A stretch of DNA of 64,000 bases. Source: Tetradesmus obliquus. Lineage: Eukaryota > Chlorophyta > Chlorophyceae > Sphaeropleales > Scenedesmaceae. The stretch's first letter is position 1. Each line of letters opens with the position of its first letter. The notes beneath the pieces are model-generated. The model saw only the letters and a program-made list of their open reading frames with translations, searched no databases and was not told where the DNA came from. The stretch lies in contig CP126200.1 in the NCBI GenBank assembly GCA_030272155.1, positions 3,348,001-3,412,000 of the forward strand. Direction: 5' to 3'. This document shows positions 1-64,000 of this stretch, one piece after another. Position numbers and translations under genes: made by a program.

Positions 1-3000
1 CGCAACATCACCAAGCTCGAAGGGGTGAGGGGCTGTCGGGGTTCAAGGGCTGACGTGTGGTTTTGATGTCCAAGGACAACAGCAGGCGACCCACTGTGGA
101 GCTTGTTGCATGCTAGCGGTTGGTCTGCAAGTATGTCACAGCATATGCTGCAGTGCCGATGTGATTGCAGGCAGAACAACATCGCATCAGTGATGCGGCA
201 TCATGCAAGCTTTCGTCAGTACTGAAGAGTGCTGATGCTTTCAGGTTCCCAATCAACCAATTGTGCAATCGACTAACCTGATTGTACAAGCACACGCCTT
301 GCGCGCCAGAATGTCGTGCAAGAGGTGCGCAAGGCAGGCCACCAACAGCCGTCGGCTTCAAGATTAGTCGTTGGCTGCATTTCTGACTGTGCAACGTCAT
401 GCCTTGCAGGAGGTGCGCAAGGCGCAGGCCGCCAACCGTGCGCGGCTTGATGAAGTGTAAGCTCTTGCTGCATGTCTCATGCTGGACCTGTGCATGTCTG
501 CGCCTGTTGTCTCACTGGAGGTGCGCAAGGCGCAGGCGGCCAGCCGTGCGCGGCTTGATGAGGAGCAGGCAGACTTGCCCTATAGTAACTCTGACCTGTA
601 GGACCTGTGTTTCTGCACTTACTGCATTGCAGGAGGTGCGCAAGGCGCAGGCAGCCAACCGTGCGCGGCTTGACGAGGAGCAGGCAGACTTGCCCTATAG
701 TAACTCTGACCTGTAGGACCTGTGCGTTTCTGCACTTACTGCATTGCAGGAGGTGCGCAAGGCGCAGGCCGCCAACCGTGCGCGGCTTGATGAGGAGCAG
801 GCAGACTTGCCTTATTGCAACTCTGACCTGTATGACCTGTGCATTTCTGCACTTACTGTTTCACAGGAGGTGCGCAAGGCGCAGGCGGCCAACCGTGCGC
901 GGCTCGACGAGGAGTACCGGCGGCTGGTGGGCAACCTGGTGGAGGCGCAGCAGCTGCGGGGCGGCGAGGAGTGGCTGGCCAATCCAGCACTGCCCGAGGA
1001 CATCGTGAGGGAGAGCATGCCGGGTGCGGCGCGTTGCATACACCTGCCAACAGCCTGCTTGAGTCGTCTTTGTTTGTGTGCTTCGCGGCGCTGAGCCTAG
1101 TTGCGGAGCAGCTCGCACCTGCTGGGCGGGCTCAAAGCCAGCGTGGCTGTTGTGACTTGATGCTCTTGCCAAGTTGCTGGCTTGCCTTAGTTTGCGCCCT
1201 GCTGCTGGCAGGTGCCACAGCGCAGCCAACTGTTGTCTCTCTTTGCATGCTTGCCACACGATGACGTCCTACGGGTGCCGTCACATTTGCCAAGCACATG
1301 TATAGAGCACCTTGTGCACAACAACCTCCTCCAAACGCCCAATTCTTTGCTCACCCTTCCCTCCCGCGCACCGCACGCGTACACATGCTTGCAGGCAACA
1401 TCAGGCGCGCAGAGCACTTTATTGGCTTCCTGCGGCGTTTTGTGGCGCACTTGTACGAGCGCATGCGCACGCCCGCGGTGGTGGCGGAGGGGCCCGCAAG
1501 CTTCCTGGGGGGCGTGCAGGCAGCAGTGGCAGTGGACGCAAAGACGCTACGGTGCGCGCTGGGCGGAGGTTACGTGAGGCTTAAAACCTGCTTATACCTA
1601 TGCACAGATTGCTGCTGCTACTGGTACTGCAGAACAACTGCTGGTACTTCTGCAGCTGCCTGCCTTTCTGGCTCCCCCCATCAGCGCTACAGCGTGCTTG
1701 CACCCTGGGTACCCAACCTCACCACCCGGCATCTCTTCATCTGACTTGCCGCTCAGGTTCTGCTACGACCGGCTGTCGTCGCTGTTGAAGACGCTGGAGA
1801 TCACCAACACCGACGACTTTGGGGCCATCCAGATGGTGGCGGACTTTGGCACGCTGCTGGGCACATACAGCAGGGGCTTTGCTGTCATCATCGAGCCGTA
1901 TGACGAGCGCTTGCCACACATACCAGACCCAGTGCTGCAGCTTAGGTGCGTGCTGACATGGCTCTGAGTGTACAGGATGTTGATGTGTGCTAGAATGTTG
2001 GTATTTGGGTCCTGCACGTCCTGCAGCTGCAGCTGTGCGCCAGAGACACCTGCGTGGGCTGTGCAGCTGCACCATGCATGTCACATGCATGTGCGCTTCT
2101 GCCACCCCTCCCCCCCCCCCCTTGTGCTTCTGCCTCACTCCAGCCCTGCCATCGTTGCGCCGCTGCTGCTCACACACATATGCTTCCGTCTACATGCTCA
2201 CCTCATGACTTGCCTCATCTGCTGCTGCCGCTGCAGCTGCCTGGACGCGAGCCTGGCGATGCGGCCTGTGTTCAGCCGCTTCCAGAGCGTGGTCATCACC
2301 AGCGGCACGCTGTCCCCCCTTAACCTGTACCCGCGCATCCTGGACTTCCACCCGGTCAGCATCGCCAGCCTCAACATGACGCTCACGCGCGACTGCCTCT
2401 GCCCGGTGGTGCTCACACGAGGCACAGACCAGGTGCGGCTGGCAGAGTGGTGGGGGGGGGGGGAGGGGGCAGGACGGATGGGAGGAGTTGGTTTTGTGTT
2501 GATTGCCGTGTAGGGCACAGAGTGATGATACTGACATGGGGTAAAAGGGCAGAGCTTGTCAGGTTGCAGCAAGGCAGCAGCAGTAGGTTGGCGCTGAGGA
2601 CAGCCGCCATCTTAGCTCGCAGTATATTCGCTTGTGCATGAGCAGCATGTGCGCAGTTGCACAATGTGCGCAGGTCATGCGCAGCATTCCTAGAGGAGGC
2701 CATTGCGTGCTCTACCTGCATGAGATGCACCTGCCGACGAGATGCTGTTCAGCTGGCCATGATTCTCATGTAACTACAACTACATAATGATTCACATAGC
2801 TTATTTCCTGCAGGTGTCTGTGTCCACGCGCTACGAGCAGCGCCTGGACGAGGGCAACCTGCGCAACTACGGGCGGCTGGTGGTAGAGCTGGCCACTGCC
2901 GTGCCTGACGGGCTGGTGGTGTTCTTCGTGAGCTACAGCTACATGGACTACGTGATCGCGCGCTGGCACGAGGACGGCATCCTGGCCGACCTCATGGAGC

Positions 3001-3943
3001 ACAAGCTCATCTTCATAGAGACGCAGGTGCGGCGTGACAGCGAGTGTCCAGAGCCGGATGCAGTGCGGCATGGCACTGTGTGCCATCGCATATTGTGTGG
3101 CGCGTTCCTGTGGTTGAGTGCAGCACAGCGTCGCAAGACTTGCCCTTGGTGTTGTTGACATGTTGTGTGGGCATGCTAGCAGCTTCATTAAACCGGAGCG
3201 CACATGTGTCCCGCAGCATGCTGCCATCTCAGCATTCATGTGCAGCACACACCTGATATAACACAGGGTGCAGCACCTGGTGCTGTCCTCCGTTGACTGT
3301 GCATACAGCCACAACTGTTAGCGTCAACCCCAATTATCTCTGCCTGCAGGACGTCATGGAGACCACGCTCGCGCTGGACAACTTCAGGCGCGCCTGCGAC
3401 GCGGGCCGTGGCGCAGTGTTCTTCAGCGTGGCGCGCGGCAAGGTGGCTGAGGGCATCGATTTTGACAGGCACTACGGCCGGGCTGTGGTCATGATCGGAG
3501 TGCCTTATCAGTACACGCTGTCGCGCGTGCTGCGTGCGCGGCTGGACTACCTGCGGGAGACATTCCAGATCAAGGAGAGTGATTACCTGGCATTTGACGC
3601 AATCCGGCAGGCAGCGCAGTGCGTTGGGCGCGTGATTCGCAGCAAGGCGGATTACGGGCTGATGGTGTTTGCTGACAGGCGGTACCAGCGGCACGACAAG
3701 CGTGACAAGCTGCCGAAGTGGATCACCAGCAACCTGAAGGAGGCGCACATGAACCTCAGCACGGACATGCTGATGGTTGTGACGCGGGAGTTCATGCGCA
3801 GCATGGCGCAGCCTGTGGACAGGGCGGCAGCAGGCAAGGGGCTGCTGAGCCAGGAGGCTGTGAATGCTATCTGGGAGCAGCAGCGGCAGCAGGCGAAGCA
3901 GGCGGGGTTGGGTGGCGGCAGCGTAGCAATGGAGGTGGGATGA
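1..3943 (+). CDS. XPD: XPD/ERCC2 5'-3' DNA helicase of TFIIH, C-terminal half (5' end outside window)
   Basis: XPD is the ATP-dependent 5'-3' helicase of TFIIH, acting in nucleotide excision repair and transcription initiation in the nucleus. Exons by phase-consistent splicing: 1-24, 867-1023, 1395-1551, 1757-1945, 2237-2432, 2814-3026 and 3350-3943 (TGA stop). The joined protein follows the family closely: [13 protein letters not shown] and [11 protein letters not shown] in the Arch region, [34 protein letters not shown] followed by [10 protein letters not shown], helicase motif V ([13 protein letters not shown]) and motif VI ([17 protein letters not shown]). The end ([15 protein letters not shown], then [11 protein letters not shown]) matches the normal XPD C-terminus and is followed by a short Gln-rich tail. 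Walker A and the Fe-S cysteines must lie upstream of the window. The intron after nucleotide 24 carries tandem copies of the next exon's start (separate entry). Family identity is certain; junctions are inferred. Confidence 0.95.
312..930 (+). repeat. Tandem array of partial copies of an XPD exon start (about 115-120 bp period)
   Basis: The true exon begins at 867 (GAGGTGCGCAAGGCGCAGGC). Its first ~45 bp, encoding [16 protein letters not shown], recur upstream at about 317 (decayed), 407, 512, 632 and 751. Copies at 632 and 751 are preceded by ATTGCAG like a real acceptor, and they share the following intron-like stretch (from GCAGGCAGAC to the next CTGTAGGACCTG). The copy at 407 changes after CTTGATGA, and that at 512 lacks the AG before GAGG. 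Copies are near identical, so the array is young or homogenised. Confidence 0.93.
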
Positions 3944-3988
3944 GGTTGATGATTTATTGGTTGATGATTTATTGGTTGATGATTTATT
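3944..3988 (+). repeat. 15-bp tandem repeat, three copies, directly after the XPD stop
   Basis: The unit GGTTGATGATTTATT occurs three times head to tail, starting in the base after the XPD stop codon, in the presumed 3' UTR. The stretch from here to the next gene at 4664 has no recognisable gene. A TGTAA motif at 4475-4479 is a possible algal poly(A) signal for XPD. Confidence 0.85.
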
Positions 3989-4663
3989 GGTTGATGGTTG
4001 TGCGTGTGCAAGCTGCTTGGGCGTTGTACTTGCGTTGATGCACTTGTCTTGAGCCTGAGCTGCACAGCACAGAAAGCTTGCCTTTGGTGCGTGCTGCATG
4101 TTGTGACTTGCTGCCAGTGCATGAAAGGCCTGTGTGCATGAGTGTTGCAGTGACAAATCAATTGCACATCTAGTCAACTGGTCACGTGTTGTTGGCGGTG
4201 GTGGTGGTGGTATCCCCAACAACCACACTAGTCTGGCTGTGCGTTACCGCAGCTGCCTGCATGCAGGCTGCGCAGCCAGCTGGTGTTCATGTGGCCACTG
4301 CGCAGCCCATATGCTCGTCTGGCAACGCCTTATTTGCATCACCCACAAAGATCGTGTTGCAGTGTTGTGGTTTGTGCCATGCGTGCTGAGAGATTGCACG
4401 CGGATTCATGACTGTGTTACAGGCCAACCAACTAGGGTTTTGTATCGAGGCCACTCTTGCAGTGCACGTGTATCTGTAATTGAATCAAAAACTGCTAGTT
4501 TGGTTCCTTACTTTAAGTGCTGCCGTGTTGGCGGTACGAAGCTTCTGCGCTGTGTGGTCAATCTCCAATCGACATCGCCTTGACCTGCACGACAGTCGCT
4601 CATATTATCACCAGTGACAAAATTTTCTGTTTTGAAACGGCTGTTTAGATACAAGCCGTGAAC

Positions 4664-7600
4664 ATGGGCTGCTGTGGGGGCGAAGAGCCGGAGAAGCAGG
4701 TGATTGCACTCTGTCGCCAGGCTGCAGCAGCAATGTAGAGGACGGGCGATGCAACAAACCCATTTACGCTATGAAATTACTTGTAGTTTTTGTGTGGTAG
4801 CTGCTACAGATGTCAGCTCGGCAAGCAGTACTGTACAGCATGTCAGCATGTGCTGGCTGCCACCCTTGGTGCCACTGTGCACGTTGCCTTGCACCCATGT
4901 ACATCAAGGCAGCACTGAGCAAACATGCACTGTAACGCTCTTGTTCCATGTAACATGTTTGCTTCAGGGAATGGTGGAGAACCGCAGATGCAGGGATGTC
5001 CTGTTCCTGCTGTTGTTTGTGGCCTACTGGGTGGGCATGTTCATTGTCTGTGGCATTGCTTTCCAGTCAGGTGAGAAGCCACTGCTTGCTTGCATTGCAT
5101 GTGTGAGGCACAGCAGCTGCATGCAACGAGATGAAATTAGATATCAGCTGTATAACGCAGCTGCCGCCCTTGAATGTCCCCTTGCGTGATTGCTGCCATG
5201 CCAATGACTGGCGTGCGCTGTTTCTGGCGCGTTTGCTGCTGCAGGCGATCCAAACAGGCTCATCTATGCCATCGACTCACGTGGTATGCTGTGTGGGTCA
5301 GTCAACACGTACGAGAACACCACCATCGACCTGACAGACAAGCCAAACCTGTACTATCTGAATGCACTGGACCTGCTCAAGGTCAGCAACCTGATGTACG
5401 CCAAGACCATCTGCGTCAGCAGCTGTCCTATGGTGCAGGAGCTGTGCAGCATTGGGCAGCTGCCATGTACCAGTAACGATCAGTACATGTAAGTAGCAGA
5501 GCACAGACAGCGCTGCGGTCCCGATCATCTGCAGCCACTTGAGATGCAGCAGCAGACCAGCGTGTGCATGCTGTTGGCGGCATGTCTTTCCCATAGCCTA
5601 TGCGCTGCATGGTGTTCATGACGCAGTTTTACAGCAGCCTATGCATCTGCGGCAGCTGCACAGCTGTGGCCTGTGCAAGGCAGCTGACGCCAAGAGCAGT
5701 ACATCATTGCAGACGGCTGTTGCTCTTCTTCTGTCCTCAGGTGCCCCTACTACCGCTTTGCTGAGGACAACCTGTATGGCAAGCTCAGCAGCGTCAACTC
5801 CACCGCAGCAGTGAACTACTGGGACCAGCTGCCAACAGCGCAGCTTGACAGCTGCGACGGCTCCTTCCTGCAAGTGAGCAAGCAGCAAGTGCGCCCTGCG
5901 ACAGCAACAGGCAGTAGCACAGCTCAAACACAGCAAGCGGCATTGGACCCTCCTGCCAGAAACGAGTGGCTGACCGGTGCTTCTTCATACACATACAGCA
6001 GCTGGCTGTCACATACGTTCTGATGCCTGCTGTGGTAATCCCTTTTCATAATTCCTGCTGTCCCGGTTGTGGCACTTCACAGGCTGCCCAAAGCACCGCA
6101 GGCCTGGACCTATCAGCGCTGGGTGTCAACGTGAGCATGTGCGACGTGGCGGCAGGCAGCAGCATTGGCGGCAAGTACCTGCAGGCACAGAGTCAGTTCC
6201 CAGGCAAGGGACCCTGCTATCCTGTATGGGCATCAACAGTGCCCTATTTCAACAGGTGCGTTGCTTGCAGCTGTATTGTCATCAGCGTTGTGCACCCTCC
6301 TGTGGCTGTTGGACTGCGCTCATGCACTGTCAGTCATTCAAAGCAGCGGTAACCAATGCAGCCGTTGTGCACATTGCTGTTGCAGTGCGTCATAAAACAA
6401 CAAGCATGCTCCCAGCTTCATGCCACAAATAATGTCTGCTTGCTGCTGCTGCAGGTGCTTCCCCAAGTTCCCTGAGAACTTCACCAGCAGCGTGTACTCC
6501 ATGATGGACACCACCAGCGGGGTGCTGCAGAGCGCGACCGGCACACTCAAGAATGCATTCAGTGCCACTGGGCCGCAGTTCAGCCAGCATGTCGCTGACA
6601 TCAGCAAGGGCGTGCTTATCATTGTGATAGGCGGCCTGGCATGCGGGGTGCTGCTGTCGCTGGTGAGTGTAGCAGCAGCCCTGCAGAGAAACCATCAGGG
6701 GCAGGGTGCAGGAGTAGCAGAGTCAGGTGCACAGCTTGCTGTGCAGTTGGCGCATCGCAGCAGCTAGCGGCGCGGCATTTGCAAGGGGCCAGGTGTATGT
6801 TGTTTGTACCTACTGCAATGTCTGTCAGCAAGCCAGCTGAGAAACACCGTGTCTGCTGCACTGTGCGTGCAGTTCTGGATGCTGGTCCTGCGCTACTTTG
6901 CCGGCTTCATGGTGTGGGCCACCATAGCTGTGGTGAACGCTGGCCTGGTGGGCTGCACCCTGTTTGCCTACAACACAGCAGGCATGCTGACACAGGCTGG
7001 GCAGTGGGGCGCAGCCATCTCAGCACAGTTGCCGCCGATGTCAGACCCAACAGGCGAGCAACGGGCCGGACAGCATGACAGGGTAACCTAGCGTGCTGCA
7101 ATTGCTGCAACCATCTTGGCGCGCACATCGTGCCCAATAACAGCAATTTTGAACATGCATGATCTAAAAAGCACCGACATATCATGGCATATACAGCAGC
7201 GTAACAAGCTTATGTTCGTTGCTGCTGCTGTGCAGGCATGACCAGAGAGAACTGGAGCTACATCGCATACGCCTTGACAGCTGTAGCCGCGCTGGTGTTC
7301 TTGCTGACGTTGGTCATGCTCAGCCGAGTGAAGGTGGCGATTGCATGCATCAAGGTACGTGCAGCATGCTGCTTCAGCACAGGGAGAAACAGATGCAGCA
7401 CAACATCAAACATGAGCTTCCAGGAATGCTGGAATCCTTGAGCAGTTGTCCGGCGGCCGCAGTCACTGCTTGCCTCTCTCGCCCATAGCAAAAAGCAACT
7501 AGCAAGCACCACATGTTAATCTTACGCTGTGTTGTGCTGTATGCTGCTGTGTGCTTGGCACGCACCATTTGCAATGCAGGTTGCCAGCCAAGCTGTGTCC

Positions 7601-9652
7601 ACCATGCCCTCCATCATGCTCTTCCCGCTGCTGCCCTTCATCCTGGAGGTGGGCCTCATCATCTACTGGGTGGCAGTCACAGCCGTGCTGTACAGCGCAG
7701 GCACTCCCACAGACCACTGGCGGCCCGCCACGCAGGACCTGCAGCCGCTCAGCCTCAAGGAGCTCATGCTCACCAACAGCAGTCAGCCCGCACCACCAGC
7801 AACATTGAAGCCTGACACCACCAACATGACCAGGACGGTGAGCGCTAGCAGACACAGCATTTGACAAGCATCAGGAGCACAGAATGCTGTCAACAGGCGG
7901 CGCTGATCAATCAGCACTTTCCCAAACAGGCTGCTGCACTGCTTCGCAGCATACAACATGGCACAAGCCTGCAGATTTGCAGTGTATGGGCCTCAGACTT
8001 GCGCAACTAATGGTCAAATATAGTATCTGGGGGGATGGACATTAACTCTGCGCTGCCTTGGTGCTGCTGCTGCTGTGCTTTTGCTGCTTCATGTGAGCAG
8101 GAAGTTATGGACCTGTGTGCCAACTCGCCTGACTGCTACATCAGCTACGACTGGGACAACAGGCTGATGTACGCCTTCATCTACCACCTGTTCGGCCTGC
8201 TGTGGACCAACCAGTTCATTGTCGGATTCTGCAGTGTGGTGGTGGCAGGCGCAGTGGCAAACTACTACTGGGCACGTGGTGACTCAAGGAAGTGAGCATG
8301 CTGGCTGGCCATTGCAACAGCTAGCTATGACTTACAGCAACAGGGGTGTTGCGCTGCAGGATGTCATGTACTCTTTGCAAAATTAGAGTACGCCAACTCC
8401 TTGCACAGCTTGCCAGGAGCATGTACACTGTCATGACAGAACCCGGCTGGCTTTTGCCCTTCATGCTTCCGTCCTCTCACCGCCAGCGCCGCCATGCGTG
8501 CCTGCTGTGCTGAGCGTCCGCGAACATCTGTTGTGCTTGCCGCCCGCAGCCAGCCCACCTTCCCTGTGCTCAAGGCCATGCGCAACACGGTCATCTTCCA
8601 CCTGGGCAGCATTGCCCTGGGCGCCTTCATCATCGCTGTCATCCAGTTCATCCGGCTGGTGCTGGAGTACGTGGACAAGAAGACGCGCAACCTGCAGCAG
8701 CAGAACAAGATCGCGCAGTGGCTGATGTGCGCCGTGAAGTGCCTCGTGTGGTGCCTGGAGAAGATCGTGGCGTTTATCAACAGGAACGCATTCATCCTGG
8801 TGGCAGGTGCGCTTGCCGACTAGCAGCTGCTGAACAGATGTGCATGCATGAGCTGCAAGCAGAACTCTTCGGCCCCTGTCCTGCAAGCAGTGTTCAAAAT
8901 GGCACAGGGTGCGCAGCTCCCGCCTGTTTACGAGTTGCCTTTCTCAACTGCTCCTGCTGCTGCTGTTGCCCACGCCTGCAGTCAAGGGCGGTAACTACTG
9001 CTCCAGCGCCGCCCGTGCGGTGCAGCTCATCGTGGCCAACGCGCTGCGCCTGGCTGCCGTGAACGTGGTTGGCGACGCGCTGCTGTTCCTGGGCAAGCTG
9101 GGCGTGGCTGCCTGCTGTGGCGTGGTGGCGTTTGCGATCAGCAACCTGGAGTATTACAACAACCAGGACAAGTACCCTGCAACCTACCTGTCCAGCGGCA
9201 TCATGCCTATTGCAGTGGCAGTGCTGGCAGGGTACATCGTGGCACAGGTACGGGCGGAGGTTGCATACAGTGGCATTATGTGATCAGCGATCCGCTGTGC
9301 TGTACTTGAGGGCAGCAAGGGGACTGTGGTGAAAGTGCTGGTAATCAGCGTAACACTGCACATGTGGCATTCAGCTGTGATGATGCTGTGAATGGCAGCC
9401 GCCTGGCTGCCTGGCAACGCTGCTACATGGCACCCAGTCACAAGCATGCACACTGCTGTCCTGCAGATCTTCTTCTCCGTGTATGAGATGGCCATCGACA
9501 CAGTGCTGCTGTCCTTCTGTGAGGACTGCGAGAGCAACAACGGCCACCCCAAGTGTGCACCGCCTCTGCTGCTCGAGGCGCTGGGCGAGAAGGCGCCTGT
9601 GGAGGCAGGGCAGGACGCGCACCACCCACAGAAGCCTCAGCGACACAGGTAG
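4664..9652 (+). CDS. Choline-transporter-like (CTL/SLC44) membrane protein
   Basis: CTL/SLC44 proteins are multi-pass membrane proteins linked to choline or ethanolamine transport. Thirteen exons join to 784 aa: 4664-4699, 4968-5070, 5245-5488, 5741-5873, 6083-6255, 6455-6662, 6873-7053, 7236-7354, 7580-7837, 8101-8291, 8550-8806, 8982-9247 and 9467-9652. The N-terminus MGCCGGEEPEKQ is CTL-like and could be N-myristoylated. It is followed by CRDVLFLLLFVAYWVGMF (TM1), a Cys-rich extracellular loop with several N-x-S/T sites, then about nine further hydrophobic segments. The conserved CTL core is recognisable: HLFGLLWTNQFIVGF, GSIALGAFIIAVIQFIR, CLEKIVAFINRNAFI and IFFSVYEMAIDTVLLSFCED. The tail is polar. 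Exon 7 only keeps frame if a GC donor at 7054 is used. Membrane location and family are secure; substrate is inferred. Confidence 0.93.
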
Positions 9653-10821
9653 AAAGAGCTGATTGTGGTGAAGGGTTGGGAGGCGGGCATGAGATGCATC
9701 GTGCCCGGCAAGGGCAGAAGGGTTGCCTGGAGATCGTAGGCACCTTTGCAGTGCAGAATGTACCTGTGAGCAGCGGCTGTGACCTACTGGCAATAGTGCG
9801 GTGGACACTGGTTTTTATTAATACTGAATCCGCATGCATGGTTGGGATCATTGCAAACGCCTGTAGTGGCAGTTACTGCTATTTAATAGCGAGGCCGGCC
9901 GTCATGTCAACCGTTGACTTTGACTGTGCCCTGCTACGTCAGGCCCTGAGGCTCAGCACAGTATGCTGGGCCTAGTAGGCTAGAATTTTTTGACACCGAT
10001 TACTCCAGCAGCATTGCATGTCAGCGCCTTCTTTTCGCATGCTGCAGGCTAGCTCCCTGGTAAATTCGGCAGACTGCATAAAGTGTGGTGTGCATGGCGG
10101 TGCTGAGGAGAAGGAGCAGTACATCAGTGCAGGTCTTTCTGTGGCTGGCGCAGCCATTGGCATGGGTGGAGATTTTAGAGGCAAGGCGCGGCACTGCTCT
10201 CTGATCGTCATTGATTGAGATGCGTATGGTGCGTTCAAACAGTGCTTGTCATTTGCTAGGGTTGTTTGATTTAAATCGAACAAGTGTTCTCCGACCCACG
10301 AGCACATGGCAGGCATGCCGAGCGGCAAATCTTACAACTGAAACGAATGATTGGACTGAGGACTGCATGGGGTTTCATGACCAACAGGACGTTCGTGTGA
10401 CGCCTCCGAGTGCAGCACTTGCTGTAGATAGGCATAGGTAGACCGCTAACACAGATCAAAACGACGATGAAGACAAATGAACCACATGACCACGGGCTGG
10501 AGGGGCTGCGATACTACAGAAGTGTGCTGCAGGTGCCTTTCAAAGCTGCACAGCTGCAGGAGGGGGCCCAGCTGTAGAGTGGGGCAGCTCTCGAGCATGC
10601 AACCAATGTCAAATTGGCGTGATTGCAGACTTACGCATGCAAACCAACGTCTGAAGTCCATCTAGGTGGAGGACCTGCTTCAGGGTGAGCTGTAGGATGC
10701 AGCGTATGTAAATCGATGATCACTGCTGCCGCTGCTGTTGCTGCTGGTGCTGCTCATGTCTCATGACCTGGCATTGCTGTGTTGCTCCAGCAGGACAAGA
10801 CTGCATCATGCAACAAAGTGA
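9653..10821. other. Intergenic stretch, no gene seen
   Basis: Between the CTL stop and the MSH7-like gene. Short open frames here lack splice context and family resemblance. I see presumed 3' UTR of the CTL gene followed by presumed promoter/5' UTR of the next gene; the true start of the latter could lie in this stretch. Confidence 0.5.
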
Positions 10822-12083
10822 ATGCTGATGCGTTGTCGTGCTCTCTGCTGTAGATGTTTCCTGCAAACACAGGGGGCTGGGCATCTTGCAGGAGCACCAA
10901 GGCCGGCACAGGCACAGCTGCAGCAAGGTGGCCGCCTTGACCGTGCAAACGGTGCCACTTCAGAGCAGCATCATGCTGGTCAACAGTGGCTTGTTCGGCA
11001 GCAGCAGCAGCAGGGTCATCGCCTGGCAGAGCCGAGTTCGCTGATGGCTTATTCCGACCAGCCTGTTGCTCACCAAGCACAGCTGCAGACAAGCCCAGAG
11101 CCCTGGCAAGCTCACCAGCAGCAACAGCAGCAGAACAAGCAGCAGCACCGCCAGCAGCATGTGCGACAGCATCAGCAGCTGCTGTCATCAAGTAGTTCAG
11201 CCTTGCAGGACATCAGCAACCAACAGCAGCAGCAGCAGCAGCAGCAGCAGGCAACAGCCAAGGGCAGCTGGGCATCAGGTGGGCCAGCAGAGGAGCAGCT
11301 CCTGCAAAGTCACCCAGCAGCTTGGCAGCAGCAACAGCAGCAGAGTTGCCAGCAACATTATCAGCAGCAGCCAAATCAGCAGCAGCAGCAACAATGGCAA
11401 CAGCAAGGGAGTGCTTGGGGCCATCCGCCACGCTCAAGAGCATTAGGCTCGGGCAGCAGCTGCTGTCCTGCAAGCAATGCTGGTGGCACAACTGTTACTG
11501 ACAGCACTCAGGCAGCAGCCCCGCTTGCAGGAAAGGGCGGCACATGTAATGACCTTGAGCTGGATTATAAGAGCTTGTTGGCGGACGATTGGATCCAGGA
11601 ACAGGACCAGCAACAGCCTCACCAGCAACAGCAGCAGCTGCTGCAGCAGGCACGTCCAACCCAGCAGCACCAGCAGCAGCAGCCACTGCAGAGAGCTGCA
11701 CTTGAAACGGGGTCAATTGCCGCAGGTAGCCATGGACCTGTTAGCCTCGGACAGCTGCTGCCTGGCATGATCAATCATGCACAGCGGCAGCAGCAGCAGG
11801 GGCAGCAGCAGCGGGGCCAGCAGCAGCGCGGGCAGCAGCAGCAGGGGCAGCAGCAGGCGCAGCAGTGGCAGCAAAGGCAGCAGGTACACTCTAGCAGCTG
11901 GGAGCAGCAAGCCAACCTGCAGCATGGCAACCAGGCACAAATGATGCCTGAGCAGCACAACCCGAGACAACTGCAGCAGCAGCAGCCTTCAAGGTATGCA
12001 CAAGCAAGGCAGGGGCTCCACAATGCCATTCCCAGGCCCGCTGCTGGCACAGGACATCCTGTGCTTGTGCCGCCAGAACAGCT

Positions 12084-12130
<47 letters not shown>

Positions 12131-12550
12131 GCCAATACCAGTACGAGCCCAAGCAGCAGCAGCAGCAGCAGCAGCAGCGCACACCCATCGACTGCCATGC
12201 TGTGCGTGCCAGGTGTGCACAGCTGCTGCACAAGCTGTCTCTTTTTGCAGCAGGAGATGATGACGTGCTGGAGCAGCAGGCACCAGCTGGCACTGGCAAC
12301 AGCTCCAGGCTTGCTGGTAACAGCAGGAGTGCAGGTGCTGCAGGCGCAGCAGCAGCAGGGCCTGCAGGAGGGGCCAGCAGCAAGCGCTGGCCATGGCTGG
12401 CTGCTGAGCGCAGAGATGCAGAAGGCAGGACACCAGGTGACTGAGTTGTTCGATTAGGCTGCTTCATGGGCGGCTTGCACTGGCCTGCGCCTCATAGTAT
12501 TCATGACACACCTGCAAAATGCTTGTTCAACATCGGGAGCTTTCTAACAT

Positions 12551-12586
<36 letters not shown>

Positions 12587-15500
12587 CCCTGATGACCTGC
12601 GTGCCCTGCGCACCTGCAGGCAGCCCCGGTTACGATCCCAGCACCCTGCTCATCCCGCCTGCTGCACTGGCCTCCATGAGCGAGTTTATGCGCCAGTTCT
12701 GGGGCCTCAAGGCGCGCGCCATGGACATCGTGCTGTTTGTAAGGCATGGCAGGTGAGGCACATTGCATGGCTGCCTGCCACTGTGTGAGCTGTGCTAGAC
12801 ATGAAACATGTTGCTTGGGGCATAGGAGCGCCTGCTGTGCACCTGTATGTGCCTTGCTTTGCTGTGGGGTGTGCACAATTCGTTGTGTGTCGTGCAGGCA
12901 GGGTATGGCACACGAGCAGTGCATCAGGCCGTGATGTGCAGTATCGCCAAGCCGGCCACCCAGTCAAAGATGCTCTCCTGTCGCTGCGGTCCCTGCTCCC
13001 AGTAACATCATCTGCCTGCCCTCCCTGCTGCCTCCCTGTTTGTTTGCGTTGGCCAACCCTGCCACCTTCTTTGCCAATCGTGCCACTGAACCGCTGCTGT
13101 TGTGCCAGCTTCTACAACCTGTTTGATGTGGACGCTGACGTGGGGCTGCGCATTGGGCTCAACCTGAGCGGCCCGCCAGCAGCCAACTTCTGGAAGGTGG
13201 GGCAGCACACCACCAAAGTGACGCTTGATAGAGACGCTAGGGCACGTGCAGCAGCGCCATGACAGCTGATGGCCATTCGGCAGTTGCATTGGTGCTGTTG
13301 CCACAGCGTATTCACTGTAGCGGCGCATATCTGGTGGTGATGATGATGATGATGTGTGCATGTCTGGGTGCAGCGTGGTGCTATGCATGGCTCTGCAGTC
13401 AAGTTGCCTCAAATGTTGTGTGGTGTGACTGGGTGTGCTTGCAGGTGGGCTGCCACAAGGACTACTTTGCAACCTGGTGTGCCAAGGTGAGCAACAGCAC
13501 TGCAGCAAGCAAGCGCTGCATGCAGCCACCTGCCAACTGCTGATCAGCGGCAGCACACAAGCACATAACATACATCTGCTAATGAAGCCAAGTTCAGCTT
13601 TACAAGGTAGCACGGGTGCTGTGCTTGGCTGCTGTCTTCCACGGCCGCTGCTGCAATGAACTGAATCAATTTGTCCAATCAAATAAACACAATCAAACTG
13701 AACGCATTCAACACATCATGTGTTTCCTGCAGGTGCTGGCGCAGGGCTACAGTGTGGGCCGTGTGGAGGAGGTGCCAGCAGCAGCAGCAGGCGGCGGCAG
13801 GGGCAGCAGGCTGCTGGAGCGGCGGCTGGTGCGCATCTACAGCCCCGGCACTGCAGTGGAGGGGCTGCTGGCGGTGAGTGCTGGGGTGGTGGTGGTGGTG
13901 ATGTAGCCGCATGCAGAGGGCACATTTGTTATCATTGTGTGCGGGGCATGGGTTTGTGGGAAGGTGCCTGCGCGCGTGCTGTGTTGCAGCATCAGCAAGG
14001 ACTTGCAGCATCTGCTGGGCGTGACCTTGTCGGGGTGTCTATCTGTTGCTGGCACTAGTCAGTGGTGACCTGCATGTGCCTGCTGCTTGCTGCTGCAGGA
14101 TGACTTGGACCACAGAGCACAGCCCATCCTGTGCATTATGGAGCTGCCTATACACAGCAGCAGCGACACCACCAGCCAACAGCACCACCAGCAGCAGCAG
14201 CAACCCCAGCGCAACGCTGGCCGCAGCATGTGGGGAGCGCCAAAGATTGCCCCAGCAGTAGCACCGCCACTAGCAGTCGCAGAATCAAGTGGGACTGTCA
14301 TTGGCTTGTGCCTGCTGGATGGTGCATCAGGGCAGTGCCATGTGGGCAGCTTCAGCACTGCAGCTGGTGACTGCAGAGCAGCCCTTGCTACTGCGCTGCT
14401 CATGCATGACCCTGTAGAATGCATTGCGCTGCGCAACAACCTGCATGGGGCCACAGCCACACTCATCACACGGCACTGCGAGCTGAAGGGATGCTCAGCA
14501 CCTGGTGCAGCAATTGGCAGCAGCAGCAGCGGGGCTGCAGGAAAGCACGTGCCAGGCCTGTCATGGCTTCCTGCAAGCGCTGCTGCAGCAGTGCTGGGCA
14601 GCCCAATGCAGCTGCTGGCAGAGCACCTGCCTCCGCAGGCTGCGCAGCAGCTGCAGGCGCTGCTTTCAGGTGCCGGTAGCAGTGCAGCTGCTGCTGCCGC
14701 TGCCGGTGCGCTGGCTGTGTGTGTGAGGCAGCTGCAGCGCTGCAGCCTTGCGGCTGATGTGCTGCCTACGCTGCAGCTGGCTGGGCTTGATGGCATGGCC
14801 ACGGCAGCAGCAGCGGCACAGGGACCAGGTACGTTGCCTTGCTGCTGTTCAGCTGTGTGTGTTGTTGCATTGCATGGCTCACTGCAGTGTGCATCGCGCC
14901 AGCGCTGTGTTTGACGAGCTCCGTGTGCCTGTGCAACCTGGTCATGTGTTTTACAGCACCCTGCGTTGCAGTGACATGTTTTATGTATGTGGCTGCTGCT
15001 ATCAGCGTGTAACAAAAGCCAGGTCCTGCCCTCTATGCACCACATGGCTTGCCTGCAACATGCTGTCAACATACTTCATTGCAGCAGTACACACAACAGA
15101 TAGCATGGGTGCCACCCTAGTAGCTCAGGCTTATTCACATGCTGCTGCGGCATCCATTTTGCTGCCTTGGTGCTTGTAGCACCTCTGCTGCTTGATGAGA
15201 AAGCTATCCTCACACTGGACCTGCTGGCTCCCAGCAGCAGCGGCGCAGGTGCTGCTGCAGTGGGTAGCAGCAGCAGCAGTGGTGCAGAGACGCTGCTGCA
15301 GCTGCTGGATCGGGCAGTGAGCCCGGCAGGCAGGCGGCTGCTGCGGCAGTGGATCTCCAGGTGAGCATGTGACAAGCAGGGAACCTAGGTACACGCATAA
15401 GCGTTGGTTGTAAACCTTCAAAGTGTCTTCCTTCTCTTGCCAGAAGTGCAATGCTGTGTTGGGCGCCTTTGTGCCCTTGTCTTCAGATACAAGCTATTGA

Positions 15501-16745
15501 TGAACGTAATTGCTGCGGCTGCGCACAAAACGCTCTTGGGGGCCTGCAGCACCTGTGTCGTGCCTGTATGTTTCTTAGCTCTGCTGCTTTACCGCTGATG
15601 GCCTGCAGGCCGCTGACAGTGGTGTCAGCCATTGAGGAGCGGCTGGATGTGGTTGACACCTTCCTGGCACACCCACAGCCAGCAGCCACGCTGCAGCAGC
15701 ACCTGGCAGGCCTGCCTGACGCTGACAGGCTGCTGCCTAAGGCAGCAGCAGCCCTGCGTGCCCTGCAGCAGCAGCAGCCTGAGCAGCAGCAAGGCAGCCA
15801 CATGCAGTTTCAGCAGCAGCAGCAGCCGCTGTTTGACCCGAATGACACATGTGCTATTGAGGCGAAGAGGGCGGCTTGGAAAGCTCTGATGGCACTGCCG
15901 GCCTGCTTGATGGGGTGGGTGGCTGCACACACGAGCTCTAGCTTTGCAGCACACCAAGACAGGCTTCATTATTGCATGTTGTGCATGCCGTCAAAGTCTT
16001 TACATGCTCCATGTTGAAGCATGTGTGCTTTTGGGTATGATGAGGGGTCTATTGACGCCTGCTCTGCCCATGCTGCTGCTACTGCGTGCTTGTGTCTTAC
16101 AACGCCTTTTGTTCACCCTCCAATGCTCAGGTTTGTTGAGGCTGTGGCTCTGATGAACAGGCAGCTCAGCCAGCAGGGAGTGGCCACAAAGAAGCTGCCA
16201 CTGCTACATAAAGCAGCACTGGCAGCAGCAAAGGCAGCCATACCTGCCCAGCGCATCTACCAGGTGCTGAATCGTGCGCATTGGGCTGAAGCAGGAGGGG
16301 CTGCGGGTACCAGCACAGACCCCTCTGGCATGGCCGCTCCAGGAGTGGCAGGCAGGCAATCACGCAACAGTGCAGGAGATAGCAGCAGCAGCAGCGGCAG
16401 CAGCAATGATGGCGGCTTTGGGCATGTGCGGCTTGCGCCGGGTGCTGATGAAGCATTTGATGCGGCTGCAGAAGCTGTGCAGCAGCGGCAGGCAGAGTTT
16501 GATGCAGCCGCTGCAGCTGTGCTGGCAGTGTACGGCTGCAACCCAGGCTGCGGCGGTGCAGCAGCAACAGCAAGGGGCTTTGCATCCCACCAGCTGCAGC
16601 GGGGCAGTGCTCTGGGTGCTACTGTGCAGCGCACCTTTCTTGGTGACGCACAGCAAGGCGTGCTGTGCCTAGTAGTGCGGCCGCCACCAGGTACCAATGC
16701 TGCGGCAGCTGGAGCGTCTCGAGACTTCCAAGGCTATGGGAGTGT

Positions 16746-16783
<38 letters not shown>

Positions 16784-18087
16784 GAGGAGCTTGGCTGCAG
16801 CAGCTACTGCTGCCTGGACATGTGCTGCTGAAGCTTGAACCTGTAGCAGGGTCAGGGGTAGCTGCTGCTGCTGCAGGACCGACTGCAGCTGGCAGAGGTA
16901 GAGGCAGGGGTTCCAAGGGCGGTAGGGGCAAAGGCCGCAACACAGCAGCAGCGGAGGTGTGTGATGAGGACGGCTTGCTGCTGCTGCAGCTGGAGGTGCC
17001 AGAGCTTGCATGCCTTGCTGAGGAGCTGCAGCAGGCTCAGCAGCAGCTGGCTGCTGCTGCTGCAGCTGCAGTTGGCAGGGCGGCGGCTGCCTTCTTGGGC
17101 AGTTATGGCATGTTCAAAGCCATGGTGGCAGCAGCAGCAGAGCTGGATGTGCTTGCTGGCTTTGCTGCCTTAGCTGGAAATGCAGCGGCAGGCTCATTCA
17201 GCAGGCCGCGCTTTGCAGCAGCTGGCACAGCGCAGGCTGCAGCAGCAGCAGGTGCTGGCGCAGCTGCAGGCAGTGGAGGCTCCTCCCCTGTGCTGCAGTT
17301 TGATGGGCTGTGGCATCCGCTGATGGGCCAGTCTGCTGCGGGTGGCAGCGGGGGCTGTGTGGTGCCGAATGATGTGCAGCTGGGCGGTGACAGGCCGACA
17401 GCAATGCTGCTGACAGGTGAGAGGGTTGCAGCTATTCTACAGCATAATGCTGCGTGGTGTATGTGACAGTGGCAGCCTGGTTTTGGCAGATGGTGGCAGC
17501 AATTATGAAAATGCAAGAAACGGGCCTGGTGTATACCAGGCGTTGGCGTACCTGGGTGGGCGCTTGTCTGCCAGAATCCAGCTGGCATCAAACTTCCACC
17601 AGCAGACCACCATTTGCAACAAGCTGTGACTACTCATATGCACCACACTGCTTGTGTGCTGTAACTTCTGCCTGCGCTCAAGCCGTAATGCCTGCTTGCT
17701 GTGCCCGACCCCGCTGCTCTTACAGGTGCCAACATGTGTGGCAAGTCCACGCTGCTGCGTGCGGTGTGTCTGGCTGTGATCATGGCGCAGTGCGGCTGCC
17801 ACGTGCCTGCAGCTGCCTGCTGCCTGAGCCCGGTGGACGCAATCTACACTCGGCTTGGTGAGGGGCTGCCTGTAGATTACGATATCATGTTGTTTAGGGT
17901 CCACACATTCTGATGCCCAGCAGAGGCTTCCGCTTCATGTGGCTGCGGAAGCACCCCTGTAGTTAGAGATGCCAGAGTGACCTGTAGGTAGCATTGCTGG
18001 TAATGTTTCCAATAACCATGTCGTCTGCCTATGCTGGTGCAGACCTGTAGTCCCGCCATCAAGACGATGATACTCATCTGCTCGTGG

Positions 18088-18122
<35 letters not shown>

Positions 18123-18678
18123 GCCTGCAGGCGCGTCTGACGCCATCATGTGTGGCCACAGCACATTCATGGTGGAGATGAGTGAGACTGCCGCATGCCT
18201 GGCAGCAGCAACGCCAGCCTCACTCATCGTATTGGACGAGTTGGGGCGAGGCACCAGCACACACGACGGCTATGCAATCGCATTTGCAGTCCTGCAGCGG
18301 CTGGCCTGCCCCGAGCAGCAGCAGCAGATGCAGATGCAGCACATGCGACAGGACCACGCCTGGCCCACCAGCAGCAGCAGCAGCAGTAGCAGCGCGGCGA
18401 GGCCCCGGCTGCTGTTTGCAACGCACTACCACCGCCTCAACAGTGAGCCGGAGTTGAAAGGCCACGTGCAGTGCTGCCACATGGCCACAGCATATGACAA
18501 GGCATGCGGGCGGCTGGTGCACCTGTACAAGCTGAAGCCTGGGGCAGCACCTGCAGGCTCCAGTGGCATAGAGGTGGCTGCACTGGCTGGCCTGCCGCAG
18601 AGCTTGGTGCACAGGGCAGCGGCAGTTGCTGCTGCTATGGAGGCGCAGTATGAGCATCCACCCGTGCGGCATGTGTAG
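10822..18678 (+). CDS. MSH7: MutS homologue, MSH7-like (MSH6-related), with long polyGln N-terminus
   Basis: MSH7 is the plant MutS paralogue that pairs with MSH2 in nuclear mismatch repair. Eleven exons sum to 1733 aa: 10822-12436, 12620-12752, 13109-13196, 13445-13486, 13733-13873, 14099-14828, 15180-15360, 15609-15914, 16131-17416, 17726-17857 and 18131-18678. Residues 1-~520 are Gln-rich low complexity. MutS domain I starts at [12 protein letters not shown]. Connector and lever regions carry [25 protein letters not shown] and [13 protein letters not shown]. The ATPase has [18 protein letters not shown] (K1514), [51 protein letters not shown] and [10 protein letters not shown]. GYxVGR, the YxPxTAxEG element and the C-terminal region favour MSH7 over MSH6. 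Oddities: F-Y-N replaces the mismatch-binding F-x-E, and a Cys sits in Walker A. The start is uncertain. Confidence 0.82.
11221..12180 (+). repeat. CAG-rich polyGln-encoding tracts in MSH7 exon 1
   Basis: Several uninterrupted CAG runs lie in the 5' exon, the longest near 12083-12129 and 12153-12177, with others at 11221-11250 and 11790-11880. All are read as glutamine in the MSH7 frame. The frame stays open for 538 codons despite changes in repeat length, which supports real coding. Opposite-strand frames here read as polyLeu/Ala/Cys and are shadows. Confidence 0.8.
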
Positions 18679-18964
18679 AGCGTGCACACGTGTGCCTCAA
18701 ATTATCCAGGTTCAAGCATGCAGGGTGCATGCACGACGGTCATGTCTGCGGCTAGTGGCAAGTGCCTTTGTGGTTTTGGGGTCGCTGTGGCTGTGGCTGC
18801 GGCACACAGCTGGGTTCGTTGCCAAATGACATGCAGGTCAAAAGGCCAGCAATGATATGGAGGACCCGTGACGGGTCTCCAGCACTTTCAGCTTGCATGG
18901 TGGTTGGAGACTGTTTTGCGCTTTTGATCAGGTCACGGTTGCAACAGCATCACGCGTGAGACTG

Positions 18965-18985
18965 ATGTCAGATGACATCTGACAT
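18965..18985. repeat. 21-bp inverted repeat
   Basis: Two 10-base arms (ATGTCAGATG / CATCTGACAT) around a single A form a perfect palindrome. It lies within a patch of related TGACATGTCA/TGATGTCA words. Role unknown. Confidence 0.7.
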
Positions 18986-19054
18986 GTCATGACGAACCAG
19001 TCATGCTGACTGATGTCACCTGCCGGTGCTGACAAGGAGATAGTGAGACAAGCT

Positions 19055-19138
19055 TGACTCTGGCGGGAATTGAACCCACCACCTGGTGCACATGCACTTG
19101 CATGCGTGTGCGCAGGGCTCAGACCACTGAGCAGAGCC
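19055..19138 (-). ncRNA. tRNA-like element (A and B boxes, acceptor and T arms), probably a degenerate tRNA or tRNA-derived element
   Basis: On the minus strand the sequence contains an A-box-like TGCTCAGTGGT and a near-consensus B box GGTTCAATTCC. GTGGG/CCCGC form a 5-bp T stem around a 7-nt loop, and GGCTCTG pairs with CAGAGTC as a 7-bp acceptor stem. The middle is poor: no clean 7-nt anticodon loop with U33 can be drawn, and the space is filled by alternating GTGCA/TGCAC words. It could be a tRNA with intron or long variable arm, but a decayed tRNA or SINE head is more likely. Confidence 0.4.
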
Positions 19139-19639
19139 GGTGCTGTCGTGTTGTTCGAGCTTTGTGGCCAGGCCCCCTAGCAGGTCGATGCCGTCTACCG
19201 CAACCCGCAAAGGAGAGGTGCGACACGCCTGATTAGGGTTTCTTAGACACCACGCCACCCTAACAACAACCGAGCATGTATGTTTTTGTTTTGTTGCGAA
19301 ATAAATGTGGATGACAAGGTCGCCAGGCGTCGGGGGATGATCAGGGCTTGCCTGCAGGCAGCATGAAAAGCAGGCGAGTTGTAAGCAGCAAGCTCAGTGT
19401 GCACATTCAAGGCAACAGCGCAGCGCATTGCTGCACAGCTCAAGACATTCAACAGTGCACAATGGTAGAAAATCCAGCTACAGGATATGTCATCATTTCC
19501 TAGACTGCGGCAGCGCCAACACCGGGATTGCATGGGCATGCGTGCAGTGCTATCTCGGCCATGCAATGCCAGCCAGCAAATGATCCTTGCACACCTGTCT
19601 TGCGATAGCCGGGAGTAGAGACGCATCTTCACTTCACTC

Positions 19640-20130
19640 TGTTGACCATGATATCTGTGCAGGATGAAAACATGCAGAGAGTAAGACGGAGGGTTTCTTT
19701 CAAGTACTAGTTGGGGCGACAGACAAAGCTGTTGATGCTGGCTAAGGGCTGAGCTGCTGCTGTTGCTGCCAAGCTGCTGCTGCTGTACTGCCGCTGCCAC
19801 TCTTGCTGTGCTGCTGCTGCTGCCGCTGCTGGCTGTGGTGCTCAAACTGACGACTGCCCTGCTGCTAGAGACGAACATCATGTGTGTGTACTTAGCTCGG
19901 GTGTTGTGGTACTCTTTGGTGTGCGTGTGTGGCGAGTCTGTTGACCATGATGTGCCTGCGTAGGATAAAAGCACATGCAGAGAGTCAGACGGGTGTTTGT
20001 CTCAAGCAGATGTGGGGGCGACAGACATAGCAGGTGATGCGGGCTAAGGGCTGAGCTGCTGCTGCTGTTGCTGCCAAGCTGTTGCTGCTGTAATGCGGCT
20101 GCCACTAGTGCTGCTTGTATGCTGCGTCTG

Positions 20131-20181
<51 letters not shown>

Positions 20182-20447
20182 CGACTGCCCTACTGCTGAT
20201 GACAAACATCCACGTGTGTGTACTTAGCTCGGGTGTTGTGGTACTCTTTGGTGTGCGTGTGTGGCAAGTCTGTTGACCAGGATGTGCCTGCGCAGGATGA
20301 AGAACGTGCAGAGAGTCAGACGGGTGTTTGTCTCAAGCAGATGTGGGGGCGACAGACATAGCAGGTAATGCGGGCTAAGGGCTGAGCTGCTGCTGTTGCT
20401 GCCAAGCTGTTGCTGCTGTACTGCGGCTGCCACTAGTGCTGCGCCTG

Positions 20448-20486
<39 letters not shown>

Positions 20487-20762
20487 CTGTGGTGCTGAAG
20501 CTGACAACTGCCCTGCTGCTGATGACAAACCATCCACGTGTGTGTACTTAGCTCGGGTGTTGTGGTACTCTTTGGTGTGCTTCTGTGGCGAGTCTGTTGA
20601 CCATGATGTGCCTGCGCAGGATGATGACATGCAGAGAGTCAGACGGGTGTTTGTCTCAAGCAGATGTGGGGGCGACAGACATAGCAGGTAATGTGGGCTA
20701 AGGGCTGAGCTGCTGCTGCTGTTGCTGCCAAGCTGTTGCTGCTGTACTGCGGCTGCCACTAG

Positions 20763-20795
<33 letters not shown>

Positions 20796-21140
20796 CTGTG
20801 GTGCTGAAGCTGACAACTGCCCTGCTGCTGATGACAAACCATCCACGTGTGTGTACTTAGCTCGGGTGTTGTGGTGCTGATTGGTGTGCTTCTGTGGCGA
20901 GTCTGTTGACCATGATGTGCCTGCGCAGGATGATGACATGCAGAGAGTCAGACGGGTGTTTGTCTCAAGCAGATGTGGGGGCGACAGACATAGCAGGTAA
21001 TGTGGGCTAAGGGCTGAGCTGCTGCTGTTGCTGCCAAGCTGTTGCTGCTGTACTGCGGCTGCCACTAGTGCTGCTTGTATGCTGCGTCTGCTGCTGCTGC
21101 TGCTGCTGGCTGTTGTGCTGAAGCTGACAACTGCCCTGCT
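19640..21140. repeat. Satellite of five ~310-330-bp units, each containing a variable CTG run
   Basis: Units share GTTGACCATGAT, GAGAGTCAGACGGGTGTTTG, GGGGGCGACAGACATAGCAG, GGCTAAGGGCTGAGCTGCTG and TGTACTTAGCTCGGGTGTTG. The last marker recurs at about 19886, 20218, 20542 and 20851, giving periods of 332, 324 and 309 bp. Length differences come mainly from the internal (CTG)n run, which is longest near 20128-20173. The first unit is the most diverged. Minus-strand frames remain open across units but only spell repeated low complexity, so I do not call a gene. Confidence 0.9.
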
Positions 21141-21330
21141 GATGCTGATGTACATGAAGTTGGGGCTAGCTTGGCTGAGCTGCTGCTGCTGCTATCCTGC
21201 TTCTGCGGGTATTGCTGCTGCTTTGCTGTTGTTAGTGTGCTGAAGCTTGCGGCTGCTATGACTGTGACGGCTGTGGCGGCTGTGAGGACGGTGCAAGTCA
21301 AATCTTTGAAGCTCAGGGCGAGTCAGGTCG

Positions 21331-21360
21331 GGTCAGGTCAGGTCAGGTCAGGTCAGGTCA
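21331..21360. repeat. GGTCA pentanucleotide repeat, six copies
   Basis: Six perfect GGTCA units head to tail, with degenerate copies on both sides (GAGTCAGGTCG before, AGGGTCAAG after). Confidence 0.9.
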
Positions 21361-21568
21361 AGGGTCAAGCGGGGCAGGGTAGGGCGGCCCTGCAGGAAGC
21401 ACAAGATGTGTCACAGGGTGTGAAGTTAGAAGTGGCTGCAGATGAAGCTCTTCAACACTGCAGGTATGCTTGCACAAGCAGCGTACAACACAGCATGCAA
21501 GGAGGCTGGCTGGCAGGCACAGCAAGTCAGGCTGTTCAGCATACATGCATACAATACATTCACATAAC

Positions 21569-21604
21569 ACGCACGCACGCATGCACGCACGCACGCACGC
21601 ATGC
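21569..21604. repeat. ACGC/ATGC tetranucleotide microsatellite
   Basis: A run of ACGC units interrupted by ATGC, just downstream of the minus-strand hypothetical gene. Confidence 0.85.
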
Positions 21605-21663
21605 ACCAACGCATCCAACAAATGGTGTTGCCTCACCTGCCACAATCTATGGATGTAGCTTGC

Positions 21664-23935
21664 TTAGACGGACTTGGGCTGACGTGCAGCGATCATTTCC
21701 TTGCCGTGTTCCAAAAAGATGTCGAGCTCTTCCAGCAGCGCTTGCGTGCTGTTGACAGACTTGCCGCTGCTGTTGCTGCTCCTACTGTCTGTTGCACTGC
21801 TTGTGTTGTTGTGTGCCTTGCGTGCCGCAGTGCGCTTGCTGTAGTCAGTAAGGTACTCGTTCGCCCTCTCTACCAGTGCCTTGGGCAAAGTGACCTGTGC
21901 GTTCTTCTGTGTGGTGGCCCTGTGGTGGATCAAACAAGGCAGGGGGCAACACAAATAACACAACAAACAGTAAAGCCGCCGCGATTTAAGAACCATGGGC
22001 CAGCTGGTTCAAGGCTGAGCTCCAGCATGCAGGCCTGTACAGGTCAGCATCAGTGAAACACAGCAACGCGCAGCACCCATCAGGCCAGCTCACCCGTTTG
22101 CTGGCGTGGTGCTGCTGCCTTGCTGGTCCTCCTCGTGCCCCGGCTGCAGGTCATCCGATGGGCGCATGGCAATGATGGGCTTGGTGTTGGTGTTGGTGAT
22201 GGTGTTCTTGGTGTTGGTGTTGGTGTTGGTGATGGTGTTCTTGGTGTTGATAAGTGTTCTTGATGTTGGTGGCGGTGGTGTTCACAGTTGGGGTGGTGGT
22301 GGGCATGGTGTTGGTTGTTGTGGTGGTGTTCTTGTTGGTGGCGGTGGTGGTGGTGGTGGCGTCAATGGGGGTGGTGGTAGAGTTGGCGTTGGTCCTGTGT
22401 GCAGGAACACGGCAGCAGCCAATGTGCAGCAGCGGGAATGCAGCAGCATATTCAGCTAAATGTTTGGCAGGGTGTGCAACAACCTTTCTGACAAAGGGCA
22501 GCCATTGATCGTGGCGCATACGACTGCAGTGCATTTATTGTACATGCAGGTGTGCGGTTACCTCAGAGCAGCAGCAGCCGCAGCAGCAGCAGCAGCAGCC
22601 GGCACTCACCCGGGGCACTCGTCAACGGTGATGTCATCAAACGAAATGTATCTGCCCTTGCGGTTGTTGTAAGCTGTCTTGTTGATGTATGCTGCCTGGT
22701 TGAGCTCAAAGTTCATGGTCAAACTCTCCCTGCATACCACAGCAGCAGAGCACAGAAGCCCAGCATTGAAACAGTTTCAACACGAGTACGAGTACGTTAT
22801 GTATGCGTGCGTGTGGGTAGCAGAGTACGAGGATGTGTGCAGCATGTGTGGATAAGTTTGTGTGTGTGTGGCTTTGTGTGCCTGAGTTGGTGTCATTTCC
22901 TACAGAATGCCACATATCTCATAGGTGTATGTTCGGTCAGTAGCAGGATGTGCTTTGCATGAAGTGGAGAGTCTATGAATAGTCAGGTGGGGATTGTCTG
23001 TGTCGACAATCCGTCACCTATTAATAGGCGTCTTGTGTAGGTGTCGTAATGCTGCCTGTAAAGTGCAGCTTTTAGAGGTGTGCAAGTCACCATGCAGTGA
23101 TAGCTGACAGTTACGCCATGGACAGATTTTGTTTCAAGGGCCAATCACGGTCTGTCACACATCACAGGACGTCATTGCGCGACTGTGATTTTAGTGGAGT
23201 CTGGGCACTCGGTCAGGTCCTGGATGCCTTTCGGGGCTGCTCCGCACGGGGCTGTCTGCATGATCGTGTGACAGCGTCTCTTGGTACAAGAGACCTGTGG
23301 GGTGAGTGCGGAACAGGTTGCCTCACTCTCTCAATGGATCTTTTTATGGAGCAAGTGCACAGTTATTTAGGTCAGCCCTTGTAACGTTCTTGCTTCAAAA
23401 AAAAAAAAAAACAGTTTCAACAGAAGCCTGCAGTGCACACTACATCACATCCCACTGCAGTCATCCTTTCCAGGTCAGTCAGGGGATTGCAGCAAAGATG
23501 GCTGGAATGCTGCAGGCTGACAGCAAAGCTGCTTGCGGTCTGTGCATATATCTGCGACCTGGCAGACAGAAGTCAAGCAGCGCTATGGGCAAGTGTAATA
23601 TATTGCTGGGCTGCCAGTGGGACACACAAATAATAACAGCACAGAGCAGAGTGTTGCTGCTGTGTACAACAACAGTGACGCTGCTGCACAGCTTGGCACA
23701 ACTGCACAGCTGGACGTGTGGCCTGTGTGTGATTGTGATTGTGAACTGACATCAAGCTTGTCTTGCCGCTGTTGATGCTGCCAATGACTGTCAGGTGCGT
23801 GTTGCGTGTGTGGGCCACAGCAGAGGTGCTGCTCTCGCCGCTAGTCCTCAGGGATGCCGTTGGTGCGCCACATGCCGTGGATGTTGCGTTGTTCTGGGCG
23901 CTCAGCTTGGCATCAGAGGTGCTGGCGGCACTGCA
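21664..23935 (-). CDS. Hypothetical minus-strand gene, extracellular-type composition, model incomplete
   Basis: I do not recognise the family. Likely exons on the minus strand are 23935-~23750 (Ser/Thr/Ala-rich, several N-x-T sites), 22729-22610 (LTMNFELNQAAYINKTAYNN, then GRYISFDDITVDECPG), 22394-22094 (Thr/Asn-rich repeat) and 21919-21664 (VTLPKALVERANEYLTDYSK, then LLEELDIFLEHGKEMIAA, TAA stop). Phases agree between 22610 and 22394 and between 22094 and 21919, but the frame must slip inside the Thr/Asn repeat to join them, so repeat length may have broken the gene or the model is wrong. N-glycosylation sites and Thr-rich content suggest a secreted or wall protein (inference). A retroposon sits in the intron between the first two exons. 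No start codon could be chosen. Confidence 0.35.
22165..22394. repeat. GGTGTT/GGTGGT-type minisatellite (Thr/Asn-rich on the minus strand)
   Basis: Imperfect 6-, 12- and 30-bp repeats of GGTGTTGGTGTT, GGTGATGGTGTTCTT and GGTGGT units. On the minus strand they read as Thr/Asn with occasional Ile and Lys; one unit differs in length and changes frame near 22250. Confidence 0.8.
22783..23411 (+). mobile_element. Retroposed insertion with poly(A) tail and 14-bp target-site duplication
   Basis: The segment ends in an A15 tract (23397-23411), preceded by TGTAA at 23380-23384, the spacing expected for an algal poly(A) signal. The 14-mer AAACAGTTTCAACA occurs directly before the segment (22769-22782) and again at its end, overlapping the A tract (23409-23422). 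A tail, a signal and a direct repeat of this size are the hallmarks of LINE-type target-primed reverse transcription. An open frame of 95 codons (23097-23384) ends on the TAA inside TGTAA; I do not recognise it. It could be a short or 5'-truncated LINE, a SINE, or a retrocopy of a cellular RNA. It lies in an intron of the minus-strand gene. Confidence 0.72.
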
Positions 23936-24110
23936 GGTGAGAAGCAGTGAGCCAGTGATGCAGCAGGCATGAGGTTGACAGATGTTGCTGCAAATGACAG
24001 GCAGCACTGCACAGCACACCTGCAACTACACCTATGATGATGCGCCAGGCCACTGCGCATACAGCTGTGTTAGGGGGGGTGCTTGTAGCGTACAAGCAGG
24101 TGTCGCTGAG

Positions 24111-24186
24111 CATCTAAGCAGCTCTGCAGTGCCTTGTCGCGAAGCTGGCATCTAAGCAGCTCTGCAGTGCCTTGTCGCTGAGCTGG
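24111..24186. repeat. 38-bp tandem duplication
   Basis: CATCTAAGCAGCTCTGCAGT... is repeated at 24111 and 24149, differing by two adjacent bases (GCGAAG against GCTGAG). No coding role seen. Confidence 0.85.
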
Positions 24187-24504
24187 CGAACATCTGTTGG
24201 GTGGTGTTTGCTGTGCTGGGACTTGGCAGGCAGTGCCAGCATCTCACACACCTGGCAGACGTGCTCTTAAAAAAAATCCTAAGCGGCAGCGGCGGGAGTG
24301 GCTGCGGCAGAAGCAGCAGAAGGATCGGCAGTGGAAGCAGCAGCTGCGGAAGAAGCGGCAGCAGCCGAGTGAGGTGGTGAAGCGGAAGAAGAAGCAGCTG
24401 GCGTGGAGGAAGCAGTACCAGTTGAGGCTGCAGCGGCAGCAGCAGAATGAGCAGCAGCAGGCGTGAATTTTGGGCGTGCTGGTAGTAGATTCGTAATATT
24501 GGCA

Positions 24505-24765
24505 CACATCTCTTTTTTTGCTGTGTGGTTTCTGGCGGAAACCTGCTGCAGTCTGGTGGGCTCTCTTGGCACACTGCTTTTTTTTTGCTGTGTGGTTTCT
24601 GGCGGAAATCTGCTGCAGTCTGGTGGGCTCTCTTGGCACACTGCTTTTTTTTGCTGTGTGGTTTCTGGCGGAACCCTGCTGCAGTCTGGTGGGCTCTCTT
24701 GGCACACTGCTTTTTTTGCTGTGTGGTTTCTGGCGGAACCCTGCTGCAGTCTGGTGGGCTCCACG
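24505..24765. repeat. Four ~65-bp tandem copies with variable poly-T runs
   Basis: The unit (plus strand) is a T run, GCTGTGTGGTTTCTGGCGGA, a CCTGCTGCAGTCTGGTGGGC core and a CTCTTGGCACACTG end. Four copies begin near 24512, 24579, 24645 and 24710. The T runs differ in length, so a minus-strand reader passes through the copies in different frames, yet none of the frames used contains a stop. The copy bordering 24765 runs into the small membrane gene on the minus strand. Confidence 0.88.
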
Positions 24766-25034
24766 GAAGTGCGTCCTGCAATCCTGCCACAGCCACGCAC
24801 TAGTGCCAAACCTGCAGCAATGTACAAGTAGACTCCAAGCAGAATCCAAGCCAGCCCAAACCAGCTTGAAGACAAGGTTAGCACGAACGAACAGCTGCCC
24901 AACATCACAGTCACCGGCTTGTCAGACGTCCAGGAGCCCCGCGCGAGCTTATTCGTGAGCTTAAGGTATGCAGTGAAACCAGCCATGTAAACTGCAAGTA
25001 GGAGTGCGAGAGTGTTCAGCACAGTAGAGTCCAT
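24765..25034 (-). CDS. Small hydrophobic protein, about three membrane segments, 3' end unresolved
   Basis: An ATG at 25034 (minus) opens a frame with LNTLALLLAVYMAGFTAYLK, VTVMLGSCSFVLTLSSSWFG and LAWILLGVYLYIAAGLALV, i.e. three likely transmembrane helices in ~85 residues, ending in RGCGRIAGRTSV. The frame then runs into the 65-bp tandem repeat and an Ala/Ser-rich stretch and stays open to 24279, so the natural C-terminus or donor site cannot be placed. No family recognised; a short plant- or alga-type membrane protein is plausible. On the plus strand 24197-24466 is also open and reads as a basic Lys/Arg/Gln-rich peptide; one of the two is a shadow. Confidence 0.45.
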
Positions 25035-25789
25035 TTTGATGTGGAAGGCCTGAAAAGCAGCAGTTTGCCAAGAGTGACTGGTTGCAGATTGTAGATGTAG
25101 TAAAACGAGTTGTGCAGAAATTGAGCGGCGTTGAGAAAGTCTGGAGCATCTAGCTAAGCAGTTCTTAGTATGCGTAGCTCATGACAACCTAACCGTGTTT
25201 TTGCTCAGCTTTGCCACGAATACCCCTCCATAGCCGACAACAATTCAATTAAATAAATGTAACTCAGCTAATACATACATGCACAACTCCACAGATTGCA
25301 CTTGAAAAAGATGGTACGCTTGTTGTCTTGGCACTGCCAGGCCTGGCAGCAGAGCTAGACAGCAGCACATACGATCTACCGCCAAAGTTGGACTAATACA
25401 AGCGCTGCGGTTGAACAAAGCCAAACATACCCGACCAATATACCGGAAGCAGCTGCAATTGTAAGCAACACAACAGCTCAGTGGCAACTGGCCCAACATT
25501 GCCCAGCAACCGTCGTGACAGTGCTTGATGCTGCAGCCAGCAGCCTAAGCAGAAAGGAGCAAGCTGCCTGTGCAGACGTTCTTGACACTTGCAGACTGTA
25601 CGTGTATCAAGCACGCTTCACCTTCAAGCATGTTGTGCAAACCACATCACACCAAAGTCGCAGCAGCTGCTGCTGACCCGCAGCTGCTGTTGTGGGACAC
25701 ATCTTGTGCTATCCCTCACCCAACAGCCCACCGAATTCAAACAAAGTGAACACACAAGCTGCTACAGCCACAGCATGCACTGCCGAGCC

Positions 25790-26600
25790 CTGCTACTGCC
25801 GCTTGTCGCTCAGCATTGGCTGCTGGCTGCTGTAGCCTGCAAACAAAATGCATGCGCCGATGGTCAGCAGCACCAGCAGCGCCACCACCAGCAGCAGCTC
25901 AAAGCTAAAGTACGACTGCAGCGATCGAAGTGCAGCACAGGGCTGATGCGGCTGAAGACGGCGTCGGTGCCGCTGCACAGCACCAGCGCAGTGGACTCTA
26001 GCACAGTGGGCGACACGCTGACAGTGGGCGACACACACGCAGCCCGAGCACCTGCAGCACCTGCAGCAGCAGCACCGGCAGCGCCAGTCGCATGAGTATC
26101 TGTTAACGGGGAGTTCGCAGAGTTTCGATGATGTAATGCAGAGGTGATAGCAGAAAAGAGAGGAGCTGGCAGACGAGCTATGCACACAGGTAGAAGCAGT
26201 CAGCCGTATGCGTAATGCTTCTAGCGATGCATGCGGCACCGATTTCCTGCTGGTGGCTGCGTGCCACCTGCTTGCCTGCCCTGCTTGCCAGCCCTCGCAT
26301 CACGCCGCGCACCTCCTCGCTGATCGTGCTGACCAGCAGCTGCTTTGTGGTGATGCCCTCAGCGCACAAACCACCCAGTTCTGGGACATCACCGCATGCA
26401 CAGGGCCCGCGCAGCTGCACAGCACAGCATGCCGCCTGTCACCGTGTTGAGCAGCGTGAACTGACGCCTGCTGCTGCTATGCAGGCACGTTTGCTGTGTT
26501 GGCTGCAATGTGCAGGATGCCACGAACAGCAGATTCGATAGTCCATGGGGCTGGGGTTGCCCAGAACCTGCGGTTGGCACAATGGAAACACCATGGAAAG
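25790..26600 (-). CDS. Possible hypothetical membrane protein, exon fragments only
   Basis: Minus-strand segments have coding character and splice-like borders: ELGGLCAEGITTKQLLVSTI plus SEEVRGVMRGLASRAGKQ, ending at a GTGGCA donor near 26273, and a hydrophobic FELLLVVALLVLLTIGACIL helix near 25850, with RSLQSYFS before it. Another piece reads RQFTLLNT up to about 26449. I could not join them with consistent phases or find a start. No family is recognised. The surrounding DNA from 25100 to 27480 shows no other gene I can support. Confidence 0.3.
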
Positions 26601-27483
26601 TGTTACAGGGTGAGATGAGATGAGCAACTGGGCAGGATCCTGCAGATGCAAGTGCAAGTAGACGCGCACTCATGCCAGCGTGTTTGTGCGCAGGCAGTTG
26701 CATGCACACGTTTGCTGCCCTAGCCAACGGTGCAGGCTCACACAAACCGTGCAGGCATTGCACATTGCCCTGTGCATGCCGTCTTTGCATTGGTGCTCTC
26801 TCTGCTGCCGCAGCATTGAGCTGGTCAAGGCATCTGATGCCTGTTCCATCATTGACATGCCAGGCAGCCCGGTCGTGGGGCTTTTTATTCCAAGGTCCAC
26901 TCTCGACCTGGAAGGCCTGTTGCCTGTTGTCACAGGACAAAGGGTCAAGCCATCTGCATGTTGCCTGGCCATCAGGCTGGTATCAGCAGCGACATGCAGA
27001 TGACAGGCTTGATCCTTTGCACCCTCCAGCAGCAGCTTTTGCATACATTGCAGGTCCCCATACTTGTTACATGGCTTCATTGTATGCCAAGTGAGCAGCA
27101 GCAGGCCCAGGGGCAGCAATCAGCAGGGTGAATCCCGTCGAGGCTGCTGGCCCGAAGAGCAGTACTGCCTGTACACAGCAAGCTTCAGCAACGTTGCACA
27201 TGCATGTCAGCGACCATCGCACGCGGCCTGTCAAGGCGTCGACTGCATATTGCGAACAACTTCGCAACTGACCTGGCATATGACGTGCGTACAACAGCAG
27301 CATCACCTGGTATTACGTCTGGCTGAACGCATCGCAAGTAAGGATTGGGCAGAAACACGTTTAATTTTCGATTCAGTCGTTGTTAAACATTGCCTTACGT
27401 TGACGTTTAAAAGGTCTGCTGTCGCATCAAGCAAGCACTTCTGTACACTCGCAAGTGCCTCTGCCTGATCAGTGCTTGATTCA
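26601..27483. other. Stretch without a supportable gene
   Basis: Both strands have open frames around 26810-27000 with some codon character (plus: SIIDMPGSPVVGLFIP; minus: the antisense frame), but no start, consistent splice borders or family resemblance. The right end presumably holds the tafazzin promoter. Confidence 0.4.
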
Positions 27484-30400
27484 ATGGATAGTCTGCTAGA
27501 CTTCGATCAGGAGTACCTAGAGCCTCCTTGGGGCCCTTACGGTCGGGACCTGACCCTAGGCATCGTCTCAGTGGCCAGCAAATTCATCCTGCAAGTGCTA
27601 AACAGCACAAAGGTGATCAACCATGAAACATACAAGGAGCTAGTGCACAACCGCCCAGAGGGAGTGGGACTGCTGACCATCAGCAATCACACCAGGTGCG
27701 TCACAGGCTGCAGTACCTGCTGCGCTGCTACTGCTGTCATCCAGCAATCTACTATGCAAGGCGACGGCTGTGCTGCTCTTGGCATGCTTGATGAAGTAAG
27801 AGTATGTAAGCTGTGCGCATAAGCCGTAGGGGTAGGCAGCAGCGTGCCAGGCGCAGCAGCATGCAGCCAAGAGCCACTCCCAGCACTGCCCTGCCAAGGC
27901 CCTCTTGTACTGTGCATGTGCAGCATATGAGCCTCTGCTGCAAGGAGCACCGCAGTATGTGTGAAGGCCGACTACTTGTAGCAGCTGCTCAGCAGTGTCT
28001 GGTCACCCCTTATGATGCTCCTCATCACTAAGCGGCTGCCTGCAGGGTTGCAGGCTGCGCCACAGCCAGTCAGCGTGTACTGCTGCATTCGAATCAAAAC
28101 AGCCACCAAGTCAACTGCGCCAGGCAGTCCGCACATCTGCTCCTAGCACCGGCTGAGCGACGATGCTCTGTTGAGTTACCTTTGCGCATCTGCATCTGTG
28201 ATTCACATGTGCTGCTGCTGCTGCTGCTGCTGGGCTGCAGCACATTTGATGACCCTGGGCTGCCGTGTGCGATGCTGCCGTGGCACTTCTTCTGGACGGA
28301 GCACAGCCACTGCAAGAACCGCTGGACCATGTGCGCCAGCGACATCTGCTTCACCAACGAGGTCTTCAGGTGCGGCGCTTGGGGAGGGGGCCGGGTGAAA
28401 GCACAAGCAGTGGACAGCAGCGTGCAGCAGTGTGTAAGTGCAGCTGCTTCACCAACGAGGTCTTCATGTGCGGCACTGCGACGATCAAGGTCCCACTGCA
28501 ATGTACAGCAACCTGCAGCAGTGCCTACGTGACTAGTGACTGGACATGTAGCACAGCAATGCTCAGCAGCACAGTGTACGGCAGTGCCTGCATCTAGCTG
28601 CTTTCACCAGCGAGGTCTTCCAGTACGGCGCTGGCAGGGATGGACAGCACAGCAATGTACAGCAGTGTACAGGAATGTACAGCAATGTACAGTATTAGCG
28701 TGACATACAGCGCTGTACAGCAGTTTGCCTGCTGAGTTGCTGCAGCTGTTACTCAGCAGTGCAAGCAGAGTCGAGCAGCAGTGGTGCAAGCATACGTCAG
28801 ACAGCAGTGAGCAGGCAGTGCTCAGCTGGCGGCAGCAGCGGCTGCAGCGAGTGACACTATTGTAGACGTACATACCGACACCAGCGATACGTGCTGCCTT
28901 GGCTGCCCAGCCGCCATGCAGGCTGCTGCAATGTGCAAACTGCTGTGTCTCAAAACCCTATTCAAGTATTCATCATCATCCTTGCTGAAACTTGCGTACT
29001 ACATAATCCATTGCAGGCAGTTCTTCCTCAATGGCAAGACGCTGCCAGTGGAGCGGGGTGCAGGCGTGGGCCAGCGCATCATGGGCGTGGCTGCACGGGC
29101 GCTGGCGCAGGGCGAGTGGCTGCACATCTTCCCTGAGGGCCGCGTCACGCCTGACGGGCGGGTGGGCCCCTTCAGGCAGGGCATTGGGCGGCTGGTGTGT
29201 GATGCCAAGGAGGCAGCAGGCGGCAGGTGGGTGACTCTGAAACAGGCAGTTGTGGCGCAGGACGCTGCCTGCTTTGTGATTGTGTCACATGTCATGCGTG
29301 CAGCAGCAGAGTATAGGCTTGTTTTCCTGCACAAGTGCCGCATGCGGTAAGCTCAGGGGCAGTGGCTGCACATCTTCCCTGAGGGGCGCGTGACGCCTGA
29401 TGGGCGGGTGGGGCCCTTCAGGCAGGGCATAGGGCGGCTGGTGTGTGACGCCAAGGCAGCAGCAGGCGGCAGGTGGGGGCAACAGGGAGCTTGGGGCCTG
29501 GCTGTGCATCGCAAGGTGGCGCCTGCTGTGTGTGCGACGCTATGTGCGCGGTGGCAAAGTGCACAGATGGCCATTGTCGCAAAGGCACCTGAACCTGTTT
29601 GTGTGTCGCATCTGCATTGCATCTGTTTGCGTTGCAGATGGCGATGCGCTCGCCATTCCTGACATTGTTTTCCGACATCTGCCATGAATCAGGTCTTTGG
29701 GTGCTGCTAGTGCCTGCGCTGCACAGATCATCACATGCATTTTGCTGGACAACGTACGCATTCTGCTGTAGCTGTTCATACATGTGTGACAAGTTTGTAC
29801 TGCGTGTGTAACACCTCTCTGCAGGGACCCAGTCATCCTGCCCTTCTTCCACAGCCACATGTCCCGCGTGATGCCCTTCAAGTCGGCAGTCCCCCGTGCG
29901 GGACACACCGTGACGGTGGCTGTGGGCCAGCCGCTGGAGCTGGGACACATCACATGCAGGTGCAACCAGCCAGGTGAGCAGCCAGGGTGCAGGTTAAGGT
30001 TGTGGATGACTTGCCGCACCAAAACAGGCCAGCCTCAGCCGCTGGCTCCGGGACACAACACCTGCAGGTACAACCAGCCAGGTGAGCAGCCAGGTCGCTT
30101 GGTGCAGGTGTTGGTCTGGTTTTCATCACTGGCATGCAGTGCGGCTTGGCTGCTGAGCTGGCCTGCCGCAGCTGTTGAGCTGCTGAGCAGGGGCCTCACC
30201 ACAGGCAGGTGGGCAGGCAGCACAGCTGGCTGTTCTCTGTTGCCGCATGGTATGTGTGCTGGTATTAATCCAGCTGCTGCTGCTGCTGCTGTGTCGGACA
30301 CGTGACTTACAGGTAGCCTCCTGCTACTCTGTATGCTGTGAGGTTCTTGGCCTGGGAATGCATAGTAAGACCAGTGCATTTCGTCAGTGCTCAGATGTCG

Positions 30401-30739
30401 TGCTGTGGTAGCAGTGCAACTGCTGCTGGTTGTTGCCGTGGCTGTGTGCGCCTCTGACGAGTGTTTTCCTGCCGGGGGCGTTGCTGCGCATGCAGGCGAG
30501 GACCAGCAGCAGGTGTGGCGCGACATTGCAGCAGCAATGCAGCACGCGGTGCAGCAGCTAGAACCGCAGGTGCCGCCAAACCCTAACCAGGTGGAGGAGC
30601 GGCCGGATGTGCGGGAGTGGGAGGAGCGGTATCAGGAGCGGCTGCGGCAGCGGCGGCAGCAGCAGCTGCCTGAAGCAGTGCTGATGCAGCAGCACCCTGT
30701 GGCTGGTGCTGCAGCAGCAGCGCCAGGCAACGGCTGGCT

Positions 30740-30784
<45 letters not shown>

Positions 30785-31013
30785 CAGAGGTGCTGTGTTA
30801 CTTCCTGGGTGGCAGCAGATACAGCAGCTGCAGCGGCCTGAGGTAGAAGAGGGTGAAGAGCAGCTCACAGTCGCCTCCATTGGCAGCAGTGCAGTAGTGC
30901 AGCTGAGCCGGCGGCAGCACCGGCTGGGAGCTGACTGGGTGTGGTGGCGGTTGCTGACAGCAGGCTTTGCCCAGCAGCAGCAACAGCAACTAGAGCAGAA
31001 GCAAGTCCTTTAA
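27484..31013 (+). CDS. TAZ: Tafazzin-type lysophospholipid acyltransferase (PlsC fold)
   Basis: Tafazzin is a phospholipid-lysophospholipid transacylase that remodels cardiolipin, usually in mitochondria. Five exons (27484-27695, 28241-28369, 29017-29226, 29825-29973, 30496-31013) give 405 aa. Motif I is split by intron 1 and restored as SNHTSTFDDPGL, giving catalytic H69 and D74 (HX4D). Tafazzin-like PWHFFWTEHSHCKNRWTMCA and SDICFTNEVF follow, then motif III WLHIFPEGRVTPDGRVGPFR (FPEG at 152-155), GIGRLV, and DPVILPFFHSHMSRVMPF as motif IV. The C-terminal extension is Gln-rich with ERPDVREWEERYQERLRQRR, ending in LEQKQVL. ATG at 27484 is chosen because LLDFDQEYLEPPWGP leads straight into the domain. 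Three introns hold copies of the preceding exon end (separate entries). Confidence 0.9.
28444..28640 (+). repeat. Two decayed copies of the 3' end of tafazzin exon 2
   Basis: Exon 2 ends CTTCACCAACGAGGTCTTCA|G followed by GTGCGGCGCT. The same words return at 28448 (CTTCACCAACGAGGTCTTCA then TGTGCGGCACTG) and, more decayed, near 28609 (TTTCACCAGCGAGGTCTTCC then AGTACGGCGCTGG). Both include exon and flanking intron bases. Confidence 0.85.
29351..29476 (+). repeat. Second copy of tafazzin exon 3 (FPEG motif) inside the following intron
   Basis: After the exon 3 donor at 29227, a ~125-bp stretch repeats the exon's 3' portion with about ten differences, still in frame as GQWLHIFPEGRVTPDGR and VGPFRQGIGRLVCDAK, preceded by GCTCAG and followed by a GTGGGG donor-like border. 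It could be a decoy or alternative exon. Confidence 0.93.
30030..30085 (+). repeat. Copy of the 3' end of tafazzin exon 4 with its donor
   Basis: The exon 4 end (CCAGCCGCTGGAGCTGGGAC ... AACCAGCCAG|GTGAGCAGCC) recurs ~97 bp downstream as CTCAGCCGCTGGCTCCGGGA ... AACCAGCCAGGTGAGCAGCC. It includes the donor and intron bases. Confidence 0.88.
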
Positions 31014-31656
31014 TACTCGCTCAGTGCTGACTTTAACGTTTGAAAGCGAAAGGGCCGTGCCGTGTTTGGCAGTACAAGCCCCCGGGTGACAAGGGTGACT
31101 AGGCCATTGGACATGAGCCCGATACCCTACTACGAACAGGTTGTGCGCTGACAGTGATGAGTTAATGTCACTGCTTTCAGTACTCAGACCCCCTGTCAGC
31201 GTGCGGATGCGACAGTCATCCTCATAACCATAATCGCTTGCTTGGGTTGTAGTCGTACCCGCATGTGTGGTGCTGTTGCACGGTTGAGTTGATCATTGTT
31301 GCATTAATCTCCTGAATATGCGCTTTTGAGCAGTTTTTGTACAACGGCCTGTGAAGGAGAGCTTGGCTAATATGGGGGCCGTGAATGCAGTGGCTGTGCT
31401 GGCGAATCATGCTGCTAATACTTCGATCTTGCACCTATGACAAACAATGCTTCGCCCAAGGCGTGCCGAGAGCGCGTACTAAAGGAGCTGCTGCACAGCA
31501 GCTACAATTCTGAAGCAGCCAATAGCCACAGCTCCTGTGGCAGCAGGGACAAATAGAAGCAGCACATACGCCACGCAGAAAATTTGCGCCATCCGCTCAG
31601 CAGCTCAGCAGGAGCAGCAACAATCCTGGCAACCCTGTAGCAGCAGCAGCAACGCT
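31014..31656. other. Intergenic stretch before the histidine kinase
   Basis: No gene seen; presumed tafazzin 3' UTR and kinase promoter/5' UTR. Confidence 0.45.
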
Positions 31657-34600
31657 ATGGAGCTAGAGATGAACCCATTCAGCCTGGCCTTCAGGTCACC
31701 ACAAGTGGAGGGCGAATTCCTGCAGGTGATTGCTAAATGAGCAGCAACTGTGCATCACCAACATGCGTCAGCCAGTTTGCAGTTGGCGCAAGCAGCTGGT
31801 GTGAAGGCAGCAGGGCATCACAGCAGCGTGCGCAGCATTCGCGTTGCATGGTCACGCATGCGCCATTAATTTCACACTGGTTTGGAATTTAGAGGTTGTG
31901 CAGACCTTGGTGCTGCACCTGATGTGTATGAGTGCATCGTGCTGAGGGCAGCACGGCGCATGCATGGCATGGGCCTTGATAGCCACATGCAAACGGCGCT
32001 AAACAGTTGCTTCTTGCGCACACCAGGGCGTCAACTTGCGGCGTCGCTGCAAACCGTCTGCGTGAGCAGCCTGCCAAACTTTTGTTCCATTGTGCTGCTG
32101 CTTCTGCCACTGCCGCTGCTGCTGGTGCCTGCAGGAAGTGGCGAACAGGCGCTGGCCGGTGCTGATGTGGGTGTTTGCCTTTGACGTGTTCTGCTTCATG
32201 TTCCGCTTCATTGCGAAGCTCACCGTGGCAGGAGACCAAGGTGCGTAGCAGGCAGGCCAGGAAACAGCAGAGTTGCAGCAGCAGCAACAGTAGCAGCAGC
32301 ACCAGCAGCAGCAGCAGCAGCAGCGTCTAGCTCTGCGTCGCGTGCTAGTTCAACTGCTGCTGGACTTACAGCAGCGACGGCAGCATGGCGATGTGTGGTG
32401 CTCCTTTAAGTGCACAGCAGCAGGGCGCTATGCTGTGCTTTTAGTGCCGGTTGTTGCAACACACTTGAAAGTGGAAGGTGAAACAGTGTGATGGCTATGG
32501 CAAGTTCACAGCTGCATACATGTGTTGGTCTGCATTGCACCCGCTGCGTACACCCTGGCTGATGCCGTAGCAGCAGATACAGGTGCAGGCTTGGTGATTC
32601 CAGCAGCTGCACCTTCCAACCATATATTTGACAAGCTCTACACATTTGTTACATTGTTGGCTGTGCATTTTGCGCTGCAGCGGCTCTTGCGGGAGGCAGC
32701 AGCGGGCGCCCTTTTGAGGTGGTGCAGGAGATGGGCCACCAGCTGGCCAACATGGCCATGCTGTATGTGCTGATCGGCCTGCTCAACAAGCGCGCACGCA
32801 CGGCAGGCAACAACGCAGCGCGGCAGGTGCGGAGAAAGGGCTTGGGGCAAGCGGTGCAGCGCTGCGGGCGGAGTAGGCAGCAGGAAGATGAGAAGTAACA
32901 GTGTGCGGCGCAGCAGCGGCAGTTTGCTGGTGGTTGGTGGTGTGGATAGCGTGCTGGGTGTCTGCATTGGGACGTGTGAAATGGGCCACCAGCTGGCCAA
33001 CATGGCCATGCTGTACGTGCTGATCGGCCTGCTCAACAAGCGCGCCAGGACGGCAGGCAACAACGCAGCGCGGCAGGTGCGGGGACAAGCCCGGGGCAGC
33101 AGGGGCGCTGTGCGCGAAAGATGCGGCAGCAGAGCTGGCGGCAGCAGCAGTGGCAGCAGCAGAGGCAGGTAGCTGGCGGCAGGTGGCGGTGAATGGGCTG
33201 CTGGGTGACTGCAGTTGCTGGGGACGTGCTGAGCTCTCTGCATTATTTCAAGTGCAAGTGCAGGGATGTTGGCGGCAACAGCGTGCAGCAGCTGCAGTGC
33301 TATGTCCATCTGCATGGGCCTGGCCATTGAAGATTGTTGTTCTCTGCTGCCGCCGCCGCTGCTGCTGCTCCTCCTGCTGCTGCTGTGCTGCAGGAGGAGG
33401 TGTTGCTGTCCATCTGCATGGGCCTGGCCATCTGCAACCTGCTGGCCAGCCTGCGCACAGACAACGCGCAGGACTACGTGTACGTCTCGTACTTCCTCAT
33501 CTGTGAGTGGACGCTGACGCCAGCTGTGCAGCTCGCTGGGGTAGTAGCAGTAGCAGCCGCAGCAGGGGCACCAGGGACATTCAATTGCAGCAAAGGCAGC
33601 ACGCGCAGCAAATGCAGCAGCATCAATCGCAGCAACAACAGCAGCAGTGGCCCCTTATATGCAAAATCTGCTGTAGGCGCCAGCACCCTGTTCAAGATCT
33701 GCTGTGGGTTTGAGAAACGGCAGCATTCATTCATACTATAACCTGTTTCGTATTTCTGCCGCGCCGCAGGCACCAGCACCTTCCTCAACATCCGCTGGTG
33801 GGTGGGCACGGGGCTGCTGGCCACTGGGTTGCATACACACCACAACACAGTTTCAAATCCACTAACTTTAAAAACATATCATACTTACAAACCTGCCGCA
33901 GGCACCAGCACCTTCCTCAAGATCCGCTGGTGGGTGGGCACGGGGCTGCTGGCCACGCCCATGGTGGCGGTGCAGTGCTGGTACGCGAGCCCGGCGCCCT
34001 CAGCGCTGCTGCCGCCTGATGCGCTGGTGCACATCTTTGTGGCGTGGGCGGTGGGCGGGCTCATGGCATACCTGTCAGACTGGTACCGCAGGTGGGCCTT
34101 GTGTAGGGAGGAAAACACTCGTGTGTTTGGTTTTGACGGAGATGTGGTGTGCTTGGTGGTTTGCGTGATGCTTGGATGCATCGTGCCTCGTATGTGTTGC
34201 GTGCGTGCTCTTGGGGTTGCTGTTGCTGCAGTGCCATGCAGTGAGTGGTGGGCTCATGGCGTATCTAGTTGGACTGGTACCCCCTCTAGCACATCTCATC
34301 TCACGTGCGCGCATATCCTCCACTCCGCGCCCGCAGGCAGATGTATGAGAATGCGCGCCTGTGTCTGGCTATGTCACTCTGTTTCCTGTTTGTGACAGCA
34401 TACCCCTAGTGTCCTCGTATCTTACGCCTTCTTTCAACGCGCACACATCCTTCGCACCGCGCCCGCAGGCAGATGTATGCGAATGCGCGCCTGGCGTGTG
34501 CCGCTCACGAGAAGGAGATGATGGAGGCGACAGCACGCATCCAGGTGAGCCGCATGAGCGGCAACCAAACTTCAACTGAACCTTCCTTTCTGAACTGTTC

Positions 34601-36463
34601 ATATGCCGAAATCCACCCAGCCAAGCAATGAAAGCGCTTGGAAATGCACTGATGAAGGGCAAGATCAGCGCGATTCAGTTGCCTGACAACGATCGGCACG
34701 CCAGCCAGCAAAGCAGTAAGCAGTAAGCGTTGAGATGTGCAGCGCCGCAGCAGGCGCCAGTCCATCACGCTCACCAACATACTTCTGTTTGCAAATGTTT
34801 CTGGTTGCACACTGCAGGCGCAGCGGGAGCTGGCGGCAGCGCAGGCGCAGGCGGCGCAGCGCGCGCTGACCGTGGCACGGGAGAAGGCGGCGCACGAGGT
34901 GCGGCGCGGCGGTGTTAATCACAGGCCGGTTCACGGCTGGCTAAAGGCGTTACGGGTTGTATCAAGCGTTGTCAGGGGTTGTCTCAGGCTTCAGGGGTTG
35001 TCTCAGGCGTGTTTGTGCAGCTGGCGCGCTTGCCGCAAGGCACAGACGTTGCCGGGCGCCCGTGCAGTCCATGGCCAGTGGCCTGTGCAGCTCTGTCTGG
35101 CCGGGACTGTGCCCAAACGCAGACCTGAGGCGGTGCGTCATTCATCACCTGGGTGTTGCTGCGCCTGCAGGCCAAGAGCGAGTTCATGAGCCTGTTGTGC
35201 CGCTGACACTCTACCAAGCGCTGACATTCTGCTGCTTCTTGCCTCGCTGCGCTTCTGCTGCGTGTGCCTGCAGGCCAAGAGTGAGTTCATGAGCCTGATG
35301 TGCCACGAGGTGCGCACCCCGCTCAACGGCTGCCTGGCCAGCGCTGAGATGCTGCTGGAGACACCCCTCAAGGTGCGGTGTCAAGGCGTGCGTGCATGGG
35401 TTCACCCTGTTGTGGCTCATATCATCTCATCTCAGCTGGTGCTTGGACCCACATGCAATCTTCCTTTTTCACATGCTTGCTTGTGTATCTGCTGTCATTG
35501 CTTGCCGCTGCCATTACAAAATTTGCCGATCAGTTGCTAGGGTGTTGTTGTTTGCTTGGTTAGCTAGGGTTGAAGTATGTTTGAAATGGTGGCAGGACAG
35601 CCAACCACAGCACAATAAAGGAAGCTTTGTAGTCAGCTTACACCTGACCTGGTTATGCTGTGCTGCTGCGCTGTGCTGCTGCCTCTGTCGTCTGCTGCCG
35701 CAGGAGGAGCAGCGTGAGCTGGCCAACACCATCCGCGTGTCAGGCTCCATCCTGCTGTCAACAGTCAGCAACTTCCTGGACTTTTTCAAGTGAGCCTGAC
35801 GCAGCTACGGGTGTAACATGTTATGAAACGTCATATCATATGTCAGTTGTGTAGCAGCAGCATGCTTGGTAGTTTGGGCTGGCGCATTACCAAGACACCA
35901 CACTCATGTATGCCTGCTCAAGCTAAGAATGGCGGCTGTACCTGGCTTGCGTGGCGCATAGGCAACACAGATCTGCATGCAACCTCCTTACCCTGCATTT
36001 TAACTTCGGACGCGCTTGTTGTGCCCGCTCTGCCTGCAGGCTGGAGGCGGGCAAGCGGCTGGACATTGTGCGCAGCGAGGTGGTGCCGGCGCACCTGGTG
36101 GGCGACGTGCACTGCATCATTGAGGCCATGATCGGCAAGGGTGGGCCTGTGGCACTGCAGCCCCCACAGCTGGCGGGTGTGCCTGAGGTGAGGGGGCCTA
36201 CAATGGTGTTGCTGCTGCTGCTGCTGCTGCTGAGGGCTGCGATGGCAGCTTGATTGGACAGCGATTGCATGAGATAGAAGACGGGATGGGAGCAGAGTGC
36301 AGGGTGGGATGTAAGTTGTAAAGCAGCAGCTGCAGCTGGGGTAAGGGTGGCCACAGCGGCTGCGTGCAGAGATGTGCACTGCATCATTGAGGCCATGATC
36401 GGCAAGGGTGGGCCCGTGGCGCTGCAGCCGCCACAGCTGGCGGGCGTGCCCGAGGTGGGTGGG

Positions 36464-36512
<49 letters not shown>

Positions 36513-37855
36513 GTATGTGTCAGCAGCTGTGTTGGGTTGCACAGCGCGTGTTTGCGGATGATTTTGGAGCTTGCTTTGCAGCTGCAGCGTAACACATGTG
36601 TTCTTGTCCTGATCACTGCACTCCTGCTGTTGTGCTGCATCCTGTGGCACCCTGCTCAACCTGTACAGCGCCCCGTTGCTGCCGCCGCCGCCGCCGTCGC
36701 CGCTGCTGCTGCTGCAGTACGTCTTCTGCGACCCGGACCGCCTGCGCGGCATCCTGCTCAACCTGTACACCAACGCAGCCAAGTTCACCAAGCGCGGCCA
36801 CATCGTGCTGCGCGCGCGCTGCGTGGCGCGGGACTACACGCCGCCTGCGCCAGCCGGCTATAGTGCCATCATGTTACAGCCCAGCTACCACCCCAGCAGC
36901 AGCAGCCACAGGTGAGGCTTGAACAGCAGAAAGACCCTCTGCATGTTGGCTGGTGTACATCTGCATTCCGATGTGTATGTGTAGCAGTGTGTCGGGGGTC
37001 ACGTGCTTTGAAACTGATGTGTGTTGCTGCAGCACGGTGCAACCGCTGGAGTTTTGTGTAGCTGTTTGGTTTGTGCATTTGGCTGCTGATCATGTTATGA
37101 GTGGCGCTGACAGCTGGTCGGCTACAGTGCCATCATGCTGCAGCCCAGTTGGCAGCCCAGCAGCAGCAGCCACAGGTGAGAGCTGGTCAAGGATTGATCA
37201 AGCCAAGCAAGTTGACGCAGGCTGCAAGGTAAGATAAGGTTTCCCGCGAAGCAGGGATCTTGAGACAGCGAGGCAGCTTTGTCAAGACGGCTGGTGTACG
37301 TGTGCATTCCAATGTGTGGGTGTAGCAGTGTGCTGGTCTGCCAGAAATGCTGCTGCACTGCGTTGTGTTGCTGAACACCCCGCCTGCGCCGGCCGGCTAT
37401 AGCGCCATCATGCTGCAGCCCAGTTAGCACCCCAGCAGCAGCAGCCACAGGTGGGTGTCTTCTAGTTGAGCTGCGGCTCAAATCAGCGATTGTATGTCTT
37501 GTTGTGATTGGCGCGCCAACTGTCATGCTAGTGGGCGGACTTGATGGTGCTAGCAACTCAATGGCAGCAGTACAACAGCAGCAGTAGCTGTCATGGCTGT
37601 GGCCGCACGATGCCCATTGGAGCGCATGCATTCCTACTACGACTGGAAGCAGCAGCCCATGGCGCTGCCTGCTGCTGTCTGCTGTTGTTTCTGCAGGAGC
37701 ATGGACATGTCCAGCTGTGTGGTGCTGACGCCGCCTGCTGCTGATCAGCCGCAAGGCAGCATGAGCCGCGCGGAAGTGCTGCAGACAGCGGCAGCGCCCG
37801 TCGCAGCTGCTCCTGCTGCTGCAGATGACTCAGACAGCAGCAACCTGGAGCCACC

Positions 37856-37905
<50 letters not shown>

Positions 37906-37927
37906 TTGAAGGTGCGGACAAGGACAG

Positions 37928-37966
<39 letters not shown>

Positions 37967-39313
37967 GTTCTGGCAGCAAGCGTCGCAGTGGGCCCTCAAC
38001 CTGCTGCCTGGTGAGCTTGCAGGCAGTCAGCTGCCTTCTGCTGCCGCTGCTGCTGCTGCTGCCGCTGCTGCAGCAGCAGCGTGCAAACACGATGGGCTGA
38101 GCGGCTCTGCAAAAGCAGCTCAGTTTGATGTGCATGCAATGAGCGGCCTGAAAGACGGCCTGCAGGATCCCCCTGCTGCTGCTGCTGCTGCTGCAGATCC
38201 CGCAGCCGCAAAACCACCACCAGCAGCAGCAGCAGCGGCAGCAGTGCTGGCTGGCGCGAGTCAGAGCAGCCTAAGCGGCAGCGGCGGCAGGCGCAACAGC
38301 ATGAGTGGCAGCGGCAGCGATGTGTCTTGCTGGCTGCTGTTTGAAGTGGAAGACACAGGGGTGGGCATCACCCGGGATGGCCTGGCCACGCTGTTCAGGG
38401 AGTATGTGCAGGGCACAGAAGATGAGATGTGCAAGCCACGCACCAGAGGCGGCACCGGCCTGGGGCTGAGCATCTGCAGCAAGCAGGTGAGGCATAGTGT
38501 TATACGTTAAAGACGCTGGATTTGATGAGTGGATGTGATGCACTGCATGCGTGGGAGTGTCCTGGGGCTGAGCATCTGCAGCAAGCAGGCGAGGCGCTGC
38601 ATCTTTGGCACTGCATCTAAGGTGCTGGTTGTGGGGCACTGCATTAGTGGCACTGGCCTGGGGCTGAGCATCATCTGCAGCAAGCAGGTGAGGCGCTGCA
38701 TTCAAGGTTGTGGCTGGTGCAGGCGCCGCACCAGGCATTGCGCTTCATCTCAATGAAGCCCCTGCGCATGTGTCGGGCAGCGCCAGAAGGCAGCTACGCA
38801 CTTGTCTCCCACGCCACCACCTGCTCCTGATGTTGCTGCTGGCGTGTTTGCAATGCACCTTTGCTTTTCTGCTCTTGCGCAGGTGGGTGTGCTGGGTGGC
38901 GTGATTGGGGCCCACTCCTGCAGGGGCCATGGCTCCACCTTCTGGTTCAAGATCCCCACCTACATGCGCCCCTCCAGGAGCAACAGCAGCAGCCTGGGCA
39001 AGCAGCAGCAGCAGGAGCAGGTGCAGCAGCACCCGCGGCAGTCACTGGAGCGGCGGCGGAGAAGTGTCTCAGCAGATGCACCGCGGTCGTCAGGGCAGCA
39101 GCAGCAGCAGCAGGAGTCTGACTTGGCACGAAGCAGCAGCAGCAACTCGAATACAGGCACCTACACTGTGATACACAGCGGGCTGTACCACCCTAGCCAA
39201 CCCCTGCCCAAAAGGTCAGACGAAGCAGCAGCAGGCAAGCAGCAGCAGCAGCAGCAGTCGGCATCATTGCCAGAAGGTTCTGTAGCAACAGCCGGCGGCA
39301 GCAGCAGCAGTGT

Positions 39314-39344
<31 letters not shown>

Positions 39345-39458
39345 CCAGCTGCTCATGGCGACACCAGCAGTAGCAGTAGTAGTCAGCAAGCTGCAGCATC
39401 AGCCGATGCATGTGCAGATGGCAGCAAGCCAAGCTCTGGCATGTCAGCTGACTCTGCT

Positions 39459-39491
<33 letters not shown>

Positions 39492-40565
39492 CCGTCTGCC
39501 CTCAAGCCACCCCAGCCACGCGGCGCTGCGTCAACTGCAGCTGCCGCCGCTGCCAGTGCATCAGCTGCAGCAGCCTCATCTGCTGCTGCTGCTGCTGCTG
39601 CTGCGCCTGCTGCGGGCGGCAGCAGTGTTGCGGGTGGTGCAGCTGCTGTGCCTGTGCGTGCGCGGCAGTCGCTGAGCCTTGACGGGCGGGCGCCTCCTGC
39701 GCTGGACACTGCGCGGCTGGTGGGCAGGCGGGTGCTGCTGGCTGAGGACAACCTCATCAACCAGGTGCGGGCGCAGCACCTTACTCACCTCACTTATGCC
39801 GTATGTATGTGGTTTCGTAGGCACTTGTAGCCAGGTGTGCTGAGGCTAACGTCACCAATTAGGTGCGGCTTCCTCAAATGCATTCACAGTTTCCGCCGTA
39901 TGTTTGTACCCTCGCTGCACTGCCAGTGCAGCCGCACACACCTCACCTTCGGCAGACACCTCCGGCAACGCTGCGTCTTGCTCCTCGCCTGCAGACCGTG
40001 GCGCGCAAGATGCTGAGCAGCCTGGGCATAACAATAAACACATTGTATCTATTTGCACATAATAACAATTAACTAACCTTTGGTGTTCGACTTGGTCACT
40101 GTCCTGCCTGCAGACCGTGGCGCGCAAGATGCTGAGCAGCCTGGGCATGCACGTGGAGGTGGCAGTCAACGGCCTGGAGGCACTGCACGCGGTGCAGCGC
40201 ACAGCGGCACAACAGCAGCAGCAGCAGCTAACCCCTGCCACCAGCAGCAGCAGCAGCACGGACGACAACACCAGCAACAACAAGCCCGACAGCAGCGGTG
40301 CAGCAGCTAGCACTCCTGCGGAGCAGCCGTTTTCCATTGTGCTGATGGACATGGCAATGCCGGTTATGGGTGGTGTGGAGTCCACGCAGCAGATCCGATC
40401 TCAAGGCTTCAACTTGCCGATTGTGGCCATGACGGCCAATGCGAGTGACAAAGACAGGGACGAGTGTGCGGCAGCAGGCATGAACGGCTTCCTGAGTAAG
40501 CCGGTGCTGAGGGACCAGCTGGCCCGGGCGCTGCTGGCGGCGCTGGAGGACTATGATGGGACGAC

Positions 40566-40599
<34 letters not shown>

Positions 40600-40611
40600 A
40601 GTGAGCAGTAG
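31657..40611 (+). CDS. Membrane-bound hybrid histidine kinase with receiver domain
   Basis: A sensor kinase for His-Asp phosphorelay. Fourteen exons sum to 1157 aa: 31657-31725, 32135-32240, 32681-32826, 33394-33502, 33902-34091, 34469-34544, 34818-34898, 35274-35372, 35704-35789, 36040-36187, 36718-36911, 37697-38486, 38883-39764 and 40114-40611. The N-terminal ~215 residues hold about six membrane segments (e.g. VLMWVFAFDVFCFMFRFI, HIFVAWAVGGLMAYLSDW), then a charged Ala/Gln coiled coil. The H-box is FMSLMCHEVRTPLNGCLA (H270). The ATPase shows RLRGILLNLYTNAAKFTKRG (N), LLFEVEDTGVGITRDG (G1), LFREYV (F) and RGGTGLGLSICSKQV (G2). The receiver has VLLAEDNLINQ, IVLMDMAMPVMGG (D1071), VAMTANASD and GFLSKPV. 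Long polyGln/Ala/Ser linkers interrupt the ATPase, the ATPase-receiver link and the receiver itself. No ligand domain is recognised, so the signal is unknown. Confidence 0.92.
32983..33076 (+). repeat. 94-bp copy of the 3' part of kinase exon 3 with donor
   Basis: ATGGGCCACCAGCTGGCCAA... to GCGCGGCAG|GTGCGG repeats the end of the exon at 32733-32826 with only about four differences. The acceptor side has no AG, so it is a donor-side copy. Confidence 0.95.
33300..33329 (+). repeat. Short copy of the start of kinase exon 4
   Basis: TGTCCATCTGCATGGGCCTG (then GCCAT) near 33303 matches 33408-33432 in exon 4. It lies upstream of the intact exon. Confidence 0.8.
33770..33830 (+). repeat. Copy of acceptor and start of kinase exon 5
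   Basis: GCCGCAG|GCACCAGCACC through GGGCTGCTGGCCAC is present at 33764-33824 and again as the real exon start at 33902, with one difference in the exon part (AACATC against AAGATC). The first copy then diverges. Confidence 0.95.
34230..34365 (+). repeat. Decayed copy of the kinase exon 5 end - intron - exon 6 start
   Basis: TGGGCTCATGGCGTATCTAG and GACTGGTAC (34250-34279) echo exon 5 (GGGCTCATGGCATACCTGTC, GACTGGTACCGCAG). The stretch CGCGCCCGCAGGCAGATGTA at 34327-34346 and AATGCGCGCCTG echo the acceptor and start of exon 6 (34459 onward). This copy spans parts of two exons and the intron between them. Confidence 0.85.
35164..35207 (+). repeat. Decoy copy of the kinase H-box exon start
   Basis: CCTGCAG|GCCAAGAGCGAGT TCATGAGCCTG repeats the real exon 8 start at 35274 but then reads TTGTGCCGCTGA, replacing the catalytic His codon with Arg and stopping. 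If used it would yield a kinase without histidine. Confidence 0.93.
36370..36460 (+). repeat. ~85-bp copy of the 3' part of kinase exon 10 with donor
   Basis: GATGTGCACTGCATCATTGA through GTGCCCGAG|GTGGGT repeats 36104-36187 (ending CCTGAG|GTGAGG) with a handful of third-position-type differences. It is followed by a long CTG run. Confidence 0.94.
36629..36672 (+). repeat. Short copy from kinase exon 11 in the upstream intron
   Basis: GCATCCTGTGGCACCCTGCT then CAACCTGTACAGC resembles exon 11 GGCATCCTGCTCAACCTGTA CACC. It is only partial and therefore weaker than the other copies. Confidence 0.55.
37117..37451 (+). repeat. Two copies of the 3' end of kinase exon 11, each with an intact donor
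   Basis: The exon end GGCTATAGTGCCATCATGTT ... AGCAGCCACAG|GTGAGG (to 36911) recurs at 37119-37173 (CACAG|GTGAGA) and 37385-37451 (CACAG|GTGGGT). The first copy is open; the second contains CCCAGTTAGCACC, an in-frame stop. All three ends have usable donors. Confidence 0.95.
38560..38690 (+). repeat. Two copies of the kinase G2-box exon end
   Basis: CTGGGGCTGAGCATCTGCAG CAAGCAG ends exon 12 at 38486 before GTGAGG. It recurs at 38563-38589 (before GCGAGG) and at ~38648-38688 with a three-base ATC insertion (before GTGAGG). Confidence 0.95.
39989..40030 (+). repeat. Copy of acceptor and start of kinase exon 14
   Basis: CTGCAG|ACCGTGGCGCGCAA GATGCTGAGCAGCCTGGGCAT occurs at 39989-40030 and identically at the real exon start (40114). 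The upstream copy then runs into AATAAACACATTG. Confidence 0.95.
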
Positions 40612-40830
40612 TACTGGCGGTGCTGCGGGACCAGCTGCGGTGCTGCAGAACCAGCTGGCGCGGGCGCTGCTGGTGATAATGCAGGACTATGACAACCTGC
40701 AGCAGCAGCAGCAGCAGCAGGGCGAGCAGTACTCGCGGTCCTTGCAGCTGCTGGCGGCGTTGGAAGACTATGATGGCCTGCAGCAGCAGCAGCAGCAGCA
40801 AAGTGGGCAGTGGTACTGGTGACGCTGCAG
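40612..40830 (+). repeat. Copies of the kinase C-terminal exon end beyond the stop codon
   Basis: After the TAG at 40609-40611, the words GGACCAGCTG, CAGCTGGCGCGGGCGCTGCT, GACTATGA and CTGGCGGCGTTGGAAGACTA TGATGG plus CAG runs and CAAAGTGGGCAG repeat the end of the coding region two more times. The same duplication habit therefore reaches the 3' UTR. Confidence 0.88.
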
Positions 40831-42757
40831 GGCTGCGATGGTCTGCAGCGGTACGAGAACAGCTGCAATCCGAGTCGAGGGCCTGCCATAGCTGGCATGC
40901 TGCAGTTGTAGGGTGGCGTTATGCACGCAGCGCAATGAGCATGCTGCGCACTGCGTCATGATCTGCACCAGCAGCAAGTCCATGTGCATCTGACGCAAGC
41001 CTGGAATCGATGGTTTGCAAACGTGGCTGCCTATGAGACCACCAATCGTGTGTCGTGTAGCGTGCAGCGCAAGCTGGCATGCATGTTTGGCGGTACTGAC
41101 AGTGCGCAGCTGCTGTACTGCTTGCAGTGCGCAACAGCTGTGCTGCTTGCAGTGCGCAGGCCCCATGCTTCTCGTGCGCTGTGCATTGCTGGCTTGACAC
41201 TGCACATCAGAGCGTGTAGCTGTGTCTAGACGTGGGCGTTTGCTGGCATCAGAGCAGCCTCACAAGCAGTTGGCATAGCACCGCCATCAGCCTGCAGGTG
41301 CTCTGCTTGTCTGTCATCTGGACATGCACGCATGCATGGTGCAGGTGGTTTGTGTGGCGCGTCCATACAGCAGCTGGCCCATTTGAAATGCCACCTCACA
41401 CACTTGCTGCCAGGTAGCTTATGGTCAGCATGGTGAATGAGTGCAGAAACTAGATCATGGTCAGTCACAACAAAAACAGGTGTACTGGGGACAGTGCACC
41501 CTGCTTTCGCCTGTTTGTCAGTCGGGTGTAGAAATTCTGTCACTTTGAATTGCAGTTGTGACGGTCTTGAGAGGACCGCACACCTACCATTGCCGTTTTG
41601 CATGACCTGATTGTCGGAGTGGTGCAGTTGTCCCTTGAATGTTGGGTACTTGCCACTTTAAGTGTGCGGTGTGATGGATGGTGACTGGGCTGAGATGCAA
41701 GCCAGGGTCACCCCAAACCGGGTATCATCACGTGTGCTGTAGCGCAATGCCAACTAGCCTTGCATGCGGAGGTTAGACCTAAGCAGATCTGCAAGAGATC
41801 TGCTAGATCTGCTAGAGATCTAGTAGATCCCAGCTGCTGATGTGTGATCGTGCACTCTGGCGCAGCTACATGACTGCATTGCGTCTTTCTGGCAGCACCT
41901 GTCACGGAGGAGCTTGCACAGCTGCTGCGGACTTGGCAGTGTATATTGCATGGTGCCACGATTTGTGTGTTACACGGGGGCACAGTGCCAATGCATAGCT
42001 TCAAGATGATGATCATGATGGTGTTGTTGATGCAATTGGTATTGGATACCCTGCCTGTAAGCATGCTGTCAGGCACGCCTGCCAGCCGGCATGTTGCTGC
42101 ATAGCTTTCAGCAATGGCTACGGCGCACAGGTTGTTGACTGGCAGCAGTGGGTGCGCATGCTGGGCGGTATCATCTGCTCATGTGGCGGCAGCTGCCGCG
42201 GCTGTAACGGCTGGCAATTGCAACGACATCACATACACCGACATCTCTCACCGTCCAGACATTTGGCGTCGACGTTACGTAAACAATTCAAGTAAAATGC
42301 AGCGAATGGTGCTTGTCGAAGGGGAGGCAACCTAGGTTACCTGGCCTGCTACGCCGGCACACATTGCGGCACTGCTGAGTTTGCAGGATGCACTGTCCTT
42401 GCAATATCATGAGTTGCAGTACTTACATCGCAGTGAAGCATAACGCAACACAAGGCGTTCTCACATGGCAAGGGCTGCAGGTGCAGTGCCAAGCTCGTGC
42501 CTAAACTCCGTGATCTGACGTGCGTATACCATAGGTACAGGCCGGCCCACATCTCAAACGCAAGCTCATGCATTGTGATAATGCAAGTGATGCTGAAGAA
42601 TGTGATGATGACAATGTTGAAAACCCATGCAACAACCCTCCCACCACCCACAAATCAATGGCAGCACCCGTGAGCAGCGGCACACACTGCCCCAATCAAA
42701 TCAAACTGCACAATCACACACCACAAGAGGGTTTGCATTGTGCTGCTCGTTTGCTGC
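40831..42757. other. Intergenic stretch between convergent genes
   Basis: No gene supported. It is presumably the 3' flanks of the kinase (+) and the first FAS1 gene (-). TTACA at 42423-42427 (TGTAA on the minus strand) could be the FAS1 poly(A) signal. Between 41791 and 41830 AGATCTGC/AGATCTGCTAG words form a small cluster of palindromes. Confidence 0.5.
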
Positions 42758-45006
42758 CTACGCCCACAGCGCCACTGCAGCAGCGACAGCCACAGCAGCA
42801 CCAGCAAAGCCCACAGCCCCCCTGCCGCCGCCTGCTGCACTCTTTGCCGCTGCTGGCGGCGCCGCACTGCTCGGCGCCGCAGCAGCAGCAGTGGCCTCTG
42901 CTGCCGGCGCTGCCTTAGCTGTTGCCGCTGCTGCTGCTGCTGTTGCATTTGCAGGCAGCTCAAGCCCCACGCCCTTCTCCTGCAGGTCGATCATGTCTTG
43001 GTGCATTGGTACTTGCACCTTGCCCCACTCGGAGCGTGGCCCGGGTGGTGGCAGCGCCTTGTTTTCAATGAGCCATTCATTGACCATGGGGATGGCACTA
43101 GGGGGCACCAGCGCCTGCGCAGCAAGTGGTGGACACCAGTTAGTTATGCATTCACCTCGGATCTTCAAATCCAGGAGCCGTATAAATGTGACTTTTAACA
43201 ACAGGGCGATGTTTCTTGATTGAGCTTTGCACCAGGTCGCGCTGCTATGCTGCTGCTGATCTAACGCAACAGCCCATCGCGCGCCTGCCTAAGCAACAGC
43301 ACGACCACTCGCCCGCAAACGCTCCTGCAGAACCCTACACAGCGCAGCCAGCAGCAGCACACAGCGGCAGCACACAGCAGCAGCACACAGCAGCAGCACT
43401 CCTGCCGCTAGCTCTGTACAGTGTCACTCACTGTGTTCATGATGTGCACGATGCAGCCGCCGGCCTTGATGTCTGCTCCTTCCAGCGGCACCGGGTAGTC
43501 TGGCCTGCTGTACACCTTGGGCGCGCCCCTGCAGTGCCACAGCAGGGACATGCAGCGCATATGCATGTTGAGATGCATGACACTGCAGCTGAAGGGCCAC
43601 TGAATGAGATACACCGCGCAAACCACATCTGTCATGCCAATTATTTGCCGTTTTCACAAAACAGTAGTTGCTCTTTGTGTCTTGCTGCTGACAGGGCCGC
43701 CGAAAAGAAACACTGCAGTACAGCCAACTTGTCGCATTGAAGCCCACGCCAGCTGTGCGCAGTCTGCAGCCCACCACATGCCCGTCATGCCATGACAGCC
43801 TGCAACCTGCATGCAGCGCCTGCGCTCCTGCTGCTGCTTCTGTTCAGGTTCGCAGCAAGTGCTTGCCTCACCGCACCAGCATAGAGCTGCCAGTTAGTGA
43901 ATTGCTGTTGCACTGCCAGGCTGCACATGCTGCATCCAGTGCTGTGGCCGTGCACGTAGCGTGCTGCTGCTGTTGCTCACTTGCGGTGCAGCACCCACAG
44001 CGTCTCCTTGGCGCGTGTATTCAGGGAGTCCAGCTTCATCAGGTCAGCACTGGTCAGAGCCTTGCCAGGGATGACTGCAAGCAGCAGCAGCAGCAGAGGC
44101 GAATGGAAGTTGACGAAGACGCATACATATGATTATCAAAGCGCTTGTCAAGTGCCGCAGGCGGTGTGTTGCTGATGGTGTCACCGGCATGCGCCTCTGT
44201 CCATTCTTCAGGCTATAACAGTTGTAAGGGTGCCATGGTGTCAACTGCGTGTCAGCTAGTCAGCCACTGCAACAGCAGTTCAGATTCTTGCTCACCATGG
44301 TAGTTGAAGGTGGCTGACTGCAGGCTGTCATTCTGTGCTGCGATGCCTGCATACTTGCCCAGCCTGCTGATGCTCTCCGTCATGGCTGAGTCACTCGGGG
44401 CAAAGAAGGTGCAGACTGTCTTGGGGTTTGACAGGTAAGCTGCCAGGTCTTCATTGGTGGCATTGATGAGGCTGAGCCCTTGCGATATGTTGGTGTATTT
44501 GTCTGCTAGGGCCATGACACTTGGGGCAGCTGGGGCTGCAGCAGAGCTGCATCCTGCAAAGCCTGCAGTAGTGTGTTGGGTAGAAGCAGTGTGTGTTTTG
44601 GTTAAGGTCAGCGCAACCGTATGAGCAATAGGCCCATGGGAGGATGTTGTGAGATGCACGGCATAAGCAGTGTTCGTTTACTTGTGGGCTCAGCCAAGCC
44701 AGCTGCTGGTTTAACACACATGCATGCGTGGCTTCCGGTCTGTGGTGGCGTACGCCGCATGAACACACCATGTAACCCCTCTATCTATCATGTGTGGTTT
44801 GCAGGTGGGTGGTACCGCTGTGGCAGCAGCAGACAGGTGATTGCGAAAAGCTAGTGCAGGGGCGCAGAGCATGGTGCTGCCGTTGCTGTATAACCTAGGT
44901 AAACAATCAAACCATTCAAAGCCGCGCACTGGCATGGATCAGCACTACTATCCCTGCTGCACTTCTCACCTGCCAAGAGCACTGCCAGCAGCAGTGCACT
45001 CTGCAT
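42758..45006 (-). CDS. Fasciclin (FAS1) domain protein, probably secreted and GPI-anchored (copy a)
   Basis: FAS1 proteins are extracellular adhesion or matrix proteins. Five exons on the minus strand (45006-44970, 44553-44296, 44074-43981, 43528-43432, 43114-42758) join to 280 aa. Exon 1 encodes the signal peptide MQSALLLAVLLAG. One FAS1 domain follows: SVMALADKYTNISQGLSLI, VCTFFAPSDSAM (H1 box), the YH motif as FNYHVIPGKALTSADL, and GGCIVHIMNTALVPPSAIP (H2 box). After WGKVQVPMHQDMIDLQEKGV the C-terminus is Ala/Pro-rich and ends in GAVGFAGAAVAVAAAVALWA, a hydrophobic tail typical of GPI-anchor signals. Downstream of, and paralogous to, the FAS1 gene at 46620-49690. Confidence 0.9.
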
Positions 45007-45209
45007 CCTGGTGACACTGCAGGTGACCAAGCACAACACCGCGGACAAACCGATTAGTAACTATCAACAGAGCGACCTGACGATCTGAGCAACGCAGGTG
45101 CTTCGCTGCACAGCTGCACCTTGTCAACGGTAAAGCACCAAACACAGCTGCAAAGGCCGAGTTCTGCCACCGAACTGAAAGACTAATTGAAAAGCTAGAA
45201 ACAGCAGTT

Positions 45210-45391
45210 TGTGTGCGTCCTACCTTGCAGGCAGCAACTCGCAGATCAACCAGCAAGAGGGCAAGTGCGAAGTGATTCAGCAGCCCACGGACCAGGACGA
45301 CTTTCACCGTTACGATGAGGTATCAAAGACTATGTATTTCGACGCGGCTGGAAGATGGGGGTTCCACGGTTTTGCCGCTGCCAAGCAGTAA
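45210..45391 (+). other. Orphan exon-like segment on the plus strand
   Basis: CTACCTTGCAG precedes an open stretch reading KCEVIQQPTDQDDFHRYDEV then SKTMYFDAAGRWGFHGFAAA and KQ-stop. It has an acceptor-like border and non-repetitive composition, but no upstream exon or start can be placed in the ~200 bp before the divergent FAS1 gene. The rest of 45007-46619 shows no gene. Confidence 0.25.
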
Positions 45392-46619
45392 CTTGTAAGT
45401 AACACCATGACAAGCTTTGGACAGCGTCCCCAGGACAGTGTCCTACTGGCCTGTGATGCGGCAGATGTTCAAAACCACGTGCTGTACCATGTAACGCCAG
45501 AGTTGCAAGCTTTAAGCCGGACAAGGGTCTTGAAGCAAGCCATTCATCTGCAACAAGTTGGCTCCATGCTGGTTCCCTTGTGCGGCTGCCAGTATCATTG
45601 ATCAGCCTGTATAAAGAATTGCAGGGAAGACAATACAGTCTGCAATACACAGCCTGGCTTATGTGCATGCCGGGACATCACACACCATGCTTACATGCTA
45701 TATGCAAACTCTCTGTGAACACCAATGCCATTACAGCTTGTGCACACGTGCATTACATGCTGTTGATCGCTGTCATGATGTGCACGTCACAGGTGTCACC
45801 ACTGGTGGACTTTTTAGTCACTCGGCAGCTGAGCTGCAGACACAACCTAATGCAATCACTCCGTCAAACCTCTACGACAATGTCTGGTGCGGCACAGGCA
45901 CAGCAACAGCACACTGGCCGCATGCCAGGGGCGATGCATGACCATGCCAAGGCGAGCAGTGCATGCTGGCAATTCAGCGCCGCGTAACAAGCAGCAGCAC
46001 TTTAAATAGAGCACAAAAACCTGTGGCCGCTTTCCACCAGGCTCCTTGATCAAAGCACACTTGTCTCATTCAGGCCACTCCGCATGTCATGACGATGCAT
46101 GTGACTTGTAAGCAGCTGCAGGCATTGGGTTTGCAGCAAGACCTGCCTGCCAAATCACACTGGTCAAACCTGCAAAAGCTGCTTGAGGAAACACGCCGAT
46201 ACAGACCATAAAACATACAACAGCTTTAATTTACGTTGTAATCCCAGCACACCAAGGGTGCCGCAGTAGAACGCGCAGGTCATTTGACGTCAAAATTAAA
46301 AATGCCCGATGGCTGTGCCATCACAGGTGGGGTGAGCTGTACACAGACTTAGCAGCTGCAAGCACCCACTCAAACCAACACATGCAGCACCTGGTGAAAT
46401 CACTCATGGTTTATCCAATCAGATTCTCTTCAACATATCCTCCAACGATGCACATCAGGGCTCCAACATGTACATGCTGCAATAAGCTGGCAACTCTGCA
46501 GTTTGAATGAGTTCTCAACCAGTTGTGAAGCTGCTCCTCCGCAATCTGCTGTGACAACCCTGCATGCATGCACATGCCGCTGGCATTAGATCCCTATAAG
46601 AACTTGCCTGCAAGCCCCG

Positions 46620-49600
46620 CTACAAAGCAAGCAGAAGCGCAGCAGCCGCAGCAGCAGCAACAATGCACCTGCCCGCTGCTGCGCTGCTTGCTCCAGATGT
46701 CGGCTTGCTGGCAGCCTCCTTTGTGGCAGCAGCAGCAGCAGGTGCGTCTGCTGCTGCTGCAGGGGCCTTTGCAGCCTCTTTTGCTGTGGCGGCACTTGGC
46801 AGGTCAGCCACCCAGGCAGATTTCGGTGAGTTGAGTGCGCCTGGCTTGCCTGCCTTCTGCTGCCAGTCCTCAAAGGTAGACAGCAGGCTGGGAGGAATGA
46901 GCGTCTGCATTTGGCACATAAAACATGATGCAGAAGTGTTACGAGGACAGTTGCTGTAATGCTCTGTGACGCATAGAAGGAGGCCTGCTGCTGAAGGGCG
47001 GGGTGGTGTGTCTCCTTATGCTGCAGTCACCACACTCTCAAAGCTTGCCAGCCTTGGGCTTGCAAGGTACATGCATGCCAGCAGCTTCCGCGCATGCCAG
47101 TCATGCAGCAGCAGGCGTCCTGATCAGGTCAACCCCATACCCATGCCAGCATGATACCAAGCGGGCACAAGATGTGCGTTGCCCAACATGGGGTGTGTGT
47201 GAGCTATGGCTGCACCGGCTATCATGCCGTGTCAGTGGCGTCCGAGCGAGGCAGTTTAGGGCAGCAGCAGTGCTGGGCAGCTCTCCCGAAGACTGCATGA
47301 GACCAGCCAACATGAGGTGTGATTGAGCCATGGCCGCACCTGTTCATCAATGATGTGCAGCACGCACTTGTTGCGCTTGTTGGGGATGTCAGCAATCTGC
47401 ACACGTTGCAGCCAAAGCACAGCAGCAATATCAGTTCTGATCAGCTGCGCAGTTGGTGAGCTGCAGCACAACATCATCAACTCTTAAAATTCAGAGAGGT
47501 TTTGTATCTGTGCCTTTCTCACCCAAACAGCTGTGGAGTGAGCACAGACGTGCCTAAGTCAAGGTCGCAACACCCCGTGCCTTGTTGCCAGGCTGTGCTG
47601 CCCTGTTTCTTTGCAAACTTTTGCACATGCAAAGCCAGGATCAACTGTAACAAGTGATGCCCTACTTTGCCTCCAAGCTTCACTTTTGTGGTCATACAAA
47701 CACCCAACACCCACCAGGGCACACATATACGTTTTGCAATGCAGGATGTTGTCACACTGCGCATACACACCTGGACAGGCACCACATACTTCTCTCCAAA
47801 CGCCACGTAGGGCTGACCACTGCAGAGGCAGCAGCAGGGCAGCAAGTCAGGCAGCTTCAGATGCAGTCAAATGACAGTGCACTGCAACCAGCAGACGCTC
47901 TGTTCCCAACATCCCTTGTGAACCAGCATGCGCCAGCTGCTCGCAGGTTGCGGCAGCAGCACATGCGCTGCCACATTACGGTGCTGCATCCTCCTGCCGC
48001 ACCCTCCTGCAACAGCAATCACACGCGTGCTGCCCAGCACACTCACTTGCGCTGCAGCAGCCAGATGGTCTGGTTAGCGCGAGTGGTGTATGGCACTGCC
48101 TTGCTGCCGTCCCCGAAGCCTGCTGCCTTGACGATGCTGCCAGGAATGACGTGGTGGTTCAGCACCAGCTCCTGCATGGTCTGGTTCTGCAGGAACAACC
48201 CTGCACCGCACGGGACACACAGTAAACACATGCATCTGGGTTTAACAGAGTGTGGATTGCCTGGCTGCCATATAACAAGAGAGAGGTTAAGCACCAGCCC
48301 CTCTGGATAATTAGGAACAGCCCTGCGCAGCACGGAACCCATCAAGATGCATGCAACTGTTTGTAATATGATTTCTAGACTAAGATATTTGTTGACGCTG
48401 CATGGTCGGGTGCTGCCGACATACCCCTGCCCAGCGCGAGACACACCAAAGGTGTACGTGAGCAACAGCACGCAGTTTCAACTAAACTGATTGATTGACC
48501 AACCAGAGCGGTGTCTAGGTCTACATGTCACTTGCCGTTTGTCAGACATGCCTGCTAGTGGCATGGCTGCACAACCACAGCAAGACTTTGAGTTGACTGG
48601 CTATTAGCTTGCCGTGCTGAGTTTGTGTGCATGCCATGATCACTGTGCTGAGTTTGTGTGCATGCCATGATCACTGTGCTGCCTGCTGCTTTGCTTGCAA
48701 GCTGTGCTATGCCAGCTATGGGTAGGCTGGCAAATGTGCTGCTGCAGCATGCACTGTCTGCTGTTTACACTGCCTATCGCCTGCTGCAACAGCTGTCACT
48801 CACCCACATATGAACCCAGGCCTGTCATGGTCTTCTGGATCGCCTGCAACCACAAAAGAACACGTCGGCTCAAATATCTGCAAACATCAGTGTGCAGGTC
48901 ACAGCTGCGTGGCGGGTGCAGGTCAGCCTGCAAGAGCGGCTTGGTCCTGCTCTGCTGAGCAAGCAAAGAGACTCACCCAGCTGCACGCCCTGGCTGTTCT
49001 TCTACCAGCTAGCTGGCGTATGAGGCTCCAGCGACAACTTCAAGCAATGGCAAACATACATGATGCAAGTGCAGGGTTGTGGTGTGCCAGGGCTGCGTTG
49101 CAGCCGTAGCAGTGTGGAGCTCAAGATTTTGTTTTTGAGATACCAGACACAGGCACTGATGCCAGCCAGCTGAATCCTGGCCATGCTAGGAGCTACCTAC
49201 ACGCATATACTGCTGCATTGTCTTCCAGTTGCAAAAGCAAGCGAGCGGGCTTGGCAGGCGTCCTCACCGTGTTGTCAGGTGCAAACATGGTGCATTCCGA
49301 GTCTGCCGCGTCTACATACTTGGCCATCTCTGTGGCGAAGAGGTTGACGTATCTGATCTCCTGAGACAGCTGAGGGAAAGTCTTGTCAGCTGTCATTGCT
49401 GTGGCGATGGTCTCCTTGTCTGTGGCCAGCCTGACAGCATGCACCAGGCTGCAGCCTGATACACACCAAACAGCAGCAACGGCAGCAGCAGGCTTGACAC
49501 CAAATGCGCGGGCGCATGCAAGGCAGTACTAGCCTCAGCTTTAGCACGAATGAAAACGAAACTATAGCGGTGCTCAAATGCGCCATACGCCTCGCAGAGA

Positions 49601-49690
49601 CGATTCGCAACATAATCAGCACTTGAGTCACTCACCGCATACTGCCAGCACGGACAGCAGCAGTCCGGATCTGAAACTTTTTCTCGCCAT
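46620..49690 (-). CDS. Fasciclin (FAS1) domain protein, probably secreted and GPI-anchored (copy b)
   Basis: Seven exons (49690-49636, 49455-49268, 48843-48804, 48200-48047, 47819-47771, 47396-47340, 46904-46620) give 275 aa. Exon 1 is a signal peptide (MARKSFRSGLLLSVLAVCG). The FAS1 domain reads TFPQLSQEIRYVNLFATEMA, CTMFAPDNTAIQKTMTGLGS, LVLNHHVIPGSIVKA, YVAFGEKYVVPVQIADI and KCVLHIIDEQTLIPPSLLS. The C-terminal part is Ala-rich and ends in [23 protein letters not shown], a likely GPI signal. Three intron positions and phases match copy a (after the signal peptide, after the RK following the YH region, and before the LxPPS segment), proving common descent; the others differ. Confidence 0.9.
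48290..48440 (-). repeat. Partial copies of the FAS1-b exon 4 start in the upstream intron
   Basis: On the plus strand, AGGAACAACCCTGCACCGCA (exon 4 start plus acceptor, ends ~48210) is echoed by AGGAACAGCCCTGCGCAGCA at ~48312 and by CCCCTGCCCAGCGCGAGACA at ~48424. Both lie on the acceptor side, i.e. upstream in gene direction. Confidence 0.7.
48614..48675. repeat. 31-bp perfect tandem duplication in a FAS1-b intron
   Basis: GTGCTGAGTTTGTGTGCATG CCATGATCACT occurs twice head to tail without differences, so it is recent. Confidence 0.95.
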
Positions 49691-50903
49691 TTTAGAGAAG
49701 TTAACCAAGTTAGGCGACAGCGGCAACCGCACACACAAGCAACAGACCAGGACAGCCCAGGCGGGCTCCTCCGACAGCTGATGTGCCAGATATCAGCAGC
49801 AAGAAGCCGACAGCCTTTTGGTAGAGCAAACATAAAAGTAGTCAAGCAGCTGGTTGTTGCCTCCGAATAGGCCCAAACCTCAGTCGTCCAACGCAGGTAG
49901 CACACAATAACATCGCTTTACGTTTGGTCGGCAGTTGCTTTGCATTGCACAAGTACAGCTGTAGGACGTCTTCAATTGTTTGCGTTTGCTCCGTTGATCA
50001 GCTAAAGTGCACGCAGGGACGCCCGAGGAACTCAGCATCACAGCTGGCGCCAAGTTGCGGTCAGCTTGCTGTGCAGCGACCGCCGCTGCTATACGCAATG
50101 TCCACAATGTCCAAAGTAACAGCGCATCCGCAGCACGATCCATATGCCTTGCAGCAGCTGGCACGCCTGCCGCTATCAACATCCCAGGGGTGGGATGACA
50201 GCACACAGCATGCCTGCCCTGACTCACCTGCAACATGACGCAGCATACACGAGTGCCTGCAACAGCTGCTGATAAGCCTGCTCGCCACGTACGTAGCACA
50301 CTACATGCCACGCCACATGAGGCGCACTGCACATAAACTACACACACGTAGGCAGCAGCAGCCGCAGCAGTGCAACAGCCGCAGAGACTCCACAGAGCCG
50401 AGTTGCATTCTGCCTTGCACATGCGCAGCATTGAGCCACAATGTCAACCACCACATGCTGCTGTGCTTGTGCGCTTGCTGCAGCCGATTGCACACAGATA
50501 AAACTGTCGCAGCAGCTGCTGCATTGCACACCAATATGCGCCATCATCCGCGCGTCCCGAAATCACTAAGCAGGCCAACCCCTGCTTCTATGTTCCACAT
50601 GCAGCTGTGCATCGTGCGTATAAGAACTTGATTGCACGCACAAGACAACAAATACGACTGCAGCGTATCCTGCAGCATGCTGCTGCTCTGCGCCCACAGC
50701 CCAGATAAACACAGACAGCCCTACTGCGGTAGGGGTTGTGACGCTGACGATGCTGCATGCTACAGCAATATCCGAGCACAGCCATGCACAAGGTACGTAT
50801 GTCAGATGGGGTGGAGCTGATTAGCTATAACCAGGTGTTACAGTCAGGTATTATAACCAGGTGTTACAACCAGGTGTTATAACCAGGTGTTATAACCAGG
50901 TGT
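49691..50903. other. Intergenic stretch between FAS1-b and the USP gene
   Basis: No gene seen; FAS1-b promoter and USP 3' flank. At 50827-50903 an 11-13-bp AACCAGGTGTTAT-type repeat (five to six units) adjoins the USP stop. Two units carry TTACA (50838, 50864), i.e. TGTAA on the transcribed minus strand, possible poly(A) signals 35-65 nt after the stop. Confidence 0.55.
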
Positions 50904-53900
50904 CTACCGCTTCTTCTTGCCCTTGCTGCCCTTTTTGCTGCTGCTGCCCTTCTTGCTGCCAGCCTGCTTTACACCCCCACCAGCTACCACACTGCCACCC
51001 CCACCACCTGCTGTTGCTGAATCCCCCAGCTCTACCCCATCCTGCCCTGCTGCTGCTGCTGCTGCTGCTGCTTCACCCTGCTGCTGCTGCTGCCTGCCAT
51101 GCCGCAGGCCCTGCATGGCCTGCTGCCCCGCACTGCTGTGCCGGCCAAAGAAGCTGTTCAGATCCATCTCACTCATGACAGCCCTCATGCTGCGCATTGG
51201 CACCAGCACAAGGCTGCTGTCGCTCTCGCTGCCGCTGCTGCTGGCTACATCCGGCCCACTGTCGGTTGAGTGCCAGTGCACTGTGCTGTCGGCAGCGTTG
51301 CTGCTGCTGCCGCTGCTGCCGCTGCTGCTGCCAGCTGCAGCTAGGTGCAGCTTCAAGCTGAGGACCTGCCGCCGCCTATACAGCTTGCCGCTCACAGCAG
51401 CAACAACCTGTGCGCCTGCTGCTGCTGCTGCTGTGCTATCTAGGGCAGCTGAAGCATCACTAGCAGCAGCACTGCCTGATCCAGCAGCAGCAGCTGCAGA
51501 GCCAGCTCCAAGCACAGGCAGCAGCGGCACCTCCAGGGCAGCAAACCTGCCAGGCACTTTGAGCAACAGCCGCTGCAGCTGCGGGCCAGCATTGACCACA
51601 TCCACACACACCTGAGAAGCTTGCTGCACGCCCGGCAGGTGTGCACGCAGCTGCAGCAGCTCGGGCCCGACACGCTTGAGGCTGTACACCACTGCTGGCA
51701 AGATGCTGCTGCCATTTACAGCTGCTCCTGTTACTGATTCTGCTGCTGCAGAGCCATCCTGCTGCTGCTGCTGCTGCTGCTGTTGTGTGTCGGCGGCTTT
51801 CCGGAATGAGCTGCTGCTGTCTGCGCTACTACCGATGCGTGAGTCATCCTGCTGCCGCTGCTCTGGGCTTTGTTGCTGCTGAGGTGTAGCTGCTGCCCCC
51901 GCTGCTGCTGCTGCTGCAGCCGAAGGCGTGGAGCAGCCCGAGCTGCCTGCACCAGCTGCTGCTACCCCAGGTGAGGATGACGTCAGTGATGCTGCCAGCT
52001 CCTCCTCATCTTTGCTGCTGCTGCTGGCAAGCTCATCCGCCATCCTCACAAGCGCTGCCGGCGCAGTTGACACCCGCGCCAGGTGCTCTGACGCCAGCGG
52101 CTGCTGTTGCTGCTGCATTGCTGCCTCCTCCGCTACTCCATTGACAGCAGCAGCGTCCTGCTGCTGCTGGTGCGGAGCTGCTGCTGCGGGTGTAAGTGGC
52201 CGTTGCCGCTTGTAGCCCGGCTGCGGGGCGGGCTTTGGCGTGTCACGCGTGTAGAACAGCATGTATGCATTCTGGCTGAGCACGCGTGAGGGGCTGGTGG
52301 GGGCCACTCGCGCATCATCGCAGATGTACCAGCGCCCGTCCGCTGTGCGCACAAAGCAGATGTAGTGCCCGAAGCTGGTGGAGTTCATCTGCGCAGCAGC
52401 AGCAGCAAACACGCAGCAGGGTCAGCACAGGCTGCAACAATGAAAACTGCTGGTGTTTGAGTGAGTTAGTAGCCAGGACCCACAATCAACACATCTCTCG
52501 TTTCAGCCTAGAAGCAAAATATTGTCTAGGAAGGCCGCACCTAGTCCAGGTGCACGATCACACCCGACAACGTTCAAATGACCGGCAGAGCAACAGATGT
52601 GAAGATGCAGTACACCGCAGAAGCAGGCAAACCTCTCCTCACCTGGTCCAGGTGCCGACGGTCACGCCTGTCAGCTGCCAGCCGACAACCCAGACCACCT
52701 CTTGACCCCGCCTCAACACAACACCATTACCGTGCATGCCATCAAGCCACCAACTCCAAAGCCAGCTGGCAGTCACGCTCACGATTCTATCAAATGAGTG
52801 GAAAAGGTGGCCGCACCTGGTCCAGGTGCACGATCACGCCGCTCAGCGTGTAAGTGACTGGGCCCTCGTCCATGGCCTGCTGCGCCATGAAGGGAGACAG
52901 GTCCAGCGCCTCGCCATACACCAGCACCTGCAGAGCCAGAAGACACAGCACCCAGCACGGCGCGTGGATCATCTGTGCAGACATAAACCCGAAGTGTTAC
53001 GTTTGCTGACACTTGTCGCCTGACAGATGCCGGAGTTCAGCTAGACAACATAACAAGTTGACTTACGCCAGCCCACTTGTGATTGAAGCAGACAGCTGCT
53101 CACACCCGCCGGCACTTGCATTCCTAACAACAATAACATACAGAAATGACAACAAAGTGACACCAAAGTAACAACAGCGCCCCGCACCTTGTTGATCTTG
53201 CCGAAGCGGCCCGTGCCGAAGCGCTTGAGGCACAGCACCAGGCTGTTGGGCGCCACCTCAAAGCGCGTGGAGCGGCACGCGCGGCAGCGCCGCCCGCAGC
53301 CGTCACACGCGTAGCGGTTGTCCCCGTCCAGAACCTCCTCTGCGGGGGTGCAGCAGCAGCAGCAGCAGCAAATCTGTTGAAACGCTTGTGGTGTTCTTGC
53401 AGCGTTGCCCGCAACTTCACACGCAAAGCGGTTGTTCCCATTCAGCAGCCTCCCCAGTGGGTGGACGGTTGTAACATAGTAACAGCAAGGATTGGCAGCG
53501 TAGAAACAACGTACGTCATGCAGGTGGTGGTGATGAGGCGCAATGGTGACATTCCACGGTAAGTAAGTAGGATTCCAGTCCCTACCTGCAGTGTGCCGCG
53601 CAAGTGCCAGCTGCGGGTCTGGCCATCACCCAGACACCGCCCATTACTAAACCTAAAAACTTACACCCACCTGCGGTGTGCCGCGCGAGTGCGTCCTCCA
53701 AGCGGTCCACCCCCCCCGGGCACCTCCAGCTGCAGGTCTGGCCACCACCCAGACACCAACCATTACTGAAGCTGAAACCTAAACACTAACACCTACCTGC
53801 GGTGTGCCGCGCGAGTGCATCTTCAAGCCGGTCCACGCCCCCAGGCACCTCCAGCTGCAGGTCTGGCCATCGCTCAGACACCTAGTTTTGCAGGATGCTA

Positions 53901-56900
53901 CACTCCACCACCACAACAACACCCATCTGCACAGCGCCAGCGCCAGCGCATCCTCCAGCCTGTCCTTGGCCGCAGGCAACATGCTTTATGCCGCATGCTT
54001 TAAACCCTTGGGTAAAGACACATAACTTGTTTCAGATACAACCACTTGAAACTATCTTAACCACCCACCTGCGGTGTGGCGCGCGAGTGCGTCCTCCAGG
54101 CGGTCCACGCCCCCAGGCACCTCCAGCTGCAGGTCCAGGCACGCCTCATAGCGGCGGCTGGCAGCGCCGCAGCCGCCACACACCACCTGCAGCACAATGG
54201 CAGTACAACAACAGAGCATGAGGCAAATGCTTTGCTTGGTAACAAGGCAGCAGTGTGGCCCTGTTATGAGCTGCAGGTCAAAGCACGCCTCGTGCAGCCT
54301 GCTGGCGGCGCCGCAGCCGCCACACACCACCTGCAGCAGGCGGCATACAAAAGCACACGCAATCAACAGCCATCCGGCGGAAAGCGGCACAAACCGACAC
54401 CGGGAGGACCGTGAAAACGTGTCAAGGCATTGGAAGCGGAGCAGCAATCTGGTCATATGATGCAGCAGGCAGTTGTAAAGCCACTGCAACAGTTGGGGCG
54501 GGAATAGTGGTGTTGGCACTTTGTTGTATGGTGGGCAGCAGATGCTGCCTGCAGAGTGCAGCACGCACAACATGCGTCACAGCTGACCAGTTGCTGAGAA
54601 TGTGCTATGCACCGTTGCTGGTGCCTGCCGCTGCTGCTGCTGCTGCCGCTGCGCACCTGGCTGCGCAGGTAGCCTCCAAACACGTGGTGCACCAGCGTAG
54701 TCTCCTGCGTGCTGCAGCAGCACACAAACACACAAGCACGCACCACAGTAGCAGCAGCAGTACACAACACGTAAACAATGGTCATTGAGGTAAGTCCCAC
54801 AAAGGGCCGGGATGAGCCAGCAGAAGAAGCAGGCTGAACCATCTGAACATAGCAGTCCCAGCCTTACTGCATGTCGCACCGCTCCTTGCTGCCATACTCA
54901 ATCAGCGACTTGTTGACTCAGGCTTTTAATCCCACCCCCACAACGCATATCGACACGCTCCTTTCAGCCATAGCTTGAGCAGTCTTTTTTACAAAAGGTG
55001 AAAACAGAGCTAAGCCTCCGCTGCCCCCTCACCGCATGTCAAAGCGCTCCTTGCCGCCGTAGTTGGTCAGCTGGATGGCCTCCAGCGTGTTGAGCAGGCT
55101 GTAGAAGAACTCGTGCGCGTCCTCCTGCCGCCCCAGGCTGAGCGTCTTGGCAAAGCGCCGCAGGTGGCTCAGCAGCGGCCGCACCGACACCTCCGAGCCA
55201 ACAGGAGCCTCCGCCATGCGCTTGCACAGCACCTGCACACATGTTTGAGTGTGAATGGATTTGTCATGACGTGTTATGATGTTATGGTGCGAGTTGGGTG
55301 ACATCAGCAGGCAGGTTGCATGTTTGGGCCATATGCTTGCATAGTGCGCGGGCTCTTACAACACTGCTACAGAGGCCATGATACAGCGGGTGCTGGCCGC
55401 TGATGCACCCTGCTGTGTTTATTCGCGCTACAGCCACAGCTGGCCGACGCCGCTGCTGCTGCTGCTGCTGCTCACACCACTAAGCCCCTTGCTGCATCCA
55501 CCTGGCTCAGCACACATCTCAAGGGATACACATAACAGCCCACCACACAGCCCCGCTTGCTGCCTGCTTGGCCGCTGCCAGCCCTACACTGCTGGCCCTC
55601 CCAGTGCTGCTGCTGCCACTGCTTTCCTGCATGTCACTGTGCAGGCCACTGCTCCCCTTCGCGATGATAGCCACACACACCTGCAGCTGGCACAGTAGGC
55701 ACCACTCGTTGCCGGGCTTGTTGCAGTCCCTGCTGTGCAGCCCCTGGTCCAGATAAGCTCGCAGCGGCCGGCTAGCCAGCAGGCACTGCAGCGCCGAGTT
55801 TGCATAGCAGTTGTTGCCGTGGTTGGTAAGCCCAATTGGCGGCCGCCTGCAGCTGGTCCTGTTGTGGCAGAGCTGCAGGTAGTGCTGGTAGGAGAACAGC
55901 ACCTGCCGCGGCACTGGCGCATCCTCATTTGGGTCGAGGGGTGGCGGCTTGCTGAGGCTGCCGTTGCTTGCAGGATGGCCGCTGCTGCTGCCCAGTGCGG
56001 CTGCTGCAGTCTGCGCAGCAGCCTGCTTCTGCAGGTTGTCGCATTCAAACTTGTGGTTGGAGCCCCAGTCCTTGCGCTGGCATGCTATCGAGCTGCGAGG
56101 TGAGTTGGCAGCAGCAGCAGAGCCATAGCCAAAGACAGCAGGGGCAGGCGCAGAGAGAGGCAGGGTGAGCAGCGATACAGCAACAGGAGGCAGTATACAT
56201 GATGCAGGTGCGTAATGTACCGTGCACCAGAACCTGCAGCCATTACTAATAATTTATGGGCAGTATGTGCCGAGCAAGGCCCTGCTGCCCTTGTTGCGTC
56301 ATCTTGGCTTCGACGCCTGCTGCCCTCACTGTGCGTTTGATACATCAGTGGCGCTACTTCATCCCAGCAGGGAGTGCGCGCTGCTGTTGCACGCACAGCT
56401 GCTGGTGCTGTAGCTGAAAGATGTATGGTGTTAAGAACACTGAGTCAGACACATTGAGTGCCACGACCGCTACTGCCTCTCCGCATGCCATGCTACTGCT
56501 TGCTGCCTTGCTACTGCTTGCTGCCTGCTGCGTGCTACAGCCCGGCATGGCTCCTGCAAGCAGCTCTCACCAGTACTTGACAGACTTGCACCTGCTGCAG
56601 TGCGTGGTGGTGGGCTTGCTGCAGACTCTGCACAGCCCCGCATCAATGGACATCCGTCTGGCGATTGCTGAGCGCTCCCACCAAGGCTCCCCGTCTAACG
56701 AGGTCCTAGCAGCAAACACGTGCTGCCGCAGGTCCTGAGAGTCCCGCCACAAGCCCGCAATACTGCACCACAGTAAGATCACAGAGGCTTGAAGCTTCGA
56801 CAGCGCAAACAGCAGCGCAAAGACAGCTGGAGGGCACTGCTGTGGTGGCAAGAGCTGCTAGTGTGCCTGATGATTGAGACGCAGCTGCGGCTCGACAGCC

Positions 56901-57282
56901 ACGGCTGAGCTGCTGTTGCTGCGGCTGCCAGACTTATGAATTAGAATAAGAAAGCCTCCGCATGCCATGTCATTCTGCTTGCGGCTCTTTGCTGTGGAGG
57001 TGTGCTACTGCTGTTGCTACTGCTGCTGATGCTGCTGCTACTGCTGATGCATGGTGCCAATACCTGGGCAGATCCTGGTGCTGGGAGTTACATGCAAACT
57101 GATTGATATGCACACAGACTTTGATTGCAAGGCAGACGCCACGGCCAATAGCTGATGCTCTCAGGCCGAGGCACCCAGGCAACACTGCCCAGCTGCTGGT
57201 GCAAATCGAACAATACCAACCTTGCGTAGATGAAAACAACGATGATAAGAACTCCAATGCCAGCCCCAACCAGATGGATCAT
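50904..57282 (-). CDS. Ubiquitin-specific protease with N-terminal membrane anchor and MYND zinc finger (plant UBP15-19 type)
   Basis: A cysteine deubiquitinase. Nine minus-strand exons (57282-57221, 56762-56571, 56092-55681, 55232-55033, 54711-54657, 54186-54069, 53339-53188, 52927-52817, 52388-50904) give 928 aa. Residues 1-21 are a membrane anchor (MIHLVGAGIGVLIIVVFIYA). The MYND finger (about 62-102) reads CRVCSKPTTTHCSRCKSVKY, then CSIACQRKDW and HKFEC, joined across an intron. The USP core has the Cys box PIGLTNHGNNCYANSALQCL (C180), QEDAHEFFYSLLNTLEAI, TTLVHHVFGGYLRSQVVCGG, LVLCLKRFGTGRFGKI, and the His box NSTSFGHYICFVRTADGRWY (H442) with NAYMLFYTRDTP. Two CxxC pairs (CGGC, CDGC) make the USP zinc knuckle. 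Residues beyond ~490 are Gln/Ala/Ser-rich and end Lys-rich (KKGSKGKKKR). The Cys box has NNC where most USPs have NTC. Confidence 0.92.
52534..52682 (-). repeat. Two copies of the 3' end of USP exon 8 with donor
   Basis: On the plus strand GGCCGCACCTGGTCCAGGTG CACGATCACGCC (52809-52840) is repeated as GGCCGCACCTAGTCCAGGTG CACGATCACACC at ~52533 and CTCACCTGGTCCAGGTGCCG ACGGTCACGCC at ~52639. Both lie downstream in gene direction and keep a donor-like GTGCGG or GTGAGG. Confidence 0.92.
53588..54331 (-). repeat. Array of partial copies of USP exon 6 on both sides of the intact exon
   Basis: The intact exon is 54186-54069 (minus). Upstream in gene direction, 54331-54269 repeats its acceptor and first half (VVCGGCGAASRLHEACFDLQ). 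Downstream, 53868-53795, 53743-53670 and the shorter 53632-53587 repeat its second half with donor (plus strand CACCTGCGGTGTGCCGCGCG and GGCACCTCCAGCTGCAGGTC). A faint fifth piece lies near 53930-53975. The 3'-part copies also share flanking intron sequence (GGTCTGGCCA..CAGACACC) with each other. Confidence 0.94.
54870..54915 (-). repeat. Copy of the 3' end of USP exon 4
   Basis: ACTGCATGTCGCACCGCTCC TTGCTGCCATACTCAATCAG (plus strand) mirrors exon 4's end CCGCATGTCAAAGCGCTCCT TGCCGCCGTAGTTGGTCAG at 55032, with about 80 percent identity, downstream in gene direction. Confidence 0.85.
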
Positions 57283-58518
57283 TCAAAAGCTCTCCAGCTT
57301 CGGACTGCTGCTGCACAGGCCATCAACACAGACCCCTTATCCTTTCGCCTACTGCAGCCAAAGCAAACCAAATTATATGTAACACTGAGACAGCCTTTTC
57401 GTCGATACGCAGCTGGGAGTGCAGGCAGAATCCAAATCAAATGGTCGCACGTAAAAAGTGCACTGGGTCTTGCGATTTTGCGAGGTGCAAAGTCAACCTC
57501 TTAATACTACCAGCCGTCACCGGCACTGACGATCCTGCTGTGGGACATGCCATGTTGGCGCGACGGTCAAGTTGCCAGTCAGGCTGGCTTGACTACAAGG
57601 GACTGTCAGGACCAGACACGGCAGGCTTCAGGTGGCTGGGATCGCAACAGAACCCGTACAGGTGTAAAAGATAGGTTATTCACAGCGTCATGGTGTTACA
57701 AACAGGAAGGACCCATCAAGAGCTCAAGGGGACGAGCAAACCAGTCACTGGCATTGGCAGTGAGCGAGTGCATCTTGCACATCAACATCAACCGCACTGC
57801 TCATCTGATCATCACCCCTCATGTGCCAAGCCTCGACTGGCGGATTTCAGACCAACTGACAGAGCTGAAGCTCCTGCAAACAGACACATGCAAATAGTCA
57901 AACCAGTGCCAAACCGTGTGACGTGCAGTGTCGATCGCATTTGCCAGCCACTGTACACTGGATAGCCGTGTTAAGCCAGGCGCACACAGCCGAGCGTGTA
58001 TCACACTATTTCAGATAGCACGCACCCTGGCCTTGGAAGCAAGCTTCAAGACAGCTGTTGAGAGCAGCAATCACAGGATTCACTCTCTGCAACAGGGCCC
58101 CTCCGCCGGGTAGACACCGTGCTTATGGTGTGCATGGTGACCATGCTGTCAAAGCAGTGCACAGTAATGAATCGCTGAATCATGCAGCAGCACAGCGGAC
58201 AAAGAGCCATGCACACTCGTTCTCAGATACCAGCCATGCACAGGCTTGTTCAGCGTGCCAGGATGGAGCTCAGTTAGCTTGCTTCACGCCTGCTAGCTCT
58301 CCCTGCACTGAGCGTCGACAAGGGTTGGCGCCCAAGGGACAAGAGCGACGCCTAGGAACAACAGCAACAATGTGTTTGCAGCGCACAGGCACATGGCACA
58401 CATCTCTGTGCGCCCGTTCGTGCAGCAGCAGTTGCAAACCAGACTCAGAACCAAAAACCCAGGGCGAGGAGGGCCACCACCAGCGCCCAGGCATGTTGCG
58501 CTGATTGCAGCACCCTAC
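57283..58518. other. Intergenic stretch upstream of USP
   Basis: No gene recognised on either strand. Open frames of 60-148 codons lack starts in context, splice borders or family resemblance. Confidence 0.45.
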
Positions 58519-59685
58519 TCATGGTTTCACCACACACTTCCCCAACACAGTCGGCTGCACATCCTGGAACCACTCTCGCGCCACGTTGCACCAGTGCCCT
58601 GCTGTGCTGTACCCAGTATCCTTTGGCCACTTCAGCCCGTGTGCAGCACCGCACACCAGCGGTTGCAGCATCACTTTCCCGCCATTCAGCTGTGGAAGCA
58701 TTGCCTGGCAGGTGCCTGCGCCTGGCAGGTTCCGCAGGCAGGTTTTGCCGTTTGTTGACGCACACTCTGGATGGCCACCAAGGCCCATGCGCACAGGTAC
58801 TGTTTCAAACAGCTTGGGCATTCCTGGGATGCACTTCCAGCTTGCTGCAGCTCCCCCTAGTGGGGTTAGCGCCTCCCTGGCCTTGCTGCTGCGGATTGGG
58901 CAGCGCAGGCAGCTGCTGCTGCTGGCAATGTTAGCCAGTGCAGGTACCTTGCCGCCGCACGCTACGCAGAACACAGCTGCTGGGTCTGCTGCTGCTGCTG
59001 CAGCAGCGTCCGCAGACACCTTCAGTGCGCAGCCTGCTGTAAGTGTCAGGGGCAGCTCTGCGGCCCAGGTGGTCAAGCTGCTGTCTGTATCTTGATATGT
59101 TGAGCGCTCCCGCACTATCCGCATGGTGAACTGCTGCTTGCCGTCCCTTGCTTTGCTGACAAACAGCTGCCATGTGTTGGTGAGGTCTGTGCAGTAGCCA
59201 GCGCCAGGAAAGCAGCTTGCAGGACGGGGCTTGAACACAGTTAGCAGCGCGCTGCTGCCGTCTGCAGCAAGTTCCATACATGGCCCCATGGGAACGCCAT
59301 CTGCTGGGTTGAATAGCATGGATTCAGGATCTAAGGCCTTTGGCGCATCTGCTGCTGGAGCTGGCTTGCCTGCTGCACATGCTGCTGCTACTGGCGCCAG
59401 GGATCGCAAACAGAGGCGCGTCTTGGTGGATGGCGGCAAAGGAGGTCGTGTTTCTACATATATAGCCGATTCTGACGGCCTGATTGGGCTCTGAGATCGG
59501 GCTGTGTTGTCACCAGGGCTGACAAATTGTGGCACTATGCTGTAGACTTCCTCCCTGAGGGTGATCGCCCAAGCAGCTCCAGGTAGCGGTTTAAGCAGAC
59601 CTAGTCGACAATCGCAAGCAGCTGGCCATACATGCACTACGAGTGCGAGCAGCACCAATGCTGAAGCACACCGAAAGTGCTCCAT
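58519..59685 (-). CDS. Single-exon secreted Cys-rich protein of unknown function
   Basis: An uninterrupted 388-codon frame on the minus strand, unusual here because neighbouring genes have 5-14 exons. The start at 59685 gives a typical signal peptide (MEHFRCASALVLLALVVHVW PAAC). The mature part has roughly twenty cysteines spread along the chain (e.g. CFPGAGYCTDLTNTW, CVACGGKVPALANI, CLRCPIRSS, CLRNLPGAGTCQAML, HWCNVAREWFQDV), Pro/Ala stretches and an Ala run near 235-245. It ends VLGKCVVKP without a hydrophobic tail, so it is probably released rather than anchored. No family recognised; extracellular or wall location is inferred from signal and cysteines. Lack of introns may reflect retroposition or simply its class. 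Confidence 0.75.
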   Translation of the reverse strand: MEHFRCASALVLLALVVHVWPAACDCRLGLLKPLPGAAWAITLREEVYSIVPQFVSPGDNTARSQSPIRPSESAIYVETRPPLPPSTKTRLCLRSLAPVAAACAAGKPAPAADAPKALDPESMLFNPADGVPMGPCMELAADGSSALLTVFKPRPASCFPGAGYCTDLTNTWQLFVSKARDGKQQFTMRIVRERSTYQDTDSSLTTWAAELPLTLTAGCALKVSADAAAAAAADPAAVFCVACGGKVPALANIASSSSCLRCPIRSSKAREALTPLGGAAASWKCIPGMPKLFETVPVRMGLGGHPECASTNGKTCLRNLPGAGTCQAMLPQLNGGKVMLQPLVCGAAHGLKWPKDTGYSTAGHWCNVAREWFQDVQPTVLGKCVVKP

Positions 59686-61176
59686 GCCACTACCAAGCTA
59701 TGGTGTGATACAGACGCAATACATATGTTAAGCTATATTTGATGTTGTTTTGAATAAATCAATGTCGATTCCGTCCAGCAGAGGTTGCAGGAAGCTGTTC
59801 GTATAATAGCAGGCTATCACAGGGTTGATAATGAATTTGCGGCAGTTGAAGACCGTAATTAAGAACAGCTGTATGTGTTGTTCTTTTGTGCGATCAATCC
59901 GTCTCCCAACATGTCTTGCACTGTGACATGACAGCAGCTGCCAGCTGCCAACATGAAGTGACCGAAGAAACCTCGTGGAGCCTGTGCACAGAGCTCATAC
60001 GTAACAAAAAAAGCAATACAAGTCCTGAACTGCCCTACCGTCGATCCCCCTGCCACCTTTCTGTTTGTTAGTCTGGTTCCCCCAGCACTGACCCTTATTT
60101 GCCATGCTTTGGCATGCCTGCGTCAACATTGTGCTTCATGTTCGCGCACTTCATCGGTTTACAGCTTGTCTTTATTTGTATTGTTTACTCCGCTTTGTGC
60201 TGTCCGCCAATGCTGCTGCCTTCAGCACTGTGATTTGTTGTTGCTGCTGTTTGACCTGTGAAGCCCGGTTGCATTTCTGCTTGTCATGTTGGGTGCATGT
60301 GTAATTTGTATATCAGTGTGAGCTATCTCAATGGTATGTCGACCTGAACCATCTCAGTCAATCATCGTCAATGTGTGTGCAGGAACGACTTGCAATTTCA
60401 AGACCTGGCTCTTCTGAGGCCTTGTCACTCAAGTGTCCACCGGCTATTTGCGTCCATAACTATGCATGTTTTCAGCAGCATCAAAGTACTGCATCATAGA
60501 CATAAATACTTACGGATCAATACACCCGGTGTATGCGGTGACCGCATCGACGATCTACATCTTCTGGCATATATGCCATCTTCTGGCATATATACAACGT
60601 GTGCTTCGTGCTGCGTGCACGGAAACCCTGTAAACTGGATATAAATTTAAACATTGCAACATTTAAAGTTGATATACGTCGCTGGTTAGTGGTGAAAAGG
60701 CGTGTGCGGGGCGGGGCGGGGCCGTCGCTGTGTCATTTTGTTGCTAGGGCGAAAGGGCTTTGCGCCTACGCTACATACGTTAGGGCAGTATCAAACATTA
60801 GGCAGGTTGTTGCTGGAAGGCTTTAATAGCAAGGTGGCAACTGTGGTGACAGAGAGACACATTGGTTCAACCAATTTGGTTGTCTGTGTTTGGATGACTT
60901 GCAAGGCTGCGAGCACGCGACCATCAAGCTATTTTGTGCTTTTGCCAGACATTTTTACATTTGATTGCAATGGCTGCATCCCAGCGGTCGATCGCAGCAC
61001 GCAGCACGTGTCACTGCAAGCTTGCGGGTTCTACCATGATCCCATGATCCGCACTCTATTAGATATGCGCACATGTGTCTGGTTGTCACCTCAATCACAA
61101 GATCTTGATTTTTTTTAGTAGGAGGTTGTCTTCCCCCCTGGTATCAGCAAGCAGGCTACTGTGTCGAGCAGCAAAC
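59686..61176. other. Intergenic stretch between divergent genes
   Basis: No gene recognised. It holds a short direct repeat at 60559-60596 (ATCTTCTGGCATATAT occurring twice) and a GC-rich GGGGCGGGGCGGGG patch at ~60708. Confidence 0.5.
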
Positions 61177-62368
61177 ATGGCCTTGGCTAGCACCAGCAAA
61201 GCGCAACATGTGCTGGTCCTGCCTCCCTCAGGCAGCAACATGGCGCTCTTCTACGAATGCACGGACCTCAGCGACTGAGTAATCGTCACTGAGAGGGATG
61301 GCCAGGCCCGCTCATGCCACAAAGTGGTGCTCAGTGCAGCAAGTGCTGTGTTCAGGGCCATGTTTGTGAGCAGCGACATGCTGGAAGCAAGCAGTGGCAG
61401 GGTAGTGATCAAGGAGGCAGAGCCTGAGGTAGTGCAGCTGCTGCTGCAGGACATGTACGGGCTGGAGGTGCAGGTGGCTGTGCAGCAGGTGCGCTGTGTA
61501 GACATGTGATGGGTGCGTGGGTTTAGGGGTGGGCTTATGGGTGTCGGGGTACAAAGGCAAGAGCTTCAGGACGTGCGTACATGTGTGCGCGTGGGTGCAG
61601 AGTGGAGCAGGTGGGCTGTGATTGCAGTGGTCACAACGAAATATGCGTGTACACAGCTTTGGGCGTGTACAGGGCGCAGGTGTCTGTAGGGGCATCGGGG
61701 TACATGCAAGGACTTTGTATGTGTGCACAGCGCCATGCCTATGTGTGGTGTACCCAGGCAATAACACCACCTTGAGTGCAGCGACTACACGTTGCTTGCC
61801 CCTGCTGACGCTGCAGAGCATGTTCCTGCACCATTGGCCTTGCAGGTGGCAGCACTGTACCAGCTGGCAGACCAGTACCAGGTTCAGGCTCTGCTACAGC
61901 AGCTGGTGGATGCTGTGAGCGCCACACCTTTTCAGCTGGAAACTCTGGTGCAGCTGATGCCAAAGGCAGCAGCCCTAGGCGACACTGCAACCCAGCTTAG
62001 GACTCAACTGGCTCAGCATGCAGCAAGTCACATTGCTGACTTCGTGCTGAAGCAGCCAGAGTGTGTGAAGCAGTGGGGCTTGCTGGAGGTGCAGCTGCTC
62101 ATGCAGAGTCCAGCAGTATCAGCTTGCCAGGGCCTGCTGCTGGCAGCAATCTGGCTGGCAGGTGGTGCTGAGCGGCTGCAGCATTTGGAGTGGGATGCAG
62201 CAGAAGGTGCAGCTGGAGCTCTTGCAATATGAGCAGCTGAGGTACTTGCAGCAGCAGCAGGATGTGTTGGAGCTGCCAGGCTTGGCAGCTGCGCTGTTCA
62301 GGGAATGCATTCGCCGCATGGACAAGGCCATCCGATACCCATATGTCAATACTTCTGTGTTCAACTAG
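61177..62368 (+). pseudogene. BTB-BACK domain gene with an internal stop and a frameshift
   Basis: BTB-BACK proteins are usually substrate adaptors of CUL3 ubiquitin ligases. The frame starts at 61177 (MALASTSKAQHVLVLPPSGS), enters the BTB core at ALFYECTDLSD and meets a TGA at 61276. Directly after it the domain continues in the same frame: VIVTERDGQARSCHKVVLSA, ASAVFRAMFVSSDMLEASSG and VVQLLLQDMYGLEVQ. A second exon from 61846 gives VAALYQLADQYQVQALLQQL, MPKAAALGDTATQLRTQLA and the BACK-like HIADFVLKQPECVKQWGLLE. Near 62195-62210 coding character shifts frame to QQKVQLELLQYEQLRYLQQQ and LPGLAAALFRECIRRMDKAI, ending at 62366-62368. Two lesions point to a decaying gene, or to sequence errors. 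More exon-like pieces may follow to ~63170. Confidence 0.7.
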
Positions 62369-63681
62369 AGGGTATCGGGGCTGGCTGGTGCGTGCAGGTG
62401 TGCGTGGATGTGCGGATGTAGCGTGTTGGTGTGTTCTTGCAGCGCCATTGCGCAGACAGTGTCGTGGTTCGTAGCACTGATACTGCATATGCTGCGGCCA
62501 ACCAGTGATTTGCAGCCTCGACACTCTGGTGGCATGCAACATATTGATCAAGCTCAGCTGATTGCCGCAGGAAGGCTGATTGCTGGTGGGCAGTGGACTA
62601 TGGCAAGTCCACTACTGCTGTGCACCATTGGACTGTTGGCCACAATGCTTGCGAGCTCCAGGGCCTGAAAGATCGTACTACCTCAAGCTTCCTGCCAGGA
62701 TGCACGCTTCAACATTGTACTGTTGATGAGCGTTGAGGGGTACAGCACTGCCATGTCAGCAATTGAACTGAGTGGGGGAATTGCCGATTCAAAGCACATT
62801 GTACAGCCTGTACAAGCAAGATGCGCAGCTTCACTGTGGCTTTATATGTAACATGGCATTGATGGCGGCATCGCTGGACTAGCAGCGGCCTGTGCACATG
62901 CTCCTGCAGCTGCATGTAAGCTGGCCGGCATGCACTGCAGACTCTGCTCTGGCAGACTCTAGAGCAGATCTGCTCAACCTGAGCCCAGGGCATCACTGGC
63001 ACTGCCTTCTGAAAGAAGTACGCATGCTGCGTGCTGAGAAGACTGTTTATCAGAGTCTGATCAGCAATTGGACGTTGTTGGTTACCATTGAAAAGTGGAT
63101 CGATGCAAAGATGAAACAAATCAATTATGGAGAGATTGTGGGAGGCAGCATCAGAGGCGTGCTGCTGTAGCCCATCAAGCAGCTGCTGCGTAGTAAATGT
63201 GTAACATACATGCTATAACACACCGCATGTCCTGTTAGACTCAGACGTCTCAACTGCGGCATGCATGAAATACAATACAACCTAGGATGCACCTGCAAGC
63301 TCCGATCCTGAGAGAGCAATCATCTGTCAACGCACACACAATACACGGTGGCATAACCTGCCGCAAGACAACAGCACAAGTGGAGGCACCAGCAGCTGCT
63401 GTACGAACAGCACTTTGCAACTGATGCTGCACTTGCTGCCCGTTTGCGCTGTGCTGGACCGTCATGTTGACGAGGACTGCCAAGCCAACCCAGCACTGAA
63501 CAGCCTGTCCTAGTAGAGAGGGGCTGCACAGGCAACGCCATGCTCCAGGAAGACTCAGCACCTTGTGACAGGCGACAGTCTCTCAACAGCTGCAACAGTG
63601 CTTCAGATAATCCACAACACAACAGCAGACACCACAGCTGCGCAGCTTCGCGTTGGTCTACCTCACGTGCGCCTGCCCAAG
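62369..63681. other. Downstream flank of the BTB-BACK gene, exon-like scraps only
   Basis: CTTGCAG at 62437-62443 precedes a short open piece, and NIVLLMSVEGYSTAMSAIEL at ~62710 has coding flavour, but no consistent model results. They may be the remaining exons of the broken gene. Confidence 0.3.
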
Positions 63682-63990
63682 TCACCACAGCAGCATTGCG
63701 GCAACAATTGTGCTGTGGCTTCCGTGTTTGCTGTCTTCACCATTCAAGGATGAAGGAGGTTCCACATCCACCAGCTGGGCAGATGCTGCTGTCAGCTCTC
63801 TCAGGCTCAACTCCGCCAGTGCATTGACCCCTATCAAGTACAAATGACGTGCATTGAGCCAAGGTGGCAGCAGTGCCGGCCGTGTGCTACAATGGACCAC
63901 ATCTGTTGATGAGAAGCAGATCGCCGCCGTACAACGCAGCACACAGCATAGCGCTGCAAGTTGACAAGCAGCAACCATGAAAGGAAGCAC
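63682..63990 (-). CDS. Possible start of a minus-strand hypothetical protein
   Basis: ATG at 63990 opens 102 codons beginning with a hydrophobic MLPFMVAACQLAALCCVLRC (signal-like), then LLPPWLNARHLYLIGVNALA and ELSLRELTAASAQLVDVEPP. No family recognised. The plus strand is also open here, so the call is weak. Confidence 0.25.
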   Translation of the reverse strand: MLPFMVAACQLAALCCVLRCTAAICFSSTDVVHCSTRPALLPPWLNARHLYLIGVNALAELSLRELTAASAQLVDVEPPSSLNGEDSKHGSHSTIVAAMLLW

Positions 63991-64000
63991 TCCAACCTCC

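What the first reader, a model, noticed from the sequence alone, without database searches (positions are those of the whole stretch)
300..54915. Window-wide habit: partial exon copies planted in adjoining introns of at least five unrelated genes
XPD, tafazzin, the histidine kinase, the USP and FAS1-b all carry short same-strand copies of an exon end with its splice site and some flanking intron, at roughly twenty locations. The geometry is strict: acceptor-side copies lie upstream of the intact exon (XPD 407-751; kinase 33764, 35164, 39989; USP 54331), donor-side copies lie downstream (kinase 32983, 36370, 37117, 37385, 38563, 38648; tafazzin 28448, 29351, 30036; USP 52533, 52639, 53587-53868, 54870). 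Because copies include intron bases they arose from DNA, not spliced RNA. Inference: frequent tandem duplication across exon-intron borders, of which only those leaving one intact exon survive. The CTL and MSH7 genes next door seem free of it, so it is not a uniform assembly artefact. I know of no named system that does this.
Basis: partly seen in the sequence, partly recalled or inferred. Interest (0 to 1): 0.88.

Follow-up and report, generated by a model that had tools for sequence, protein, structure and literature searches.

The report
Exon-edge tandem duplications in algal introns
In this green-alga-like genome about one exon end in eleven, in the part examined, has one or more worn copies of itself in the neighbouring intron, apparently left by repeated short tandem duplications across the exon-intron border, which may be a way in which introns grow.

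Summary
It is not confined to the window: 81 of 912 predicted exon ends have an intron-side copy; no local inverted repeats. Fifty-base exon ends hit the correct adjacent intron 29 times, the wrong side 6 times, distant introns 0 times on the same strand. Copies lie at preferred distances, about 118 and 250 bases. They decay much like junk: stop share and indel lengths match neutral expectation, with little sign of mini-exons. Pooled tests find faint intron similarity past the splice site even where BLAST sees none, so intron was probably duplicated too. In two fresh arrays middle units are chimeras of exon and older copy, as unequal exchange predicts. Best reading: recurrent short tandem duplication across borders plus unequal exchange; arrangements leaving a spliceable exon survive. 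Unexplained: exon-copy differences are too synonymous (ratio 0.22; a neutral copy predicts 0.5), unit length is narrow, and intron-only pairs are scarce. All rests on a home-made gene finder, one assembly and 264 kb.

The parts
400..914 (+). XPD: array of acceptor-side copies, period about 117; the intact exon start lies in the last unit, about 867
   Evidence: TRF 517-914 period 117, 3.4 copies, 93%; pairs
28441..28477 (+). Tafazzin: donor-side copy of exon end 28343-28379
   Evidence: 92% over 37 bp, offset 98
29351..29477 (+). Tafazzin: donor-side copy of exon end 29105-29231; 8 synonymous and 2 amino-acid codon differences
   Evidence: 91% over 127 bp, offset 246
30036..30094 (+). Tafazzin: donor-side copy of 29928-29986
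   Evidence: 90% over 59 bp, offset 108
32978..33213 (+). Histidine kinase: copy of exon end plus intron (32728-32966); intron half visibly more diverged than exon half
   Evidence: 79% over 243 columns, offset 250
33763..33824 (+). Histidine kinase: acceptor-side copy of exon start 33895-33956
   Evidence: 98% over 62 bp, offset 132
34307..34361 (+).
   Evidence: 89% over 55 bp, offset 132
35160..35201 (+). Histidine kinase: acceptor-side copy of 35263-35304
   Evidence: 93% over 42 bp, offset 103
36371..36457 (+). Histidine kinase: donor-side copy of exon end 36104-36190; all 6 codon differences synonymous
   Evidence: 93% over 87 bp, offset 267
37119..37180 (+). Histidine kinase: donor-side copy of exon end 36855-36916
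   Evidence: 89% over 62 bp, offset 264
37375..37453 (+). Histidine kinase: second donor-side copy of the same exon end (36836-36914), with an in-frame stop
   Evidence: 91% over 79 bp, offset 539
38561..38701 (+). Histidine kinase: donor-side copies of 38451-38602
   Evidence: pairs 38451/38649 (91%) and 38459/38561 (77%)
39982..40029 (+). Histidine kinase: acceptor-side copy of 40102-40148
   Evidence: 98% over 48 columns, offset 120
52533..52585 (-). USP: donor-side copy of exon end 52809-52861, 2 in-frame stops
   Evidence: 81% over 53 bp, offset 276
53607..53882 (-). USP: two donor-side copies (53664-53738, 53790-53863) of exon end 54062-54135; codon differences all synonymous (4 and 5), one 1-base gap
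   Evidence: TRF period 125, 2.3 copies, 84%; 93% and 92% to the exon
54269..54338 (-). USP: acceptor-side copy of exon start 54125-54194
   Evidence: 87% over 70 bp, offset 144

Best explanation
The copies are relics of short head-to-tail tandem duplications (unit mostly 90-160 bp, also about 220-285 bp) whose unit spans an exon-intron border. After a duplication over a donor, the first donor still ends the exon and the second exon end falls into the intron; over an acceptor, the last acceptor is used and the first exon start falls into the intron. The opposite outcomes damage the mRNA and are lost, which gives the side rule. The copy is inert and decays; the duplicated intron piece becomes unrecognisable sooner than the exon piece, so exon edge plus the constrained splice-site bases (to +5) stay visible. 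Exon and copy can then recombine out of register and add units. Shown: tandem arrays, preferred unit lengths, chimeric units in two arrays, neutral stop and indel patterns, residual intron homology in pooled tests. Inferred: that the copies in general arose this way, the selection filter, and unequal exchange (possibly between diverged haplotypes) as the main engine. The cause of the initial break or slip is unknown.
For: Local repeats are direct, none inverted. TRF rows (score 60 or more, period up to 500): 22 with period 91-157, 5 with 222-265, one each of 67 and 309, none at 158-221, besides many rows of period 20-45 (some rows describe one array). Fresh arrays with near-identical intron parts: L004_L005 19320-19859 (period 118; intron substitutions 0-0.008), L020_L021 5999-6588 (period 256; 0.005), L018_L019 3-542 (0.008); their exon-like parts differ more (0.029-0.048), as expected if an old exon-copy pair recently exchanged. 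In the first two, inner units have the left flank of the old copy and the right flank of the functional exon. Intron beside the exon and beside the copy is more alike than local null windows: 66 ends, mean rank 0.81, P 2e-10; for the 39 ends where BLAST homology stops within 12 bp, mean rank 0.71, P 6e-5, though only 5 of 39 exceed rank 0.95 (2.0 expected). Copy decay looks neutral: stops 7 of 145 amino-acid differences (4.8%; neutral 4.5%); indels a multiple of three 4 of 26, against 26 of 171 in intron-intron alignments and 8 of 36 on the intron side of the same pairs.
Against: Exon-copy differences are too synonymous for a neutral copy: 145 amino-acid against 244 synonymous codon differences in 80 events, ratio 0.22 (bootstrap 0.17-0.28), where 0.5 is expected; synonymous share 0.63 against 0.43. 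In the 42 pairs whose copy the gene finder calls non-coding the share is 0.54. The intron part is unrecognisable in most pairs, even at 97-98% exon identity (z > 3 in 26 of 95; of six such ends with 95% or more identity one exceeds rank 0.95). Pairs without exon overlap are scarce: 3 of 80 at offsets 75-180 (26 expected from random placement), 1 of 49 at 200-290 (13 expected), 0 of 15 at 95% identity or more (5.7 expected); random duplication does not predict this unless intron-only duplicates fade as fast as the intron parts do. Match length and gap of 57 first-order pairs are only weakly anticorrelated (Spearman -0.23, P 0.08).
Confidence: 0.6

Rival explanations
1. A splice-site-centred copying process: template switching anchored on the splice motif copies only the exon edge and motif into the intron, so border placement is mutational and not a result of decay.
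For: Identity falls sharply after +5 of the donor (0.90 at +5, 0.54 at +6; 52 donor events); most pairs show no intron similarity even at 97-98% exon identity; intron-only pairs 3 of 80, 26 expected.
Against: Pooled residual intron homology beyond the motif; full-length arrays that include intron; copy distances are quantised, which motif spacing would not give.
Confidence: 0.17
2. Assembly artefact: haplotype switches or collapsed and expanded reads.
For: Exon-copy differences look allelic (mostly synonymous); only one assembly was available and no reads.
Against: The intact exon is mostly spared (107 intron-side against 29 exon-side rows); copies carry neutral stops and frameshifts; present in 10 of 11 stretches, with narrow unit lengths and widely differing divergence.
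Confidence: 0.08
3. Functional alternative, mutually exclusive or poison exons kept for regulation.
For: Synonymous excess; splice dinucleotide kept in 74 of 80 copies; some copies were called exons by the gene finder; acceptor-side copies show an excess of donor-like sites at the cut edge (6 of 44 above score 3, 1.4 expected).
Against: At least four of those six rows are cases where the gene finder had called the copy the exon (window 36369, 37418 twice, 53793-53854), so the site is the real donor. No excess of acceptors at the cut edge of donor-side copies (14 of 52 above score 0, 14.5 expected) or of the opposite splice site in the gap (above score 2: 7 of 26, 10.1 expected; 2 of 21, 4.2 expected). 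Offsets modulo three: donor 13/15/14 of 42, acceptor 10/14/8 of 32. Indel lengths and stop share as neutral.
Confidence: 0.05
4. Insertion of introner-like or other mobile elements with long target duplications, the gap being the element.
For: Many pairs read as repeat - about 70 bp unlike sequence - repeat.
Against: Gaps of 47 events show no common family: their 78 non-self matches in the 264 kb look mainly like CTG-type simple repeats or sister units of the same array (read by eye). Of two whole-genome searches, the one holding the 33763 gap found only its own place; the other gave 123 matches, which are itself, its own pair and mostly short pieces of two repeat-like stretches.
Confidence: 0.02
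5. RNA-templated copies (reverse-transcribed pre-mRNA or mRNA pieces).
For: Copies are mostly exon sequence.
Against: They carry splice-site and some intron bases, lie nearby and on one strand, and in the cases read do not cross into the next exon.
Confidence: 0.02

Closest known systems
Small tandem duplications from staggered breaks, filled in by CST/Pol alpha-primase and joined by NHEJ (PMC8355091; passages seen)
   Same: Direct, local, head-to-tail duplications; the paper says natural insertions in humans and plants hinted at this origin
   Different: The paper speaks of insertions under 100 bp; here units are mostly 90-160 and 220-285 bp, seen at exon borders and iterated into arrays; break structure and enzymes not testable here
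Unequal crossing-over / gene conversion in tandem repeats (recalled)
   Same: Chimeric inner unit with duplicated spacer in two arrays
   Different: Homology is only about 60-80 bp between a functional exon edge and its relic
Intron gain by tandem duplication of an AGGT site (recalled)
   Same: Tandem duplication touching splice motifs
   Different: No new intron seen: copies lie inside an existing intron and the copied motif is not its far end in the window cases read
Tandem or mutually exclusive exon duplication (recalled)
   Same: Exon sequence repeated in the adjoining intron
   Different: Part of the exon only, mostly without a second splice site, no frame constraint
Introners (PMC9860276, search listing and start of abstract only)
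   Same: Affect intron content genome-wide
   Different: No shared element sequence found

Membership tests
Short tandem duplication | Head-to-tail, same-strand, local | tested here: met
   37 and 151 direct, 0 inverted local pairs; TRF arrays
Short tandem duplication | Whole unit repeated, no unmatched spacer | tested here: inconclusive
   28 TRF rows of period 91-309; most pairs have a gap, with residual homology only in the pooled test
Short tandem duplication by break fill-in | Dependence on CST, Pol alpha-primase, NHEJ | not testable with these tools
   needs mutants
Unequal crossing-over | Inner unit chimeric, spacer identical on both sides | tested here: met
   L020_L021 A/B/C and L004_L005 u0-u4, of three arrays read; the third, L018_L019, fits a two-unit duplication
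Tandem / alternative exon | Own acceptor and donor, frame kept | tested here: not met
   acceptor-side copies showed a donor-like excess at the cut edge (6 of 44, 1.4 expected), at least four of the six being mislabelled copies
Introner | Similar element at many loci | tested here: not met
   47 gaps within 264 kb; two pieces genome-wide
Intron gain by tandem duplication | Intron length equals unit, copy of exon end at the acceptor | tested here: not met
   next predicted exon lies about 90 to 550 bases beyond the copy in the window donor-side cases read; not counted elsewhere

The most novel reading that the evidence does not exclude
This lineage has a mutational process that acts at exon-intron borders in quantised steps of about 118 and 250 bp, lengthening introns from their edges, with exon and relic copy continuing to exchange sequence; relics then sample old or foreign alleles of the exon, or are held back from decay because harmful changes in them flow back into the exon (a conversion load).
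Probability: 0.2. Interest if true: 0.85.

Novelty: new variant of a known kind. Interest (0 to 1): 0.6.

Why it matters
Relatives of Chlamydomonas have conspicuously long introns lacking the usual short peak, and the paper that reports this leaves the mechanism open (PMC8226300, passages seen). A process that adds units of about 120 or 250 bp next to splice sites is a concrete, countable candidate for intron lengthening, and the copies keep a record of earlier exon edges. Whether it acts in those species was not tested. It would also matter for gene annotation: several copies were called exons by the gene finder used here.

Tried and rejected
Simple view 'copies are mini-exons with their own acceptor': suggested by six window cases, rejected by counts over the 52 donor-side events and by the gaps. 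In-frame extension: offsets modulo three show no bias to zero. TE or introner gap: no family. Direct similarity of the gap to either flank: 6 of 55 pairs above z 3; this first looked like proof against tandem duplication, but the pooled test shows weak homology. Purifying selection on copies as coding sequence: the synonymous excess suggests it, but stop share and indel lengths are neutral; left unexplained. Three-way comparison: changes on the exon or shared stem 24 synonymous, 3 amino-acid; copy-specific 59 and 52; 25 of 390 codons with three states set aside (trios from one array are not independent). A diverged-haplotype source and a conversion load both fit and could not be separated. Ten literature searches (listings read) showed no title or abstract describing exon-edge copies in adjacent introns; the library is partial and the lists were capped. 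The species was not identified; the Rubisco small subunit scores best against chains 1ir2, 7jfo and 1gk8, which I recall to be Chlamydomonas.

Limits: gene models come from a home-made HMM trained on the same 264 kb; it uses little intergenic state and makes some false exons. Dropped before counts: pairs under 45 bits; in the border counts also exons under 30 bp, pairs over 220 columns or with a gap under 10, and (after) the 19-21.5 kb array and exon-side rows; exons under 45 bp and low-complexity ends; exons under 25 bp. One sample (L018_L019) gives 21 of the 81 positive ends. Rows from one array are not independent.
Full report
What was checked. The window is 64 kb of contig 10 of a 104.66-Mb, 17-contig genome. 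I compared the window with itself, aligned 21 pairs and fetched ten 20-kb samples from other places, one on each of contigs 1-10. Later counts are on these 264 kb unless said otherwise.

The copies are there. Sixteen of 18 listed places reach 45 bits. In every sample local direct repeats occur, from 1 to 63 per 20 kb, and inverted ones in none. Pfam confirms histidine kinase and ubiquitin hydrolase domains, gives weak support for the XPD helicase (HBB domain just over the cut-off, helicase domain below it) and no match for the tafazzin stretch read through its introns; CTL, MSH7 and FAS1 were not tested. With these models 81 of 912 exon ends have a copy on the intron side: window 18 of 213, samples from 0 of 47 to 21 of 89. 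Adjacent introns are hit on the right side 29 times, on the wrong side 6 times and on the opposite strand never; distant introns never on the same strand and 5 times on the opposite strand among about 644,000 pairs. Thirty-nine further hits to introns listed under exons up to three away were set aside; many are the same intron listed under its other exon.

Anatomy. The nearest copy of each of the 81 ends lies at 85-140 bp in 30, 141-205 in 7, 206-285 in 30 and elsewhere in 14. In 57 first-order pairs matches average 55 bp and gaps 68 bp. Identity is about 0.9 on the exon side near the border, 0.94, 0.92, 0.85, 0.77, 0.90 at donor +1 to +5, then 0.54 and falling. This follows the splice consensus, so the visible edge of homology is where constraint ends. 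The cut edge of donor-side copies shows no splice-site enrichment; acceptor-side copies show some (6 of 44 above score 3, 1.4 expected), of which at least four come from copies that had been called exons. The gap is not enriched in the opposite site. Copies are therefore, in general, not mini-exons.

How they arise. Three arrays read unit by unit are the key. In L020_L021 5999-6588 and L004_L005 19320-19859 the intron spacers are almost identical, the last copy has its own different downstream flank, and inner units join the left side of that old copy to the right flank of the functional exon. That is the product of out-of-register exchange between exon and copy. The third, L018_L019 3-542, fits a duplication of two units at once. 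In these fresh arrays the exon-like parts differ by 2.9-4.8% while the intron parts differ by 0-0.8%, as expected when an old exon-copy pair exchanges. The spacer belongs to the unit, so intron was duplicated too. For single old copies the spacer is usually unrecognisable, but pooled tests find remaining similarity, also where BLAST shows none. Over the pairs where both parts can be aligned, exon-like parts differ by 9.1% and intron parts by 13.3%, with 4.9 and 11.0 gap columns per 100 (overlapping rows, including the 19.6-21 kb array).

Do copies do anything? Stops make up 7 of 145 amino-acid differences, as neutral; indels are a multiple of three no more often than in introns. Against plain neutrality, the amino-acid to synonymous ratio is 0.22 where a neutral copy of a constrained exon predicts 0.5; the excess is smaller where the copy is called non-coding (synonymous share 0.54 against 0.43 expected). 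Either the two units descend from diverged alleles joined by exchange between homologues, or harmful changes in copies are weeded out because they can return to the exon. Both are inferences; neither was tested.

Is the border special? Local pairs with no exon overlap are 3 of 80, against 26 for random placement. This could mean a process aimed at borders. It could equally be a detection effect, because intron parts fade quickly and intron-only duplicates would fade with them. I cannot separate the two here, and this keeps the splice-centred rival alive.

Known or new. Short tandem duplications are a recognised mutation class with a break-repair route worked out in mouse cells (PMC8355091, passages). 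What I did not find, in ten searches of a partial library, is their concentration at exon edges with preferred unit lengths. I file it as a new variant of a known kind. If it also acts in relatives of Chlamydomonas, it bears on their unexplained long introns (PMC8226300, passages); that was not tested.

Noticed in passing
window 10892-12600, 37840-39650 and many others: Very frequent CAG/CTG trinucleotide runs in predicted exons (poly-Q, poly-A, poly-S) and introns; they appear to cause most far matches in self-comparison.
   Followed up: no
window 19638-21148: Array with units of about 309-331 bp (TRF 20130-21148: 3.2 copies, 92%) in predicted minus-strand exons; left out of the border counts.
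   Followed up: partly
window 24499-24761: 67-bp unit repeated four times, 95% alike, in a predicted open frame.
   Followed up: no
L018_L019 (G000:C8:1200001-1220000): Densest region: 63 local direct pairs and 21 of 89 exon ends with copies, against 0 to 12 ends (median 4) in the other nine samples.
   Followed up: partly
L010_L011 18925-18974 and 19050-19099: A copy whose homology ends at what looks like a stop codon and not at a splice site; exon or gene end not verified.
   Followed up: no
L024 (G000:C17, about 3030000): Rubisco small-subunit gene split over several predicted exons; its protein scores best against chains that I recall to be Chlamydomonas.
   Followed up: partly
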